NCBI GenBank assembly: GCA_021234155.1 | Contig: JAJEKV010000018.1 | Location: 17,861,213 to 17,925,212 of the forward strand | Direction: 5' to 3' | Source of the DNA: Isoetes taiwanensis | Taxonomy: Eukaryota > Streptophyta > Lycopodiopsida > Isoetales > Isoetaceae | DNA length: 64,000 nucleotides | Notes under the pieces: generated by a model | Seen by the model: only the letters and a program-made list of their open reading frames with translations | Told to the model about the DNA's origin: nothing | The model's database searches: none | Position numbers and translations under genes: made by a program | Shown here: in pieces, positions 1 through 64,000 of the stretch | Position numbering within the stretch: position 1 is the first letter of the stretch | How the letters are laid out: the number at the start of each line of letters is the position of its first letter

Positions 1-210
1 CAAAAAAAAAGGGCTTTTGTTGTGAGCCATTGGTTGTTGACCATTGGAAAAAAAAAAGGCTAAAATCAATGGCTTTAAATGGTGCACTCTAGATGTAAGC
101 GATTAGTACATCCATTTGAATACATCAACGAAATCATAGGAAAACCTTAGTGAAAAAGCGCACAAAAACACAAAGAAAACCCCACGTTATTATGCTACAT
201 ATTGAACAAT
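1..210 (+). repeat. Dispersed repeat R1
   Basis: The same sequence occurs again at about 29633-29800 (same strand) and 34345-34625 (opposite strand). Shared landmarks are the 'gtgcactctaga' core, an 'aaaaccttag' motif and a 'ttattatgctaca'-like end. The first 80 bases also contain A-runs. No coding capacity is visible, and the repeat is cut by the window edge. Confidence 0.75.
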
Positions 211-1115
211 GCGGATAAGCTCCCGGTATGCCATCTTGATAGTGCCACGCATATCGAAGCGAAGATTTGCTTAAACAAATTTGGATTGAAGATTTAAAAA
301 GAATATAAGATTAATCGGCAGAAACACTTGCAAAGGCAGAAAGCAAAGCAAAGAAAGAACATCACTGTAACAACTATGATAACCCATTTCACAATATTTT
401 TCTCATTGTGGCTCGCCATTGCCACAAAATAAGAGCTAAAAATGTAAATAGGATGCTACAACACAAATAGATGGTACGCCACCCACTGCAACACTAAATA
501 AATGGTGCCACTCCCACCGCAATATTACAGAATATAGGGACGAATATGGAAAACCAACCTATACAGAATATATGAGAGAAGATAAAAAACTGACCTGTAT
601 TGAACAATGCAGATAAGCTCTCCGTATGCCACCTTGATAGTGCCCTGCATGTCAAATGAAGATTTGCTTAAACAAAGCTGGATTGAAGATTTAAAAAGAA
701 TATAAGATTAATCAGTAGAAACACTTGCAAAGGCAGCAAGCAAAGCAAACAAGGAACATCACTGTAACAACTATGATAACCCATTTCCCAATATTTTTCT
801 CAGTGTGGCTCGACTGACGCAATACCCTTCGATTTGCATGTTCCATCCTTATAAAACTCATCTCATTTGCAGCAGAAAAAGCATTCAATTCAACCTCATT
901 TGCGTGAGAAAAAAGCATTCAATTCGTGAGGCCCGATGCGATGACGAGCGGGACATGGTATCTCTTAAATGTAGCTCTCGGTGCAAGAACAATCTTTCAG
1001 ACATTCCAAAATGCATTTTTCCTCTGTCGATTGGCGGGCAAGGCTCCGCAATTTATCCTGTGGGAAAAAATTCACACCTAGAAATGTTTCAACGGAGGAA
1101 GAGCTCTGGCAAGAA
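202..1115 (+). repeat. Dispersed repeat R2 with internal duplication
   Basis: A block of about 214 bases starting at 202 (ttgaacaatgcggataagctc-like) is repeated at 600-812, an offset of about 398 bases. The same double structure reappears in reverse complement near the right end (about 63050-63730), including the stretch around 990-1100 (cattccaaaatgcattttt). This forms the outermost matching block of the inverted duplication. The translated pieces match nothing I recognise. Confidence 0.75.
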
Positions 1116-1141
1116 GAGGCCACCAGAGAAGGAGAAGTGAA

Positions 1142-1600
1142 AGAATAGAATAGAATAGAATAGAATAGAATAGAATAGGTTTTTAGCGTCCACGGAGACC
1201 AACTGGCCTATGGGACCCAAACAAAAAGAGAGAAAAAGCGACATCGGCTTGGATTAAAAACCCCCCGAAGGGTTTTCGAGGGAAAAACCTTAGCAGTAAT
1301 AAGCATGCTGGCAGACTGTACAATTGCATAGGGCAGTTCAAGACCGTCCCGTAGGACACAAACGAGGTATGACCCCTGGAGGTATGACCCCTGGAGGCAT
1401 CCATAACCTCCTGGAGGTATGACCCCAACAAACCCACAGACGCCGTAGTCAATAACTGATGCAATGGCTGGCCAGGCACTAGTAGTCGAACATACCTCTC
1501 TCGGATATGGGCAAATGCCGGGCAGATCTAAGCAACTCCAATCCAAACTAAAGGTCTTCTGTAAAAGTACAAACATTTAAAACTCATGATAAAATAAAAC
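1142..1600 (-). mobile_element. LINE 3' end with (GAATA)n microsatellite tail
   Basis: Read on the minus strand, the segment has the 3' UTR hallmark shared with the copies at 49343, 51715-51859 and 53274: 'cctcgaaaaccctt', a run of G/T, 'gggtcccata', then 'ggtctccgtggacg' and a short A-run. It ends in a pentanucleotide array (1143-1178) instead of poly(A). The 5' side is truncated somewhere before 1600. Three 'ggaggtatgacccct'-like units sit at 1368-1425. The coding part is too decayed to read. Confidence 0.7.
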
Positions 1601-2274
1601 CATGTGACGAATCTTACCCTGGAAGACTGGCTCCAGAAGCAACTCCAAATGCTTTGAATCCTGAAATAAACATTTCTTCATCAGTTTTGAGAAGATCCGA
1701 CCAAGCAAGCCTATCAATGATATGCTCTACTCACATTTCCAAGATTTAACCGAGCCTCGGTGCCAAAATGAGAACCGAGACAGAGAAGAATCAAGAATCG
1801 TGGGTCTAGGAAATTTCCTAGAGCAGCAAGCTGGCACCTCTAAGCACTCTTCAAGCTACACAAAAGAAAAAGAATAGTTAGTTTTTTGCACAATCACAGC
1901 AAGCTTGAATCGTCCTTTGTGCTTTACCTGCTTCTGATCTGGCTTACAGCAATGATCCGGCCTACTGCAATGAGACGGTAATGAGATGGGCAAATGAGAC
2001 GGCAGATTTGTTGAGGCGCAATAAGCTAAACCCAAATTTTGTAGACAGACTATCATCCTTCCTTCACTCTAGATTTCCTATTCAATGCTGGCAGCCAATT
2101 CGAATTCCCTACCCATTTAATTTCCTCAACTGGGATGCCCCAGAGGGAAGATTTAATATCGTCAACTGGGATCCGCCGGGAAATTTTGGATGCAGGAGGG
2201 AGGCAAGGCGATGGGAACGCCCGCATCTTGGCGTTATCTGGCGGCACAAAACCAACACACTCCAAAAATAAGAA
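1601..2274. other. Unassigned intergenic sequence
   Basis: I see no conserved ORF, RNA gene or terminal-repeat structure here. Short open frames exist on both strands but none resembles a known protein. Two 'gtcaactgggat'-like half repeats occur near 2126 and 2161. Confidence 0.4.
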
Positions 2275-2709
2275 ATAAGATATATTTTGTTACACAATTT
2301 AACTAATCATTTGTCACCTATTGGCCAAACACTAAGAGGAGCATCTTTATTTATTGAGTTACTGCAGTGGTAATGGAATGAGACTTATAGGTTGTGAAAT
2401 GCCTCTACATGTATATGTATTCTCTTCCTAATAGTTCATTTGTAGGACCAAGATATGAACTGTGAAAGGACTATGGAATGTTTAAAAGATACCATCATCG
2501 GAGTATCAAACTAACAAGACGAAAATTTTCATGTTATTTTGGGCCCTAAAATGGATCATGCATGCAATTGTAAATTGAGGGCCCCAAAAAGTGGCAAAAT
2601 TAAGGTTTTTCTAGGGAATCTTTTTTGTGGTGCAAAAGTGCATTTGCTAGGTCACATCGTTGGCTATTAAAAAAAATGGCAAGGCAACCTTGCATCAAAT
2701 TAAATATTA
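2275..2709 (+). repeat. Repeat Q, downstream flank of a peroxidase copy
   Basis: Nearly identical to 20752-21185, which is the 3' flank of the peroxidase gene at 21247-22488, and found in reverse at about 58162-58480. Landmarks are 'ttgttacacaatttaactaatc', 'catcatcgg', 'ttttgggccctaaaatgg' and 'gcaaccttgcatcaaatt'. The Helitron at 2710-4407 interrupts it, and the repeat resumes at 4408. Confidence 0.85.
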
Positions 2710-4407
2710 CTAGTAATGGTGCCCAGCGTTGCTGGGCATAAGTTGGGAATCTGTGTGGACGAAAACCTATTCAGCTCAGATTCTTTTTCAAAATCTAATA
2801 TAATTTTTCCCTTTTCCCCCTCTCTTTTCCTTTTTACTTTTCTTTTTCCCATAGACTTTGCAACCTTTTCTTATTTTCCCTTACCCTTTTTCTCCTTTTC
2901 TCACCTTTACTTCTTACCCTTCTCACGGTGCTCTTTTTCCTTTCCCTTTCCCCCTCGCCTATTCTATTCCTTTTTCTATTTCCTTTTATCTTTTTCCTTT
3001 TCCTTTTCTCCGTCCTTTCCTTTTTCCTCTTACCTTTCTTTTATTCCTTTTCCCTTTTCCCTTTCATCGTTTTTCCTTTTCCCTTCCCCTTTTCCTTTTC
3101 CCTTTTCCCTTTTCCCTTTTCCCTTTCATCGTTTTTCCTTTTCCCTTCCCCTCTTCCTTTTCCTTTTCCCTTTCATCGTTTTTCCTTTTCCCTTACCCTT
3201 TTCCTTTTCCCTTTTTCCCTTTCATCGTTTTTCCTTTTCCCTTCCCCTTTTCCGTTTCCCTTTTCCCTTTTCTCTTTCATCGTTTTTTCTTTTCCCTTCC
3301 CCTTTTCCTTTTCCTTTTCCCTTTTCCCTTTTCCTTTCATCATTTTTTCCTTTTCCCTTCCCTTTTCCTTTTCCCTTTTCCTTTTCCCCTTTTCCCTTTT
3401 CCCTTTCATCTTTTTTTCTTTTCCCTTCCCCTTTTCCTTTTCCCTTTTCCCTTTCCCTTTTCCCTTTTTCCTTTCATCTTTTTTCCTTTTCCCTTCCCTT
3501 TTTCTTTTCCCTTTTCCCTTTCATCGTTTTTCCCCTTTTCCTTTTTTTCCCTTTTTCCTTTCATTTTTTTTTTCTTTTCCCTTTTCCTTTCATCGTTTTC
3601 CCTTTTCCTTTTTCCCTTTTCCCTTTCATTGTTTTTCCTTTTCCTTTCCCTTTCCCTTTTCCTTTTCCCCTTTCCCTTTTCCCTTTCATCGTTTTTCCTT
3701 TTCCCTTCCCCTTTCCCTTTTCCTTTTCCCTTTTCCCTTTTCCTTTGCCTTTTTCCTTTTATCGTTTTTCCTTTTCCCTTCCCCTTTTCCGGTTTCCCTT
3801 TTCCCTTTTCCCTTTCATCGTTTTTCCTTTTCCCTTCCCCTTTCCGTTTCCTTTTCCCTTTTTCTCTTTCATCGCTTTTTCCTTTTCCCTTCCCTTTTCC
3901 TTTTTCCTTTTTTCCTTTCATCATTTTTCCTTTTCCCTTCCCCTTTTCCCTTCCCCTTTTCCCTTTCATCGTTTTTTCCTTTTCCTTCCCTTTTCCTTTT
4001 CTCTTTTCCCTTTCATCTTTTTTCCTTTTCCCTTCCCCTTTTCCTTTTCCCTTTTCCCTTTCATCTTTTTCCCTTTTCCCTTCCCCTTTCCTTTTGTTTT
4101 TTCGCTTTCATCGTTTTCCCTTTTTCTTTTTCCCTTTTCCCTTTCATCGTTTTTCCTTTTCCCTTTCCTTTTCCTTTTCCCCTTTTCCCTTTTCCCTTTC
4201 ATCATTTTTTCCTTTTCCCTTCCCCTTTTCCTTTTCCCTTTTCCCTTTTCCTTTTCCTTTTCCCTTTCATATTGAAGCCATAGTCAAGATGAAATTTTAG
4301 TTGAAGACACGCACACATCATCTCCACCATTGGTCAATCAAATCCTCGACCGTCCGATTTAGGGGACCGTTCACAACGGACAAACGGTATAATTTTATAA
4401 TATAAGA
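2710..4407 (-). mobile_element. Helitron (non-autonomous), polypurine-minisatellite type, copy D
   Basis: On the minus strand the element starts TCTTATATTATAAAATTATA (4407 downwards) and ends with hairpin GCCCAGC-AAC-GCTGGGC, then ACCATTACTAG (2710). It therefore has the Helitron hallmarks: 5' TC, 3' hairpin a few bases before CTRR, and insertion between A and T without target duplication. The empty site is preserved twice in the window (junctions 21185/21186 and 58161/58162): joining the flanks 'taaatatta' and 'tagtatctatat' recreates those sequences exactly. It is 1698 bp, carries no Rep/helicase gene, and about 86% of it is a purine/pyrimidine minisatellite. Copy C (43916-45605) is the same element. 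Confidence 0.93.
2805..4269 (+). repeat. Polypyrimidine minisatellite inside Helitron D
   Basis: About 1.46 kb made almost wholly of CCTTTTCCC-type pyrimidine runs, punctuated every 30-70 bases (often about 50) by 'tttcatcgttttt' or close variants. Roughly 25 such punctuation units can be counted. The pyrimidine strand has almost no A outside the 'catc' motif, so stop codons are absent in all three forward frames. The resulting 450-520-residue Phe/Ser/Pro/Leu reading frames are composition artefacts, not genes. Confidence 0.95.
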
Positions 4408-4559
4408 TAGTATCTATATACACTTTGCTATTTGCTAATGAATGACCATTAGTTTATAAATGAAGATGTTAAAGCTATTGATGCCAGCGTGGCAATTCTT
4501 GCGAATTTGGCCGTCTTGGCCGGTCTTCACCTCGATCTCGATCATCTTTAGCATGGCAT
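4408..4559 (-). pseudogene. Class III peroxidase, C-terminal fragment
   Basis: After the Helitron, repeat Q continues and then runs into about 90 bases (4470-4559) that match the last codons of the peroxidase exon 4 at 21247-21338: the 'cttgcgaatttggccgtctt' and 'atcatctttagcatggcat' blocks. Homology stops abruptly at 4559, where short 'agtgtataacat' repeats and then LINE sequence begin. It is a third, truncated peroxidase copy in the same orientation as the one at 21.2-22.5 kb. It cannot be functional. Confidence 0.85.
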
Positions 4560-4649
4560 AGTGTATAACATAGTGTATAACATCTTAGCCATAGTGTATA
4601 ACATTCACAAATTCTGAGCATAATAAAATTAGCCACAAATTACTCATTA
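4560..4649. repeat. Short tandem 'agtgtataacat' repeats at a LINE junction
   Basis: Three to four copies of 'agtgtataacat' lie at 4558-4612. They resemble the 'gtgtataaaatcattgc' sequence that opens the RT segment at 4656. They probably arose at the 5' junction of the truncated LINE by slippage or microhomology. 'aaattagccacaaa' at about 4627-4640 resembles 'aaattagcctcaaaa' just after the LINE 3' end (about 6917), a possible target-site duplication. Confidence 0.45.
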
Positions 4650-6916
4650 TGCGTAGTGTATAAAATCATTGCTAAGGCTTTGGCTGAGAGGCTTAAGCCA
4701 GTACTAGTTCACACCATTAGTGCAGAGCAGTCTGGTTTTATACCTCAGCGGAATATTCTTCATAATGTGGCTGCTACTTTTGAGGGAGTGCATTGGGCTC
4801 GTAGGATGAGGCAGCCCCTTGTTTTTCTTAAAATTTGGATTTTGCCAAGGCTTATGACAGTGTCGGTGTGAGTTCTTGGCAGATATGATCTGAGCCTTTG
4901 GGTGCGGGCCTAGTTTGTGGAAACGGTTATGAAGCTGCACGTGTCTGCTAGGGCGATAGTGTGGTGTCAGGGTGAGACCTCTTCAATCTTCTCTGTGGGC
5001 CGAGGCATTAGGCAGGGATGTCCGTTGGCCCCTTCACATTCACTATAGTGGCGAAGCTCTCGCGGCTTTTTTGGTGGCAATTCTTGCGACAATTTGGTGC
5101 AAGGTCTCCGCATGGATGATGGGTCGCGCCAGCGAGGTTTCGCGGTCGATTTCGCGGATGATACATTCCTCTTTCTTCATGCAAATGAGTCCAATCTCGA
5201 GCTGACCAAGAATATTTTGGATGCCTTTTCTTTAACCGGGATGCTTGCTTAAGCGGTCGGAAGTGCTCGGCCATGTGGGCATGTGGGTACTTGGAGGAAC
5301 CTCCTCCCTGGCGTGGTTGAGTCGGTTTTCACGGGCTCTAACACCGCCACCACGGTGCCAAAGCGCTAGGCATACCATTTGGCTTGGACATTAATGCTAG
5401 GGCAATTTGAAGGAGACATTACGAGAATCTTAAGCGACATTTGAATTGGTGGAGGGAAGTAAAACTCACCATGGTGGTAGGATTTCGATAGCCAAGTCGG
5501 TGCTCTGTAGCACTCATGTTCTGTGACCTCTGCATACTTGGCCCGAGTAAAGTGTGGTTAAGGAGTTGGATGACACCATTACGCAATTTTGTTTTGGGAG
5601 GGAATGAGGAGGGGGCTACAGTGAAGGTGCATGGTGGAAGTGTGTGCGTCCCATGACCGGTGAGGGGCTTGGGTATGCTTGATGTGTCATTGCACCACGA
5701 AGGTTCCGTGTCGAATTCATCGGCGGTTGTTGCGGGAGCAACAATCCCGTGTTTGGCTCTGTTAGCCGCGGTCTCTTCGTCACTCTATTGTGTTTAGGAA
5801 GCCCGGCTATTAAAGGCCGGTTATTTCGTGGGCTCTATTTGAGGATTTTGCGGCCATTCCCTCATGCTTAAGCCTTTTCTTAAAGGGCTTTCAAGGCACG
5901 GAAGGTGGTCAAGGTTCTCTTTTCATTGGATCCTAGCAGGTGTATGGTAGCCTCATCGCCCTTTCTCTGGGTACCCTTGGACTCTGCATCTCCCTTGGCC
6001 TCTTCCCTACACCCAGGTACTCAGTGCCGATGGATTGCTGCAGGGGTAACATCCATCCGTGACTAGTATTGGGAGGGCCATCTGGCGCCGTGGGAGTTTT
6101 TTAGGGAGAGATTTGGCCTTCGGCGGTGGGACATACAAACTTGGGCTAGAATTGCCAATGCTATTCCATTGCAGTTGTCTTCTCAAGTCAATCGCGTTTG
6201 GAAGTCGCATAGTGGACTTGATGCATCTCGGTTTGTAGCATCGACTTATGGGCTCCTGGCGCTTCAGGACCGCGTTTGCCCGGCCGGATAAGTGGCCGCT
6301 TAAGCTTCGGGGAGTAAGTGGCCCGCCATGTGGAAGTGGGCGTGGAATACATTGCCTCCTCCTAAAATCAGAGTACCCTTTTGTGGCGGATCTTGCACCA
6401 TAGCCTCGGGGTGAATGTTGAGTCCACGGGTTCAAGCCTCTGCAGCGAAACATGCCCTTTATGTGGGAGGCGGCGTGAGACCATTGAGCACTTGCTTTGT
6501 GCTATGCACCGGAGGTAAAGGCGGCTTGGCCCGGGTGAGAGCTCTCTTTGGGACTTCACTATGCAAAATCGGAAGATTCTCTTGGGAGTCCTTCCTAGTA
6601 GGTGGGCGTGGGCGGCGGCGTTTCATTTATGCGAGCTTGGCTTTTGTGGCTGATTTGGAAAAGACGGAGAGCGAAGGTCTTTCAGAATGCGGTGCTTAGC
6701 CCTTTTCGGTTGGTTCCAATCTTGAGGCATAAGTTGTGGCAGGCTTACCAAGTCTCCAGCTTGTCTGGCACAGTTAAGCGAGAAATTTGGTCGACATTCC
6801 TACAGATTGTGGATCATGATGGGCGCTTCATTTCTTAGCACCACACTTATCATTGTACTTGATCGCATTCTAGTGGTTTAATATATTCTTATATTCTTCA
6901 AAAAAAAAGAAAAAAG
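4650..6916 (+). mobile_element. L1-type LINE, 5'-truncated and degenerate
   Basis: The element opens inside the reverse transcriptase: 4656-4871 encodes YKIIAKALAERLKPVL followed by a QSGFIPQRNI-like motif, typical of the finger/palm of plant L1 RTs. The frame is broken repeatedly after that. Near the 3' end (about 6420-6520) another frame reads CPLCGRRRETIEHLLC, the zf-RVT zinc-binding domain that ends plant L1 ORF2 proteins. An A-rich tail (about 6899-6917) closes the element. No endonuclease or ORF1 is present. It is a dead copy of the same family as the minus-strand LINE at 7363-13150. Confidence 0.85.
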
Positions 6917-7362
6917 AAATTAGCCTCAAAACATTCACGATTTATGGAGTAACTTTTGTGAACCATTATACTATGTACAAAATTCTCTTATAAACCACAA
7001 TTAGTTCTAAAAACCATTATAGAATTGATACCACCATTCATAACCATATGACAAACTATTATTAGTTTTACCAAACCACTATGGCATGTGTTTTCTCCTG
7101 TCAAATAAATTCATGAATAAAAACCCACATATATCATGGTTTCTAGATGATGTGATACTAGTTAAATATATTAGTTCATTTTGGGGGCCTTGTGCATGAG
7201 GACCTCTGCGAGGTGTCGCTAGCTAGACATAGAACTTGAAGGCGGGCCGATGTCGTTGATATGAATCCGTGCGCTTCTATCTTAATCCCGCCGATGTTGT
7301 AATCCATCTTTTATGGAATCGAGAGCATGGTTTCTTCATGATCGAAAGGATCGGGGGGCGTC
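6917..7362. other. Unassigned sequence between two LINEs
   Basis: AT-rich to about 7190, then a more GC-rich stretch (7190-7362) that may be a LINE 3' UTR remnant. No reading frame or RNA gene is recognisable. Confidence 0.35.
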
Positions 7363-9299
7363 GTTTTTTTTTTGAAGAAGCTGTGTCATCAATATATTAA
7401 AAGAATGGTAATGTTACAAAGCAAGTGAGGAGGAAGGGAAGCGCCCCAAAGAGGCAGTGATACCTCGACACTCCATAACAAACTCACGGAAAAGCGCAAC
7501 TCTACTGGCTTTGTACAAACAGACCATCACCATCTACAACACCCAAGAAGTCCAGCCAAATGGCAAACTTCCGCTCTACTAATCCGGGAACACGAGAAAG
7601 CTTTGAAATAGCTTGTACACGAGTCGAGGAATCGGAGAGAGCTGCGGTAGCTGAATCCACGAAAGATCCCAAGCCATTGCTGCTTCCAAATCAGCCACAC
7701 CAACCAAACCACGCCACCCGGATGCAAAGGCGTCTTTGCCGCAAAATGACCAAGCACCGGGATACACATGAAGCGACAAGCTGGTTTGGTTAGTCAATCT
7801 CACACGAAGCGAGCCCTAACCCAATCCCATGCGACACGCAAGTGAGGGCATAAAACCGGCACAATGCTCCACGGTCTCACGATGAAGGCCACAACAAAGG
7901 GCGAGAGGGCTCACACCGCCTAAGCCCGACTCACAAGGGCATTCACCACGATCTGGCCGGTGCACCACTTGCCCGCGAAGCACCCTAACCGATTGGGGGA
8001 AGTGAGCTCCATGTCCACGCCCAAACCGCGCCATCGAGAACTGGAAGGCTGCGAGAGACCACTTGCACGAAGGCAAAGTGTGTCATGAATAACCGGCACC
8101 GGTAAGAAGACCGCACAAAGCAAGAAGACACAACATCGGATGAACCTTCCAAACACCGCACCACCACATCATCACGAGGGACTATAGGTATGTGTAGCGG
8201 AATACTCCCCGCAGCGCTCCCGGATAGCGGTCACTTTGCCCCTCAAAAGCGAGCTCGAGAAAGAACTCCCATGAAGCTAGCTGACCACCCCAATACCAAT
8301 CCTCCAAGGTGAGCACGGCTGCTTGCCTCCAACGGGCTAGCGTCAGAGCATGCATGTGGCGACCAAGGGCAAGTCTTGCAGGGGGTAGAGGAACCCACAA
8401 GAAAGGAGAAGAGTGGTGATAAAGCGGAGGCATAATCTAGCTGGAAGAGCTCGCGACATGATCCCAAGCCCGCAACACCCCGTGAGAAAGGGGATGCATG
8501 TGGGAAAGGCGGGAGACCATACAGCGGTGCCGGGGCAACTCCACATGCACAGACGGCTTCCCAAATGCCACACAATGGCGAAGAGGCGCAACAACGGTGC
8601 CGCACCAGGAGAAGATGCTCCATCTGCGAGAATGCTCCAAACAAACTTGGAGACCAACACCTTAATATGCGCCAAATCCAGAATGGCCAAGCCCCCATCC
8701 TCCGGAGACACTTCCACCAAGCCACTTTAACAACCGCCCCTTCATCATCCCGCCCCACACAAAATTTGAACAATCTTATCCAAAGCACGTATCTTACCCT
8801 CGGGGAGCTAGCATCGCGGATCTTTGTATACATGAGTGCTACAAAGAAATCGACTTGGCAATAGTGATCCTACACCGCCATGGACAACTTGCTACCCTTC
8901 CACCAATTGAGGTGTTTACGCAGCCCCCCGCAAAATCTCATCCCACACCCTCCCCATGGAAACATCCCTCCAAAGGGAATACCCAGCGACTTAGTACACA
9001 CATTACACAGGAAGCACCTTCCAAGGGAATAGAGCCAAACACGGGAGGCTGGTCATTTGGGCCCATAATGCGAGACACTTACCCCAATTCGGAAGAATGC
9101 ACGAGGCTAAGGAGAAAGTATCAATAAACCCTTCACATTTAGCAAATTCCTCTCCTCGCCACCAAGAAGAGGAAAGTGTCATCGGCAAAGCTGGTTAATA
9201 ATCTCTTTGGCTACCATCCTACATCCGAAGCCCATCCACCACTCCTCCTCCTTTGCGGGTAAAAACAAGCGAGGCGATTGCCTCCGCCACAATCGTAAA

Positions 9300-9889
9300 C
9301 AAAAGCGCGCCAAAGGGCACCTCGGCGCACCCCTACGCCTAAGGAGAAAAGGGGCGGAGGGTTCACCCCGCACACCACCGTAGCGTCTTTGACCTATGCA
9401 GCTTCATGGCTGTCTCACGTAAAGCGTGGACCACAACCCAACGCTAACATCATGGCAGACAAGAACTCCCAACGGACACCATCGTAAGCTTTGGCAAAGT
9501 CAAGCTTAAGATAGGCAATGCCTTGACCTGTTCTTCTGGCCCAATAAAGGCCCTCATAAGGCTGCGGCAACATTAGTCAAAATATTCCTCCGGGGAACAA
9601 ACCCGGACTGCACCTTACTAATGGAAGAAGTCAACACCGGCTTCAACTTCTCTGCCAGGGCTTTCGCAATAATCTTGTACACAGAGGACAACAAGGAGAT
9701 AGGCCTCCAATCATTAATGGTAGAAGGCTGCTTAACCTTAGGAATCAAGGAAATGCATGCGGTATTCAAGATCCTATCCATTTGAGAAGACTGCGGCAAC
9801 TCAAGATACACACAGTACCGCAGACTCACCCAGCCCACTCCCAATAAGTATGAAAGAACTCCACGGGGATGCCATCCAGCCCAGGACAT
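9300..9889 (-). pseudogene. LINE reverse transcriptase fragment
   Basis: The open stretch 9554-9889 (minus) contains ISLIPKVKQPSTINDWRPIS, then YKIIAKALAEKLKPVL and QSGFVPRRNI, the conserved N-terminal RT blocks of plant L1 ORF2. It is highly similar to the 4656-4871 segment, so both belong to one family. The catalytic YADD-containing region downstream is in broken frames. The protein would copy element RNA at a nicked target, but this copy cannot. Confidence 0.9.
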
Positions 9890-10396
9890 TTATCCTTGGC
9901 CATGCACATACATCTTGCAGCTAAATCCTCTCTAGAGAGCTCTGCTCCAAGCTCTCCATTTGGTGAGGCGGAGAATAGATGGCTTAGCGACCCCCAAAAC
10001 AAGCTCCTGCATCTCGCTCATAGGGAAGAGTGCGATGTCACGAAAAACTCGAGAAATGGGCATGCACATACCTCTGCAAATCAGCGGGATCCTCAAAAGT
10101 CCATCCATCGGGCAAAGCAAGGGGCGTCATAGATCTTTGCATATCGCCCGCTTGCCCTAGTTGCTCTCGAAGAACACCAAGCGAACTTGTGTCCCCCTCC
10201 TTCAACAACCGGATAATGGCGCCTTCACCGCGTGCCTCCCACACTTTAACCTGCTCGAGCAACAATACGCTACAACTTTGCATTCTCCCTAGGCCGCCGA
10301 AAGGTGCAGGCGAATCTTCTCCAACTCGATAGAGCATGCAACTCCTGCGCTCTGCCTTTGCGGCCGCACGCCTACCAAAGACCTTGGCAAAGCGCT

Positions 10397-11164
10397 TCAC
10401 CCAGCCAACGCGGTCACCATACCGGACATACCCTTGAGAGATGAAAAGGTATCAAGCCACAACTCTAACTTTGGTAGAAATCGCATCGGCCTGGCGCCCG
10501 GGTGTTCAAGCGGAACATACGCAGATCCTAGAGGGCGAGAGGCAACCGCACCACGATTTGGACAAAACACGAGGGTAATGATCAGAAATGGAGGTAGATA
10601 GAATGTTACTCGGTAGCAAAGAGGGCACACCATCCGGTGTGCATGGGGAAGCATAACACGGTCATGCCTAGCATGGTATGCCCGGCCCGCACCAATCTGC
10701 CTATTACAATAGGTGAAAGACAAGTCCCCATGGACCTCAACCAAGGCCAAATCACGCAACAAAGCGAGACCACTTTGGTCCCTCTCAAATCCATGCACAA
10801 CACGGGTTCCGGAACCGGGCGATCCTCTACTCGCTCTACCATATTGAAGTCCCCTAACAACAACCAAGCGACACGCAACCCACCAAGGGCTCGCTTAACT
10901 TATTTCTTTAAAGCGTGGCCCATAAAGCACCCGGTGAGAAGGTTGATTAGGGGCATAAACATTAACAATCCCCCACTCTTGCCCTCCCTCCAACCACTTA
11001 ATTATTGCCCACCAAACCAAAACATGCCGGCTGCGAGTGCGTGACACGCACATCCATCCTCCAAGCAATAAGAGTACCCCCACTAGCTGGCCAGAAGAAG
11101 AAGCAATAGAGGCAAAGCGCCTACCAACCATATTCATGAGCCTAGACATATCACCCTGTGACAC
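10397..11164 (-). pseudogene. LINE AP-endonuclease domain remnant
   Basis: Two overlapping frames hold endonuclease landmarks: GIVNVYAPNQPSHR (about 10960) and, farther downstream, WLLLGDFNMVE (about 10850). 'NVYAPN' and 'GDFN' are core motifs of the APE-type endonuclease that nicks target DNA in L1 elements. The two motifs lie in different frames, so at least one frameshift separates them. It lies directly upstream of the RT region, as expected. Confidence 0.85.
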
Positions 11165-11639
11165 TTATGCTCTGAATGCAAACAATATCGGGGCCCGAGC
11201 TGCCGGTGCCAAAGAAACATGGGCCCTCTTACTACTAGAGGACCGCACCCCCTGCACATTCCAACTAAGGATCGACCTATTCATCCAGGAGGAGAAGTGT
11301 CCAGCCCCACATGCCTATCCATCGGGCCATCGGCCACTCCCGCGAGTCATCATCTAGAGCCGGAGGATTAATCACGACAATGTGACCCACGGCCCGCTCT
11401 CTCGTGAGATTCCACTTCCAACACGTGTTGGAAGTCTCCCGAGCACCTCCATAGAGTCATCGCCACACTAGTCACTACCTCCAACGGGCTGCTCCAGCCA
11501 CCTCATGCTCGGCAAGACATACCGCCTCGGGACATCCCCACCCGGGATCACCGGCCCCTCCCGGCCACGTCCTCGGACCTAGCCACAACCAAATCATCTC
11601 GAGCCCTCCCCGAGCCACCACGTCCCCTAGCCCCGCCAT

Positions 11640-13050
11640 CCAATGGGCGGCCGGCAAGCAAGCCCGGCCTGGCCCCACACCACCTCTCCCAACCACACCA
11701 CCCGCCCGTCGGCTCCACTCCTTCGCACCACGAGTCCTCTATCACATTTGCCTCAGGAGCAGAGGAATCCGGGCCCCCTGCATAAGCACCCGCAACCCCT
11801 ACCACATCATAAGCACCCGGCCGGGATCATCAACATGGTGGGATGGTAGCACAATAGATGGAAACATCCGTGGGATCTGAGCCATTCAAAAGCTTCAATC
11901 GGAAGAGAAAATGCGGGGACCACTACGCCTTTGGAAGAGAAGTGGGCCACGGTACGCAAAAGCAAGCAGCAACATGGATCTTGGGGACACTGCACAATAG
12001 AATGAGCCAAATATACACCGGGCCATTAGCCATAGAAACCAAGAAATCGGGGCACCATCGGATCGGGAGGAAGATCTTGAATGGAACCAACACGGATTTT
12101 AACATTTGTCAAAGAACTGGTGGACATTTTGGGAGTATAATCTTGATACAACACATAAGATTCACCCAAAGTATCCACCCTCCGACTAACCAATTGCCGC
12201 ATGGAAGACTCGGCCTCAAACATGATTATGAAGAAATTATTTGGTAGGAATTTTAGAGATCGCACGGGCAAACCAATCCGCCTCGGATGTCCGGCAAGCC
12301 AAGAGCTAAACCTCCTCGTGTCCAATATGTAACCCGTAAAGTAGCCCAATACATAAAATGAAACTAGATTCTCAATGGTCCGAACATGTCCGGTATGATC
12401 AATATCTATCCATGGAATCTCCGGAAGAGCACTGCCGCAGTCAACAGAGTGATGATCCTCCACAAATTTCGAGCCTCTTGAACACGGGCAGTCCTACACT
12501 CCCGGAGCCTTGGCGCTTGATCCAATCCGAAAACCCGGGTAGAGTGATCACGAGCAACATTGTCATTGCTACGCCGGTAGGCGCATGTGAGTTGGGGCTG
12601 CTACCATGGCATCGAGAGGTATCGGGGCACCCTGGGAGGCACATCGACTACATGCACCCTAGAAGAGGGCGTATCACCCGACAAGTGATCCCTTCCCAAG
12701 CCGCAGGGGAAGAGGGCATCAAAGATCGATTTTCAAAGGGGCATGCTTGATGGGATCAAGACCGAGTCTCAAAAACACAATCCTTTGGGGTCTGGGAATT
12801 ATATTGAGAGGAAGAGCAATCCACATACCTCTCAACAGAAGGGGATTCCAAGAGCTCCCTCATCTACGCCACCAATTGCATGCCACTTCCTACGGCCAGC
12901 GCCTCTTCATGCATGTCGAGACCAGCGCCCTTCCCCTTCTTGGAGGATTCTTCCTCCTCGCCATCTCCCTTGGCTTCACCCCAAGCCATGAGGCTCAATC
13001 GATCCCCATCGGCACATGCGGCGGGGAGCCATGACATCCGAACCAGTCCG
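11640..13050 (-). pseudogene. LINE ORF1 (DUF4283-like gag) remnant
   Basis: The frame 12026-12463 (minus) contains LPNNFFIIMFEAESSMRQLV and a later ILDTRRF-type and PRFLGFYG-type context. This resembles the DUF4283 nucleic-acid-binding domain of plant L1 ORF1 proteins (n-x-F-x-x-x-F, then strand-rich segments). It sits upstream of the endonuclease, where ORF1 belongs. Adjacent frames (11807-12010 and 12864-13148) are probably other pieces of the same protein. Assignment is by motif and position only. Confidence 0.6.
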
Positions 13051-13249
13051 GAAATCAGCTGTTTGCGGCAACAAACCACATGCAAAACAGCTGATGCTAT
13101 ACATTTCCGGAAAGAGCTCGGAACAAGCTTTCCAATGAGCCTAAACAAAGCTGAAATACGATGCGGATAAAGAGATATCGTCGATCAAAGTTTGTACGTA
13201 ACCGAACCAGCCAATTCGACCGCCGCTAAGCGAAAGTGTTCGCCCATGA

Positions 13250-13347
13250 CTACCTATATTACTCTTCCTTCCCACAAATTTTGTTTTTTGTTCCACCACC
13301 TCTTCAAATTGTTACTAAAGCCCGGCAACGCCGGGCACCATAACTAG
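13250..13347 (+). mobile_element. Helitron 3' end G (GCCCGGC hairpin, CTAG)
   Basis: Hairpin GCCCGGC-AAC-GCCGGGC (13320-13336) is followed by ACCATAACTAG ending at 13347 and a T. Compared with the other copies (GCCCAGC...GCTGGGC), both stem arms changed together, which supports a conserved structure. The right flank 'tatgttttaaagcctaatc' is continuous with repeat c at 61515-61480 (reverse), where the empty site reads 'acattacta|tatgtttta'. I did not find the matching 5' TC end, so the element's length is unknown. Confidence 0.8.
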
Positions 13348-14130
13348 TATGTTTTAAAGCCTAATCTATAATATATTTGTAATCTCACTTACAAAATATG
13401 TTGTTCATTCTTAGAAGCACAATGCTTCACCGTATTTTTCGTATCCGTATTTCGTATTTGGTTTTTTTTGTGGCATGCCGTATCGTATTTTGTATCTGTA
13501 TTTGGTAACTATGCTCTTTTATATATGTGATTATTAAAAATAATGAAGATTATCATGAGTCTGTGTCTATTTGGAGTTATTCAAAGGAGTTGTTTGGAGG
13601 AATGGCAGTTCACTATCTAATATATTTTGCTACTCAATTTACTGATCATTTATCAGCTACTAGCCAAACACGAAAGGGAGCATCTTTTAGTATTGCTTTA
13701 TTTCGAGCATTTTCATGCATTGCAAATGGAGTCCCGGCCTTCAAGATTTACATTTCCCTGATATTCTCATTTTGAATAGTTGCCCATGAAATATTGTATA
13801 CTAGTGTGTTCACCCCATAGTTTGAAAAGGGCTATTCAAAGAAAGGCATGACATTACATCCTCCTTAAGGCTATCATTTGGAAATCTTACTAGTCATAAG
13901 TAATGCCACTAAAACTGCTATATAATAGCAGTTGTGCATCGGAGTATCAAATTAACAAAACGAAAATTTTCATGTAATTTTGGGCCCTAAAATGGATCAT
14001 GCATGCAATCGTAAATTGAGGGCCATTTTTTTAATCGATCCCCCAAAAGTGGCAAAATTTAAGGTTTTTCGAGGGAATCTTTTTTGTGGTGCAAACACTG
14101 ATCATTAATGCATTTGCTAGGCCCATAGAA
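13348..14130 (+). repeat. Repeat c, left copy of an inverted pair
   Basis: Matches the reverse complement of about 60640-61515 over its whole length. Landmarks: 'tatgttttaaagcctaatct', 'catgaaatattgtatactag', 'gggctattcaaagaaaggcatg', 'ttgggccctaaaatggatca'. It is also partly related to repeat Q (2275-2709, 20530-21185). Noncoding as far as I can see. Confidence 0.85.
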
Positions 14131-15172
14131 ACCCATAACAAGAACATTGCGGTCATCAGACCACCACGATTTGATGCTGAAAGAAACCCTACAATGCAAA
14201 TATCATGGTAACCACTGACATTCCAAAGAACTGCACCCCTGTATCGACATATACACAAAGCAACCCTGCATTAGTTGGTGGTCTAAACACATCCCCATGC
14301 ACAGGTTTCCATTCTGTTTCTTCTTGGGCCTGTTTCTCAATTTCTTTAACTAGCATGTTCACTAAGCTTCCATGGTGAAAAGAGAGTAGTGCGAGAATCC
14401 ATTTGATTTTGCGGTGATGTGATGTGGCCACCTCGAGACATGAATCTCTTGAGTTAATTTTATATATTATTTGCCAATTTGTGGTGCTAAAGGTGCGAGA
14501 GGTTGAAGGCGCCACAAAGGATTCCTAAAGAATGTGAAAGCAAAGGGCAAATATAGAAAGTAAAATCTTTGTTTTTAATCCATCTTTTTGTGATTTGTCC
14601 TATATAGCTAGCCTTTATAGATCACAATTTGTTTGATTTATAGGTGATGTGATCCGATTCACTTCTGCTGCACCTAAAGTTGTTGAGGTTTAAATGGTAA
14701 TTCGGATCAATATTTGGGGAATGCCATTTTACTATCTAATATATTTTGCTACACAATTTAACAACCATCATTCAAATAAAATTGAGAATCTCTTGTTTAA
14801 ATTCGGTTTTTCCGATTTGGAGAAAACGTTTTTAGAATTTTTTTTAAGTCATTTTACTAAGGTTTTGGGGTTTTCTGATGACGGAATAAAATCCCGATAT
14901 TCCCAAAATCGGAGAAATTTGTTTCGTATGATTTAGGTTCTGGCTCTCCTTATCCGATAGCAACTGGATGCACGCCACGATTACTAAGTTCAAGATTTTT
15001 CGGCATGGAGGCTCATACAAACTTTTGTTTCATCATTTTTATACTCCTTCAAATTTAGTCCGGATCGATTTTAACAGCATAGAAGGAGAATCTCAGGTAA
15101 AATTATACCACCGCCAATCGATGAAGATATGCATGTAAGAAATCAGACATTTTGGCTTTTAAGAGATATCAG
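14131..15172. other. Unassigned sequence with a repeat-Q scrap
   Basis: About 14718-14775 repeats the 'actatctaatatattttgctacac' portion of repeat Q. The rest is AT-rich, with no recognisable gene. A short exon-like frame on the minus strand near 14189-14515 has no known match. Confidence 0.4.
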
Positions 15173-17520
15173 CTTATTCTAAGTTTACAAGAGATGATAA
15201 AAGATATGGGAGCTTCGTTCTCAACAGATGGCGTTGTTCAGACTTTTGAAAACGACGACGAAGCTATTAATGCTGCCGAAAATGGAGTTGCTGTAAGTTC
15301 AAATTTGTGTTAGTTATTTGTGTAAAAGGACAAGTGACATGATTTGCATGCATGGCAGGTGATGGAAATGTCTCATTTCGGTAGATTGAGAGGTAGCTCT
15401 TATACTAGAAGCAAAGAGTTTTGATTTTCCAACAATGTCAGCAATGAAATAGCATGACACTAATTTCAGTGACTCGAGATGATCGATTGCGCTTTCTTCA
15501 TAATCAAAGCACTGCAGACTTCCTTAGTTTCAAGGATGGAGAGGCTATAAATATTTTTTGCAGGGTTGCTTCGAGGAAGAATTGACAGCACGTCAAAATT
15601 GAAATGCAAAGGCGTGCAATGTGCAGTAACATTGTTTCTCTGCTGCCCAGTTGAGATGTTCTTAGACCGTTTCTGATCTATAGCCTATAAATCTTGAAGA
15701 CAGTTCGTTTGAAGATGCTTCTTAGCTCCACTGTAATCCTGCAAGGTATGTGGTTAATACATGTGTGTAGCTTCTTTACAAAGGCTCCTACTCCATATAT
15801 ACCTTGCTGGATTATGATGAAGCTAAGCATTGTCTTCGCATTTCTCATACCACTCTGTTTGGTCCTTCAAGCACCTATATGCAGGCCCCTCTGGTAAACC
15901 TTACAGGTACCTCTTTTGGTTTTTGTTTTGTGATTCTGAATATGCAATAAAAAGGTATGATTAAGCGATGAAGCAGTGGACTGCATGCTTATGAAATTGC
16001 AGTCAAAGTGTCTTTCAAATTTGTCTCATGCTCTCTACCTATAGCATAGCATGCATTTGTCATCTGGTATTTCTTGATTTCAACGTGCGTGGATGTATAA
16101 GCTTGCAGTTCACTACACGTATATCGTGAGAAAATCTGCGAAGAAGTAGAAATAAATGATTTATATTGCTTTGCTAGAAGACCATGCTTCATGCACCTAG
16201 ATGTTTGGAAGCAAGTATCTGAGGTATTCCATTATATTATATGTTGATGAATTAGGCAGTAGCCATTTGAAACATATTATAGGCTGCCATTGTATCAAAC
16301 AATGTTTTCTTCTTCTAGATCATGTAAATATTTCAGGTCCAGCATTAATTTACACTTGCTTGAAGCTGATATAGCTTACATCAAGTTTTTGTGGTCCACT
16401 GCTTTCTCTGATGTCGTTTCTTGATAGTGTTTGTTGTTTATGTGAAAAGGCAAGCTCTTCAAAACAAAGGCCTTCAGTATATTCGGTTGCATGATCAGGG
16501 TATAAAAGCTTTCAACTTTGCTAATGTAAGTTGCATCTGTCATAAGTGAATCATGAACTGACCTTTCCGGCCTTTCTTCTCCCATTCCATAAACTATTCT
16601 GCTAGGGATCCATAGACTATTCTCGCAAGGAGGTATATATTCTCTCTTATTTTTTATGCTTATGGCATCTTTTGCTGAATGGCCAACTGCTTATTTGATG
16701 TCATCATGCAGTACATATCCTATTCTACTAGGAAGACAAATTAGCAGTCATAAAATTCATGAAAGGCTTATGTTATTTCTTAGTGCCTTAAAAGCATGTG
16801 CCATGAATTTAGGTGCAGCATAGGTGTCACCATATTCCATTATTCTTTAGATGTTCATGAGGGATTCTATAGTAACTAGAGCCTTTTTGAAAGTGATTGC
16901 CATGACAGCATAGGTATCACCATATTTTATGTTATATTTTCTATTTTCCTCTAGAATTTCTGTGATTCTAAATGATGCCATGATATTGACGTCGGGTTGG
17001 ACGAATGTGAAAATGGACCTTCAACAACAAGTTTGAAGGCTTAATTCCAGAAGAAGAAACTTGACCTTGCTGACTTGCCCATATTGGAAAACAGTATAAT
17101 TTTGTCACAAGTTCAGAAGAATTGAAGATCTTATTTTTATCCCAATTTTTGTTGATATGATATGACCTCAATCTCATGCAGGGAAGTTTTGCTGCATACA
17201 CAGCATGCGTGGTGTTGCATATGCCAAAAGGGTGTTACATTCTTAAAGAGAAGCATTTGAATGGGAGCATGGTTGGTCAATCAAGGGAATGTATACAAAA
17301 GAGCTGCAACCTGTGCAAGACGAGTATGCACCAACTGTTCTGACTCAGAAGACCCTATCGCACCTTGCTTCTCTGGATATGATGTCAGGAGAGGTGTAGC
17401 TCTACATCATTTAGATCCTATTATTACTTTTGGTGGATACTAAGTGGCTAAATGTTCTTAATGCATGCAGGAAGATCGGGAGAACGTATTGTGGTTGAGA
17501 GCACCTGGCAAAGGGGCTTT
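15173..17520 (+). pseudogene. YgfZ/GcvT-like folate-binding protein gene, decayed (At1g60990 type)
   Basis: Three consecutive exon-like blocks encode the N-terminal part of the plant plastid folate-binding YgfZ/GcvT-domain protein. 15173-15292 reads MIKDMGASFSTDGVVQTF then ENDDEAINAAENGVA; 15359-15392 reads VMEMSHFGRLR; 15470-15543 reads VTRDDRLRFLHNQSTADFLS. The splice junctions are sound (gtaagt donor, cag acceptors, phase-1 join through G|TG). After 15543 the frame breaks: a 'gaattgacagcacg' block resembles the TART segment but has stops. Weak later matches occur near 17290-17520 (an LTQKTLSHLAS-like block where QETI-R-L is expected). The family is tied to Fe-S protein maintenance; this copy looks nonfunctional. 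Confidence 0.7.
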
Positions 17521-19000
17521 GACTAGCCTTTTCTGACTTTTTTAATCAAACCATCTTGGTGTAGTTCTCACATTTACTGTTTTGACTCTGATCTTCGGCT
17601 TGGATGCTATGCCCAAAATGCTGAATTTGTTTCAATATTAATTTCAAGAATGATAGCTTCTCTGGACATAAACCCACTTTACATTAAGCAATCTTAAGCC
17701 TGTAGTAGCATGTGAAGCTTATATGGATTTACAGCCTCTATTATGAATATAGTCCAATAAAAATTTGCAAAATAGTCAAGAGGAGATGTTTCTTATGCAA
17801 ATCTATTTCGAAACACACTTTTCCATGAATTGGATGGCCAACTGCAAGTTTCGTGGAAGAAGAAAGCTCTTTTCAGTAGGCAATCATGATCTTAGCCATT
17901 GCTCCATCATGTTGGACATAGGGCAAGAGAGTTCAGGATCTACAGTTATGGAAGCTCTTGCTTAGATATTAAATTGGACATTGTTCTCTCTATTTTTATT
18001 CTTGCCTGCAGCTTCTCATATTCAGCTGCATACATGCACATGCCATCATCTTGTTTTGAAGTTGCTATCAGGCTGCATAATCAAGTATTTTGATCTATAA
18101 GTAGCATTCATATTGTCTGCTAATGATGTTTTGTTAGGTTGTTGATTGATGCCATGGGATTTCCTCTCCATGTCATCACAAATGTGGGCGTATTATATGT
18201 TGTCTTAGAACATAGATTACACATATATAAATTACAATAAGATCAACCACATAAGATAGCTAGCCATTAATGGACATCGGATTAATGGCATGCATTTGTA
18301 CAAACAGATACATAGCTCAAGGATTTGATTTTGCATCTTTGGTCAAAAACCTGCTGAGGCTGACTTCTTTGAAAGTCACGCTATCATTGTAAATGCATTA
18401 GTCATGTATGGTCCAAAAGTTTGAGATGATTTTGGACACATGTTAGTAAATGCGGACTTTGGCGATCCTTTGCTTGAAAAACATAAAATGTCTTACGACG
18501 TACTAGCTCAAGAATGTTAGTTTGGTCCCCTTAATTGAACTAATAGGTAAATGTCAATCCATCATAAATGAATTAAATAGACTTTTAAAATTTCAATTTC
18601 AGGTAGATGGATGCTAAAGTATTATTTCCAACTAGCTCTTATTTCGATAGATGGATGCAACTAGAGAGGAGTTCTATCATTGTAGTTATCCACAGGTTCC
18701 ACTTTGACATGCTTCTTTCTTTTTTGAGCTATATTTATAATTGAATATTGCATAGGGTTAAAATATATCCAATTATTGAACAAGTCAAGACAAGACATGC
18801 ATTAATGAGCATCACATTGGGTACAAAAATTGCAAATCCAACTGATTATCCAGATGAAACAAGAGGCAACATCATCTATAGATATCGGGGAATCAAGTTC
18901 GATCCTCAGGGGTCCAAGCATCGGACTAAGGAAACATAACATCTAAAAATAGAATCGTATTTATGCAAGAACGCCGCACCTGCAGATTACTAGTATGTCT
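17521..19000. other. Unassigned AT-rich sequence
   Basis: Over 1.4 kb I see only short open frames and no repeat shared with other parts of the window. The first part may still be intron or 3' region of the decayed YgfZ/GcvT-like gene. Confidence 0.4.
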
Positions 19001-19260
19001 TAATTTTGGTACTTTTTGTTAAAGATCAGCGTTTTGTTTTTATTCCCGTCCAGCCATTTTTTTTGTTTTTCTCTCCATTTGCCTTTCTTGTTTTTCGTTT
19101 TCAATTTTCAATTTTGATTCCGCCCGTCCATTTTCCCCTTTTTTTTTCGTCTCCTATTCTTTTGCTCCCTCTCCTTATTTTTTTTTCCCTCCTCTAAATT
19201 CCTTGTCCCTTTTTTCTTTTACTCCCTCTTCGCTTTTAGTTGCTCCTTGAGTTTTTACCA
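19001..19260. repeat. T/pyrimidine-rich low-complexity tract
   Basis: Long T and CT runs (for example around 19050-19220) with little A or G. It is unrelated in unit to the Helitron minisatellite. Probably noncoding. Confidence 0.6.
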
Positions 19261-19789
19261 TATGGTGTAGTTTTTCCCAGGCTTTCCACATGAGCTTTTC
19301 CACGGGGTTTTCCATCGAGCTTTTCCACATGGCGTAGCAGGTGGGCGCTTGGAGAGCTGGGCGGATGGAACACTAGTGGATGAAGCACTTGGAGCCGACC
19401 AGACGCAACAATACAATACTACTGTTATCTCTTACGGATCTTTGCTAGGTATACTACCAATATCTCATCACATTATCTCTTCTAGATATTACTCTGTTAT
19501 TGCTAGGTAGACTTCGGCGGATGGTAATAGTCGCATTGCCGGAGAGAAGCCCTTGTAATTTTGACTTGATTCACGGTTGCTTGTTTGCAATACAAATTCG
19601 ATGTTGAATCAGCCCAAAAATGGGGCTTTGGGGTTGGGCATGATCTAACTGTCAAATATGACCTACTTTGAAGTGTTACAGCTGCTAATTTCAAGATCAA
19701 AGCAGGAAATTTGCTCAATTTCGTGATGTTGCAGGATTAAAATTTGCTCAATTTTCGTGATGTTGCGAGGGTTTTGTGAAGAGCCCATA

Positions 19790-20275
19790 GTTGAAATCGC
19801 GCTGGGCGCGATTTGAGGTGAGTGCCGGACCAAAAAAAAAATTCAAAAAAAAAAAAAAAAAAAAGTGAAAATGAAAACGCTGCGGCCGATTTGAGGTTAG
19901 CCTATTCCTTATTTTTTGTCATTTTGGACATTTTAAGGACATTTGAGAGTGATTGTCCTTGTTCAATCGCGCCAGGCGCGATTTTGTATTTATTTTTTCC
20001 ATAAAAAGTTGTTCTTTTAACTATTTTCTAGGATGTTTTTGTTATTATTTTTCTCTAAAACCGGTTTTTTTAACTATTTTGTAGGACATTTTAAGTATTT
20101 TGGGTGTGGGATAAAATCGCGATCGGGAGCATTATAAAGACTCTTCACGTTTGTAAAATCGCCCTGCTTTTGACCATTTTGTAGGACATAAATTTTATTG
20201 TTTGTATAAATATTTGAGTTGAATGCATAAATGTAGTATGTTTATGTCCACAAAATCGCGCCCGGTAGCGATTTT
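19790..20275. repeat. Degenerate tandem repeat with AATCGCGCC palindrome
   Basis: 'atcgcgctgggcgcgatt' (19797), 'aatcgcgccaggcgcgatt' (19965), 'aaatcgcgatcggg' (20113), 'aaatcgccctgc' (20156) and 'aaatcgcgcccggtagcgatt' (20250) recur. Most are preceded by 'ttttgtaggacat'-like spacers. The better copies are 8-9 bp inverted repeats. An A-run (19838-19863) lies between the first two. The function is unknown. Confidence 0.6.
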
Positions 20276-20529
20276 CATTTGAAAATAAGGACTTGCTTGC
20301 AGTTAGTTATTCAAATATACTTGTTATTTTACTCTACAAATTTCAAGTGATTATGGATAATTGTGTTTAAAATATGCAATTTTTTAGGTTTTATGTTGCC
20401 AAAACATAAAATTTTTAGGTTAAATTCCATCAGTATTTTACAAGTTTCATCAAATTCAACAACATGGTTATATAGCTAAAATGGCCTATAATAAGCCTAG
20501 CCTATTAGCGATTTGGGACCAGACATAAT

Positions 20530-21246
20530 CCCAATTTAATTGAATGATGGTTTAACTGATCATTTGTCAACTACTGGCCAAACACTGAGAGAAGCATCTT
20601 TATTTATTGAGTTACTGTAGTGATAATGGAATGAGACTTTTAGATTGAGTAATGCCTATAATAATAATGAAGACTATGGTGAATTTTTGTGTGTGTCTAT
20701 TTGGAGTTATTCAAACAAGTTGTTTATAGGAATGATATTTCACTATCTAATATATTTTGTTACACAATTTAACTAATCATTTGTCACCTATTGGCCAAAC
20801 ACTAAGAGGAGCATCTTTATTTATTGAGTTACTGCAGTGGTAATGGAATGAGACTTTTAGATTGTGAAATGCCTCTACATGTATATGTAAATTCTCTTCC
20901 TAATATGAACTGTGAAAGGACTATGGAATGTTTAAAATATACCATCATCGGACCGAGTATCAAATTAACAAAACGAAAATTTTCATGTTATTTTGGGCCC
21001 TAAAATGGATCATGCATGCAATTGTAAATTGAGGGCCATTTTTTTAATCGATCCCCCAAAAGTGGCAAAATTTAAGGAAGGAATCTTTTTTGTGGTTCAA
21101 ACACAGATGATTAGTGCATTTGCTAGGTCACATCGTTGGCTATTCAAAGAAATGGCAAGGCAACCTTGCATCAAATTAAATATTATAGTATCTATATACA
21201 GTTTGCTATTTGCTAATGAATGACCATTAGTTTATGAATGAAGATA
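20530..21246 (+). repeat. Repeat Q (intact) with empty site for Helitron D
   Basis: This is the 3' flank of the peroxidase gene. It matches 2275-2709 plus 4408-4470 with the Helitron removed: 'aaatatta|tagtatctatat' at 21185/21186 is the uninterrupted target. A second, partial copy of the same repeat begins within it (20545-20640 and again 20740-20860). The reverse-strand homologue is at about 58111-58480. Confidence 0.9.
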
Positions 21247-22488
<1,242 letters not shown>

Positions 22489-23049
22489 TTCCGCTGCCAA
22501 TATATTAAATCAGAAAAGGCTGAAGGACGCTTAGAATATCCCGAAAAGATGAAATGGTGGAAGAAGCGCTGTGCTTGTTAGTTAAATGCGGCTGTGCTTG
22601 TTAGTTAGAAAAGGCTGAAGGACGCTCAGAATATCCAGAAAAGATGAAATGCTTGAAGAAGCGCTGTGCTGTGCTTGTTAGTTAAATGCGGCATCCATTT
22701 ATATATGCTTTGCGCAGCCAAGTCAGTGTCGTCATCCGAACAAACTCAATTGTCACCAGTGCACATCTTAGCTCAAACTCAAACTGACTTGACAATTTCA
22801 AAACGCCGCGTAGCTTATTAGTCTCCGTCTATATTTTGTCCATTTCATTGGCCACGTTTTAAAAGTGCAGCAAACAGCCTCCACATTTGCTACACCAACA
22901 AACTTTCGTGTTGTGCTCATTCAAACTAGAAGGGGCTTAAAATTGTGCTAAATTTCTCCAAGATAAACTAGAAATCTTGTACACCACACAACTTTAGCAT
23001 GACAACCCATTTTCATTCTACTACAATTGCATAGCATAAAAATATTTAA
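22489..23049 (-). promoter_or_regulatory. Peroxidase 5' UTR and promoter, cut by a Helitron
   Basis: Reading upstream from the start codon: a tandem duplication of about 90 bp in the presumed 5' UTR (22513-22604 and 22605-22690; 'gctgaaggacgctcagaatat' in each), then a TATA-type element 'tatataaat' (about 22695-22704) about 210 bp upstream of the ATG, then sequence shared with 56340-56660. Parts of this promoter also occur without a gene at 38400-38600 and 39905-40053. Homology to the right copy ends about 23020, near Helitron A, which starts at 23050, 562 bp upstream of the ATG. Confidence 0.7.
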
Positions 23050-25814
23050 TCCTTCCTATATTATAATGTTATAGGGTGTTGCATCAAGCCCTAGATCCAA
23101 TGGCCTCGATTTGATTGATGTAATTGAACGATGGGGATTAACTAAAAAGGACAACAATTTTTGTTACTCTATCGAGCCTACTTAACCCCTGCTTATGGCT
23201 CCGAACGTAGCTATGACTGAAGCTTTAGCTTTGGCAATGGGGGCGTAAGACCCAGTGATTGGTATTGTTCTGTCAGGCTTCTAGCAACGGGTTCTAACAC
23301 TCGGCTATGCCTATGGCGATGTGCAACGGGCTAGATAAAGCAAAAAGGGCGGCAGTTTTAGCGAGGTTTGAACTGGCCAGATGCATGTAACTCTGCTATG
23401 GCGGACTAATCTGAAACAGATGTCAACAAAAGATAGATTGGCCATAGCCATTGTATATCACACTTCAAGGTCGTGGGCGAATGCTATGTCCGGCCTCCTC
23501 CAGTTCGTTTGCAACATTTAGGGCATTATTTAAACGTGGCACATGGATTTGGACGAATGTCAGTGGCAACAATAGAGCCGGTTCAGCAAAATCTGCTAAG
23601 GATGGTGGTTGTTATCCTTGCAAATAAAAATGAGCAAAGCTTAACTGTTGCATTATGAAATGGAGTAAATGGGGAAACATTAGTCTCAACACATTCTATT
23701 CCAAGTTAAAGTACTTGGCCACTCAGGTAAGAATTTGTATTTCCTTTCGATTGGTTGGTAGTCTACACCAACGTATCGTTTTCTCCTTTTCTTATATGAA
23801 TTTCATGCATGATGTGATGGTTGGTGTAGGTGCTTGAGCTGGCCAGAAATGGGGTCAGGTTTAATAAGAACAGCTCTCGCTCTTGGCATCTTGAGGTTCT
23901 GGACTTTTGCATCTCATATTACACTACACATTTGAGGAATTGAGGTTAGTCTTCTTTGATATGTTATATAGGATTTCTCTTGCAAATACTATAATGCAAT
24001 GCATCTAATGCTAATAGTTAGAATCATAACTGGTGGTTTTATTTGGAGATGCATAGATTGCCAGGTAGATCCATATTAGTTAGTCTTCTCAACTATGTCT
24101 CTTCATGTTGTAGATGGATCTACATTTCTCTTTTCTGCTGGTATGATTTCTGCATCATGATTTCATTCATTGGTGCAATGCTAATACAACAACAAATTTG
24201 AGCCATACGAAATCTACGCCAAAACTAGGTCTGCAGAGGTGTATGATCTGCTGCTTTGATACAGTATGCTTGCTTGATCTACAGGACTTTTATAAAAGCA
24301 TAGTATGTAGGTCCTTCTGTAAAGGTCTATTTCTCCTTCTAGAGTTAGAAACGGCTCCATTTGAAAAATTTGTGAGGATCAGACTGTTAAATAAAAAAGT
24401 GTTGTTTTGGTTCATGTCGATGTTCATTTGCCTCATGAAAACATCATTGTTTAAGTCTACAAATGTTTTGCCAGCATATTTTTGCGCCAAAAATTGTAGC
24501 CAAAACATCATTGTTTACGTGATCCCTACAAATGTCTTGCCAGCATATTCTGCCTAAAAAATGGGAGCCAATATCAGTTAATAAACTGTTCTAGGCACCA
24601 TATAAAAGTTATGCATTATCTTTGCAAAAGAGAAGTGAGAATTTGTAAGTTGCATTTTGGTCAGACTCAAATGAGAATCTAGGTACCATGTTGAGTTACA
24701 TATGAGGTAGGGAAAGATGTAACATTTGTATATTTGACATTGTAGTCATGATGATGAGTTAAAGAAAGACTGGAACGTTATTTTCTGAACGGTATTCTAA
24801 ATTTGCTTAGGTAGTTATGGGGACACATGCATGCATTGGTATACATGTATGGTACGGTTCTTTGAAGCGGTTCTTGACCATAAAAAAACTTGATTTGCAT
24901 GGTAAGATCTAACTATTCTATTCTGAGATTGACATACACTCCATTCATCATAAATAAGTAGGTTTCCATGGGGAGCATATAGGAGTAAACCAAAGTTTTC
25001 AAACAACTTAACCAGAGATGCAAACTATACCTATTGCACTGGTGGTTATGTGATGAAAAAAGCCAGCAATTTTGCAATGCCTATAATTTGTCCATTTTAA
25101 AATGCTGTAATGTTTTTTATGCTAATTCCATTTGGAGGTATTCTTAAATGAAATTAAATTGTTAGGGCAATCGATACCCTGTTCATGCAAGTTCACAACC
25201 TCCACACATGTTCACATGTTCATGCAACTTTGCAACCTCCTCCACACATATTCACAAGATTACTTAAATTGTCTAGGCAATCGGTACTTGCTTTATGCAA
25301 CTTCCCAACCCTCAAGAGATATTTACAAGATAACTTTACAACCTCCTCAATGAATATCCACAAGATATATCGAACAAGATAACTTCACAACCTCCTCAAT
25401 AAATATTCACAAGTTATGCACAACGTGAAAAGAAACAATGTCAACAAATATATATAAAATAAACCATTACTATAGACGACCTTTAATGAGAACTCATTTG
25501 CCAAGACCTTTGCCCATGCTCCCAACAATGACGCCTGAAATTCCTTAGAAGATATAATTCAATATCCCTTTATAGCCCCTCCATTTTGCTTTTGTCCCAG
25601 AATTGTGCATTGGTTTGCCTAAAGACAAAACACCGGATCTCTTATGAGTAAGGATGTACTACCTCTTCAATGTGTAATTTTCAAGATGTCAACAATTAAA
25701 TGATATTTTGAAAATTTTTGTTATAATAAAAAGTTTACTGCACGCTTTTCCCATTGCAATAAAACATTTACAGATTTCCAACTGATGCCCAGCAACGTTG
25801 GGCACCATTACTAG
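23050..25814 (+). mobile_element. Helitron A (non-autonomous), 2.77 kb
   Basis: Starts TCCTTCCTATATTATAATG and ends with hairpin GCCCAGC-AAC-GTTGGGC plus ACCATTACTAG. The flanks are A (23049) and T (25815). The flanks 'gcataaaaatatttaa' and 'ttttatataaaa' are joined, uninterrupted, in the opposite-strand homologue at 54507/54508, so both borders are exact. No Rep/helicase frame is present. The interior holds a 68-bp duplication (24435-24550, 'tgccagcatatt' twice), unknown short frames and a 3' minisatellite. The subterminal 60 bp resembles Helitron B ('ctgca-gc-tt-ccattgc'). It sits in the promoter region of the minus-strand peroxidase. Confidence 0.93.
25175..25435 (+). repeat. Minisatellite near the 3' end of Helitron A
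   Basis: Irregular repeats of 'caacctcctc(aat/cac)a-atattcacaagata' with 'gcaactt' variants, at least six recognisable units of 30-50 bp. Internal minisatellites near the 3' terminus are common in Helitrons and related elements, and Helitron B has a different array in the same relative position. Confidence 0.75.
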
Positions 25815-26400
25815 TTTTATATAAAATTTTATTTTATTTACATAGAACACAATGTGATTTCCAATTGAAAATCCTGATGTTAAAAAGATGTAGCATTATG
25901 AAGTGGTACATGATAGAATTTCATTCTTTTATACGTAAGAGGGATGTATGAAGTTTTGACATCATGCTTAAAAGATACCCGATCATTATGAGGAGATCAT
26001 TTGATAGCGTAGTTTGAGTACACAAAATTTTTATTTTATTGTCTCAAATATGACGACTTTTAGATCAAATTTAGCAATCACATTTTATCTGGAAGTCAAT
26101 GCATCTTCATGGATGACGTGTGCCCATACATGTTATCCCTTACTTGAATGCATTAATTCGTATTGATGTGTATACAAAGTCAAGATGTTGACAATAATAC
26201 ATGCGTGCTTATTCTTATACCATGAAAGCAAGAAATGTATGTGAAATTGCTCGTGCACATTTTGTTGTGTGTATGTATAAACATAGATATAGATAAATAT
26301 GTAGCAATTATTTTTATGTCACATGGCAGCATCCCATGGGATATATGATGGTCCCCTAAATGTCCCAAGAGAGACTTGAACAGAAGACCAAAAACACTAA
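25815..26400 (+). repeat. Inverted-duplication block e, left copy
   Basis: Matches the reverse complement of 54507-54243 and 53273-53030. Shared landmarks: 'atgtgatttccaattg', 'gtagcattatgaag', 'cgtgtgcccata', 'gcacattttgttgtg' / 'gcacattttattgtg', and 'gacataaaaataattgctac'. The right copy has a LINE inserted near the position equivalent to about 26150. Homology fades around 26400. Confidence 0.8.
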
Positions 26401-26828
26401 TTTGCAACGTAGATAGAAATAATCTGCAACGTGCATTTGATTCTGACCGTTCTGGGTTTAAACTGCATTCCACCAGCACGATATGGATTCTTTTGCTGAA
26501 TTACACATTGTCCAGAACAGGGTTTAAGCCAAGGATGCAAAGTGTTGCTTGAAATCGCTTGGCAAGAACGATGACTGCACTTCATGATATTTTTTAAAAT
26601 CCTCCCTTAGATGGCAGGCAAAGGCAATCATTGTACCAAACTACGACATATGCTCCCTACAACATATTTTGAATCGCAGCCTCTGTAGTTATGGAGCAGA
26701 ATCCTACATTGTGGTTCAAGATCCCCATGGTACGTAGTCTATTGTGACAGTGGATTAATTAGCTATGCCATAACCGTTATAAACATTGAGAATGGGCGTT
26801 TTGAATATATATTCACACAACTACCATT
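26401..26828. repeat. Sequence with a copy of repeat P (end part)
   Basis: 26640-26810 ('gacatatgctccctacaaca', 'tggtacgtagtctattgtga', 'ccgttataaacattgagaa') recurs at 30330-30460 and 36410-36570. The preceding 26400-26640 is unassigned. Confidence 0.65.
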
Positions 26829-27267
26829 AACACATAACTACCATTAATATTATTAATACAAACCATTGCATTTAACACTTTTAAATTAAAATCCCCCTTA
26901 AACCCCCTTTGGTTTGGGTGCATATTCACACGGGGGCGTAGGGCAGGGAGAGCCCCAAAAACATATTTACAATACATGTATAAAATTAACACCATTAAGT
27001 ACATTCTCTCAAACCTTATAGTATTTTATAAATCTCAATACACAGTATACAAAAACTTGTACATGCATACCCCACAAACGAGGATCGCTATGTACGGTCA
27101 AGATCAAGGAATAAAGGGCAAATATGCCCATCTGATAGCTCTCGATGCCCAGAGTAACCCCCGTGTGAATATGCACCCAAACCAAAGGGGGTTTAAGGGG
27201 GGTTTAAATTTAAAAGTGTTAAATGCAATGGTTTGTATTAATAATATTAATGGTAGTTGTGTGTTAA
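26829..27267. mobile_element. Foldback (long inverted-repeat) element
   Basis: Arms of about 115 bp (26829-26945 and 27152-27267) are near-perfect reverse complements: 'cacataactaccattaatatt ... aaaccccctttggtttgggtgc' against its mirror. The loop is about 200 bp ('accccacaaacgagga'). No transposase is present, and the size suits a MITE or foldback element. A one-armed copy lies at 35530-35870. I could not confirm a target-site duplication. Confidence 0.75.
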
Positions 27268-27799
27268 TTCTTATATTAAAATTTTTTTTACAAAATACTT
27301 GCTAGGATCTCATCTAGCAAATAAGATACTCCAAAAACTAAACCTAGTTAGAATTTGAGACGTGGTCTGCCCTGGTTTTACCCAGGCCCTTCGGGCCCTA
27401 ACTAAAGCAAACATAGGTAAACTTTTTTGGGCCTAAATATTAATTACTAAAAAGCACAATAATATCAAGACAAACAAATTATTTCCATTGCAAACAACTA
27501 TGAGTAAATTTTGTAATCTCAATTCCCTGCATTGCATACCAAGAGCCGTCCATATATTTCAAAAATTTTGGCATATAAAAGCTCATTCAAATAAATTTAC
27601 TTGTGCCTTAAAACTGTAAGATCAATGAGAAGCCAACATCAAAAATTGATGGACCAAAATAACAGAGCTATGATGCTTTACATGTCTTTAACTTGATGCT
27701 CTTCTACATTTGCTTGATGATGATGCTTCTACATTTACATCAACGAACTTGCAACAGCAGGCTCTCTACAACCAAAAAAAAAAAAAAAAAAAAACTTTA
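27268..27799. other. Unassigned AT-rich sequence
   Basis: No recognisable gene or repeat. An A-run at about 27775-27794 and 'gatgatgcttctacattt' duplicated near 27700-27740 are the only features. Confidence 0.4.
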
Positions 27800-29500
27800 C
27801 AAAAATTACCGGATACCTGCCGGTTGTTACTGGTGCTTCTTGACCTCTTCAATCTGCTTCTGCAAGGCCTCACAGAAATAAGGGGTGGGGATGGGAATCC
27901 CCACCACAATATTCCTGGCTACTTATTTAGTGGGAAAAAAGAAAAATTCAAAGATAGCACAGGATCGTCCTTTTCATCTGCCCAAGCAAAAGAAACCCTT
28001 TGTAAATCTGATTCTGATTGTTGGGTTCTTGATGAAATGCCGGAAAATAACACCATTGCTAGGAACAAATATAGCTCTGCTTCATCTTGTAGCTTAAGTT
28101 CCGAACATCAGCTAAATAATACATAAAGCATTGGGTTTCCACAATGCAGGTGCCTTACAAATGTGATGCTGTAACAGATTTTACGTCCTTGAAATCTTCA
28201 ACATCCAAGGACTCTAAATACTTAAACACCTGCGCTTCTCTCAAATTTTAGTATTGATAATATGAAATAATTTCAGCTACTAACAAAGAATAAACAAGTT
28301 ACTTGCCTTTTGATCATCTTCACTGAGAAGCTCACATAGAACTGGATGGCTCAGGAACTGGGAGGGGAGAAATAGAACTTAGTTTATACCAATCATATCC
28401 CCCCGCAACATTATGCAAAAGACTACAAGGCATAAAATAAATCCAGTTTGCACATACCGCTTGATAAGCCAAAAGTCCGGAATACTTTGAATGATCTCAT
28501 TATGCTTATTGTAGACCGGACGTCTAATCTCATTATATTTCGATTTCAACTTCGAGAACTTTATCACTAGCCTCTTCATTCACTGTCAACATGATGGCAG
28601 AGTTGTACTTCAATTACCACATAAGCCACAGACTATCTGAGACCCTAAGAGATGGTTCAATGGAGAGTGGAAGTCGGCTTCTTAAGAACGATGATAAAAA
28701 AAGGTAATCTTTACATCTAATATAAGAAGTAAAATATAAAGTTCTAATGCAAGAGGTAACAAACCTAGCTTCAGCCAAAACGAGCTCAAAGCAAAACAAA
28801 ACCAGGCCCCGAAGGAATCCCCAAAGTAATCTTCCAACAAAAGACAATTGCCAACATCCAATTTAAGTTCAAACACTAGTTGCAGGGAAAAAGGTAGGAA
28901 CCTTCTCCAGCTCATCTTGAACCTCCTGGAGCCCTATTTCTAGTTCTATCAGCTGTGTCCAGACCCATCAGAACCATAATTTTAATGTTCTAGCGGGGAA
29001 TTTTGATTGCCCAGATCGTCACAAATTTATTCTGTCGATAGCCCAGATCATGTCGATGACATTCCTGACGATTCAAAAGTCCTTATTCTTGATGATTCAG
29101 ATGGTTCAGAAGTTCTTATTCTACTGGGTGAATAAAGTGTGCAACGGATGAAGCCAGATTGAAGATGAACCACGATGCTCTACCATGCTGTGTGAGGGCC
29201 TGTATGGTACCGGATAAACCTGCTACTGCCTATTTCCACCATCGCCATTTTAAAGCAACGCTCAAAATAATATAGAAGCCAGAAGAATATAAGCTGCAAA
29301 AAATCTCTATTCAAAGGAATAAAATGGAGGACCTAAAGCGAGAAACCTAAGAGTACCTGCAAATATGAGTATTAAGCTGGATATGGCTTCAATTCCGGCA
29401 GACTTCTACCTCAAAGCGTTTCCCCTCTTTTCCAGCAGTTTCGGATGGTTCCTATGAGCAGGCATTCATAATCTGCCATCTGCCATGGCGAGAGGCTAAG
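27800..29500 (-). pseudogene. NRP: NAP1-related protein (NRP/SET-type histone chaperone) pseudogene
   Basis: NRPs bind histones H2A/H2B in the nucleus. Minus-strand exons in order: 28955-28902 LIELEIGLQEVQDELEK; 28582-28458 NEEASDKVLEVE, then KYNEIRRPVYNKHNEII and SIPDFWL; 28357-28307 FLSHPVLCELLSEDDQK; 28229-28159 VFKYLESLDVEDFKDVKS. These follow the plant NRP dimerisation helix and earmuff domain closely. Two 1-nt changes break the frame: an extra base between VLEVE and KYNEI, and a missing base after KDVKS. The third exon has a GC donor (gcaagt). A likely 5' exon lies near 29480-29370 (MADGRL then stop), and a weak C-terminal match near 28010-27880. Introns are kept, so it is a decayed gene copy, not a processed pseudogene. 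Confidence 0.82.
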
Positions 29501-29632
29501 AATCTGCAGTAGATTCCTGCTTCCACCTAGCAACCCTAGAAAAAACCAGACCAGACCCTAATCGACACAACCCTAAAAAAAAACCCTAAAACTAACGGAA
29601 GGATATTCACACCCACCACAAAAAGAAGCCTC

Positions 29633-29815
29633 CACTACAGGATTTGCCCCATTTTCTAAAATCAACGGCTAACAAAAGGGTGCACTCTAGAAATATTATT
29701 TAGTACACCTGAATGAATACGGCCACCAAATCATATGAAAACCTTAGAGAAAACAGTACAGAAACACATAAAAAAACCCCCTGTTATAATGCTAGATATT
29801 GAATTGTAGCCAAGG
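29633..29815 (+). repeat. Dispersed repeat R1, internal copy
   Basis: Shares 'ggtgcactctagaa', 'catatgaaaaccttagagaaaa' and 'gttataatgctaga' with 80-205. It is placed directly before repeat P. Confidence 0.7.
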
Positions 29816-30475
29816 GATTTGCATATTGAACCTTAGAATGCTCCAGTATGACTGAAATCTTGCATGGAGATATTGCATGGAGTTCAAAAGGGGGATATAC
29901 ACCTAACACATGAGCTTTGATAATAAAAAACCCTTCTTCCTACTAATTATTCTCCTCTTCTATATGCCCTGCTTCTTGGGCTATGACTTCTTGAGGAGTA
30001 TTATTCCTATATTCTAAGGAGGGCATGGAGAAATAGACTGAATATCAGAGCCAGTAACAACAAGATTCGAAAGAGCTATGATAACTGCAGATGATACCAT
30101 TGAGGTACTGCTCATGAGAATACCACCAAGACAGGGGCTACTAATTTGCAGCCTAGATCAATTCATTGCATTACAGAGTTGTTGTGCAAGTATACTGTAA
30201 GGTAAAGAAATAATCAATATTGCTAAGAGTTATTTTAAGATCATTTATGTGTTGCCTTTTAAGCCCGAAGATGTTCATAAGGGTGCATGGAACAGTGGAG
30301 CATGAATATGCGTAAGAAACGGGTTGACATATGCTCTCTATGACATATGCTCATAACAACATATTTTGACTTGCAGCCTCTACAGTGGTACGTAGTCTAT
30401 TGTGACAATGGATTAACTATGCTATAACCGTTATAAACACTTAGAATGGACGTTATTGACCATAAGTCGTATTTA
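29816..30475 (-). repeat. Repeat P copy 1 (may contain a captured gene scrap)
   Basis: About 650 bp, also present at 35870-36570 and 36595-37170. Read on the minus strand, the copies share hydrophobic frames with a 'GTPSILAQKL' motif followed by an 'SSAVIIALSNLVV'-like segment, clearest in the 36-37 kb copies. This looks like part of a membrane protein. I cannot name the family. All copies have stops. Confidence 0.65.
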
Positions 30476-31159
30476 ATTAAAGTGGGACTCATTCCATTCC
30501 CACTTTTTTTCGGAACCCTGTTATTTTACACAAAAAGGAGCACCCCGACCCGAAAACTGTCCATAATTCAAATTTTTGTCTGTTAGTGTGCATCCAAGCT
30601 TTCTTCCAGTTATCTTGGATAGCGAGTCGAGAACAAGAACAATGCAACTCAAACATTGAAATTTCATTACAGATTGAAACCAAAGTTCTAGTTGAAAAAG
30701 ATTCTTAGTTGAAGATTTTGGCTCTATTTTCTTAGGTGGGTAGACAAGAGATCACAAATTCCAATAAAAATTAAGCAAATTGTTTACTTAATCACCCAAA
30801 AATACTAGTTTTGAGATACCTTATATTTATAAATGGGCTCATTACAATATATATTACAGTGGGTGAAGAGACCATAGTGGTCGTATGGGCACAATGATTA
30901 CACCCTCTTCACACATGAACCACCTAGTGCAAAGGGCACGTGGAGCTCTCTCCTAGTCACGGAGGAACTTACAGACGATAGAAATTTGTATGAGGAGTTC
31001 CTTTATGGGCCACGTGCTTGTATGTCCAACTGATGTCACCACCCTCTTCTCGGCACCTTTCTTCAATGAACTGATCTTTTCATTGCTCCCAAGCATGTAC
31101 TATCTGGTCGAGATAAGGACTGCAAGAGACAAAATCAAATTAGTCAAGTGATGCTACAT
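30476..31159. other. Unassigned sequence
   Basis: The first 40 bases ('gtcgtatttaattaaagtgggac') match the reverse complement of 34290-34330 next to repeat R1. The rest has no recognisable feature, apart from an A-run at 31160-31180 that begins the next region. Confidence 0.4.
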
Positions 31160-31194
31160 GCAAAAAAAAAAAAAAAAAAAACACAGTTCTTAGG

Positions 31195-31900
31195 GCCATT
31201 TTTGGAAAATACAGGCATGAGAGCCTTTGTTGAGAAAGGCATTTCGGAGGAAAAACACAGTCGGAAGGCCTTTTTTCGCTCGAAGTCGAGAAAGGCAGAC
31301 TCTACGCGAAAAAACGCAGTTTTGGGGGTGGAAGGCCTTTCTCGACTTCGCGAGTCGAGAAAGGCGACTCAAAAGTTTAAAAAACGCAGGTTTAGGGATC
31401 GAGGCCTTTCGACTCGCGAGGTCGAGAAAGGCCTTTCAAAGCCGTAAACGCAGGTTTTAGGGATCGGAAGGCTTTTTCGACTCGCGAAAGTCGAAAGCTA
31501 AAGCCGAAACGCGGGTTTCGGGGGAAGAAGGCCTTTTCGACTCGCGAAGTCGAGAAAGGCGGTTCAAAAGCCGTAACGCAGGTTTTAGGGGTGAAGGCCT
31601 TTCTCGACTCGCGAGTCGAGAAAGGATTCAAAGCCGTAAAACACGGGTTTTAGGGGTGAAGGCCTTTCGACTCGCGAGTCGAAAGGCGATCAAAGCCGTA
31701 AACGAGGTTTTAGGGGTTGAAGGCCTTTCTCGACTTCGCGAAAGTCGAGAAAGGCGGTTCAAAGCCGTAAACACGAGGTTTTAGGGGGTCGGAAGGCCTT
31801 TCTCGATTTCGCGAGTCGAGAAAGGCAACTCAAAGAAAAATGCAAGTTTGAGGGCCTTTCTCGCGAAAGTAAAAAAGGCGGCTTCGAGTAAAAAAGGGCA
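31195..31900. repeat. Palindromic minisatellite, about 10 units of about 65 bp
   Basis: Unit starts at about 31263, 31331, 31401, 31465, 31527, 31593, 31658, 31719, 31791 and 31851, spaced 60-72 bp. Each unit contains the inverted repeat 'ggcctttctcgac-tcgcga-gtcgagaaaggc', followed by 'caaagccgtaaacgcaggtttta'-like linker. Units are diverged but both arms of the palindrome are mostly retained. An A-run of about 20 lies just upstream (31160-31180). Short frames through the array are by-products. Confidence 0.9.
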
Positions 31901-32640
31901 ATTTCAAAGCTCAGAGTCCAAGAAGGTCGGAAATGAATAATCTTCAAACATCCTATGTATTTTCTATGAAAAAATACCCTCCCCATAAATTTCTTACGTA
32001 TTTTCCATGAAAAATAGACCCTCCCCATGTATTATCTAATACCCTCCCCCTTTCTAATGGACCATACCATATAGCTATATGAAGGACCATTGGAACTCAT
32101 ATTTAGCTATGTAAAGAGCAATGCCTAATGCACATGTAAATAGCAACATATGCACCTATAATGCACATTATAACCTACGAGACCTATGCATTAAATCTAT
32201 TAATATGCATTAGACCTATATATTAATATGTACTTGTCCCCATTTTGTGTCTTGAACCTTCAAAATGGGTTAAACAAGGTGTAAATTATATCATGATCTT
32301 CGCAAAGTTAAATTTTTACCTTAGAATAAGAATATATGCCTAGAAAACGTGCACCATGGCAACGTAATGTTTAACGTGTGAACATAGTAGCACACACATG
32401 AAAAGAGGAAATTGGGGACACGTCAAAATATAATCCTATATTATTAGCATTTATTTTACACCTTCTTTTTCAACGTATTATTTTACCCTTTTTTTCTAAT
32501 ACCCCGCCTTTTTTTCCCGCCTATGCTTGAATTTTAAAATCATTTATTTCACACTTTCTTTTTCAACGTATTACCCCTTTTTTTCTAATACCCCGCCTTT
32601 TTTTCCCGCCCATGGTTGAATTTTAAACTTTGGTACATAC
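31901..32640. other. AT-rich sequence with a short duplication
   Basis: Near 32460-32620, 'ttcttttt-caacgtatta' and 'taccccgcctttttttcccgcc' occur twice about 75 bp apart. Near 31960-32030, 'tttcttacgtattttccatgaaaa' echoes 'tgtattttctatgaaaa'. Nothing else is recognised. Confidence 0.45.
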
Positions 32641-33780
32641 CTTTGAGACAGAAGTTCCTTTGTACCACTTGGAAGAAGCTCCCCAACGCCATAGCTCCCA
32701 CCGCCATAGCTCCCACCGCCATGCCTCCTCCAAGGTTTGCATATAGTCGGTCATGCCTCATTTATGCGCAGCAGCAGATTCCTTGATCCTCAAAACCGTG
32801 CTATGGAACCAAGCAACACGCCAACGAGACGGATTTCAAGGTGTCGGGGTGCTGGACTGCCGCCATAGCCGAGGTCGAGGGTAAGAAAGAAGCCGCTTGG
32901 AATCCGAATCCCTTAATCTGTTTCTCACTGGAATCCGAACCCCTTAATCTGTTTCCCCAACTGTCTTGCAGGTTCTGCCTCCATCGCCACTCCAGAATCG
33001 TCCACGCTCTTCTCAGGTTCATGCCAAGAAGGAAAATAAATGGGGGGAAACCCAACCCCGAATTTGCTTCGCAATGAAGGGGAATCGGACGAAGAAGAAC
33101 AAAAAGAAAGAAGTACAATAGATAGGAAGGCGCCGCTGCAGCACACAGTTTTGCCCTTGGCCCTCACGCAACTACAAAAACAGGCAGATTTTTCAGAAGC
33201 CAGTGTCGGAGTAGACCTGCAAGGCAAAATAAACGAAGCCCAAGGAGTTAATTAATCCGGCGAAGGGCTCGCACGCCAAGCAGGTTCACAAAAAAGAGAA
33301 GCCCTTCAGAAGAAGAAGGTTTCGCTGAAGCAGGTTCTTTGAGGCAGGTTCTCTGAAGCAGTGTTCTCTGAAGCAGGTTCATGCTCTTCCGTCCACGCTT
33401 GCGGTTGGAAAGCCGCGTTCAGAGGGGTGAAGCCGAAAAAAAGAAAGGAGAACAGACGATTGAGGAGAGCGGATCAGAAAGGGCAGATCAAGACTTGTAG
33501 CCGGATCTGCTGTCTGCACTTCTCAGGTTCTGCCAAGAAGGTTCGGGATGCGGGTTAGAACGATTCGCAAAGAAGAACTGCCCCAGCCGAAAGTGTTTGC
33601 TGGGCCGATCAGATCAGACGGGGCATGTTTTTTATTGCTCTTTTCGTGCATATGTTTGATGCTGGCATATGTTTGCGGCTCTCTTAAAAATAGTTGGATG
33701 CCTTGGATGCTTAAAAATAGTTCGGCCTTTCGTGCATATGCTGGATGCTGGCCATTCTCGCCTAGCTAGGCGAGAATTTT
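32641..33780. other. GC-richer, exon-like region without recognised gene
   Basis: The composition rises around 32680-33560 and includes repeated 'ccaccgccatagctc' and multiple 'gaagcaggttc' units (33325-33380). Open frames on both strands (for example 32841-33077 and 33361-33558) resemble no protein I know. It could be a 5' UTR/first-exon region or a decayed element. An 'ctggatgc(tt/tggc)' triplicate lies at 33655-33750. Confidence 0.35.
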
Positions 33781-34200
33781 TTTTTCTTTTTATTGTTTAA
33801 TTAATTGTATTTATTATATTATATTATTTATAAAATAGTATTTATTGATTTAAAATTAATTTAATTCATTACCTTTATGTTTGGGCCCGTTTGCCTCTCC
33901 CCCTCCCCCATCTTTTGCCGACTTTCTTTGCACCTCCTCTCCTTTTCCATGACTTGCCCCTCCCCTTTGCCCCTCCTCCTCTTTTCCCCTTTGCCCCTCC
34001 TCCTCTTTTCCATGACTTGCCCCTCCCCTCTTCCTTTTCCCCTCCTCCTCTTTGCCCCTCCCCTCTCCCCTCCCCTGCCTCTCCTACCTCTCCCTCCCCT
34101 TGCTCCTTTGCCTCCCTCCCTCCATCCTCCCTCCCTTCCATCTCCTCTTCCTTCCTACCATTCTTTCTCCACCATCTCCCCTTCGTTTCTCGGATTGTTC
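33781..34200. repeat. AT tract followed by C/T-rich low-complexity tract
   Basis: 33780-33875 is A/T only. 33895-34190 is polypyrimidine built from 'cccctcctcctcttttcc' and 'catgacttgcccctcccc' units. The unit differs from the Helitron minisatellite. Proline/leucine-rich frames across it are composition artefacts. Confidence 0.75.
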
Positions 34201-34344
34201 TTTGTAAATGTTAATGTTGTTTTTATGAAGAAAAAATTCTATTCAACATTCAATTCAAAAAACAAAAAATGTTTGAGTCCCATTTTCAGTCTAAGTCCCA
34301 AAATTCGAGATTTGTCCCACTTTAATTAAATACGACTTCCATGT

Positions 34345-34640
34345 TGAAATATGTAGCATAATAACAGGGGGTTTTCTTTGTGTTTTTGTACGCTTTTCAC
34401 TAAGGTTTTCCTATGATTTCGTGATGTATTCAAATGGATGTACTAATGCGTACATCTAGAGTGCACCATTTCTGAGCCATTGATTTTAGCCTTTTTTTTT
34501 TCAATGGTCAACAACCAATGGCTCACAACAAAAGCCCCAACCAATGGCTCACAACAAAAGCCCTTTATTTGTGCGTGTGGTGTATAATGGTCAACAACCA
34601 ATGGCTCACAACAAAAGCCCTCTTTTTGTGTGTGTGGTGC
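34345..34640 (-). repeat. Dispersed repeat R1, inverted copy
   Basis: Reverse complement of 1-210, including 'ctagagtgcaccatt' and the 'ccaatggctcacaacaaaagccc' unit, which here is repeated three times (34520-34620). Confidence 0.8.
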
Positions 34641-34644
34641 ATAA

Positions 34645-35065
34645 TGGGCACATGAAGGGCTTGAAGGGCGCATGAAGGGCTTGAAGGGCGCATGTAGTGC
34701 GGTTCACGCAGAATACATTTCTTATCATAACTTTTGATCCGAGCTGTTTTGGATGATTTTTATTATGTTGGAAAGCTCTCTCGGAGATTTTTTGATAGTA
34801 TATGATATGGATATGTTTGGTTAAGTTATATATGCTAAAACAGCAATTTTTCGGCCGGGTTGGGCACATGAAGGCCTTGAAGGGCGCATGTAGTGCGATT
34901 TCCCGCCAAAGAACGCATTTCTTATCATAACTTTTGATCCGAGCTGTTTTGATGATGATTTTTTGCGTTGGAAAGCTCTCTCCGAGATCTTTTTGATAGT
35001 GTATGATATGGATATATTTGGAAGTTATCTGTGCTAAAACAGCAATTTTTCGCCGGGTTTGGTAG
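34645..35065 (+). repeat. Tandem duplication of about 200 bp
   Basis: Two direct copies, about 34660-34862 and 34863-35062, share 'tgaagggcgcatgtagtgcg', 'ttcttatcataacttttgat', 'ttggaaagctctct' and 'gctaaaacagcaatttttcg'. The short 'catgaagggcttgaagggcg' motif is repeated again at the start. The 'cttatcataacttttgatc-g' pattern is the kind seen in LTR-retrotransposon or viral gag-like 3' regions, but no frame supports that. Confidence 0.85.
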
Positions 35066-35500
35066 GCTTTCACATCCTACCAACTGATTAATCTGTGATT
35101 GCGCTATTGGATATTGTTTTATGGCTCATTCTGAATGAAGCTTGCAAAAATTACCATGCATTTTTAGATTTTGAGGCGGTTAAATTCCAAGGCTTCTAGA
35201 TCCTTGTGCTAACAAGCAGAAAAATTTTCCACTTTGGTTTCTCACCACAAGAATCCATGGAGGCCAAAGGCTGCTGTTAAATTCCAGTTGAAAAATGTTT
35301 GTGTATGGGTGTTGCAAACTTTATGACTTTCAGAAAAATGGGATCAATCTGCTCTATCTTTATGGTAACTTTTACTTATGTTTGATTTGTTTTATTGTGA
35401 TGAAATTCAAAAGCTACAGGTGATGAAAGCCTCAAATGAATTCTAGTTTTTTTTTTCTGGTTTGAATTCTAATTTTTTTTTTTTTTGCAACACAAACCAT
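35065..35500. other. Unassigned AT-rich sequence
   Basis: No gene or repeat recognised. It ends in a T-run (35468-35487) that borders the one-armed foldback copy. Confidence 0.4.
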
Positions 35501-35875
35501 TAACATCCAACATATAAAAATTAAATCCCCCAACACATAACAACCAACACATAACAACCATTGATATTAACAACCAACACATAACTACCATTGACATTAA
35601 TTAACACAACCATTGGGTCCAACACATTTAAATTAAAATCCCCCTTAAACCCCCTTTGGTTTGGGTGCATATTCACACGGGGGGTGACGTAGGGCAGCGA
35701 GAGCCCTCATAATTGTATTTTGCACGTACGAAATCAACACCATATAGTATTCCGCTTGAAATCTTATAGTATTTTGCGAATCTTGTTATACATTATAGCA
35801 AATTTTGTACTTGCATACCCCACAAACGAGGAACTTTACGTACGGTGTAGATTAAGGAATAAGGGGTGAATATGC
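35501..35875 (+). mobile_element. Foldback element, one-armed copy
   Basis: 35530-35690 matches the left arm of the element at 26829 ('aattaaaatcccccttaaac', 'ggtttgggtgcatattcaca'). It continues through the loop ('cataccccacaaacgaggaa') but lacks the right arm. It joins directly to repeat P copy 2, as if one arm was lost by deletion or insertion. Confidence 0.7.
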
Positions 35876-37175
35876 ATATTGAACCGCCCAAGTGTCACAG
35901 AAATATTTCATTGTGATATACCATGGAGATTAGAAGAGGGATATAGACCTGGTATGAGCTTTGGTAATAGAAAGCCCTTCTTCCTGCTAATTATTCTCCT
36001 CTTCTATATGCCCTGCTCCTTTGGCTATAACTTCTTGAGGAGTATTATTCCTATTCTAAGGAGGGCGTGGAGGAATAGACTGAATATAACAACCAATATT
36101 CAAAACCACAAGATTCGAAAGAGCTATAATAACTGCAGATGATGACTGCTCATGAGAATACCAATGATGACATGGGCTATTAATTTGCAGCATAGGTCGA
36201 TTCATTGCATTATAGAGTTTTTGTGCAAGTATACTTGGTGTGTCTCCAAAAATAACAACTACCCTGTAAGGTAAAGAAATAATCAATATTTGCTAAGAGC
36301 CATTTTAAGATCATATTGTGTTGTTTCTTGAGCTTGGAGATGTTCATAAGGGTGTACAGAGTAGCAAAGCATGAATATGCATAGAGAAATGGGTTGTCAT
36401 ATGCTCCCTACGACATATGCTCCCTACAACATATTTTGAATCGCAGCCTCTACAGTTATGGAGCAGAATGGACATCGTGGTTAAAGATACCCATGGTACG
36501 TAGTTTATTGTGAGATTGGATTAGCTATGCCATGACCGTTATAAACATTGAGAACGGACGTTATTGACCATGCATGTTGAATGTATATTGCGTTGTAGCC
36601 AAGGGATTTGCATATTGAACCTTAGAATGCCGCAAAGGATTTGCATATTCAAACTTAGAATGCCCCAGTGTCACCAAAATATTGCATGGAGATATTGCAT
36701 GGAGTTCAGAAGTGGGATATCTAATATATGAGCTTTGGTAATAGGAAGCCCTTCTTCCTGCTAATTATTCTCCTCTTCTATATGCCATGCTTCTTGGCTG
36801 CAACTGCTTGAGGAGTATTATTTCGATACTCTACGGAGGGCGTGGAGGAATAGACTGAATATAAGAGCCAATATTCAAAACCAACAAGATTCGAAAGAGC
36901 TATGATAACTGTAGATGATACCACTGAAATACTGCTCATGATAATACCAACGAAAATAGCGGCTCCTAATTTGCAGCATTGGTCAATTCATTGCATTACA
37001 GAGTTTTTGTGCAAGTATACTTGGTGTGCCTATAGAAATAACAACTATCCTATAAGGTAAAGAAATAATCAATATTGCTAAGAGCCATTTTAAGATCATT
37101 TTGTGTGTTGCTTCTTGAGCTGGGAGATATTCATACGGGTGCATATGGAGCAATGGGGCGTGAATATGTGTAGAG
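35876..37175 (-). repeat. Repeat P, copies 2 and 3 in tandem
   Basis: Two direct copies (about 35876-36570 and 36595-37170) share 'attattctcctcttctatat', 'gaatagactgaatat', 'cgaaagagctat-ataactg' and 'tttgtgcaagtatacttggtg'. On the minus strand each encodes the same broken hydrophobic segment (YLPY/SLPYRVVVI, then GTPSILAQKL-NAMN). Copy 1 is at 29816-30475. The common 'gttgcttcttgagct' part suggests exon plus intron sequence of a host membrane-protein gene. Confidence 0.75.
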
Positions 37176-38060
37176 AAATTGGTTGCATAGCAGATGACGC
37201 AGATTTGTATCATGCTGCAGATAAGTGCATTTCAAAAGTGGACATGCAAGAATAGTAGATTTCTTTCAGCAAATTCTATATCTTAGCAATGTCTTTCAAG
37301 TTGAAACTCCCTTTTGTATTATGAAGAATTAGCTGGATAAGGAATAAGATTTTGAAACTTTTTTAAAATGTCTATTTGAGCAAAATATGTGCAACACAAA
37401 TTCAGCATTTACTGATGTTATTTATGTGCCTTTACTTTTGGTTATTGTGTGTTTCGCCATACAGGTTCATGTTAAAAAATGAGGAAGTTGTTGGTGGTAG
37501 CATAGACCGCTGCTTATGGTTGAACTTGAGCTTTTCTTTCAAACCTTCATCAGGCTAGGACATCTATTGCATCACATTTTGTAGCAATGCAGGGTTATGA
37601 GACGCCTTTGTCTTTATAGTTTTATACAATTTTAATACAACAAAATCAACTATAACACTTGAAATCTTTGTCTTTGTAGTTTTATAAGATCAATTGAAGA
37701 ACATTCTGAAATCTCCAGTTTAAGTAAAGATCCAACTAAAGAACATAGGCATTTGTTAAGTGCACCGTGGTTTAATCAACCATCTTAAGAAGAAAAAAAT
37801 TAACATTGCAATTTCAAATAACCAAAGTGTTCTATTGGGTGGTTTGGGTGATGTGTATATATATACATCATTGATGTTCATCCACAAATTTTGTTTTGAA
37901 ATATGCTGATACAAGTGGCAACTTGAATCACTTTGCTTTTTCAATTTGAAAAAAAAAAGGTTCCACAACGGACTCGCTTAAAGTATCATCACCACTTAAT
38001 TATACATATGCATGTGAAACATATTCTAGATAAATCACACATTCAAGGTTTAGATAAATC
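37176..38060. other. Unassigned AT-rich sequence
   Basis: Contains the near-duplicate 'gaaatctttgtctttgtagttttata' (37600-37690). No gene recognised. Confidence 0.4.
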
Positions 38061-38625
38061 ACACATATAGTGTGTGGTGTGCGAGAAATTCTTGTGCCAA
38101 ACACGTCATTTAATACTTATAAGTCACAAAGTAGAATACGAAGTAGTATATTGAAAATGGGTTCTCATGCTAAAGTTGTGTGGTGTACATCATGGAAAGT
38201 GGGTCGCTGGTTCTGCCTCCGAAATGGAAAACAGCAGTGTCATTCTGCTCAAGCGATCATTTGCAATCGATTAACAGGGAAAAAATGCTGGCGCTCCCCA
38301 CTTACCATGATGTGGGGGGACGAAACAGGGTCAATGATTCCAGGACCCGCTCCCCCAGTCGCAGGACCCCCTGGAATCTCCCCTGTTTCCATCGCCTATA
38401 CAAGATTTCTAGTTTATCTTGGAGAAATGTAGCACAATTTTAAGCCCCTTCTAGTTTGAACGAGCACAACACGAAAGTTTGTTGGTGTAGCAAATGTGGA
38501 GGTTGTTTCGACTTTTAAAACGTGGCCAATGAAATGGACAAAATATAGACGGAGACTAATAAGCTACACGGCGTTTTGAAATTGTCAGTCAGTTTGATCA
38601 TAAAGAACATGCAGACCACACGTTT
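38061..38625 (+). promoter_or_regulatory. Orphan peroxidase-promoter fragment 1
   Basis: 38400-38600 matches the promoter upstream of the peroxidase copies (56370-56570; reverse at 22790-23000): 'caagatttctagtttatctt', 'gagcacaacacgaaagtttg', 'ggccaatgaaatggacaaaa', 'agacggagactaataagcta'. It breaks off at 'gtcagtcagtttga', with no gene after it. 38270-38370 ('cttaccatgatg-ggggacga') is also repeated at 40420-40495. Confidence 0.75.
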
Positions 38626-39110
38626 GAGTTATACTTACTAACCACATGATTACCCTTGGAGCTCTATAGATGATCTGCGAGATTAAGGCCTTTACTTTTG
38701 AAGGAAGGCAAATTTTTCAAACATTCCACATCCTCACTAATACATGTCCATCAACCTAAACATTCCATGGCTTCGGCAAATTTTAGTTGAGAATCAAGCT
38801 CTCCAAGATGTCTCAAATACATTTTTAGCTTCTGTTTGATGTCTTCTATAAAGCTAATAAATTTAAGCTTCCACCAAAATGTAGAAAGCTAATAAATCTA
38901 AGCTTCCACCAATAGTAGTAGGTTTGCGATTGGAAATGTTCATTGTCTTTTTAAATTGAGGGTGTGCATTATTTATTGTGAAACTCAAATTTTTATTGCA
39001 ACATTATTATTTGTTCTACTTTTAAATTTAATCGGCATTTACCTCGTTTTATTATTAAATTTTAAACTTATGTCTGACGAAAGCCCAGCAATGCTGGGCA
39101 CTTTTTCTAG
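38626..39110 (+). mobile_element. Helitron 3' end F
   Basis: Hairpin GCCCAGC-AAT-GCTGGGC (39083-39099) followed by ACTTTTTCTAG ending at 39110 and a T. The right flank 'tatttata(ta)agtcaca' corresponds to the uninterrupted repeat 'catttaa|tatttataagtcac' at 56287-56310. The 5' end is not evident; homology to the 40.2-kb repeat breaks near 38690 ('gatgatctgcgaga'), so the element may begin near there or be truncated. Confidence 0.7.
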
Positions 39111-40420
39111 TATTTATATAAGTCACATAGTCGAATACGAAGTAGTAGAATGAAAATGGGTTCTCATGCTAAAGTAAATTGTGTGGTTCGATGCAAACCT
39201 AGTCTGAACTGCCAGTCTGTTTGAGACATTGTAGACGCGAAACAAGTTGTATATTCCTCGCTCTTTAACGTCATCCGGTGGTATCGCAACCTCTTGTGAG
39301 TTGCAACCCTAACTCTACTTTCAGTGTAGGGCAACACTCCATTCTTTGCATTTCCAGACCACGTTGTCCATGTTATGCACCCAGCCAGGCATCTTCTTTG
39401 CGCCAATTCCACCATGCTCTTCCTTCCCTGGACAATTCCAATCAATGTGGAAGAGGGAAGGAGGAAGGGCAAGCCTGCAATTCTAGAAAGATTTCAATGG
39501 ATATCTAATTTTAATGGGCATCGATGCAAAAATACAGAAATTTAACAGTCGAAAGTGAAATATGATTACATGGCATACTCGTGGCATGCACATGGCATAG
39601 CTAGAATCGCAGCAAAGTGTGCACCGCGGGTTAGGCAACCCTGCTAATAAAACTAGGACCTAAACCGAAGATCAAACGATCAAGTCAAATCTTAAATTAT
39701 CTGCAATATGTACTGCATGAAAACACGTTTTCTATAACCAAACCAATGATTGGATGGCCAAAGATTAGATTGCCACACAACCAAACATAAAGTAGAATAC
39801 AAAGTAGTATAATGAAAATGAGTAGGGATGCTAAAGTTGTGTGGTGTGCGAGTAATTCTGGTGCCAACCAGGTCATATAATATTTATAAGTCACAAAGTA
39901 GAATACGAAGTATACGCGGCGTTTTGAAATTGTCAGTCAGTTTGAGTTTGAGCTATGTGCACTGGTGACAATTGAGTTTGTTCGGATGACGACACTGACT
40001 TGGCTGCGCAAAGCATATAAATGGATGCCGCATTTAACTAACAAGCTCAAATACTTCTCTCACCCTATTCTAAGCAGGTTGATCATCATCACACTCTATA
40101 AAGCAGTGTTCAACTAACTCATCTGATGTGATCATACATAGGACATGCAGACCACACGTTCGAGTTATACTCACTAACCACGTGATATACCCTATATAGA
40201 TGATCTGCGAGAGTAAGGTGTGTGGTGTGCGAGAAATTCTTGTGCCAAACACGTAGTCACAAAGTAGAATACGAAGTAGTAGAATGAAAATGGGTTCTCA
40301 TGCTAAAGTTGTGTGGTGTACAAGATTTCTAGTTTATCTTGGGGAAATTTAGCACAATTTTAAGCCCCTTTCTAGTTTGAATGAGCACAACACGAAAGTT
40401 TGTTGGTACAAAATGCTTCG
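39111..40420 (+). repeat. Repeat block with orphan peroxidase-promoter fragment 2
   Basis: 39290-39900 is a direct copy of 55660-56300 ('ttgcaaccctaactctactt', 'atatctaattttaatgg', 'gattggatggccaaagatta'). 39905-40053 then holds the proximal peroxidase promoter, including 'gcatataaatggatgccgca', but breaks at 'catttaactaacaagc' before the 5' UTR and gene. 40070-40120 recurs at 54830-54880. 40260-40400 repeats the distal promoter again. Confidence 0.75.
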
Positions 40421-40930
40421 GTAAAAAATGTTGGTGCTCCCTACTTACCATGATGGGGGGACGAAACAGGATCAGTGATTCCAAGACCCGCTCCCGACTC
40501 CCGCCGGTCATTGAAGTGTACTTACAGAATAAGCTCCACCAAGGGACTGTGGGGAAAGGATGAAAAGGGAAAGGAAAAAATTCGTCAAAAAAAGGAAAGG
40601 AAAAAAGGGAAAGGGAAGGAAAGTGAAGGGAGACGGGGGTTAAAAAAAGAAAAAACAAAGAAGGAAAAAAGAAGATGTGTAGGAAAAATAAGAAAAATGG
40701 GAAAAGGAAAAAGGAAAGTGTGTAGGGAAACAAGGGAAAATGAAAATGCAGAATAGAGCAAAAGGCAAAGGTAAGAGGAAGGGTATCGAATGCACAAAAG
40801 CCTCTTAAAGCACAGCAATGTCGGGCTTGGTTTCTATCATATTAGATTTATGAAAAGGAATTTGAGCTGAATAGGTTTCGTCCACACGGATTCCCAACTT
40901 ATGCCCAGCAACGCTGGGCACCATTACTAG
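40421..40930 (+). mobile_element. Helitron E, polypurine type, 5' end not found
   Basis: The 3' end has hairpin GCCCAGC-AAC-GCTGGGC (40903-40919) then ACCATTACTAG to 40930, flanked by T. The preceding 'gaataggtttcgtccacacg' and 'attcccaactt' are shared with Helitrons C and D, as is a purine-rich tract, here only about 200 bp (40548-40750). No TCTTATATTATAA start is visible, so the copy is probably 5'-truncated into repeat sequence (about 40420-40540). Confidence 0.8.
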
Positions 40931-41359
40931 TGTTAACAAGAATGAAGAGAAGGCTTGAGTCGTGGAACCATTCTAGCGGCATCAACACCCTGTTCTTACC
41001 TAGAGATTTGTTTGTGCTGCCAAATTTATTACCTTGTTGGAGAAGTTCAAGGCATTTCACAGCAATTCGGATCCATGATCCTTTTGAGATGCAGGTGCAA
41101 TTGCCACCACAGCAATTGCCAGCACACACGATGTCTACCTCTATATGCCAAGCACAGGAACGGTTTCGAGATAAGTTCTTTTCATCTTGAATCAAGTGGC
41201 ATGGCTTGTTTGTTCTAAGTCAACAAATAAATCATGTTTGTTGCACATGTATATGGTTTGCTTGTGTGCATGTATTTGCGAGTTGTATAGTTTTTTTTTA
41301 TTTATTTATTTAACTAGCTCGCTTAGGACCCTGAAGAGAGCCATGGAGCATGCAAATCA
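40931..41359 (+). other. Exon-like sequence between Helitrons
   Basis: An open stretch from 40931 to 41190 reads TRMKRRLESWNHSSGINTLF, then LPRDLFVLPNLLPCWRSS, and stops at 41190. The leucine spacing is suggestive of a repeat-containing protein, but I cannot assign a family. It could be a host gene fragment. The 41280-41315 part is T/TTTA-rich. Confidence 0.35.
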
Positions 41360-43367
41360 TCTTATATTATAATGTTTTGCTGTAATTCTTGGATCCAGCC
41401 CTAAATTGGAAGGCGAGGATTTATTGCCTAATTGGACGATGAGGATTTAACCAAAAAAAAAAGAAGGGCATTGCCCTATTGAAACTTACGGCAACACAGC
41501 AGAGGGACGAGTCGTCGTGGAATAGAGCAGAGAACGGGTCGACAATTCTATGGTTCTGCTCAAACAATCAAGAACATTACATATCTTTGGAGCCAATCGA
41601 AAGCTGCAACAGAAGTCGGAGCTACAAATTTGGCATGATTGAGATAGGTATTAACATCTTAGTGCTTTTGAGCCAAAATCCATGGAAGCCATCATTCATA
41701 GACTCAAAAACACAAGTGAAGGGCTTTAGTCGCGTGTTGCTTCACGCTCTTCACAAAACAGGGTTCTTGCTATTTACGTATTTTTCGATTTCGCCTAATC
41801 TCCTTTATGTAGGATTTATCGCCCGATGGACAAATGCAGTATTTTTTTTTTGAAGCGACTATGGCGGCATCATGTTAGTTAGAGCGGTTTTGATAGGGTA
41901 CGCATTTCTATGAGCCCCTCGATGCAACCATTCATGATGCACAACATGAAGTAAGCTATTTTGAACTCTTTTTGTATTAAAATATCATGCTTGGGGTATT
42001 GGAGGAGATTTATTAGGTATCCAACCGCTATACATGACTATCAAACATAGATTAGCGTGGATTAGCGATTGCCTAAGTAGGTTGATGCCACCAAACATAT
42101 TTAAGGCAATTTTGTCTTTCTAAGTTAGGGTTCTTACCTTTGATTTTTTTTGGGAATGATCTAATATTTCTAAATGATGTGACACGGTATGTACGTAAAT
42201 TTAGGATTTGATAGATGTTTACGTTTATGTTTATGCCAATTGAACAAATGATTGTCTTACCAAATATTTGAGCAAAGTCACGAGATGTTCTCCCCGATCA
42301 TTATCATGTACAATAGAAACCGCTTTTGATGGACTACGTGTTGTTAATATTGTATGCTTTCCTTTTCAAACGCCTTCAGGCAATACTTTTTAAAGATTAC
42401 AAAGTTTAGTTTGTGCTTAAATTTTTGTGGTGCAAAGACATTGGATCAGGGGAAAGAAGAATATAAACAACATTTTCAAGGTAAAATTGTTTACCTCTTA
42501 TGGTTGGTGATTTTAGGGTAAAAGTTAAGCGATCCTCCTCCTTTGTATAACATTGATTGATGGGTCTTGCCACCACCTTTGTCCGAAAACTTTTCACAAA
42601 GAAATCGGATAAAAGGAGGTAATTTCTTTTCTAGACCAATTGATAACCACATTATGTGGGGAATACAAGGCTAACATTATTGTATTACTATCGTAGCTTG
42701 ATTCTATGATGCAAAACGGTTCCAAGCCAAATAATATGGAGGGCCAAATGGAATTAACAGCAATGATGTGTAGAGCCAAATTATGAAGAGTACTTTGCAA
42801 CTGAAATAATTCTCTAATTGGTCATTTGATGGAAATTCGGGAATAGAATAGCGAAGGATTGCCTATGCGAGAGACATAATACAAAGCTTGGGAACTTAAA
42901 TCATAGGGTGAGGTTTTTGTAGAGGGACAACATCAGGACCAAACTCTTCTTCTTGGCGTTCCCATCAATTATATATTTTAGGAATTTACGCAACTCTAGA
43001 TCTATTGGGCATATGACTACCAGCTATAAATCTCATGCATAATTTATCTCATTACGCCATCAGGGCCCTTTTAAGAATTATACCAAGGCTCTACGTTCTT
43101 GAGTGACTTGCCAAGTCCAAATTTAAGATGGTTTTACGGTGTGTAAGGAGAGCACTTGGTTTAATGGGCAACAAATATGCCCTTATTTTATGTGGAATGT
43201 TGCAATCACAACGTCAAATCAATGTATCATCCGCAATATATATTAAACTTTGAAAGGTACACAATGTTAATAGGAACTTACTACGGTTGGGAAAACCATG
43301 CACAAGGAATCGTGCACTACATCACTCTCACAATAACACCGACAACTTATAAATGTTACTTTTTACA

Positions 43368-43506
43368 ATGTTAGTGCTAGAGATCTGAAACACTTAGTGC
43401 ATTGCATATTTGGCAATGTTACCTTCACAATGTTAGTGCTAGAGATACTAAACACTTAGTGCATTGCATCATTCATAATGTTAGTGCTAGAGATACCAAA
43501 CACTTA
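43368..43506 (+). repeat. Minisatellite near the 3' end of Helitron B
   Basis: Three units of about 55-60 bp, each with 'aatgttagtgctagagat' followed by 'aaacacttagtgcattgcat' variants. The relative position is the same as the minisatellite of Helitron A, with an unrelated unit. Confidence 0.85.
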
Positions 43507-43619
43507 TTGCATAATGGAATCTGGGGAACATAGTAGCATTTGACAACCCAAGTGTAGACACTATGTGCAACAAGAAAAAAAGTCACAAAAATACACACAT
43601 CTTTTCCTTTTTGTTGTAA

Positions 43620-43802
43620 ATGCCAATGGAATTTGAGAGCATCGTAGCAGTTAAGAACATCAACCAACAAGACCTACAGAAAAAAATAGCAGATCTCAAA
43701 ATTGTTATGAACAAGCACAAGATTATTCTACTCAAAGCTCTCAGAGATACTGATGCAACATTATTTAACATCAAGGAGCTAGGTTCCTTCAAACATTGTT
43801 AA
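43620..43802 (+). CDS. Small open frame in Helitron B, possible captured coding scrap
   Basis: Sixty codons starting MPMEFESIVAVKNINQQ, with a heptad-like LQKKIADLKIVMNKHKIILL segment predicted to form a coiled coil. It lies 120 bp before the element's end. Nothing shows it is expressed, and I cannot name a parent gene. It might be a piece of a host exon picked up by the Helitron, or chance. Confidence 0.25.
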   Translation: MPMEFESIVAVKNINQQDLQKKIADLKIVMNKHKIILLKALRDTDATLFNIKELGSFKHC

Positions 43803-43915
43803 ACCTTTGAAAAAAATTTATTACGGTTAAATTATTACTGCATGCATTTCTCATTGCGACCAAAACGTGTTTAGGCTCCCAACTTATGCCCAGCAACGCT
43901 GGGCACTATTACTAG

Positions 43916-45605
43916 TCTTATATTATAAAATTATACCGTTTGTCCGTTGTGAACGGTCCCCTAAATCGGACGGTCGAGGATTTGATTGACCAATGGTGGA
44001 GATGATGTGTGCGTGTCTTCAACTAAAATTTCATCTTGACTATGGCTTCAATATGAAAGGGAAAAGGAAAAAGGAAAGGGAAAAGGGAAAAGGAAAAGGG
44101 GAAGGAAAGAAAAAAAATGATGAAAGGGAAAAGGGAAAAGGGAAAAGGAAAATGGAAAGGGAAAAGGAAAAACGATGAAAGGGGAAAAGGGAAAAAGAAA
44201 AAGGGAAAAACGATGAAAGCGAAAAAACAAAAGGAAAGGGGAAGGGAAAAGGGAAAAAGATGAAAGGGAAAAGGGAAAAGGAAAAGGGTAAGGGAAAAGG
44301 AAAAACGATGAAAGGGAAAAGAGAAAAGGAAAAGGGAAGGGAAAAGGAAAAAGCGATGAAAAGGAAAAAGGAAAGGGGAAAGGGGGAAGGGGAAAAGGAA
44401 AAATGATGAAAGAAGGAAAAAGGGAAAAGGGAAAAGGAAGGGAAAAGGAAAAACGATGAAAGAGAAAAGGGAAAAGGGAAACGGAAAAGGGAAGGGAAAA
44501 GGAAAACGATGAAAGGGAAAAGGGAAAAGGGAAGCGGAAAAGGGAAGGGAAAAGGAAAACGATAAAAGGAAAAAGGCAAAGGAAAAGGGAAAAGGGAAAA
44601 GGAAAAAGGAAAAGGGGAAAGGAAAAGGAAAAACGATGAAAGGGAAAGGGGAAAAGGGGAAAAGGAAAAGGGAAAGGAAAAGGGAAAAGGAAAAACAATG
44701 AGGAAAGGGGAAAAAGGAAAAGGGAAAACGATGAAAGGGAAAAGGAAAAGAAAAAACAATGAAAGGAAAAGGAAAAGGAAAAGGGAAACGATGAAAGGGA
44801 AAAGGGAAAAGAAAAGGGGGAAGGGAAAAGGAAAAAAGATGAAAGGAAAAGGAAAAGCGGAAAAAGGGAAAAGGGGAAAAGGAAAAGGGGAAGGAAAAAG
44901 AAAAACGATGAAAGGGAAAAGGGAAAAGGGAAAAAGGGAAAAGGGAAAAGGAAAAAGGGAAGGGAAAAGGAAAAAAGATGAAAGGGAAAAGGGAAAAGGA
45001 AAAGGGAAAAGGAAAAGGAAAAGGGAAAAAGAAAAAACGATGAAAAAAAAAGGAAAAGGGAAAGAAAAGGGAAGGGGGGAAAAGGAAAAAGCGATGAAAG
45101 GGAAAAGGGGAAAAGGAAAAGGGGAAGGAAAAAGGACAAACGATGAAAGGGGAAAAGGAAAAGGAAGAGGGAAGGGAAAAGGAAAAACGATGAAAGGGAA
45201 AAGGGAAAAGGGAAAAGGAAAAGGGGAAGGGAAAAGGAAAAACGATGAAAGGGAAAAGGGAAAAGGAATAAAAGAAAGGTAAGAGGAAAAAGGAAAGGAC
45301 GGAGAAAAGGAAAAAGGAAAAAGATAAAAGGAAATAGAAAAAGGAATAGAATAGGCGAGGGGGAAAGGGAAAGGAAAAAGAGCACCGTGAGAAGGGTAAG
45401 AAGTAAAGGTGAGAAAAGGAGAAAAAGGGTAAGGGAAAATAAGAAAAGGTTGCAAAGTCTATGGGAAAAAGAAAAGTAAAAAGGAAAAGAGAGGGGGAAA
45501 AGGGAAAAATTATATTAGATTTTGAAAAGAATCGAAAATGAATAGGTTTTAGATCCACACATTTCCCAACTTATGCCCAAAGAACAGGCTGGGCACCATT
45601 ACTAG
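43916..45605 (+). mobile_element. Helitron C (non-autonomous), polypurine-minisatellite type
   Basis: Begins TCTTATATTATAAAATTATA immediately after the CTAG of Helitron B and ends at ACCATTACTAG (45605), followed by T. It is the same element as Helitron D (2710-4407) in the opposite orientation: identical 125-bp 5' leader ('gtttgtccgttgtgaacggt', 'tgatgtgtgcgtgtcttcaa'), the same purine tract and the same 3' end. Its terminal hairpin is altered: 'gcccaaagaacaggctgggc' keeps only a 5-bp stem with a larger loop. Length 1690 bp against 1698. Confidence 0.93.
44055..45520 (+). repeat. Polypurine minisatellite inside Helitron C
   Basis: About 1.47 kb of GGGAAAAGG-type purine runs interrupted by 'acgatgaaa' variants every 30-70 bases. 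The mirror-like purine/pyrimidine strand asymmetry extends over the entire tract. The long open frames on the minus strand (450-510 residues of Phe, Ser, Pro and Leu) and the Lys/Glu/Gly/Arg-rich frames on the plus strand reflect composition only. Confidence 0.95.
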
Positions 45606-45619
45606 TTACAATCATAACT

Positions 45620-46990
45620 TCAGTAGTAAGGAACGGTGTGCATCCACCGCCCTTAAGTATAGACCCAGATGGAAATATGATGAAAATAAGGATCTGAAAT
45701 CTTGAACTTTGATTGTGTACTTTCTACGATTTACGAATATCTTTGGGCAAAGAAGCAAACACATGATCTTCATTTTCTATACATTGCATAGCGCAGGCCT
45801 TGCAAGTCCTTTCCTCAATAGGGATTTTGTGCCATCTGCCTGTCTCAATAGCTAATCTATGGGAACTGGTTCTGTAACGTGCAATCACTTGTTTCAATGG
45901 TCTCGGGATGTCCGAATCCAAGTATCCCTGGCTGCCCTGTTCTAGAGTCTGATTAATATAGGTCTTGTAATGATGCATCCGGCTACCAGGGGAGGACCAT
46001 AAATTTTCATTGGCCAGCTGAACTAGCAGAGTGCGTGCATCAGATTTGTTCTCCGGCCAGTTTGCTTCTGTCACGCCCCATCTACCTGCCCAATTCATCA
46101 GATCCCGATACCACCCTTGCTGCTCCGAATTCACCATTGCTGCATGGGATAATCTGTCCGGTGCCTGCTTTTTCAACCTGTTTACAAAATTGATGGCTTG
46201 GAACAAAGCCTCCACTTCCAGCGGGAGCAAACCTGTTTCGGCAAGCAAGATTGCATATGGGTTTTCTGCACGTTTTCAATTTGATTCCAAAGCTTTTTGG
46301 AGATATTCGGCCCCCAAATAGGTGAACCATAAAGGGTGACTGTTTGCACCAATGTTTTGAACAGAATCTTCTTCAATCCCCAATTATGCAATGCTGCCTT
46401 GGAACACCTGTATAACATACCGTATAGTGCAGATTTGCCGCCCGTGACTCTATTTTTGATGCATTCCTTCCAGTTATATTTAGAGGAAAAATCTATCCCT
46501 AAATATCTCAGAACATTCTCATTGTTCGCGAACTCGCTTCCACCATACATGAATTTTGGCCGATCCCTAGTTCCAAAGATCATAACCTTTGATTTTGAAA
46601 GATTTACTTTCATTTGTTTAGCAGCACTAAATGCTTCTAGGCTATCCAGGTGGCATTGTAAGACTTTCTCCTTGTTTGCCATCAAAGCCACATCGTCTGC
46701 ATACATAAGAAGTTGAACTATGTATGAACCGAGTGGTGTACCTGCTAAGGATCTCATTCTGAGCCATTCCTCAAGTTCATCTATGAATAAGCCAAACAAA
46801 GTGGGGAAAGCGGGCATCTTGGCGCATAATCGATGGTGGTGTTTTTTGACCAAATCATTCACATCCCAGCTCAGTTTAATGAGTATCTCGAGTACAAAAA
46901 GTGAGATTTGCGCCTCTTTATCTCGATGGGAACTCGAGCGTGCCATTCGCTCACCTAGCTCTCACCGAGATCGGGATCAAATGCTTTGGA
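45620..46990 (-). mobile_element. Non-LTR retrotransposon, RT and C-terminal zinc-binding part
   Basis: Minus-strand frame 46946-46182 contains the catalytic motif YADDVALMA preceded by LFGLFIDELEEWL, then NLSKSKVMIFG and VLRYLGIDF, and later LYGSPIWGPN. This is the RT palm C-half and thumb of a non-L1 (Jockey/CR1-like) LINE. After one frameshift the frame 46248-45724 continues the protein and ends with CKACAMQCIENEDHVF, a C-x2-C...H zinc-binding motif also seen in the LINE at 49343-49800. The 5' half is missing or decayed beyond about 46990. It follows Helitron C by only about 15-100 bp. Confidence 0.82.
46182..46946 (-). pseudogene. LINE reverse transcriptase, catalytic half
   Basis: The longest open stretch of a mobile-element protein in the window: 254 codons uninterrupted. 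YADD supplies the two catalytic aspartates, and the following GTRDRPKFMYGG and LGIDFS segments are typical RT blocks 6-7. The upstream finger domain with the first catalytic Asp is absent in frame, so it cannot be an active enzyme. The good reading frame suggests a younger insertion than the L1 copies at 4.6-13 kb. Confidence 0.85.
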
Positions 46991-49194
46991 GAAGTCAATA
47001 AATGCAACGCATGAGCACGCTTAGGGGCCTTTGCCTTTTTCGACAAGCACTCGAGATCAAGGGCATGATCCAAAGTGTTATGCTCTGCTAAATCCGCTTG
47101 AAACCGACCGCTTTTTGTTTTCTTACGCCCAAGAACTAAGTTTCTTTTCCATTGGAACTCGATATTTAGGAGGTTTTATCGAGCATAAAGCATTCAATTA
47201 CAAGAATGATAAGGACCTTGGACGTGGTAAGGTGTTAATATTTTCCTCTAGCGTAATATCATAAAGTGATCCTCGATAACAATTGCTTAATTATGTGCAT
47301 AAATTTTATTGTCTTTTTTTTTTTCTCTTCTTATTTATTATCAAGTTTCAATAGTGTCTTTAATACCGTCAGTTCAAGATCTTTTTATTCCATGGTTGTA
47401 TCTTTTATTCCATGGTTGCAGAGGGTTCAATCCCCTTAATAAAAGACTTTGGGTTAGATTATTCTTGTTGATTTAAAGACCTATGAATATTCAGTGGTGT
47501 TATGGAAGACCTATAATATAGCCTATGGTGTACATATCATTTTGTAAATTAATTCTACTTGTCTCTGTCATCCGCTTTCCTCATTCGCATTGTCTTTCTC
47601 GTTGCCTATATATAGTTACCTTCTTGCCTAGCCTTTCAAATAAATCTTCTACTCATGAGGGACATGTAAGCACTTTTTCGTTGGCTTTATTTACTTTCTT
47701 GCCTAGCCTTTCAAAAAATCTTCTACTGTAAGGATTCATGCAGTTGGCATGATTGTAAGAATAAATCAAGATTGAGCATGCATGCGAAATCAAAGTGGAT
47801 CATAGGATTCAATACACGTTGTTGGCATGATTGTCTTGCCATTGGGAACTCAGTTTGCATTGCAGGGGGTGTCTTTGAAATCCTTGAGATCAGAAATTGC
47901 TATTGCGAATGCTGTGGTATGTGGAGAGGCATGACTGGAGCTTGCACGACCTACTTTTTCCCACAAAGGAAATCAAAGGTACAATCTTCATGGTGCAGCT
48001 GCTTTACTCCATTTCCTCAGTGATTTAAATGAAACACTTTAGGCCAAAATACAAATGGCTATGCTGGATGCTATGGTATGTGGAGCTTACATGCTTCTGG
48101 TCTGCTGGACAAAATATGCTTTCTTCTTGGAAGTATTTACAGAGCACACCGAAGAATAGGACCCTCAAATTCTCCATCATTCTGTTTATTCCTTCTGTTG
48201 CCCTTTCTACTTTCAAATGCTATCATGAGCAAGGTGGACGATATATGGCAAGCGTCCATCACTACAGTCATGAAAATTGTGAAGGTTAGTAATAAGCCAT
48301 TATTTCGTGTTTCCATTACATCTTCCATTCATGCCCATGTGATGTTAATTCTTAGCAAATTTCTGTAAAAATATATAACTTGGAGCTCCTAAGCCCTTCA
48401 AAGAGGCATTGACTGGTCACAATGTCATGATAAGATTATGGATGAAGAAGTATGATTCTGAAAAATGTAAAAGCCTACAAAGAGTACTAGTCAAAAACAT
48501 AAAAATGTGTCAGAAAGTATTGTTTAATGTTTATTGTTTTTAATGTTTAGGATTGTTTGTTATTGCACTTTCATATACAATTTCAAATTAATAGTCTTGC
48601 TATGTATCTTGTTAGATGCAGCGGAATGAACAAGGGGAGAAGATGAAACACCTGATCTTTAAGGGACTGCCATAGCTGCATAGGTTTAGACATCACATTT
48701 GCATCGTGCATATTCAATTTCATTTTTCTACGAAATCCTATGGCTTGTTATGTTAGTCTGTTACATGCCAGATGGAGAAGACATAGTATGTGTATTCGAA
48801 GTTGGTGGCAGAGTCTGTTTGTCTGCTTCACCTATGGCCAGGCAGCTCATGCAGATTTCAGATGGACATTATGAATCCACTACATACTCACATCCGTTGC
48901 ATGTTAAAGTTTGACATCAAGAAGATTACCTTCTTCAATCAAATTTGAAACGCCTACACTCTCTTCCTTTGGATTAAGCAACCGGGCTCAATCACTTTCA
49001 TCCTGTTCTTAAATCAAATTCGGCTGCCTACACTCTTTTCTACTGGATTAAGGAATTGGGCTCAATCAAATTCGTTTGGTTATATGCTCAAAAGCGTTGC
49101 AGGTAGATTGAACATTATTTTTCCATGTTTGTTATCTAGGGTAGAGAGATGCAACAGGAAACTATGTAAAGAGAAACTAGTTATCCTTGAACAC
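46991..49194. other. Unassigned sequence with exon-like pieces
   Basis: 47790-47985 (plus) is an open Cys-rich stretch (GNSVCIAGGVFEIL, then NCYCECCGMWRGMTG) bounded by a possible acceptor and a 'caaaggaaatc' end. 48078-48300 is another open stretch (AHRRIGPSNS, then ASITTVMKIVK before 'gttagt'). These may be exons of one host gene, but I cannot identify it. The motif 'tcttgcctagcctttcaaa' occurs twice (47621 and 47697). Confidence 0.35.
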
Positions 49195-49342
49195 TTGGAA
49201 GCTTAAAATAAGATTGTAAGCTGATAACCTATTATCTGATGTAATTGAACATGTATTTGCGAACATGTATTTGCATCCTCAAAAGCTTAAGATAATCTAT
49301 TATGTGATGTAATTGAAGATATATTTGCATCCTCAAAGCTTA
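49195..49342. repeat. Minisatellite interrupted by a LINE (left part)
   Basis: Units of about 63 bp with 'gcttaagataatctattatg', 'tgatgtaattgaa' and 'atatttgcatcctcaaa'. The array resumes at about 49803-49865 after the LINE insertion. Confidence 0.7.
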
Positions 49343-49802
49343 GAAGGAAGGAAGGAAGGAAGTTTATTTTACGTCCAACTAGGGCCGAGGCCTATGAGAG
49401 ACCTGATGCAAAAAGCCAAAAACCCCAACACCAAAAACAAACAATGTAATCAGACAAAGAGAACCCTACTAAGGGATGAAAACCCCCACTTGGGAGGAAA
49501 AACCCAACAAGAGGCTCTCAAAACCATGCCTTCTTAAAAGCAAGTTGACGGCCGAACTGCAGGATGTAAGCCGGATTAAGCAACCATAGGTGAATCAATC
49601 GATGGAAGCTCTTGTGAACATCTAAGATTAGTGCACCGCTTTATCTCGGACATTTGCACCTGAGGGCATGGTGCTCATCCTCTATCACGTGCATCTCACA
49701 ACACCGACATATCCTCTCCTGGAGGGATCAGGTGCCCGCCATTCACCAGAAATTGAAGAGGTAATGGGAACCCGTCCTTATGGCGGCAATAGCTCTCCGT
49801 TT
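49343..49802 (-). mobile_element. LINE 3' part with (GAAG)n tail, inserted in a minisatellite
   Basis: Minus strand: a Cys/His motif CRCCEMHVIEDEHHALRC (about 49725-49670) of the type ending the 45.6-kb LINE protein, then a 3' UTR with 'ttttcctcc-aagtgggggtttt' and 'cctagttggacgtaaaataaa'. It ends in a GAAG array (49343-49362). It is 5'-truncated at about 49802. Confidence 0.7.
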
Positions 49803-49990
49803 AAAGTTTTAAGATGACAATCCATTATGTGATATATGTGAATATGTATTTGCATCCTCTAAGCCATCCTTCACATTAGGGCATCATTACATTTACCAAT
49901 TGTTTCAGATAGGTAGTTGAGGTTGTTGCATCATGCAGTGCACTTGCACTTGTACTTGTATCATGTAATGCATCTACAAATTACTTATTT
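49803..49990. repeat. Minisatellite (right part) and short repeats
   Basis: 49803-49865 resumes the unit seen before 49342 ('ccattatgtgata', 'atgtatttgcatcctct'). 49917-49975 has repeated 'gcacttgca/catcatgtaatgcat' elements. Confidence 0.55.
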
Positions 49991-51859
49991 ACTCGTCCTC
50001 ATGCCATTTGGCCATGTAAATTATTACAACCCATTCAACTATATCATTACATATGTTTTCTACTTTGTTTATCAAGCCCTCACACAAGCAGGCTTTAGAC
50101 CCCGCCACTCAATGATTGACCATATCTTTACACTGCGGGCACTGATTGAAGACAGCCGGAACCATCGGCAGGACTTGTGTATTGCTTTGTGGACTTCGAA
50201 GGCTTTTGATACACGGTCCCCGTGAAAAGCTATGGGCTAGGCTCGTCAGCTGGGGCTGCCGCTGCACATGCGAGGAAATATACATACAGTCAGTATAAGG
50301 GAGTTGTTTTGGCGAGGAATCGACCGGCGGGCCAAGCATTCACCAGTAGTATCCGGGGTCGGGCAGGCTGCCCCCTCTCACCAACACTTTTGGCCTCTAC
50401 ATTGATCGATTAGAGCCCCGGTTTCTGGAAGCATGGGGGGATGGCATCGACTTTTGCACCAGGTCATCAGCGGCTCATCTATGCATTTATGTTGACCGGA
50501 AGCTATCACGATCTCATCACGAATTCAGGCTACGAGACAGCGCGCGTGAATCGGCCAAGACCAGTGATTCTCATATCCTCTTCCGCCACCCCACGCTCCC
50601 ACTGCGCCACATATTGGGGGGCGGTTTGTGGAGGTCACGCCCACCTACAAGTACCTAGGGGTGGAGTTCCCCTCCTCGCTCTTTAGAGGGGCCCATCCTT
50701 GGGGTCATAAGCAGCTCGAAAGCTTTATGCCATCGTAATCAACAAATACCGTAGAGCTTCCCATGATTGGGGCCATTAGTCACATCTGTTTAGACCGGTC
50801 GGAAGCTTCGCCCTTCCAGACGTGGTCGAGGTTTGGGGCATGGTCGCTCTTTGGCGACACCGGAAATGGAGCAAAAGTGCAGCATTTTGGCAACTGCACT
50901 TGGGGTGAAACCTTCACCCCCCTATCGGCATAACTGCGAAACCGATTCTTGCCGCCCGTGAGCGACCCTTGATGAACACATCGTCTATTTTTCGTAAAAG
51001 TGGTTAATATGGGTGATGCTTTGGGCTCCGCGACCTCGGGCTTTTACGCCGCGGCAATGGGCGGGCAGCGGCCGGGGCCCGCTGGAGGGGTAAGAGATGG
51101 CCGCCAGATGGAACGCGCGTGGAGCATAGGTGCGTGCGGTGGACCAGTAGGCCGATCTCGTGGCGACTACGGAGTTCGGACGCTTGTTTTGGCAAGCTCG
51201 GGACCCTTCGGCTCTAGAGTAAGGTCAAAACGGCCCATTACAAGGAGCACATCAACCGCGTGTTAGCCGGGGCCCGCCCACCGGCTTAGTCGTTCCTCAA
51301 TTTGCCGCACTCATTGACTCATTGCCTCCGACATACGGTGCCCACCCACCTTCACATCGAGGCGGACAGTGGATTGGGAGCCCGGGTGGGACAAGCTTAG
51401 TCTTTGTCAAAGCGGGTGCCATTGAGGATGAGTCCTCACACTTTCGCAGTTGCCTAGCATTGATGGTCGGATCGAGGGCCAGATACACTCCCTTAGATGC
51501 GGCGGACTTGCCCCTACATTTGTTGATGAACACAACCGGTCAAGATCACGTGCTCGGGTCGCATATCTGGGGAGGCCCGGATCCAAGGAAGCTCACTTTG
51601 CCCCTTTGGCTCGTGTGTCGGGCACTACGGAATGCGGTGCATGAGTGTATACTTCATTTGTGTGTTTTTGCATTTTGTATATTGGAATAGTTTGTCGCTG
51701 TTTGATTCTTTGCCCTGCAGTTTTCCTCGAAAACCCTTGAGTGAGGGTTTTTAATTCAGGTAGTAATCCTTCGCTTGATTTTGTATTGGGTCCCATAGAC
51801 CCATTGGTCTCCGTGGACGATAAAAATACCTTCCTTCCTTCCTTCCTTCCTTCCTTCCT
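49991..51859 (+). mobile_element. LINE with (CCTT)n microsatellite tail
   Basis: Starts inside the RT: 50060-50220 reads QALTQAGFRPRHSMIDHIFT, LRALIEDSRNHRQDLCIAL and KAFDT (the block with the first catalytic Asp; the D-F-x-KAFDT phrase is damaged). Then come ARNRPAGQAFTSSIRGRAGC and PLSPTL (50310-50400), the 'G-x-x-QGCPLSP' RT block. Downstream frames are broken. The 3' UTR matches the other copies ('ctcgaaaacccttgagtgag', 'gggtcccatagacc', 'ggtctccgtggacgataaaa'). The element ends in a CCTT array (51829-51859). This is the best-preserved member linking the RT to the microsatellite-tail family. Confidence 0.8.
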
Positions 51860-53029
51860 ACACCATCACCAAGTCTCCAAAGGGGCCAAAATTTTTGGGT
51901 TCGTCAGAGGACAACCCTCTTGTTGGAGGGTGGAGTGACATATAGAAGGCCTTGATTTGATTTGAATATAATATCCCATAAAAATATTATAAATACATGA
52001 TTGCGATTGTCCTGGGATTAGTTAGGGTTTTTATGACACTTTGTGATACTTAGATAATAGAGATTGTTTGGGATGTCTTTGACAAAGAGAGATTGTTTGG
52101 GATGATAGCTATGCAATCCCCTTCGATGATGACAAATTGGCATGGGCGTAGGGTCAGGGGCTGGGCGTCAGAATCGATGGAGGATCACAAGTTGCAGCTC
52201 CAGCCCAAGTGAACGAATGTTTTCCCTTGTTCTACCATGGATATAATTTTCCTTAAGTAAAGATCTTGATTGCAAATTTGCAAACCAATTGGAATAACAA
52301 GCTTGATCGAAGTATAAATTGGGGTTGTTGGGATTTGGGGTTTCTAGCTTGGATTTAATTATCTCGCACAAAATAAAAGCCTCTTGAAATTACTAACGCT
52401 CATTAACAGAATGTTATTAGAAAACTCATGGCACAAGAGAAATTAATATGGTCATTGAAGGTATAACGCATAAGATAACAGAGTCCATATAATGTTTGGA
52501 ATAATCGACTCAATAAGCATCAGTGCCATCGCCTACTTTTTAATTTTTCCAATGTCCATCTAACATGCATGTTATAACAGATCAGGATCAGAGATTTCTT
52601 CAAGCCAATCTTCATAATGTCATGGTATCAAATTGAAGTAATAATTTTGATTGATTGTGAAAACATGAAATTGAAGTATGATTTAAGCCACTTCACCCTC
52701 GTGCCATGGAGGGCAACCCTCCGCGGCGCAAAGACCTTGTTTTTTTTCCCCCAAGGACAAAGAATAATCGTTTTGAAACAAAATCATTGTACAATTTTAC
52801 AGATGTTTTATAAAGGTACACTTAGTGATATCCATATATTATATTATCATTCCACTTTTCATGTATATGGTCAACCATAAACATATACAAGAAATCGCAG
52901 TTGTACAATATTGTAACATTAGAGTCGCTTTAAACCTTGTCATTATATGGGACTAGGCTCATTGCCACAGCTTTTTTTTGGTGCTACTATTTGATTGGTC
53001 TTCAACATGGTTTTAAGGATTAGTGTTTT
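51860..53029. other. Unassigned sequence
   Basis: A short duplication 'gagattgtttgggatg' occurs near 52060-52100. No gene or shared repeat recognised. Confidence 0.4.
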
Positions 53030-53273
53030 TGGTCATTGCTCAAGTCTCTCTTAGAACATTTAGGGATTGTCATATACCCCATGGATCTTTGCCACGTGAC
53101 ATAAAAATAATTGCTACATATTTATCTATCTATATTTATGCATAAGCACAATAAAATGTGCACGAGCAATTTCACATACGTTTTCATGGTATAAGAATAA
53201 GCACGCATGTATTATTGTCAACATCTTGACTTTGTATATACTTAAATACGAAGTTAATGCAATTAAGTACTAA
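53030..53273 (-). repeat. Inverted-duplication block e, right copy (part 1)
   Basis: Reverse complement of about 26150-26400. It is separated from part 2 (54243-54540) by the LINE insertion at 53274-54171. Confidence 0.8.
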
Positions 53274-54171
53274 GAATAGAATAGAATAGAATAATTTTTT
53301 TAACGCCCACGGAGACCAATAGGTCATGGGACCCATACAATGGGCTAGTACAATCATTACTACTAGGATTAAAACCCCGCCCGAAAGATTTTCAAGGGAA
53401 AACCTTTGCAAAGAATGATGATACTAGACAAGCGGGGATAATGACTACCGAGGGCTCATGAATTCTGCGACGCTTTATCTAGAACCTCAAGTATGTATAA
53501 TGCCAAGTCATGCGAGTAGATGGTGCTCGAGAAGTTGTGGAAGCGTGGAATGGAATGCTAAGGTCAAAAATGATTCAGGACTATCTCAAAAGCAACCTTA
53601 AGAGTATGGCTTTCATCTTCAATAACCTCAGAATCGGCAACAGCACATAGTCTCGCTCGCAAAGAATTGCGCCGCCCCATCTAATTGCCTCAACAGACTG
53701 TGGGACCCCGTGCGTAATTGATGCAATAGCTACAAGCTTGTTCCCGACAATGAAGCAAGCAAATAAGCTTGGGGCCCCGTGCCAAGGTGGGATTTATGTG
53801 TGCATGATAATGACCAGCCACTTGGGCCAAAGTAATAGCGTCCCCATATCTTTTTGAGAAAACGACCATTGAGATATTGTTGCAAAAGCTCAAGATCAGA
53901 ACCGGCAAGCATCAAAGGTTCGTTTGCCAAAATTAACCGGGCAAACCATGTAGTGCAATGCTCTTTCCAACATCGCTTTCAAACGCCGAGGAGATTCAGC
54001 CATGGCAAGTGCAAGAACAGATACCTAACATCATCCATGTGGTGCACCTTTGCAGATATAGTGGAGATGGCGCTTCATGGCGTAATGTTGAAGAGGCCAA
54101 AAACCCGCTCTCTTGTAAAAGAATAGCATAGGGCACCGCTTGTTTTAACTCCGAGGTCAGAAGTGAGAAAG
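53274..54171 (-). mobile_element. LINE 3' part with (GAATA)n tail
   Basis: Tail array at 53274-53294. The minus-strand 3' UTR is near-identical in plan to 51715-51828: 'cccttgaaaatctttcgggc', 'gggtcccatgacctattggt', 'ctccgtgggcgttaaaaa'. Coding sequence above about 53430 is decayed. It splits block e, whose left-arm homologue (about 26150) is uninterrupted, so the insertion is specific to the right arm. Confidence 0.75.
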
Positions 54172-54242
54172 GACAACATCTATGGGATAACATCTATGGT
54201 CGTAAGGGATAACATCTATGGGGTAAGGGATAACATCTATGG
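54172..54242. repeat. Tandem 'ggataacatctatggg' repeats at LINE 5' junction
   Basis: Four copies of 'ggataacatctatgg' separated by 0-8 bases. The left-arm homologue has one ('catgttatccctta', reverse). Local duplication at the LINE 5' junction, perhaps from integration. Confidence 0.75.
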
Positions 54243-54540
54243 GCACACGTCGTCCATGAAGATGCATTGACTTCCAGATAAGAATAAAATAAATTTTTGT
54301 GTACTCAAACTACTTAGATCAAATGATCACGCCATAATGATTGGGTATCTTTTAAGCATGATGTCAAAACTTCATATATCCCTCTTAGGTATAAGAGAAT
54401 TAAATCCCATCATGTACAACTTCATAATGCTACATCTTTTAACATCGATTTGCAATTGGAAATCACATTTTGTTCTCACGTGAAATAAAATAAAATTTTA
54501 TATAAAATTAAATATTTTTATGCTATGCAATTTTATGCTA
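54243..54540 (-). repeat. Inverted-duplication block e, right copy (part 2), with empty site for Helitron A
   Basis: Reverse complement of 25815-26110. At 54507/54508 the sequence 'ttttatataaaa|ttaaatatttttatgc' joins what in the left arm are the two flanks of Helitron A, with no extra or missing base. This shows the pre-insertion state. Confidence 0.88.
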
Positions 54541-55449
54541 GTTTGATGCCTTCAAATGGTATGTGATATCGCAAAACACTTGAACCTCAATTATCAATAT
54601 GCGGGGGTAACCAAATAGCAAAATGTTACCTTACAACTTTAAGAGTGCACAAAAAAGGCGTTCCACAATTGGTGACTTAAGTTATGGTCATTCATTGCCG
54701 AACTTGCTTTCTCAACCTAGATCTTAGAGAAAACCAAGATCCAATATATATATTTGGGGTGATCTTCTTGTTTTCCATAATAGTCTATAACAATCAGTTT
54801 TACATATATGAATCGCTAATATTCTAAGAAAGTTGATCATCATCATCACACTCTTATAAAGAAGTGTTCAACTAACTCATCCCTCCTCCGTGCATGTGGT
54901 GCACCGAATTTTTTGAGCTTTATTGAGTATTCATTGTAGCATGCCAGATCTTGGCTTTTGGCATTATCCTTCATCGCCACTTCATTTGAGTTGTTTTATC
55001 CTCTCTTTGAGGCTCATACAGAGATCTTGCACATAACCAGAGACTTGGTATAGATTGTTTATCGTGGTTTTGCAATGGGTTTCAAAGATCCCTAGTGTAG
55101 TGTGGTTTCTTCTTACCACATTCACCATATTGAAGGATCGGTTCTTTCTATCATATTAAAGGGTCGTTTCTTCAAAAACCTCTATGTTCAAGACCAAGAG
55201 AGGCCTAAAAGATAATTTGCTCCATAATCCTTCAAGTAAGGCCTCCGCCCTTTGTTTTAAATGTTAGAAGCTTTTTGTGGTATAATAATTTTTATTTGCA
55301 TGAGAGGCTTATGCTATGGAGCATGCAATGCAGCCCCGAGAGACTAGAAACTTTTGGGCTTATCGCCTATAAAATGCTTTTGTATGGAGATGCATGTGTG
55401 TGGCCTATGAAATGCTTTTTGTATGTTAGATGTGTAACATAGTTTTTTT
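54541..55449. other. Unassigned sequence
   Basis: 54825-54885 ('gttgatcatcatcatcacac') repeats 40075-40115. The remainder has no recognised feature. This stretch has no counterpart in the left arm. Confidence 0.4.
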
Positions 55450-55627
55450 TTTTCAACATAGTATTTTTTTTTTTTTTTTTTTTGAAGGCATGGTTGGTGG
55501 GACTTGCACCCACCCACGCCTCCCACCCGATGGTAGCCAATTGGGTTTTGAACCCCGATGGGAATTACCACAATCCAAGGCCTTACCACTAGACCACCAC
55601 TTATGACAGGCTTTTCAATATAGTATT
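55450..55627 (-). mobile_element. tRNA-derived SINE with target-site duplication
   Basis: On the minus strand: a pol III box A-like 'tggtctagtggtaagg', a box B-like 'ggggttcaaaac' about 35 bp later, a unique body ('gtgggtgcaagtcccaccaa'), and a poly(A) tail of about 18 (T-run 55466-55483). Flanking direct repeats 'ttttcaacatagtatt' (55450-55465) and 'ttttcaatatagtatt' (55612-55627) differ by one base. The body is about 128 bp. The tRNA head is too diverged to be a working tRNA gene. Confidence 0.88.
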
Positions 55628-56335
55628 ATTATTTGTTCTACTTTTTAAATTTTATCTAAGATTTGAGTTGCAAGCCTAACTCTACTTTCTTCAAAGGTAG
55701 GGCAACACTCCATTCTTTGCATTTTATTCATGTTATTGTTATCCATGTTATGCACCCACACCCAAGATTATCTTTTATGCCAATTCCACCATGCTCTTCC
55801 TTCCTAGACAATTCAAATCAATCTGAAGAGGGAAGGAGGAAGGCAAGCCTACAATTCTAGAAAGAGGAAGAACCGGTCGATGTCGAAGTTGGATATAGTA
55901 CGTGGAATAATTTCAATGGATATCTAATTTTAATGGACATCGATGCAAAATACGTAAATCTAATGGTCGAAAGTGAAATATGATTACATGGCATACTTCG
56001 TGGCATACACATGGCATAGCTAGAATTGCAAAGAAAGTGTGCACCCAAGTTAGGCAACTCGCTAATAAAACTAGGGCCTAAACCAAGATCAAACAATCAA
56101 GTCAAATCTTAAATTATCCGCAGTACGTACTACATGGTTCGCGTTATCTATAACCAAACCAATGGTTGGATGGCCAAAGATTAGATTGCCACACAGCCAA
56201 ACATAAAGTAGAATACAACTTAGTATAATGAAAATGAGTGGTGCTAAAGTTGTGTGGTGTGCGATTAATTGTCGTGCCAAACAGGTCATTTAATATTTAT
56301 AAGTCACAAAGTAGAATACGAAGTAGTAGAATGAA
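55628..56335 (+). repeat. Repeat block, direct copy of 39290-39900
   Basis: Shares 'gggcaacactccattctttg', 'ccatgctcttccttcct', 'gattacatggcatact', 'tggatggccaaagattagat' and 'ttataagtcacaaagtagaa' with 39290-39920. It contains the empty site ('catttaa|tatttataag', about 56293) for Helitron F. Confidence 0.8.
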
Positions 56336-56861
56336 AATGGGTTGTCATGCTAAAGTTGTGTGGTGTACAAGATTTCTAGTTTATCTTGGAGAAATTTAGC
56401 ACAATTTTTAAGCCCCTTCTAGTTTGAATGAGCACAACACGAAAGTTTGTTGGTGTAGCAAATGTGGAGGCTGTTTGCCGCACTTTTTAAAACGTGGCCA
56501 ATGAAATGGACAAAATATAGACGGAGACTAATAAGCTACGCGGCGTTTTGAAATTGTCAAGTCAGTTTGAGTTTGAGCTAAGATGTGCACTGGTGACAAT
56601 TGAGTTTGTTCGGATGACGACACTGACTTGGCTGCGCAAAGCATATATAAATGGATGCCGCATTTAACTAACAAGCACAGCACAGCGCTTCTTCAAGCAT
56701 TTCATCTTTTCTGGATATTCTGAGCGTCCTTCAGCCTTTTTCTAACTAACAAGCACAGCCGCATTTAACTAACAAGCACAGCGCTTCTTCCACCATTTCA
56801 TCTTTTCTGGATATTCTAAGCGTCCTTCAGCCTTTTCTGATTTAATATATTGGCAGCGGAA
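56336..56861 (+). promoter_or_regulatory. Promoter and 5' UTR of the right peroxidase copy
   Basis: Mirror image of 22489-23020. The TATA-type element 'tatataaat' at 56644-56652 lies about 215 bp upstream of the ATG. The 5' UTR has the same tandem duplication of about 90 bp ('ttctggatattctgagcgtc' and 'ttctggatattctaagcgtc'), so that duplication is older than the gene duplication. No Helitron is inserted here. Confidence 0.7.
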
Positions 56862-58110
<1,249 letters not shown>

Positions 58111-58480
58111 CATAAACTAATGGTCATTCATTAGCAAATAGCAAACTGTATATAGATACTATAATATTTAATTTGATGCAAGGTTTTGCCATTTCTTTGA
58201 ATAGCCAACGATGTGACCTAGCAAATGCACTAATCACCCTCCGGTTTGCACCACAAAAACGATTCCCCTAGAAAAAACCCTAAATTTTGCCACTTTTGGG
58301 GATCAATTAAAAATGGCCTCAATTTACAATTGCATGCATGATCCATTTTAGGGCCCAAAATAACATGAAAATTTTCGTTTTGTTAATTTGATACTCTGAC
58401 CGATGATGGTATCTTTTAAACATTCCATAGTCCTTTCAAGCTTCATATGTTGGTCCTACAAATAAACTATTAGTAAGAGA
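58111..58480 (-). repeat. Repeat Q, inverted copy with second empty site for Helitron D
   Basis: Reverse complement of 20880-21245. 'agatacta|taatattta' at 58161/58162 is the uninterrupted target of the Helitron found at 2710-4407. Confidence 0.88.
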
Positions 58481-60639
58481 ATACACACTACAACCCCCAA
58501 CATTTGGTCCACGGTTGAAAAACAAAGAAAAATAAAATACGAAGTTGTTTTTTTTTGAAGGTTTGAAAAACCTACACGGTTATAGGAGGGTGTGGTTTTC
58601 CAAGAATATGTCAGAAGTTTTTCCTAAGGATCCGTAGTTTTTTTTTTAAAGAATGGATAGTTTTAGGGAGGTGCGCTTTTTAGGGATGTGTTGTTTTCTC
58701 AAAGTGTATAGTTTTTTGAAGGATGTTTTTTTAAGTTGTTGTTTTTAAGGTAGTTTTTTTTGAGGTGTTTTTGGTTTTTCGAAGAATCCATGTGATGATC
58801 ATTATCGGCCACAAAATCGCAAAGATACAAGAGTTATATATATGCCACACTTCACTACATTTGACTTAAGCATTTATGTGTGTGTGTGTGTGTGTGTGTG
58901 AGCTTGTAGAGCATGAAAAGATAGATAGATAGATATTTTTAACGCCACCACTAGGCAAAGATCCATGACACATTGAAAATTGAAGGTCCAATGACTTGGC
59001 AATTAGGAAGACACATTGATATGAAGAAGCAAAAGATGAACACTAGTTTGCATCATATACATTTCTTTTGAAGGACATTTGAGCATCTTTGAACACTTGA
59101 GGTGAAAGGTTGAAGACGACAAGTTAAAGTTTGAAGACCATTCAAAATTCAATATATAGTACGATATATATAATTCCTTTGGATTAGTGATGATTATTTA
59201 TAATCCCAAAACTTGAATTTCTTATGAAAAAGGAGCTTTTACATTTTAGAAAATATGCTTTAAAAAAGAAAGGTGCCGGAGATTTTTCCAAATGATGGCC
59301 ATCCCCCTCGGTGCCATTGGCTTCCATCCATTGAAGATGCCCCAGATAAACCCAATCTCCTAGGTTAGAAATTTCAAATTTTGGGAGTTTAAGTCCCGGA
59401 GTAAGACAATTGTCTCCAGATTATATTGCCTTATTTGAGAGATAGCTCTCTTCTTTAAGTGGCCCCAGAATTCCTATCGCATTCCAAAATTAATTATCTT
59501 CATTAAGAGAGAAGAAGAGATCAAAGATAAAACAGAGAAGAAAAGAGGGTTATTTGGTCTCAAATTTTTGTCCCGCCTTTTTAGTCTTTTGTTTATTTTT
59601 TTACTCCTCGATTATATTAAAAGGTATTAATATCATCAATAGCAAATGTGGCTTTTGATGTGGATGTAATATGCAATTCTATCCCTTAGAAGTTCATCAT
59701 CTCCTGGCCACGTTTTTCAAAATTTTCCTTATCACTATCTTTATCCATATATCTATCTCATTTTCACCGCCGTGAGATGCCTTCTGTGAATGAACTCAAA
59801 CATTTTATTTGTATTATTATCAAACAAGCATTTCTTAGTACTATTTTTGGAAAAGTACTTTGCCTTATCTTTTATCTTTTCTTTATCTTTGACTTGTGTG
59901 TTGTGGGATGATCTCCAACTGACCGCTTGGAATTCTTTGTGGCATGAATTTGTTCTTGATCGTATATCCAGCACCATTCCTTTATCTAACTCGAAAAGGA
60001 ATTTTAGAGGGTTTTTTTGGTGAGGGCTTGAGGGTTTTTCTTTCATTGACAAAACTTCTACATATAGTGTCGGGCTTGATCTTGGTGTTTATAGTTTCTC
60101 TAATGCATATGAGCAAACATCTTTTTTTATATTTTATAACAACAAAACGATCATGTTCACACATTTCATCATTCTAATAAGGGTTAAAATGAAATTTGCT
60201 ATAGGTGTCATAAGTTATTTGGGTTGGGTAATGGTGGATCAAGAAAACATTTTGTTTCTATTTTCAAATGATTATTTAGCCTTCTTATTTGAGCCAAGAC
60301 TAATGATTGGAACAAAATCAATGACGCTCTTCTATAGATATAGAGCAAGTTTTGAGAAGTCCATGCTTGCATCTTCTTTTGAATAATCGCCTTCGGTAGT
60401 ATAACAACATTTGCCTATATCTTTGGTGTATTTTCATAATCCAATGGTTTGTGTTCCCGGGTATGGTCCTCAGCTTTGTCTACAGAGGAATGACATCTTT
60501 ATATATCCTTGTCATCTACCTCTAAAAGTCCTATTTTGTGGTATTTAAATTACGCTAACATTTCCATGGCTTGCAATACTAAGATATATTAAAGCTCTGC
60601 TATGATACTTCGTGGGGTGAAGATGACTTCAGCCGTTAT
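58481..60639. other. Unassigned AT-rich sequence with microsatellites
   Basis: Contains repeated 'gttttttgaagg'-type motifs (58550-58790), a (GT)n run at 58876-58899, a GATA run at 58919-58935, and no recognisable gene. Short frames near 59753-60390 match nothing known to me. Confidence 0.4.
58919..58965 (-). mobile_element. LINE 3'-terminal scrap with (GATA)n tail
   Basis: The GATA array is followed by 'tttttaacgccacc', the same junction seen at 53295-53310 ('tttttttaacgcccac'). Only about 30 bp of the LINE end seems to remain. Confidence 0.5.
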
Positions 60640-61520
60640 TGGCCTTGCCATTTCTTTGAATAGCCAACGATGTGACCTAGCAAATGGCACTAATGATCCG
60701 TGGTTTGCACCACAAAAACGGTATTCCCTAGAAAAACCTTAAATTTTATGTAATTTTTGGGGATCAATTAAAAAATGGCCCTCAATTTACAAATTGCATG
60801 CATGATCCATTTTAGGGCCCAAATTACATGAAAATTTTCGCTTTGTTAATTTGATATCCGATGCACAACTGGTATTATATATGCAATTTTAGTGGCATTA
60901 CTTTATGACTAGTAAGATTTCCAAATGATAGCCTTAAGGAGGATGTAAATGTCATGCCTTTCTTTGAATAGCCCTTTTCAAACTATGGGGTGAACACACT
61001 AGTATACAATATTTCATGGGCAACTATTTAAAAAAATGAGAATATCAGAAAATGTAAATCTTGAAGGTGGACTCCATTTGCAATGCATGAAAATGCCTCA
61101 AATAAAGCAATACTAAAAGATGCTCCTCCTTCGTGGTTTGCTTAGTAGCTAATAAATGATCGCTTAAATTGAGTAGCAAAATATATTAGATAGTGAACTC
61201 CGCCATTCTTGCACCCTACCGCATGAAACCAACAACATCCTCCAAACAACTCTTTGAATAACTCCAAATAGACACGTACTAAAACTCATGATAATCACAT
61301 ATATATATATTGCAATGTCTCTAAGGAGCATAGTTACCACAAATACGATATTAAAATAATGATACTATGCCAAAAAAAAACAAATAAATAAAATACTTAA
61401 AATAGGAAATATGAAAAAATCAAACAAAATCAAACAAAGGTTTCTAAGCTTCTAAGATGAACAACATTTTGTAAGTGAGATTCCAAATATATTATAGATT
61501 AGGCTTTAAAACATATAGTA
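60640..61520 (-). repeat. Repeat c, right copy, with empty site for Helitron G
   Basis: Reverse complement of 13348-14130 plus a repeat Q-like end. At about 61513 'aaacata|tagtaatgtt' is uninterrupted where the left copy has the Helitron 3' end at 13347. Confidence 0.82.
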
Positions 61521-63049
61521 ATGTTCAAATAAAAACACAAGTTTAAGTTATATGAAAATATCACTTTTGGTCCTCACTTGTCTTCCTCTCTTTGTCATGA
61601 CAAGAATACCTAAGATAAACAATGAGAAACAATGAGCATAGCATTCTGGGGTCCAATATTTTATTTATACAATGTTTCTAGCATGTTCAACAGAGTGAGC
61701 GTAACCCCTTTCTAAATCTAATCCATAAACAATTGACATTAATGAATAAAATTAGAAGGTTTCAATAAGAACCTCAAAACTGTTAGGTTTGTTGGTCGTT
61801 ATATCTTATGTTCAAGATATCCTTCAGCAGACTGATTCGCCTAAATTAGATGCACTTTCATCTAAGATCCAGAGGATAGATGGCCAAATTAAGTCAAAAG
61901 TTGAAACACTCGAGTAACTCGATGCAATAAAGCAAAATTTCTTGTGAATGAAGCTAAGGGATATGCAGAGTCAGAGAAGATTTGGCAAAAACAAATGGAA
62001 TCAAAAGCAGTGGATGTTTCTTGGTGGCTGGAAACTTTCCGCGTTGTAAGAATATGGTTCTTATGCTAAAGTTGCAGAGGCATCTTCCTCGGATTAGTGC
62101 GTAATCGTAGCCGAGCATCGGGCCTATCCGGAGTGTATCTGCCTCCGATGTAAGTCCTTAGCTGGAGAAGCTCATAAACCCCGACAAACAAAGATATATA
62201 TATTAGCTTGTTATTCACATCAAAGGATGGTAACATTCAAGAATATTCCCAAGTAGTGTTCCATATTGGATTATAGCATTGAGGGTAGTTCCAATGCCGG
62301 GCTATGAGGTAGCTCTATTCACTCTTTGCCCAGATTACCGAGTTAAGTCTCAGAGCTTTTTGTGTTATCCGTAGTGCTTCATATTTCTCGCGGAAATTAA
62401 CACATTTATGGCTACTTCAGCCTTCAGACATGGGCATCCTTTGAATGCATTAAAACAAATGCAATTGGAATGGAAGGATTTCTTGCCCGCTTTAAAGCAA
62501 ATTACATAAATGACAATTTGTGGACTGGTGGAGAACTAAACCTTAATCGCGGATAATACGCGGCTGGGTTGGGCTTAGGTCGGAGCGCCGCTATAGAAAC
62601 GAGCTCAGGTTTGTCGAATCTGACGCCGTGATTCACGGCCGCTACCTCTTTGTCGGCCCAGATAAATTCCCGCTTAGCCATACACGCGCGACTGTGTTTT
62701 ATACCTCCGCTGATCCCCTCTCGAGTCCAAATACAGATGGGCAATAAAGGTGGGGTTTTCACACTCTGGCATGGATTATTATGGACCGGCAAATCGCACT
62801 TCGCAAACGCCGCCCATAGATTTCTTCGCCTGTGGAACTTGATTGTAAATTATCCGGGCACGTGTGGCTCTACCATCGCGACCCCTCCACGGACGGTGTG
62901 AAGTGCCATTCCAGTAGATCTCGCAATTTGTGAGATCCCCCTGCTATGAGCTTCTAGCAAATTAAGATGAGTTGCCTCCCCTGGACGGTGGAGTCTTCGT
63001 GCCCGCGTATGAGTGGGCGCATCCGGAGATTGGTATGGAACCCAATTCC
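61521..63049. other. Unassigned sequence with a possible host exon
   Basis: 61830-62040 (plus) reads SPKLDALSSKIQRIDGQIKS, then after one stop and a frameshift LVNEAKGYAESEKIW, a charged coiled-coil-like segment that looks like a decayed exon of a host protein I cannot name. 62500-63049 is GC-richer. On the minus strand, about 63122-62850, an open frame contains RGISQIARSTGMALHTVRGG, which resembles a helix-turn-helix of transposase or resolvase type. Confidence 0.35.
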
Positions 63050-63735
63050 TTCTTGCCGCAGCTCTTCCTCGTTGAAACATTGTGAATTTTTCCATCAGAT
63101 AAATCGCTACTTGCCCGGCCAACTCCAGACAGGAAAAAATGCATTTTGGAATGTCCGAAAGATTGTTTCTGGCACGGTTCTGATAGCTGTAAGAGATAAT
63201 TACGTCCCGCTCAGAATCACTCCGAACAAAACGTGAAATGAGTGAGTTTTATAAGGATGAACATGCAAATCGGCGGGTATTATGCTTACCGAGCCACAAT
63301 CGAGAAAACATTGTGAAAATGGGTTAATATGCTGTTGCCATGTTGATGTTCCTTCTTTGCTTTGCTTTACCTCGCTGTTTCTCACGATTAATCTTATATT
63401 CTTTAAATCTTCCACCTTTGTTTAAGAATCTTCGCTTGACATGCAGTGGCAATCTATCAAGGTGGCATAATCGGAGTTTATCCGCGATTGTTCAATACAA
63501 ATGGCTTTTTTATCTTCTCTCATATATTCGGTGATAGGTTGGTTTTCCATATTCGGGTCCTATATTCTCAGACATTAAAGGAGGGCGTACCATCTATTTA
63601 GCTAGCGGAGTGGCAACCATCTATTCAGGTTGCATAGCATCCCATTTCTGCTTTTAGCCTTATTTTGTGGCAATATTAAGTCACAATGAGAAAAATATTG
63701 TGAAATGTGGGTTATCATAGTTGTTACAAGCTGAT
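63050..63735 (-). repeat. Repeat R2, inverted copy
   Basis: Reverse complement of 202-1100 with both internal units (around 63330-63500 and 63650-63760). Landmarks: 'gcattttggaatgtc', 'taaggatgaacatgcaaatc', 'cttatattctttaaatcttc', 'tcaaggtggca'. Confidence 0.75.
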
Positions 63736-63810
63736 GTTCTTCTTTGGCTTTTTTTTGATTAGCTATATATATTATTTAAAGTATATTAGAGTGTACAAAA
63801 ACTTTTTTCA

Positions 63811-63841
<31 letters not shown>

Positions 63842-64000
63842 ATTTTATCTTCCGAACTTTAAACGTTGCTATGGGATTCGCATACGCAAGGGCAACAACT
63901 CCATTTTAAAACCCGGGACTAGGCCCCATCACCAAACACAATAACCAAATATTAAAAGGCTATGATTATAGCAATACGTAACTGAACGAAGTATTACCAA
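63811..64000 (-). mobile_element. Probable LINE 3' end with (GATAA)n tail, cut by window edge
   Basis: An AGATA array (63811-63842) is followed by 'gattttatcttccgaacttt' and 'aaaacccgggactaggccc', which parallels the G/C-rich turn in the other LINE 3' UTRs. Homology is weaker than for the other copies. Confidence 0.45.

Follow-up and report, generated by a model that had tools for sequence, protein, structure and literature searches.

How do two unlike Helitrons come to stand end to end, the last base of one directly followed by the first base of the next? The question is raised by a 64-kb stretch of Isoetes taiwanensis DNA (64,000 nucleotides; hereafter the window, in whose positions all coordinates are given unless a contig is named), which holds seven 3′ ends of a very numerous family of plant Helitrons, or rolling-circle transposons. 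Our preferred answer, to which we assign a probability of roughly 0.8, is that these are canonical Helitrons moved in trans by a RepHel transposase and that the 5′ ends of resident copies are insertion hot spots, yielding CTAG|TC junctions. New copies often come to lie inside the opening bases of older ones or flush against them, and this can explain why two elements stand end to end in the window.

Seven 3′ ends and their borders

The features on which the argument draws are as follows.

2710..4407, minus strand: copy A, a non-autonomous Helitron of 1,698 bp (ends read; flanks A...T; empty sites)
13320..13347, plus strand: 3′ end of another copy, from the GCCCGGC subfamily (right border from the uninterrupted site 61515/61516)
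21185..21186, minus strand: empty site for copy A (joined flanks uninterrupted)
23050..25814, plus strand: copy D, a non-autonomous Helitron of 2,765 bp with the 5′ end TCCTTCCTATATTATAATG (ends read; empty site)
39083..39110, plus strand: 3′ end of another copy, from the CTTTTTCTAG subfamily (motif and uninterrupted right-border sites)
40903..40930, plus strand: 3′ end of a further copy (motif; partial match to the end of Y)
41360..43915, plus strand: X, a 2,556 bp element standing on the left in a head-to-tail pair (ends read)
43912..43919, plus strand: exact end-to-start junction CTAG|TCTT between two different elements, X and Y (sequence)
43916..45605, plus strand: Y, right member of the pair, 1,690 bp, of the family of copy A (ends read)
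54507..54508, minus strand: empty site for copy D (joined flanks uninterrupted; left-hand match only about 25 bases)
58161..58162, plus strand: empty site for copy A (joined flanks uninterrupted)
61515..61516, minus strand: uninterrupted target copy for the right border of 13347, left base A (sequence match)

All seven 3′ ends named in a preliminary description of this DNA, at 13347, 25814, 39110, 40930, 43915 and 45605 on the plus strand and 2710 on the minus strand, stop at CTAG with T next. The hairpin ascribed to every one of them takes its strict form in five (13347, 39110, 40930, 43915 and 2710-minus) and is imperfect in the other two, with a single wobble at 25814 (GCCCAGC-AAC-GTTGGGC) and a disrupted stem at 45605 (GCCCAAAGAACAGGCTGGGC); it lies 7 bases from CTAG, not the 10–11 first given. 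A loose form of the motif gave 7 matches in the real window versus 1 in 100 first-order Markov shuffles, and a stricter form 6 versus 0 in 100; together with the genome counts given below, these figures rule out hairpins by chance. The four 5′ starts proposed to match, at 4407 (minus strand), 23050, 41360 and 43916, proved sound and all begin with TC. What had been called seven copies or 3′ ends stands as seven ends, three of which (13347, 39110 and 40930) have no 5′ start that could be found within the window, and what had been called one family is a Helitron family comprising several subfamilies. Copy A (4407–2710) and Y (43916–45605) are 93% identical along 1.7 kb, and 40836–40931 matches 45509–45606 at 81%, while comparison of the window with itself gave no long match between X and Y. 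The interior of copy A is a purine-rich repeat array.

Only for copies A and D do local empty sites prove both borders, and the three sites earlier put forward for them are indeed uninterrupted. The right border of the 39110 end has uninterrupted counterparts at 38113/38114, 39880/39881 and 56293/56294. As had been noted, the window copies carry no Rep/helicase gene: tblastn of four RepHel proteins against the window returned a single chance-level match (E 0.41). Rfam gave 0 matches to the window, and ARAGORN found no tRNA in it.

Genome-wide termini and a candidate autonomous partner

Across the 1.66 Gb genome, T is next in 7,205 of the 7,236 exact matches to the 3′ end and another base in 31, and reversed-pattern controls for this end gave 0 matches in the same genome. 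The 5′ motif has 4,331 matches versus 278 for its reversed control; in 91 distinct left flanks, drawn from 100 listed matches, the base preceding TCTTATATTATAA is A in 77, the end of a CTAG in 2, T in 10 and C in 2. Among the copies of RepHel 3′ regions listed, 36 of 40 end exactly at CTAG, with T next in 36/36; the other four (L063–L066) stop short of the terminus and were excluded from the flank counts. The empty sites and these counts bear out the claim that the elements insert at A|T and leave the target unduplicated. The CTRR 3′ end with a hairpin just upstream is likewise present, as CTAG in 7/7, and no terminal inverted repeats were apparent on reading the ends (TCTTATATT... versus CTAGTAATGG... 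on the reverse strand). Divergent start or stop bases, target duplications and terminal inverted repeats, the outcomes that would have spoken against the preliminary description, were looked for and not seen.

Judged by their sequence, the elements are canonical Helitrons (Helitron1) with terminal sequences of their own, a new family of a type already known. Helitron2 and Helentron have T|A-type or T|T targets and asymmetric terminal inverted repeats; assignment to them is contradicted by both ends and targets, and a terminal-inverted-repeat transposon or retroelement by the lack of such ends at the empty sites.

The autonomous partner that had been predicted to lie elsewhere has a candidate on contig C1036. 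A 7,822 bp element on its minus strand (C1036:8550183-8558004) has termini of the same kind as the window copies, the Pfam domains Helitron_like_N (E 2e-61) and PIF1 (E 9e-59), and HxH, YIYKY and Walker A motifs, which we take to be those of an HUH Rep and an SF1 helicase (RepHel). Its coding capacity is putative: the open frame ends before a C-terminal part further on, so the frame may be broken or interrupted by an intron. The last 115 bp of copy D are 79% identical to the 3′ end of the RepHel element and the first 60 bp of X 83% identical to its 5′ region, while the end at 13347 is 93% like those of a second RepHel group (L011/L019) across 45–55 bases. A family-like 3′ end lies downstream in only 5 of the 12 RepHel loci fetched, two of the remaining 7 containing runs of N. 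Most likely, the window copies, which have no transposase, were moved in trans by the RepHel of related elements elsewhere in the genome.

Insertions at and inside resident 5′ ends

The junction at 43915|43916 is one of 179 exact head-to-tail CTAG|TC junctions in the genome, whereas a genome-wide exact-match search returned 0 exact head-to-head junctions, and tail-to-tail pairs within about 10 bp occur at 6 places (each counted on both strands). Insertions also fall inside resident 5′ ends. On the opposite strand, 73 of 88 matches, scored from the 3′ side alone, lie at two A|T sites within the 5′ motif, 54 at +13 and 19 at +10; the remaining rows, 10 reading TAGAATATAAGA and 5 otherwise different, were not counted as 5′-end insertions. 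On the same strand, 100 listed of 362 matches include 37 at −1, 11 at +5, 6 at +3 and 2 at +7; the +3 cases (TCT|TATATT) would have T|T in place of A|T and might be variants of the 5′ end. (L032, labelled "same-internal" by a loose regular expression, is probably a false case, and the genome counts were used instead.) The candidate autonomous element is itself such an insertion: it lies at base +5 of the 5′ end of another Helitron, split as TCTTA^TATTATAATG, and its joined flanks match an intact 5′ end at 43 of 44 bases, with A before. Its start, placed initially at TCTTATCC, was moved to TCCTATATT at 8558004 because the bases TCTTA are part of the interrupted resident element. Of the 36 RepHel 3′ ends among the copies listed, 8 have a second Helitron terminus no more than 15 bp away.

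What sequence of events might produce this pattern? By analogy with Helraiser, RepHel would cut the left end at A|TC and the right end at CTAG|T, with copies inserting at A|T and duplicating no target; the borders are observed, the chemistry inferred. In resident 5′ ends (A|TCTTATATTATAATG), four A|T sites act as strong hot spots: −1 (before TC) and +5 on the top strand, and +10 and +13 on the bottom strand. The transposase may nick or open these ends as if starting transposition and then use the sites as targets. Insertion at −1 in the orientation of the resident would leave CTAG|TC, as at 43915|43916, with the A|T rule still kept. A bolder version, which we hold tentatively and at slightly less than even odds, is that any resident relative offers its left end to the transposase as a target, precisely where the enzyme would itself cut when transposition begins. 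These positions would be A|TC and A|T sites further in on the top strand, and internal A|T on the bottom strand.

Earlier work did not decide whether head-to-tail Helitrons arise by one insertion order, by the other, or as rolling-circle dimers (PMC2267711), and three alternatives deserve consideration here. First, a new copy might join after the CTAG of the resident, at a G|T target, the transposase also cutting CTAG|T there. Such right-end targeting would yield the same junctions in head-to-tail orientation alone, and Helraiser cuts both right-end strands in vitro (PMC4778049). The accessible maize account further describes lines with the left element alone and none with the right alone (PMC2267711), which favors insertion behind the resident CTAG, or later excision, over left-end insertion. 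We nevertheless consider it improbable, as it requires an exception to A|T, leaves the insertions at +5, +10 and +13 within resident left ends unexplained, and sits poorly with the rarity of close tail-to-tail pairs.

Second, a plain AT-rich preference combined with regional clustering might explain the 5′-end insertions without any recognition of the terminus. Targets do favor AT-rich sequence on their right flank, most strongly 8–11 bases in (82 flanks, leave-one-out AUC 0.87), an asymmetry also reported for Helraiser (PMC4778049, in part), and 5′ ends rank in the top 4–10% of A|T sites by this score. The chance expectation at −1 is about 0.15, or about 0.8 once weighted by target preference, figures that take positions as independent and ignore regional Helitron clustering and thus overstate the excess. 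As the weighted model expects about 1 insertion per site versus 179, 54 and 19 observed, this explanation too seems unlikely, even though clustering could absorb part of the difference. The −1 junctions exceed what the weighted model predicts by scaling from +10 and +13, so a second route may contribute.

Third, head-to-tail pairs could be concatemers, dimers arising from missed termination on a rolling circle; tandem Helitrons have been reported (PMC5876387, in part), and among 11 junctions hand-picked from 100 listed of 179, two are same-element tandems (L077, 95.5% over 2,561 bp; L073, 98.8% over 1,283 bp), but X and Y are unlike, as are the partners at 7 of the 11 (two more join purine-rich elements 66–69% alike), and concatemers, insufficient for unlike pairs, are the least probable general account. 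A minority of junctions that join two copies of one element may nonetheless be rolling-circle dimers.

The strand and base counts over thousands of copies, together with a RepHel element caught within the first 15 bases of another copy, favor left-end insertion for many head-to-tail pairs. If true, left-end targeting by the transposase would generate arrays running head to tail, left ends that are split, and 5′ ends stacked on one another (TCTTA-TCTTA-...), which later copies would inherit, the family building compound elements out of its own ends. Targeting of 5′ ends also suggests a route by which they diversify. As a caution, nested copies will be merged when elements are annotated from their terminal motifs.

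Relation to known Helitrons

Adjacent and nested Helitrons are already known from maize and bats; what is added here is the base-level targeting of resident 5′ ends by strand. In the accessible literature on terminus targeting, we found no strand- and base-resolved map of terminus hot spots. A preference of Helitrons for inserting near or within other Helitrons is cited from others in PMC3288121, one adjacent pair is described in maize (PMC2267711), and abutting copies are described in bats (PMC4778049), each in the accessible text.

As far as the available portions of their descriptions go, maize and wheat Xuan-Feng Helitrons share with the present family the TC start, the hairpin and the CTAG end, as well as the A|T target, RepHel, many non-autonomous members, and adjacent and nested copies (PMC2267711, PMC3288121, PMC13286980). 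Unlike in those reports, junctions and 5′-end insertions are here counted genome-wide by strand and base. Helraiser and Helibat of bats differ in host and sequence but, in the parts of the reports at hand, likewise join a CTAG end to TC, prefer AT-rich targets most strongly on the 3′ flank and form abutting copies (PMC4778049, PMC5876387). The hot positions further broadly resemble Helraiser left-end cuts in vitro (PMC4778049). Finally, FoHeli of Fusarium differs from the present family in being Helitron2-like and in having a T|A-type target and asymmetric terminal inverted repeats, and yet the accessible text proposes that its 5′ ends, too, were duplicated by self-insertion (PMC5148889).

The family in the window and across the genome

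All seven 3′ ends that the preliminary description placed in the window are present and precede T (7/7), as are the 5′ starts claimed for four copies, at 4407 (minus strand), 23050, 41360 and 43916; 5′ ends for the elements ending at 13347, 39110 and 40930 were looked for in the window and not found. A loose 3′ motif matches seven times in the window versus once in 100 Markov shuffles. The features discussed are:

2710-4407, minus: copy A, non-autonomous Helitron, 1,698 bp
23050-25814, plus: copy D, non-autonomous Helitron, 2,765 bp
41360-43915, plus: left member X of the window pair
43916-45605, plus: right member Y, same family as copy A
45724-46961, minus: open frames of 183 and 259 aa that, judged by eye, resemble a LINE reverse transcriptase

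Complete local empty sites are available for two copies: the joined flanks of copy A run uninterrupted and complete at 21185/21186 and 58161/58162, and those of copy D at 54507/54508, with a left match of just ~25 bases. Uninterrupted target copies also exist in the window for the right borders of 13347 (61515/61516) and 39110 (three sites). The copy A empty sites belong to two inverted duplicates of 2.1 kb that are 95% identical (20903-23024 and 56323-58448). An A-family copy elsewhere (L156, C1033:9554773-9554855) is preceded by the same 40-base left flank as copy A, and this sequence identity suggests that the host repeat was probably duplicated with its nested Helitron. Copies A and Y are mostly purine-rich repeats (AAAAGGGAAAAGG, GATGAAAGGG; 2785-4300 and 44000-45530), whose long low-complexity open frames are probably meaningless.

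Across the 1.66-Gb assembly, in which the window spans C996:17861213-17925212, the 3′ motif has 7,205 exact matches before T versus 31 before another base, bearing out the proposed border, and reversed controls have none. The 5′ motif TCTTATATTATAA (non-G base at −20) has 4,331 matches versus 278 for its reversed control; the 100 matches listed of the 4,331 include 91 distinct left flanks, and 77 of these place A directly ahead of the motif, 2 the G closing a CTAG end, 10 a T and 2 a C. The family, confirmed and extended here, is one of real, ordinary Helitrons, and its base-level targeting pattern deserves a proper test. A 494-codon frame for a plastid-type RuBisCO large subunit, also present in the genome, indicates a green plant; two whole-domain, stop-free large-subunit matches (L158 and L159, on C1052 and C840) represent plastid DNA within the nuclear genome or plastid contigs.

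A candidate autonomous partner

The Helitron_like_N profile matches at 150 scored places of 1,813 candidates. Twelve loci encoding RepHel (HUH Rep plus PIF1 helicase) were retrieved, ~9.9 kb each; a family-like 3′ end lies downstream of the gene in five (L010, L011, L015, L019 and L020, the last with one stem base changed), and two of the remaining seven contain runs of N. For the autonomous partner expected outside the window, the best candidate is the L015 element (C1036:8550183-8558004, minus strand, 7,822 bp), which combines RepHel domains (Helitron_like_N, E 2.3e-61; PIF1, E 9.4e-59) and motifs (HxH, YIYKY, Walker A) with family-type termini, namely the 3′ end GCCCAGCAACGCTGGGCACCATTACTAG at 8550183 and the 5′ start TCCTATATTATAATG at 8558004. 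It resembles elements of the window at both ends: identity is 83% to the 41360 element over the first 60 bases and 79% to copy D over the last 115-120. Since its 1,198-codon frame stops ahead of the C-terminal part, located further on, we call it a candidate and do not claim intactness.

The last 398 bp of L015 match 40 places, 36 with an exact CTAG end, each followed by T (36/36), these 36 ends being not all independent, as flanks are common to L036, L041, L050 and L054, and to L047 and L060. The first four have the flank TACGAGAGAAGG... in common, owing to duplication or to a hot target. In both L015 and L020 the functional 3′ end is preceded, ~100 bp away, by another terminator-like hairpin, now decayed (CCCAGCAGCACTGGGCACTATAACTATG), as if a new 3′ end had been gained downstream. 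On C1018, the RepHel element L010 is followed head-to-tail by a 3.5-kb element (L021) with the last 42 bases identical, and then by a TCTTATATT element, likely an array of three.

Insertions within resident left ends

Counting from the first base of a resident left end (−1 lying just before TC), both orientations show that insertions occur within such ends. On the opposite strand, 3′ ends are followed by a reversed left-end motif cut at +13 (54/88) or +10 (19/88); on the same strand, among 100 matches listed of 362, −1 accounts for 37, +5 for 11, +3 for 6 and +7 for 2. The clearest case is L015 itself, with ...ACCA-TCTTA on its left and TATTATAATGTTTTAGTGC... on its right: joining these flanks gives a sequence that agrees with the intact left end L068 at 43/44 bases. 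Another left end's first 3-10 bases occur in 15/91 left flanks, in some of them stacked (TCTTA-TCTTA). Such flanks may reflect 5′ variants passed on from earlier copies instead of new insertions, and the +3 type among them (7 flanks) would require a T|T target. Another Helitron terminus lies close to 8/36 RepHel 3′ ends: two abut a left end exactly, one is at +5, three are opposite-strand at +10/+13, one is 2 bp away and one tail-to-tail at 4 bp.

Head-to-tail junctions and their origin

In the window pair, CTAG abuts TC directly (43915|43916). Exact CTAG|TC junctions number 179 genome-wide; a genome-wide search found no exact head-to-head junctions, and tail-to-tail pairs at close range are rare (6 places).

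Target preference is asymmetric. From 102 right flanks (60 from 100 listed 3′-end matches, 36 RepHel ends, 6 from the window), the 82 distinct non-Helitron ones gave a target model with a leave-one-out AUC of 0.87 versus A|T sites of the window. The right side is AT-rich, peaking at bases 8-11; AT averages 81% over right positions 2-11 (83 flanks) versus 67% on the left (22 flanks). With ~5,800 left ends and 7,236 insertions, a model leaving out Helitron clustering expects 0.15 (unweighted) or 0.8 (weighted) insertions at −1; the 179 observed exceed this by a wide margin, part of which clustering will explain.

Since an insertion at −1 would obey the A|T rule, CTAG|TC junctions are not necessarily an exception to it. 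Right-end targeting or dimers probably also contribute to −1 junctions, because this class exceeds the prediction from the +10 and +13 classes and because some maize lines carry the left element of a pair alone (PMC2267711), which counts against left-end targeting. Rolling-circle dimers could account for a minority of head-to-tail junctions: among 11 loci hand-picked from 100 listed of the 179, two have the same element on both sides (L073, L077) and two join purine-rich elements 66-69% alike, but in seven the partners share nothing except their ends, so that most inspected junctions need two insertions, which argues against dimers as the general origin.

We infer that the transposase may nick or open resident left ends, which would then act as insertion targets, because the hot positions share the strand pattern of Helraiser. 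In vitro, the Helraiser transposase makes a top-strand cut just ahead of TC and a bottom-strand cut at an internal AT of its left end, the same strand pattern as here, and it prefers AT-rich DNA, most strongly on the 3′ flank (PMC4778049).
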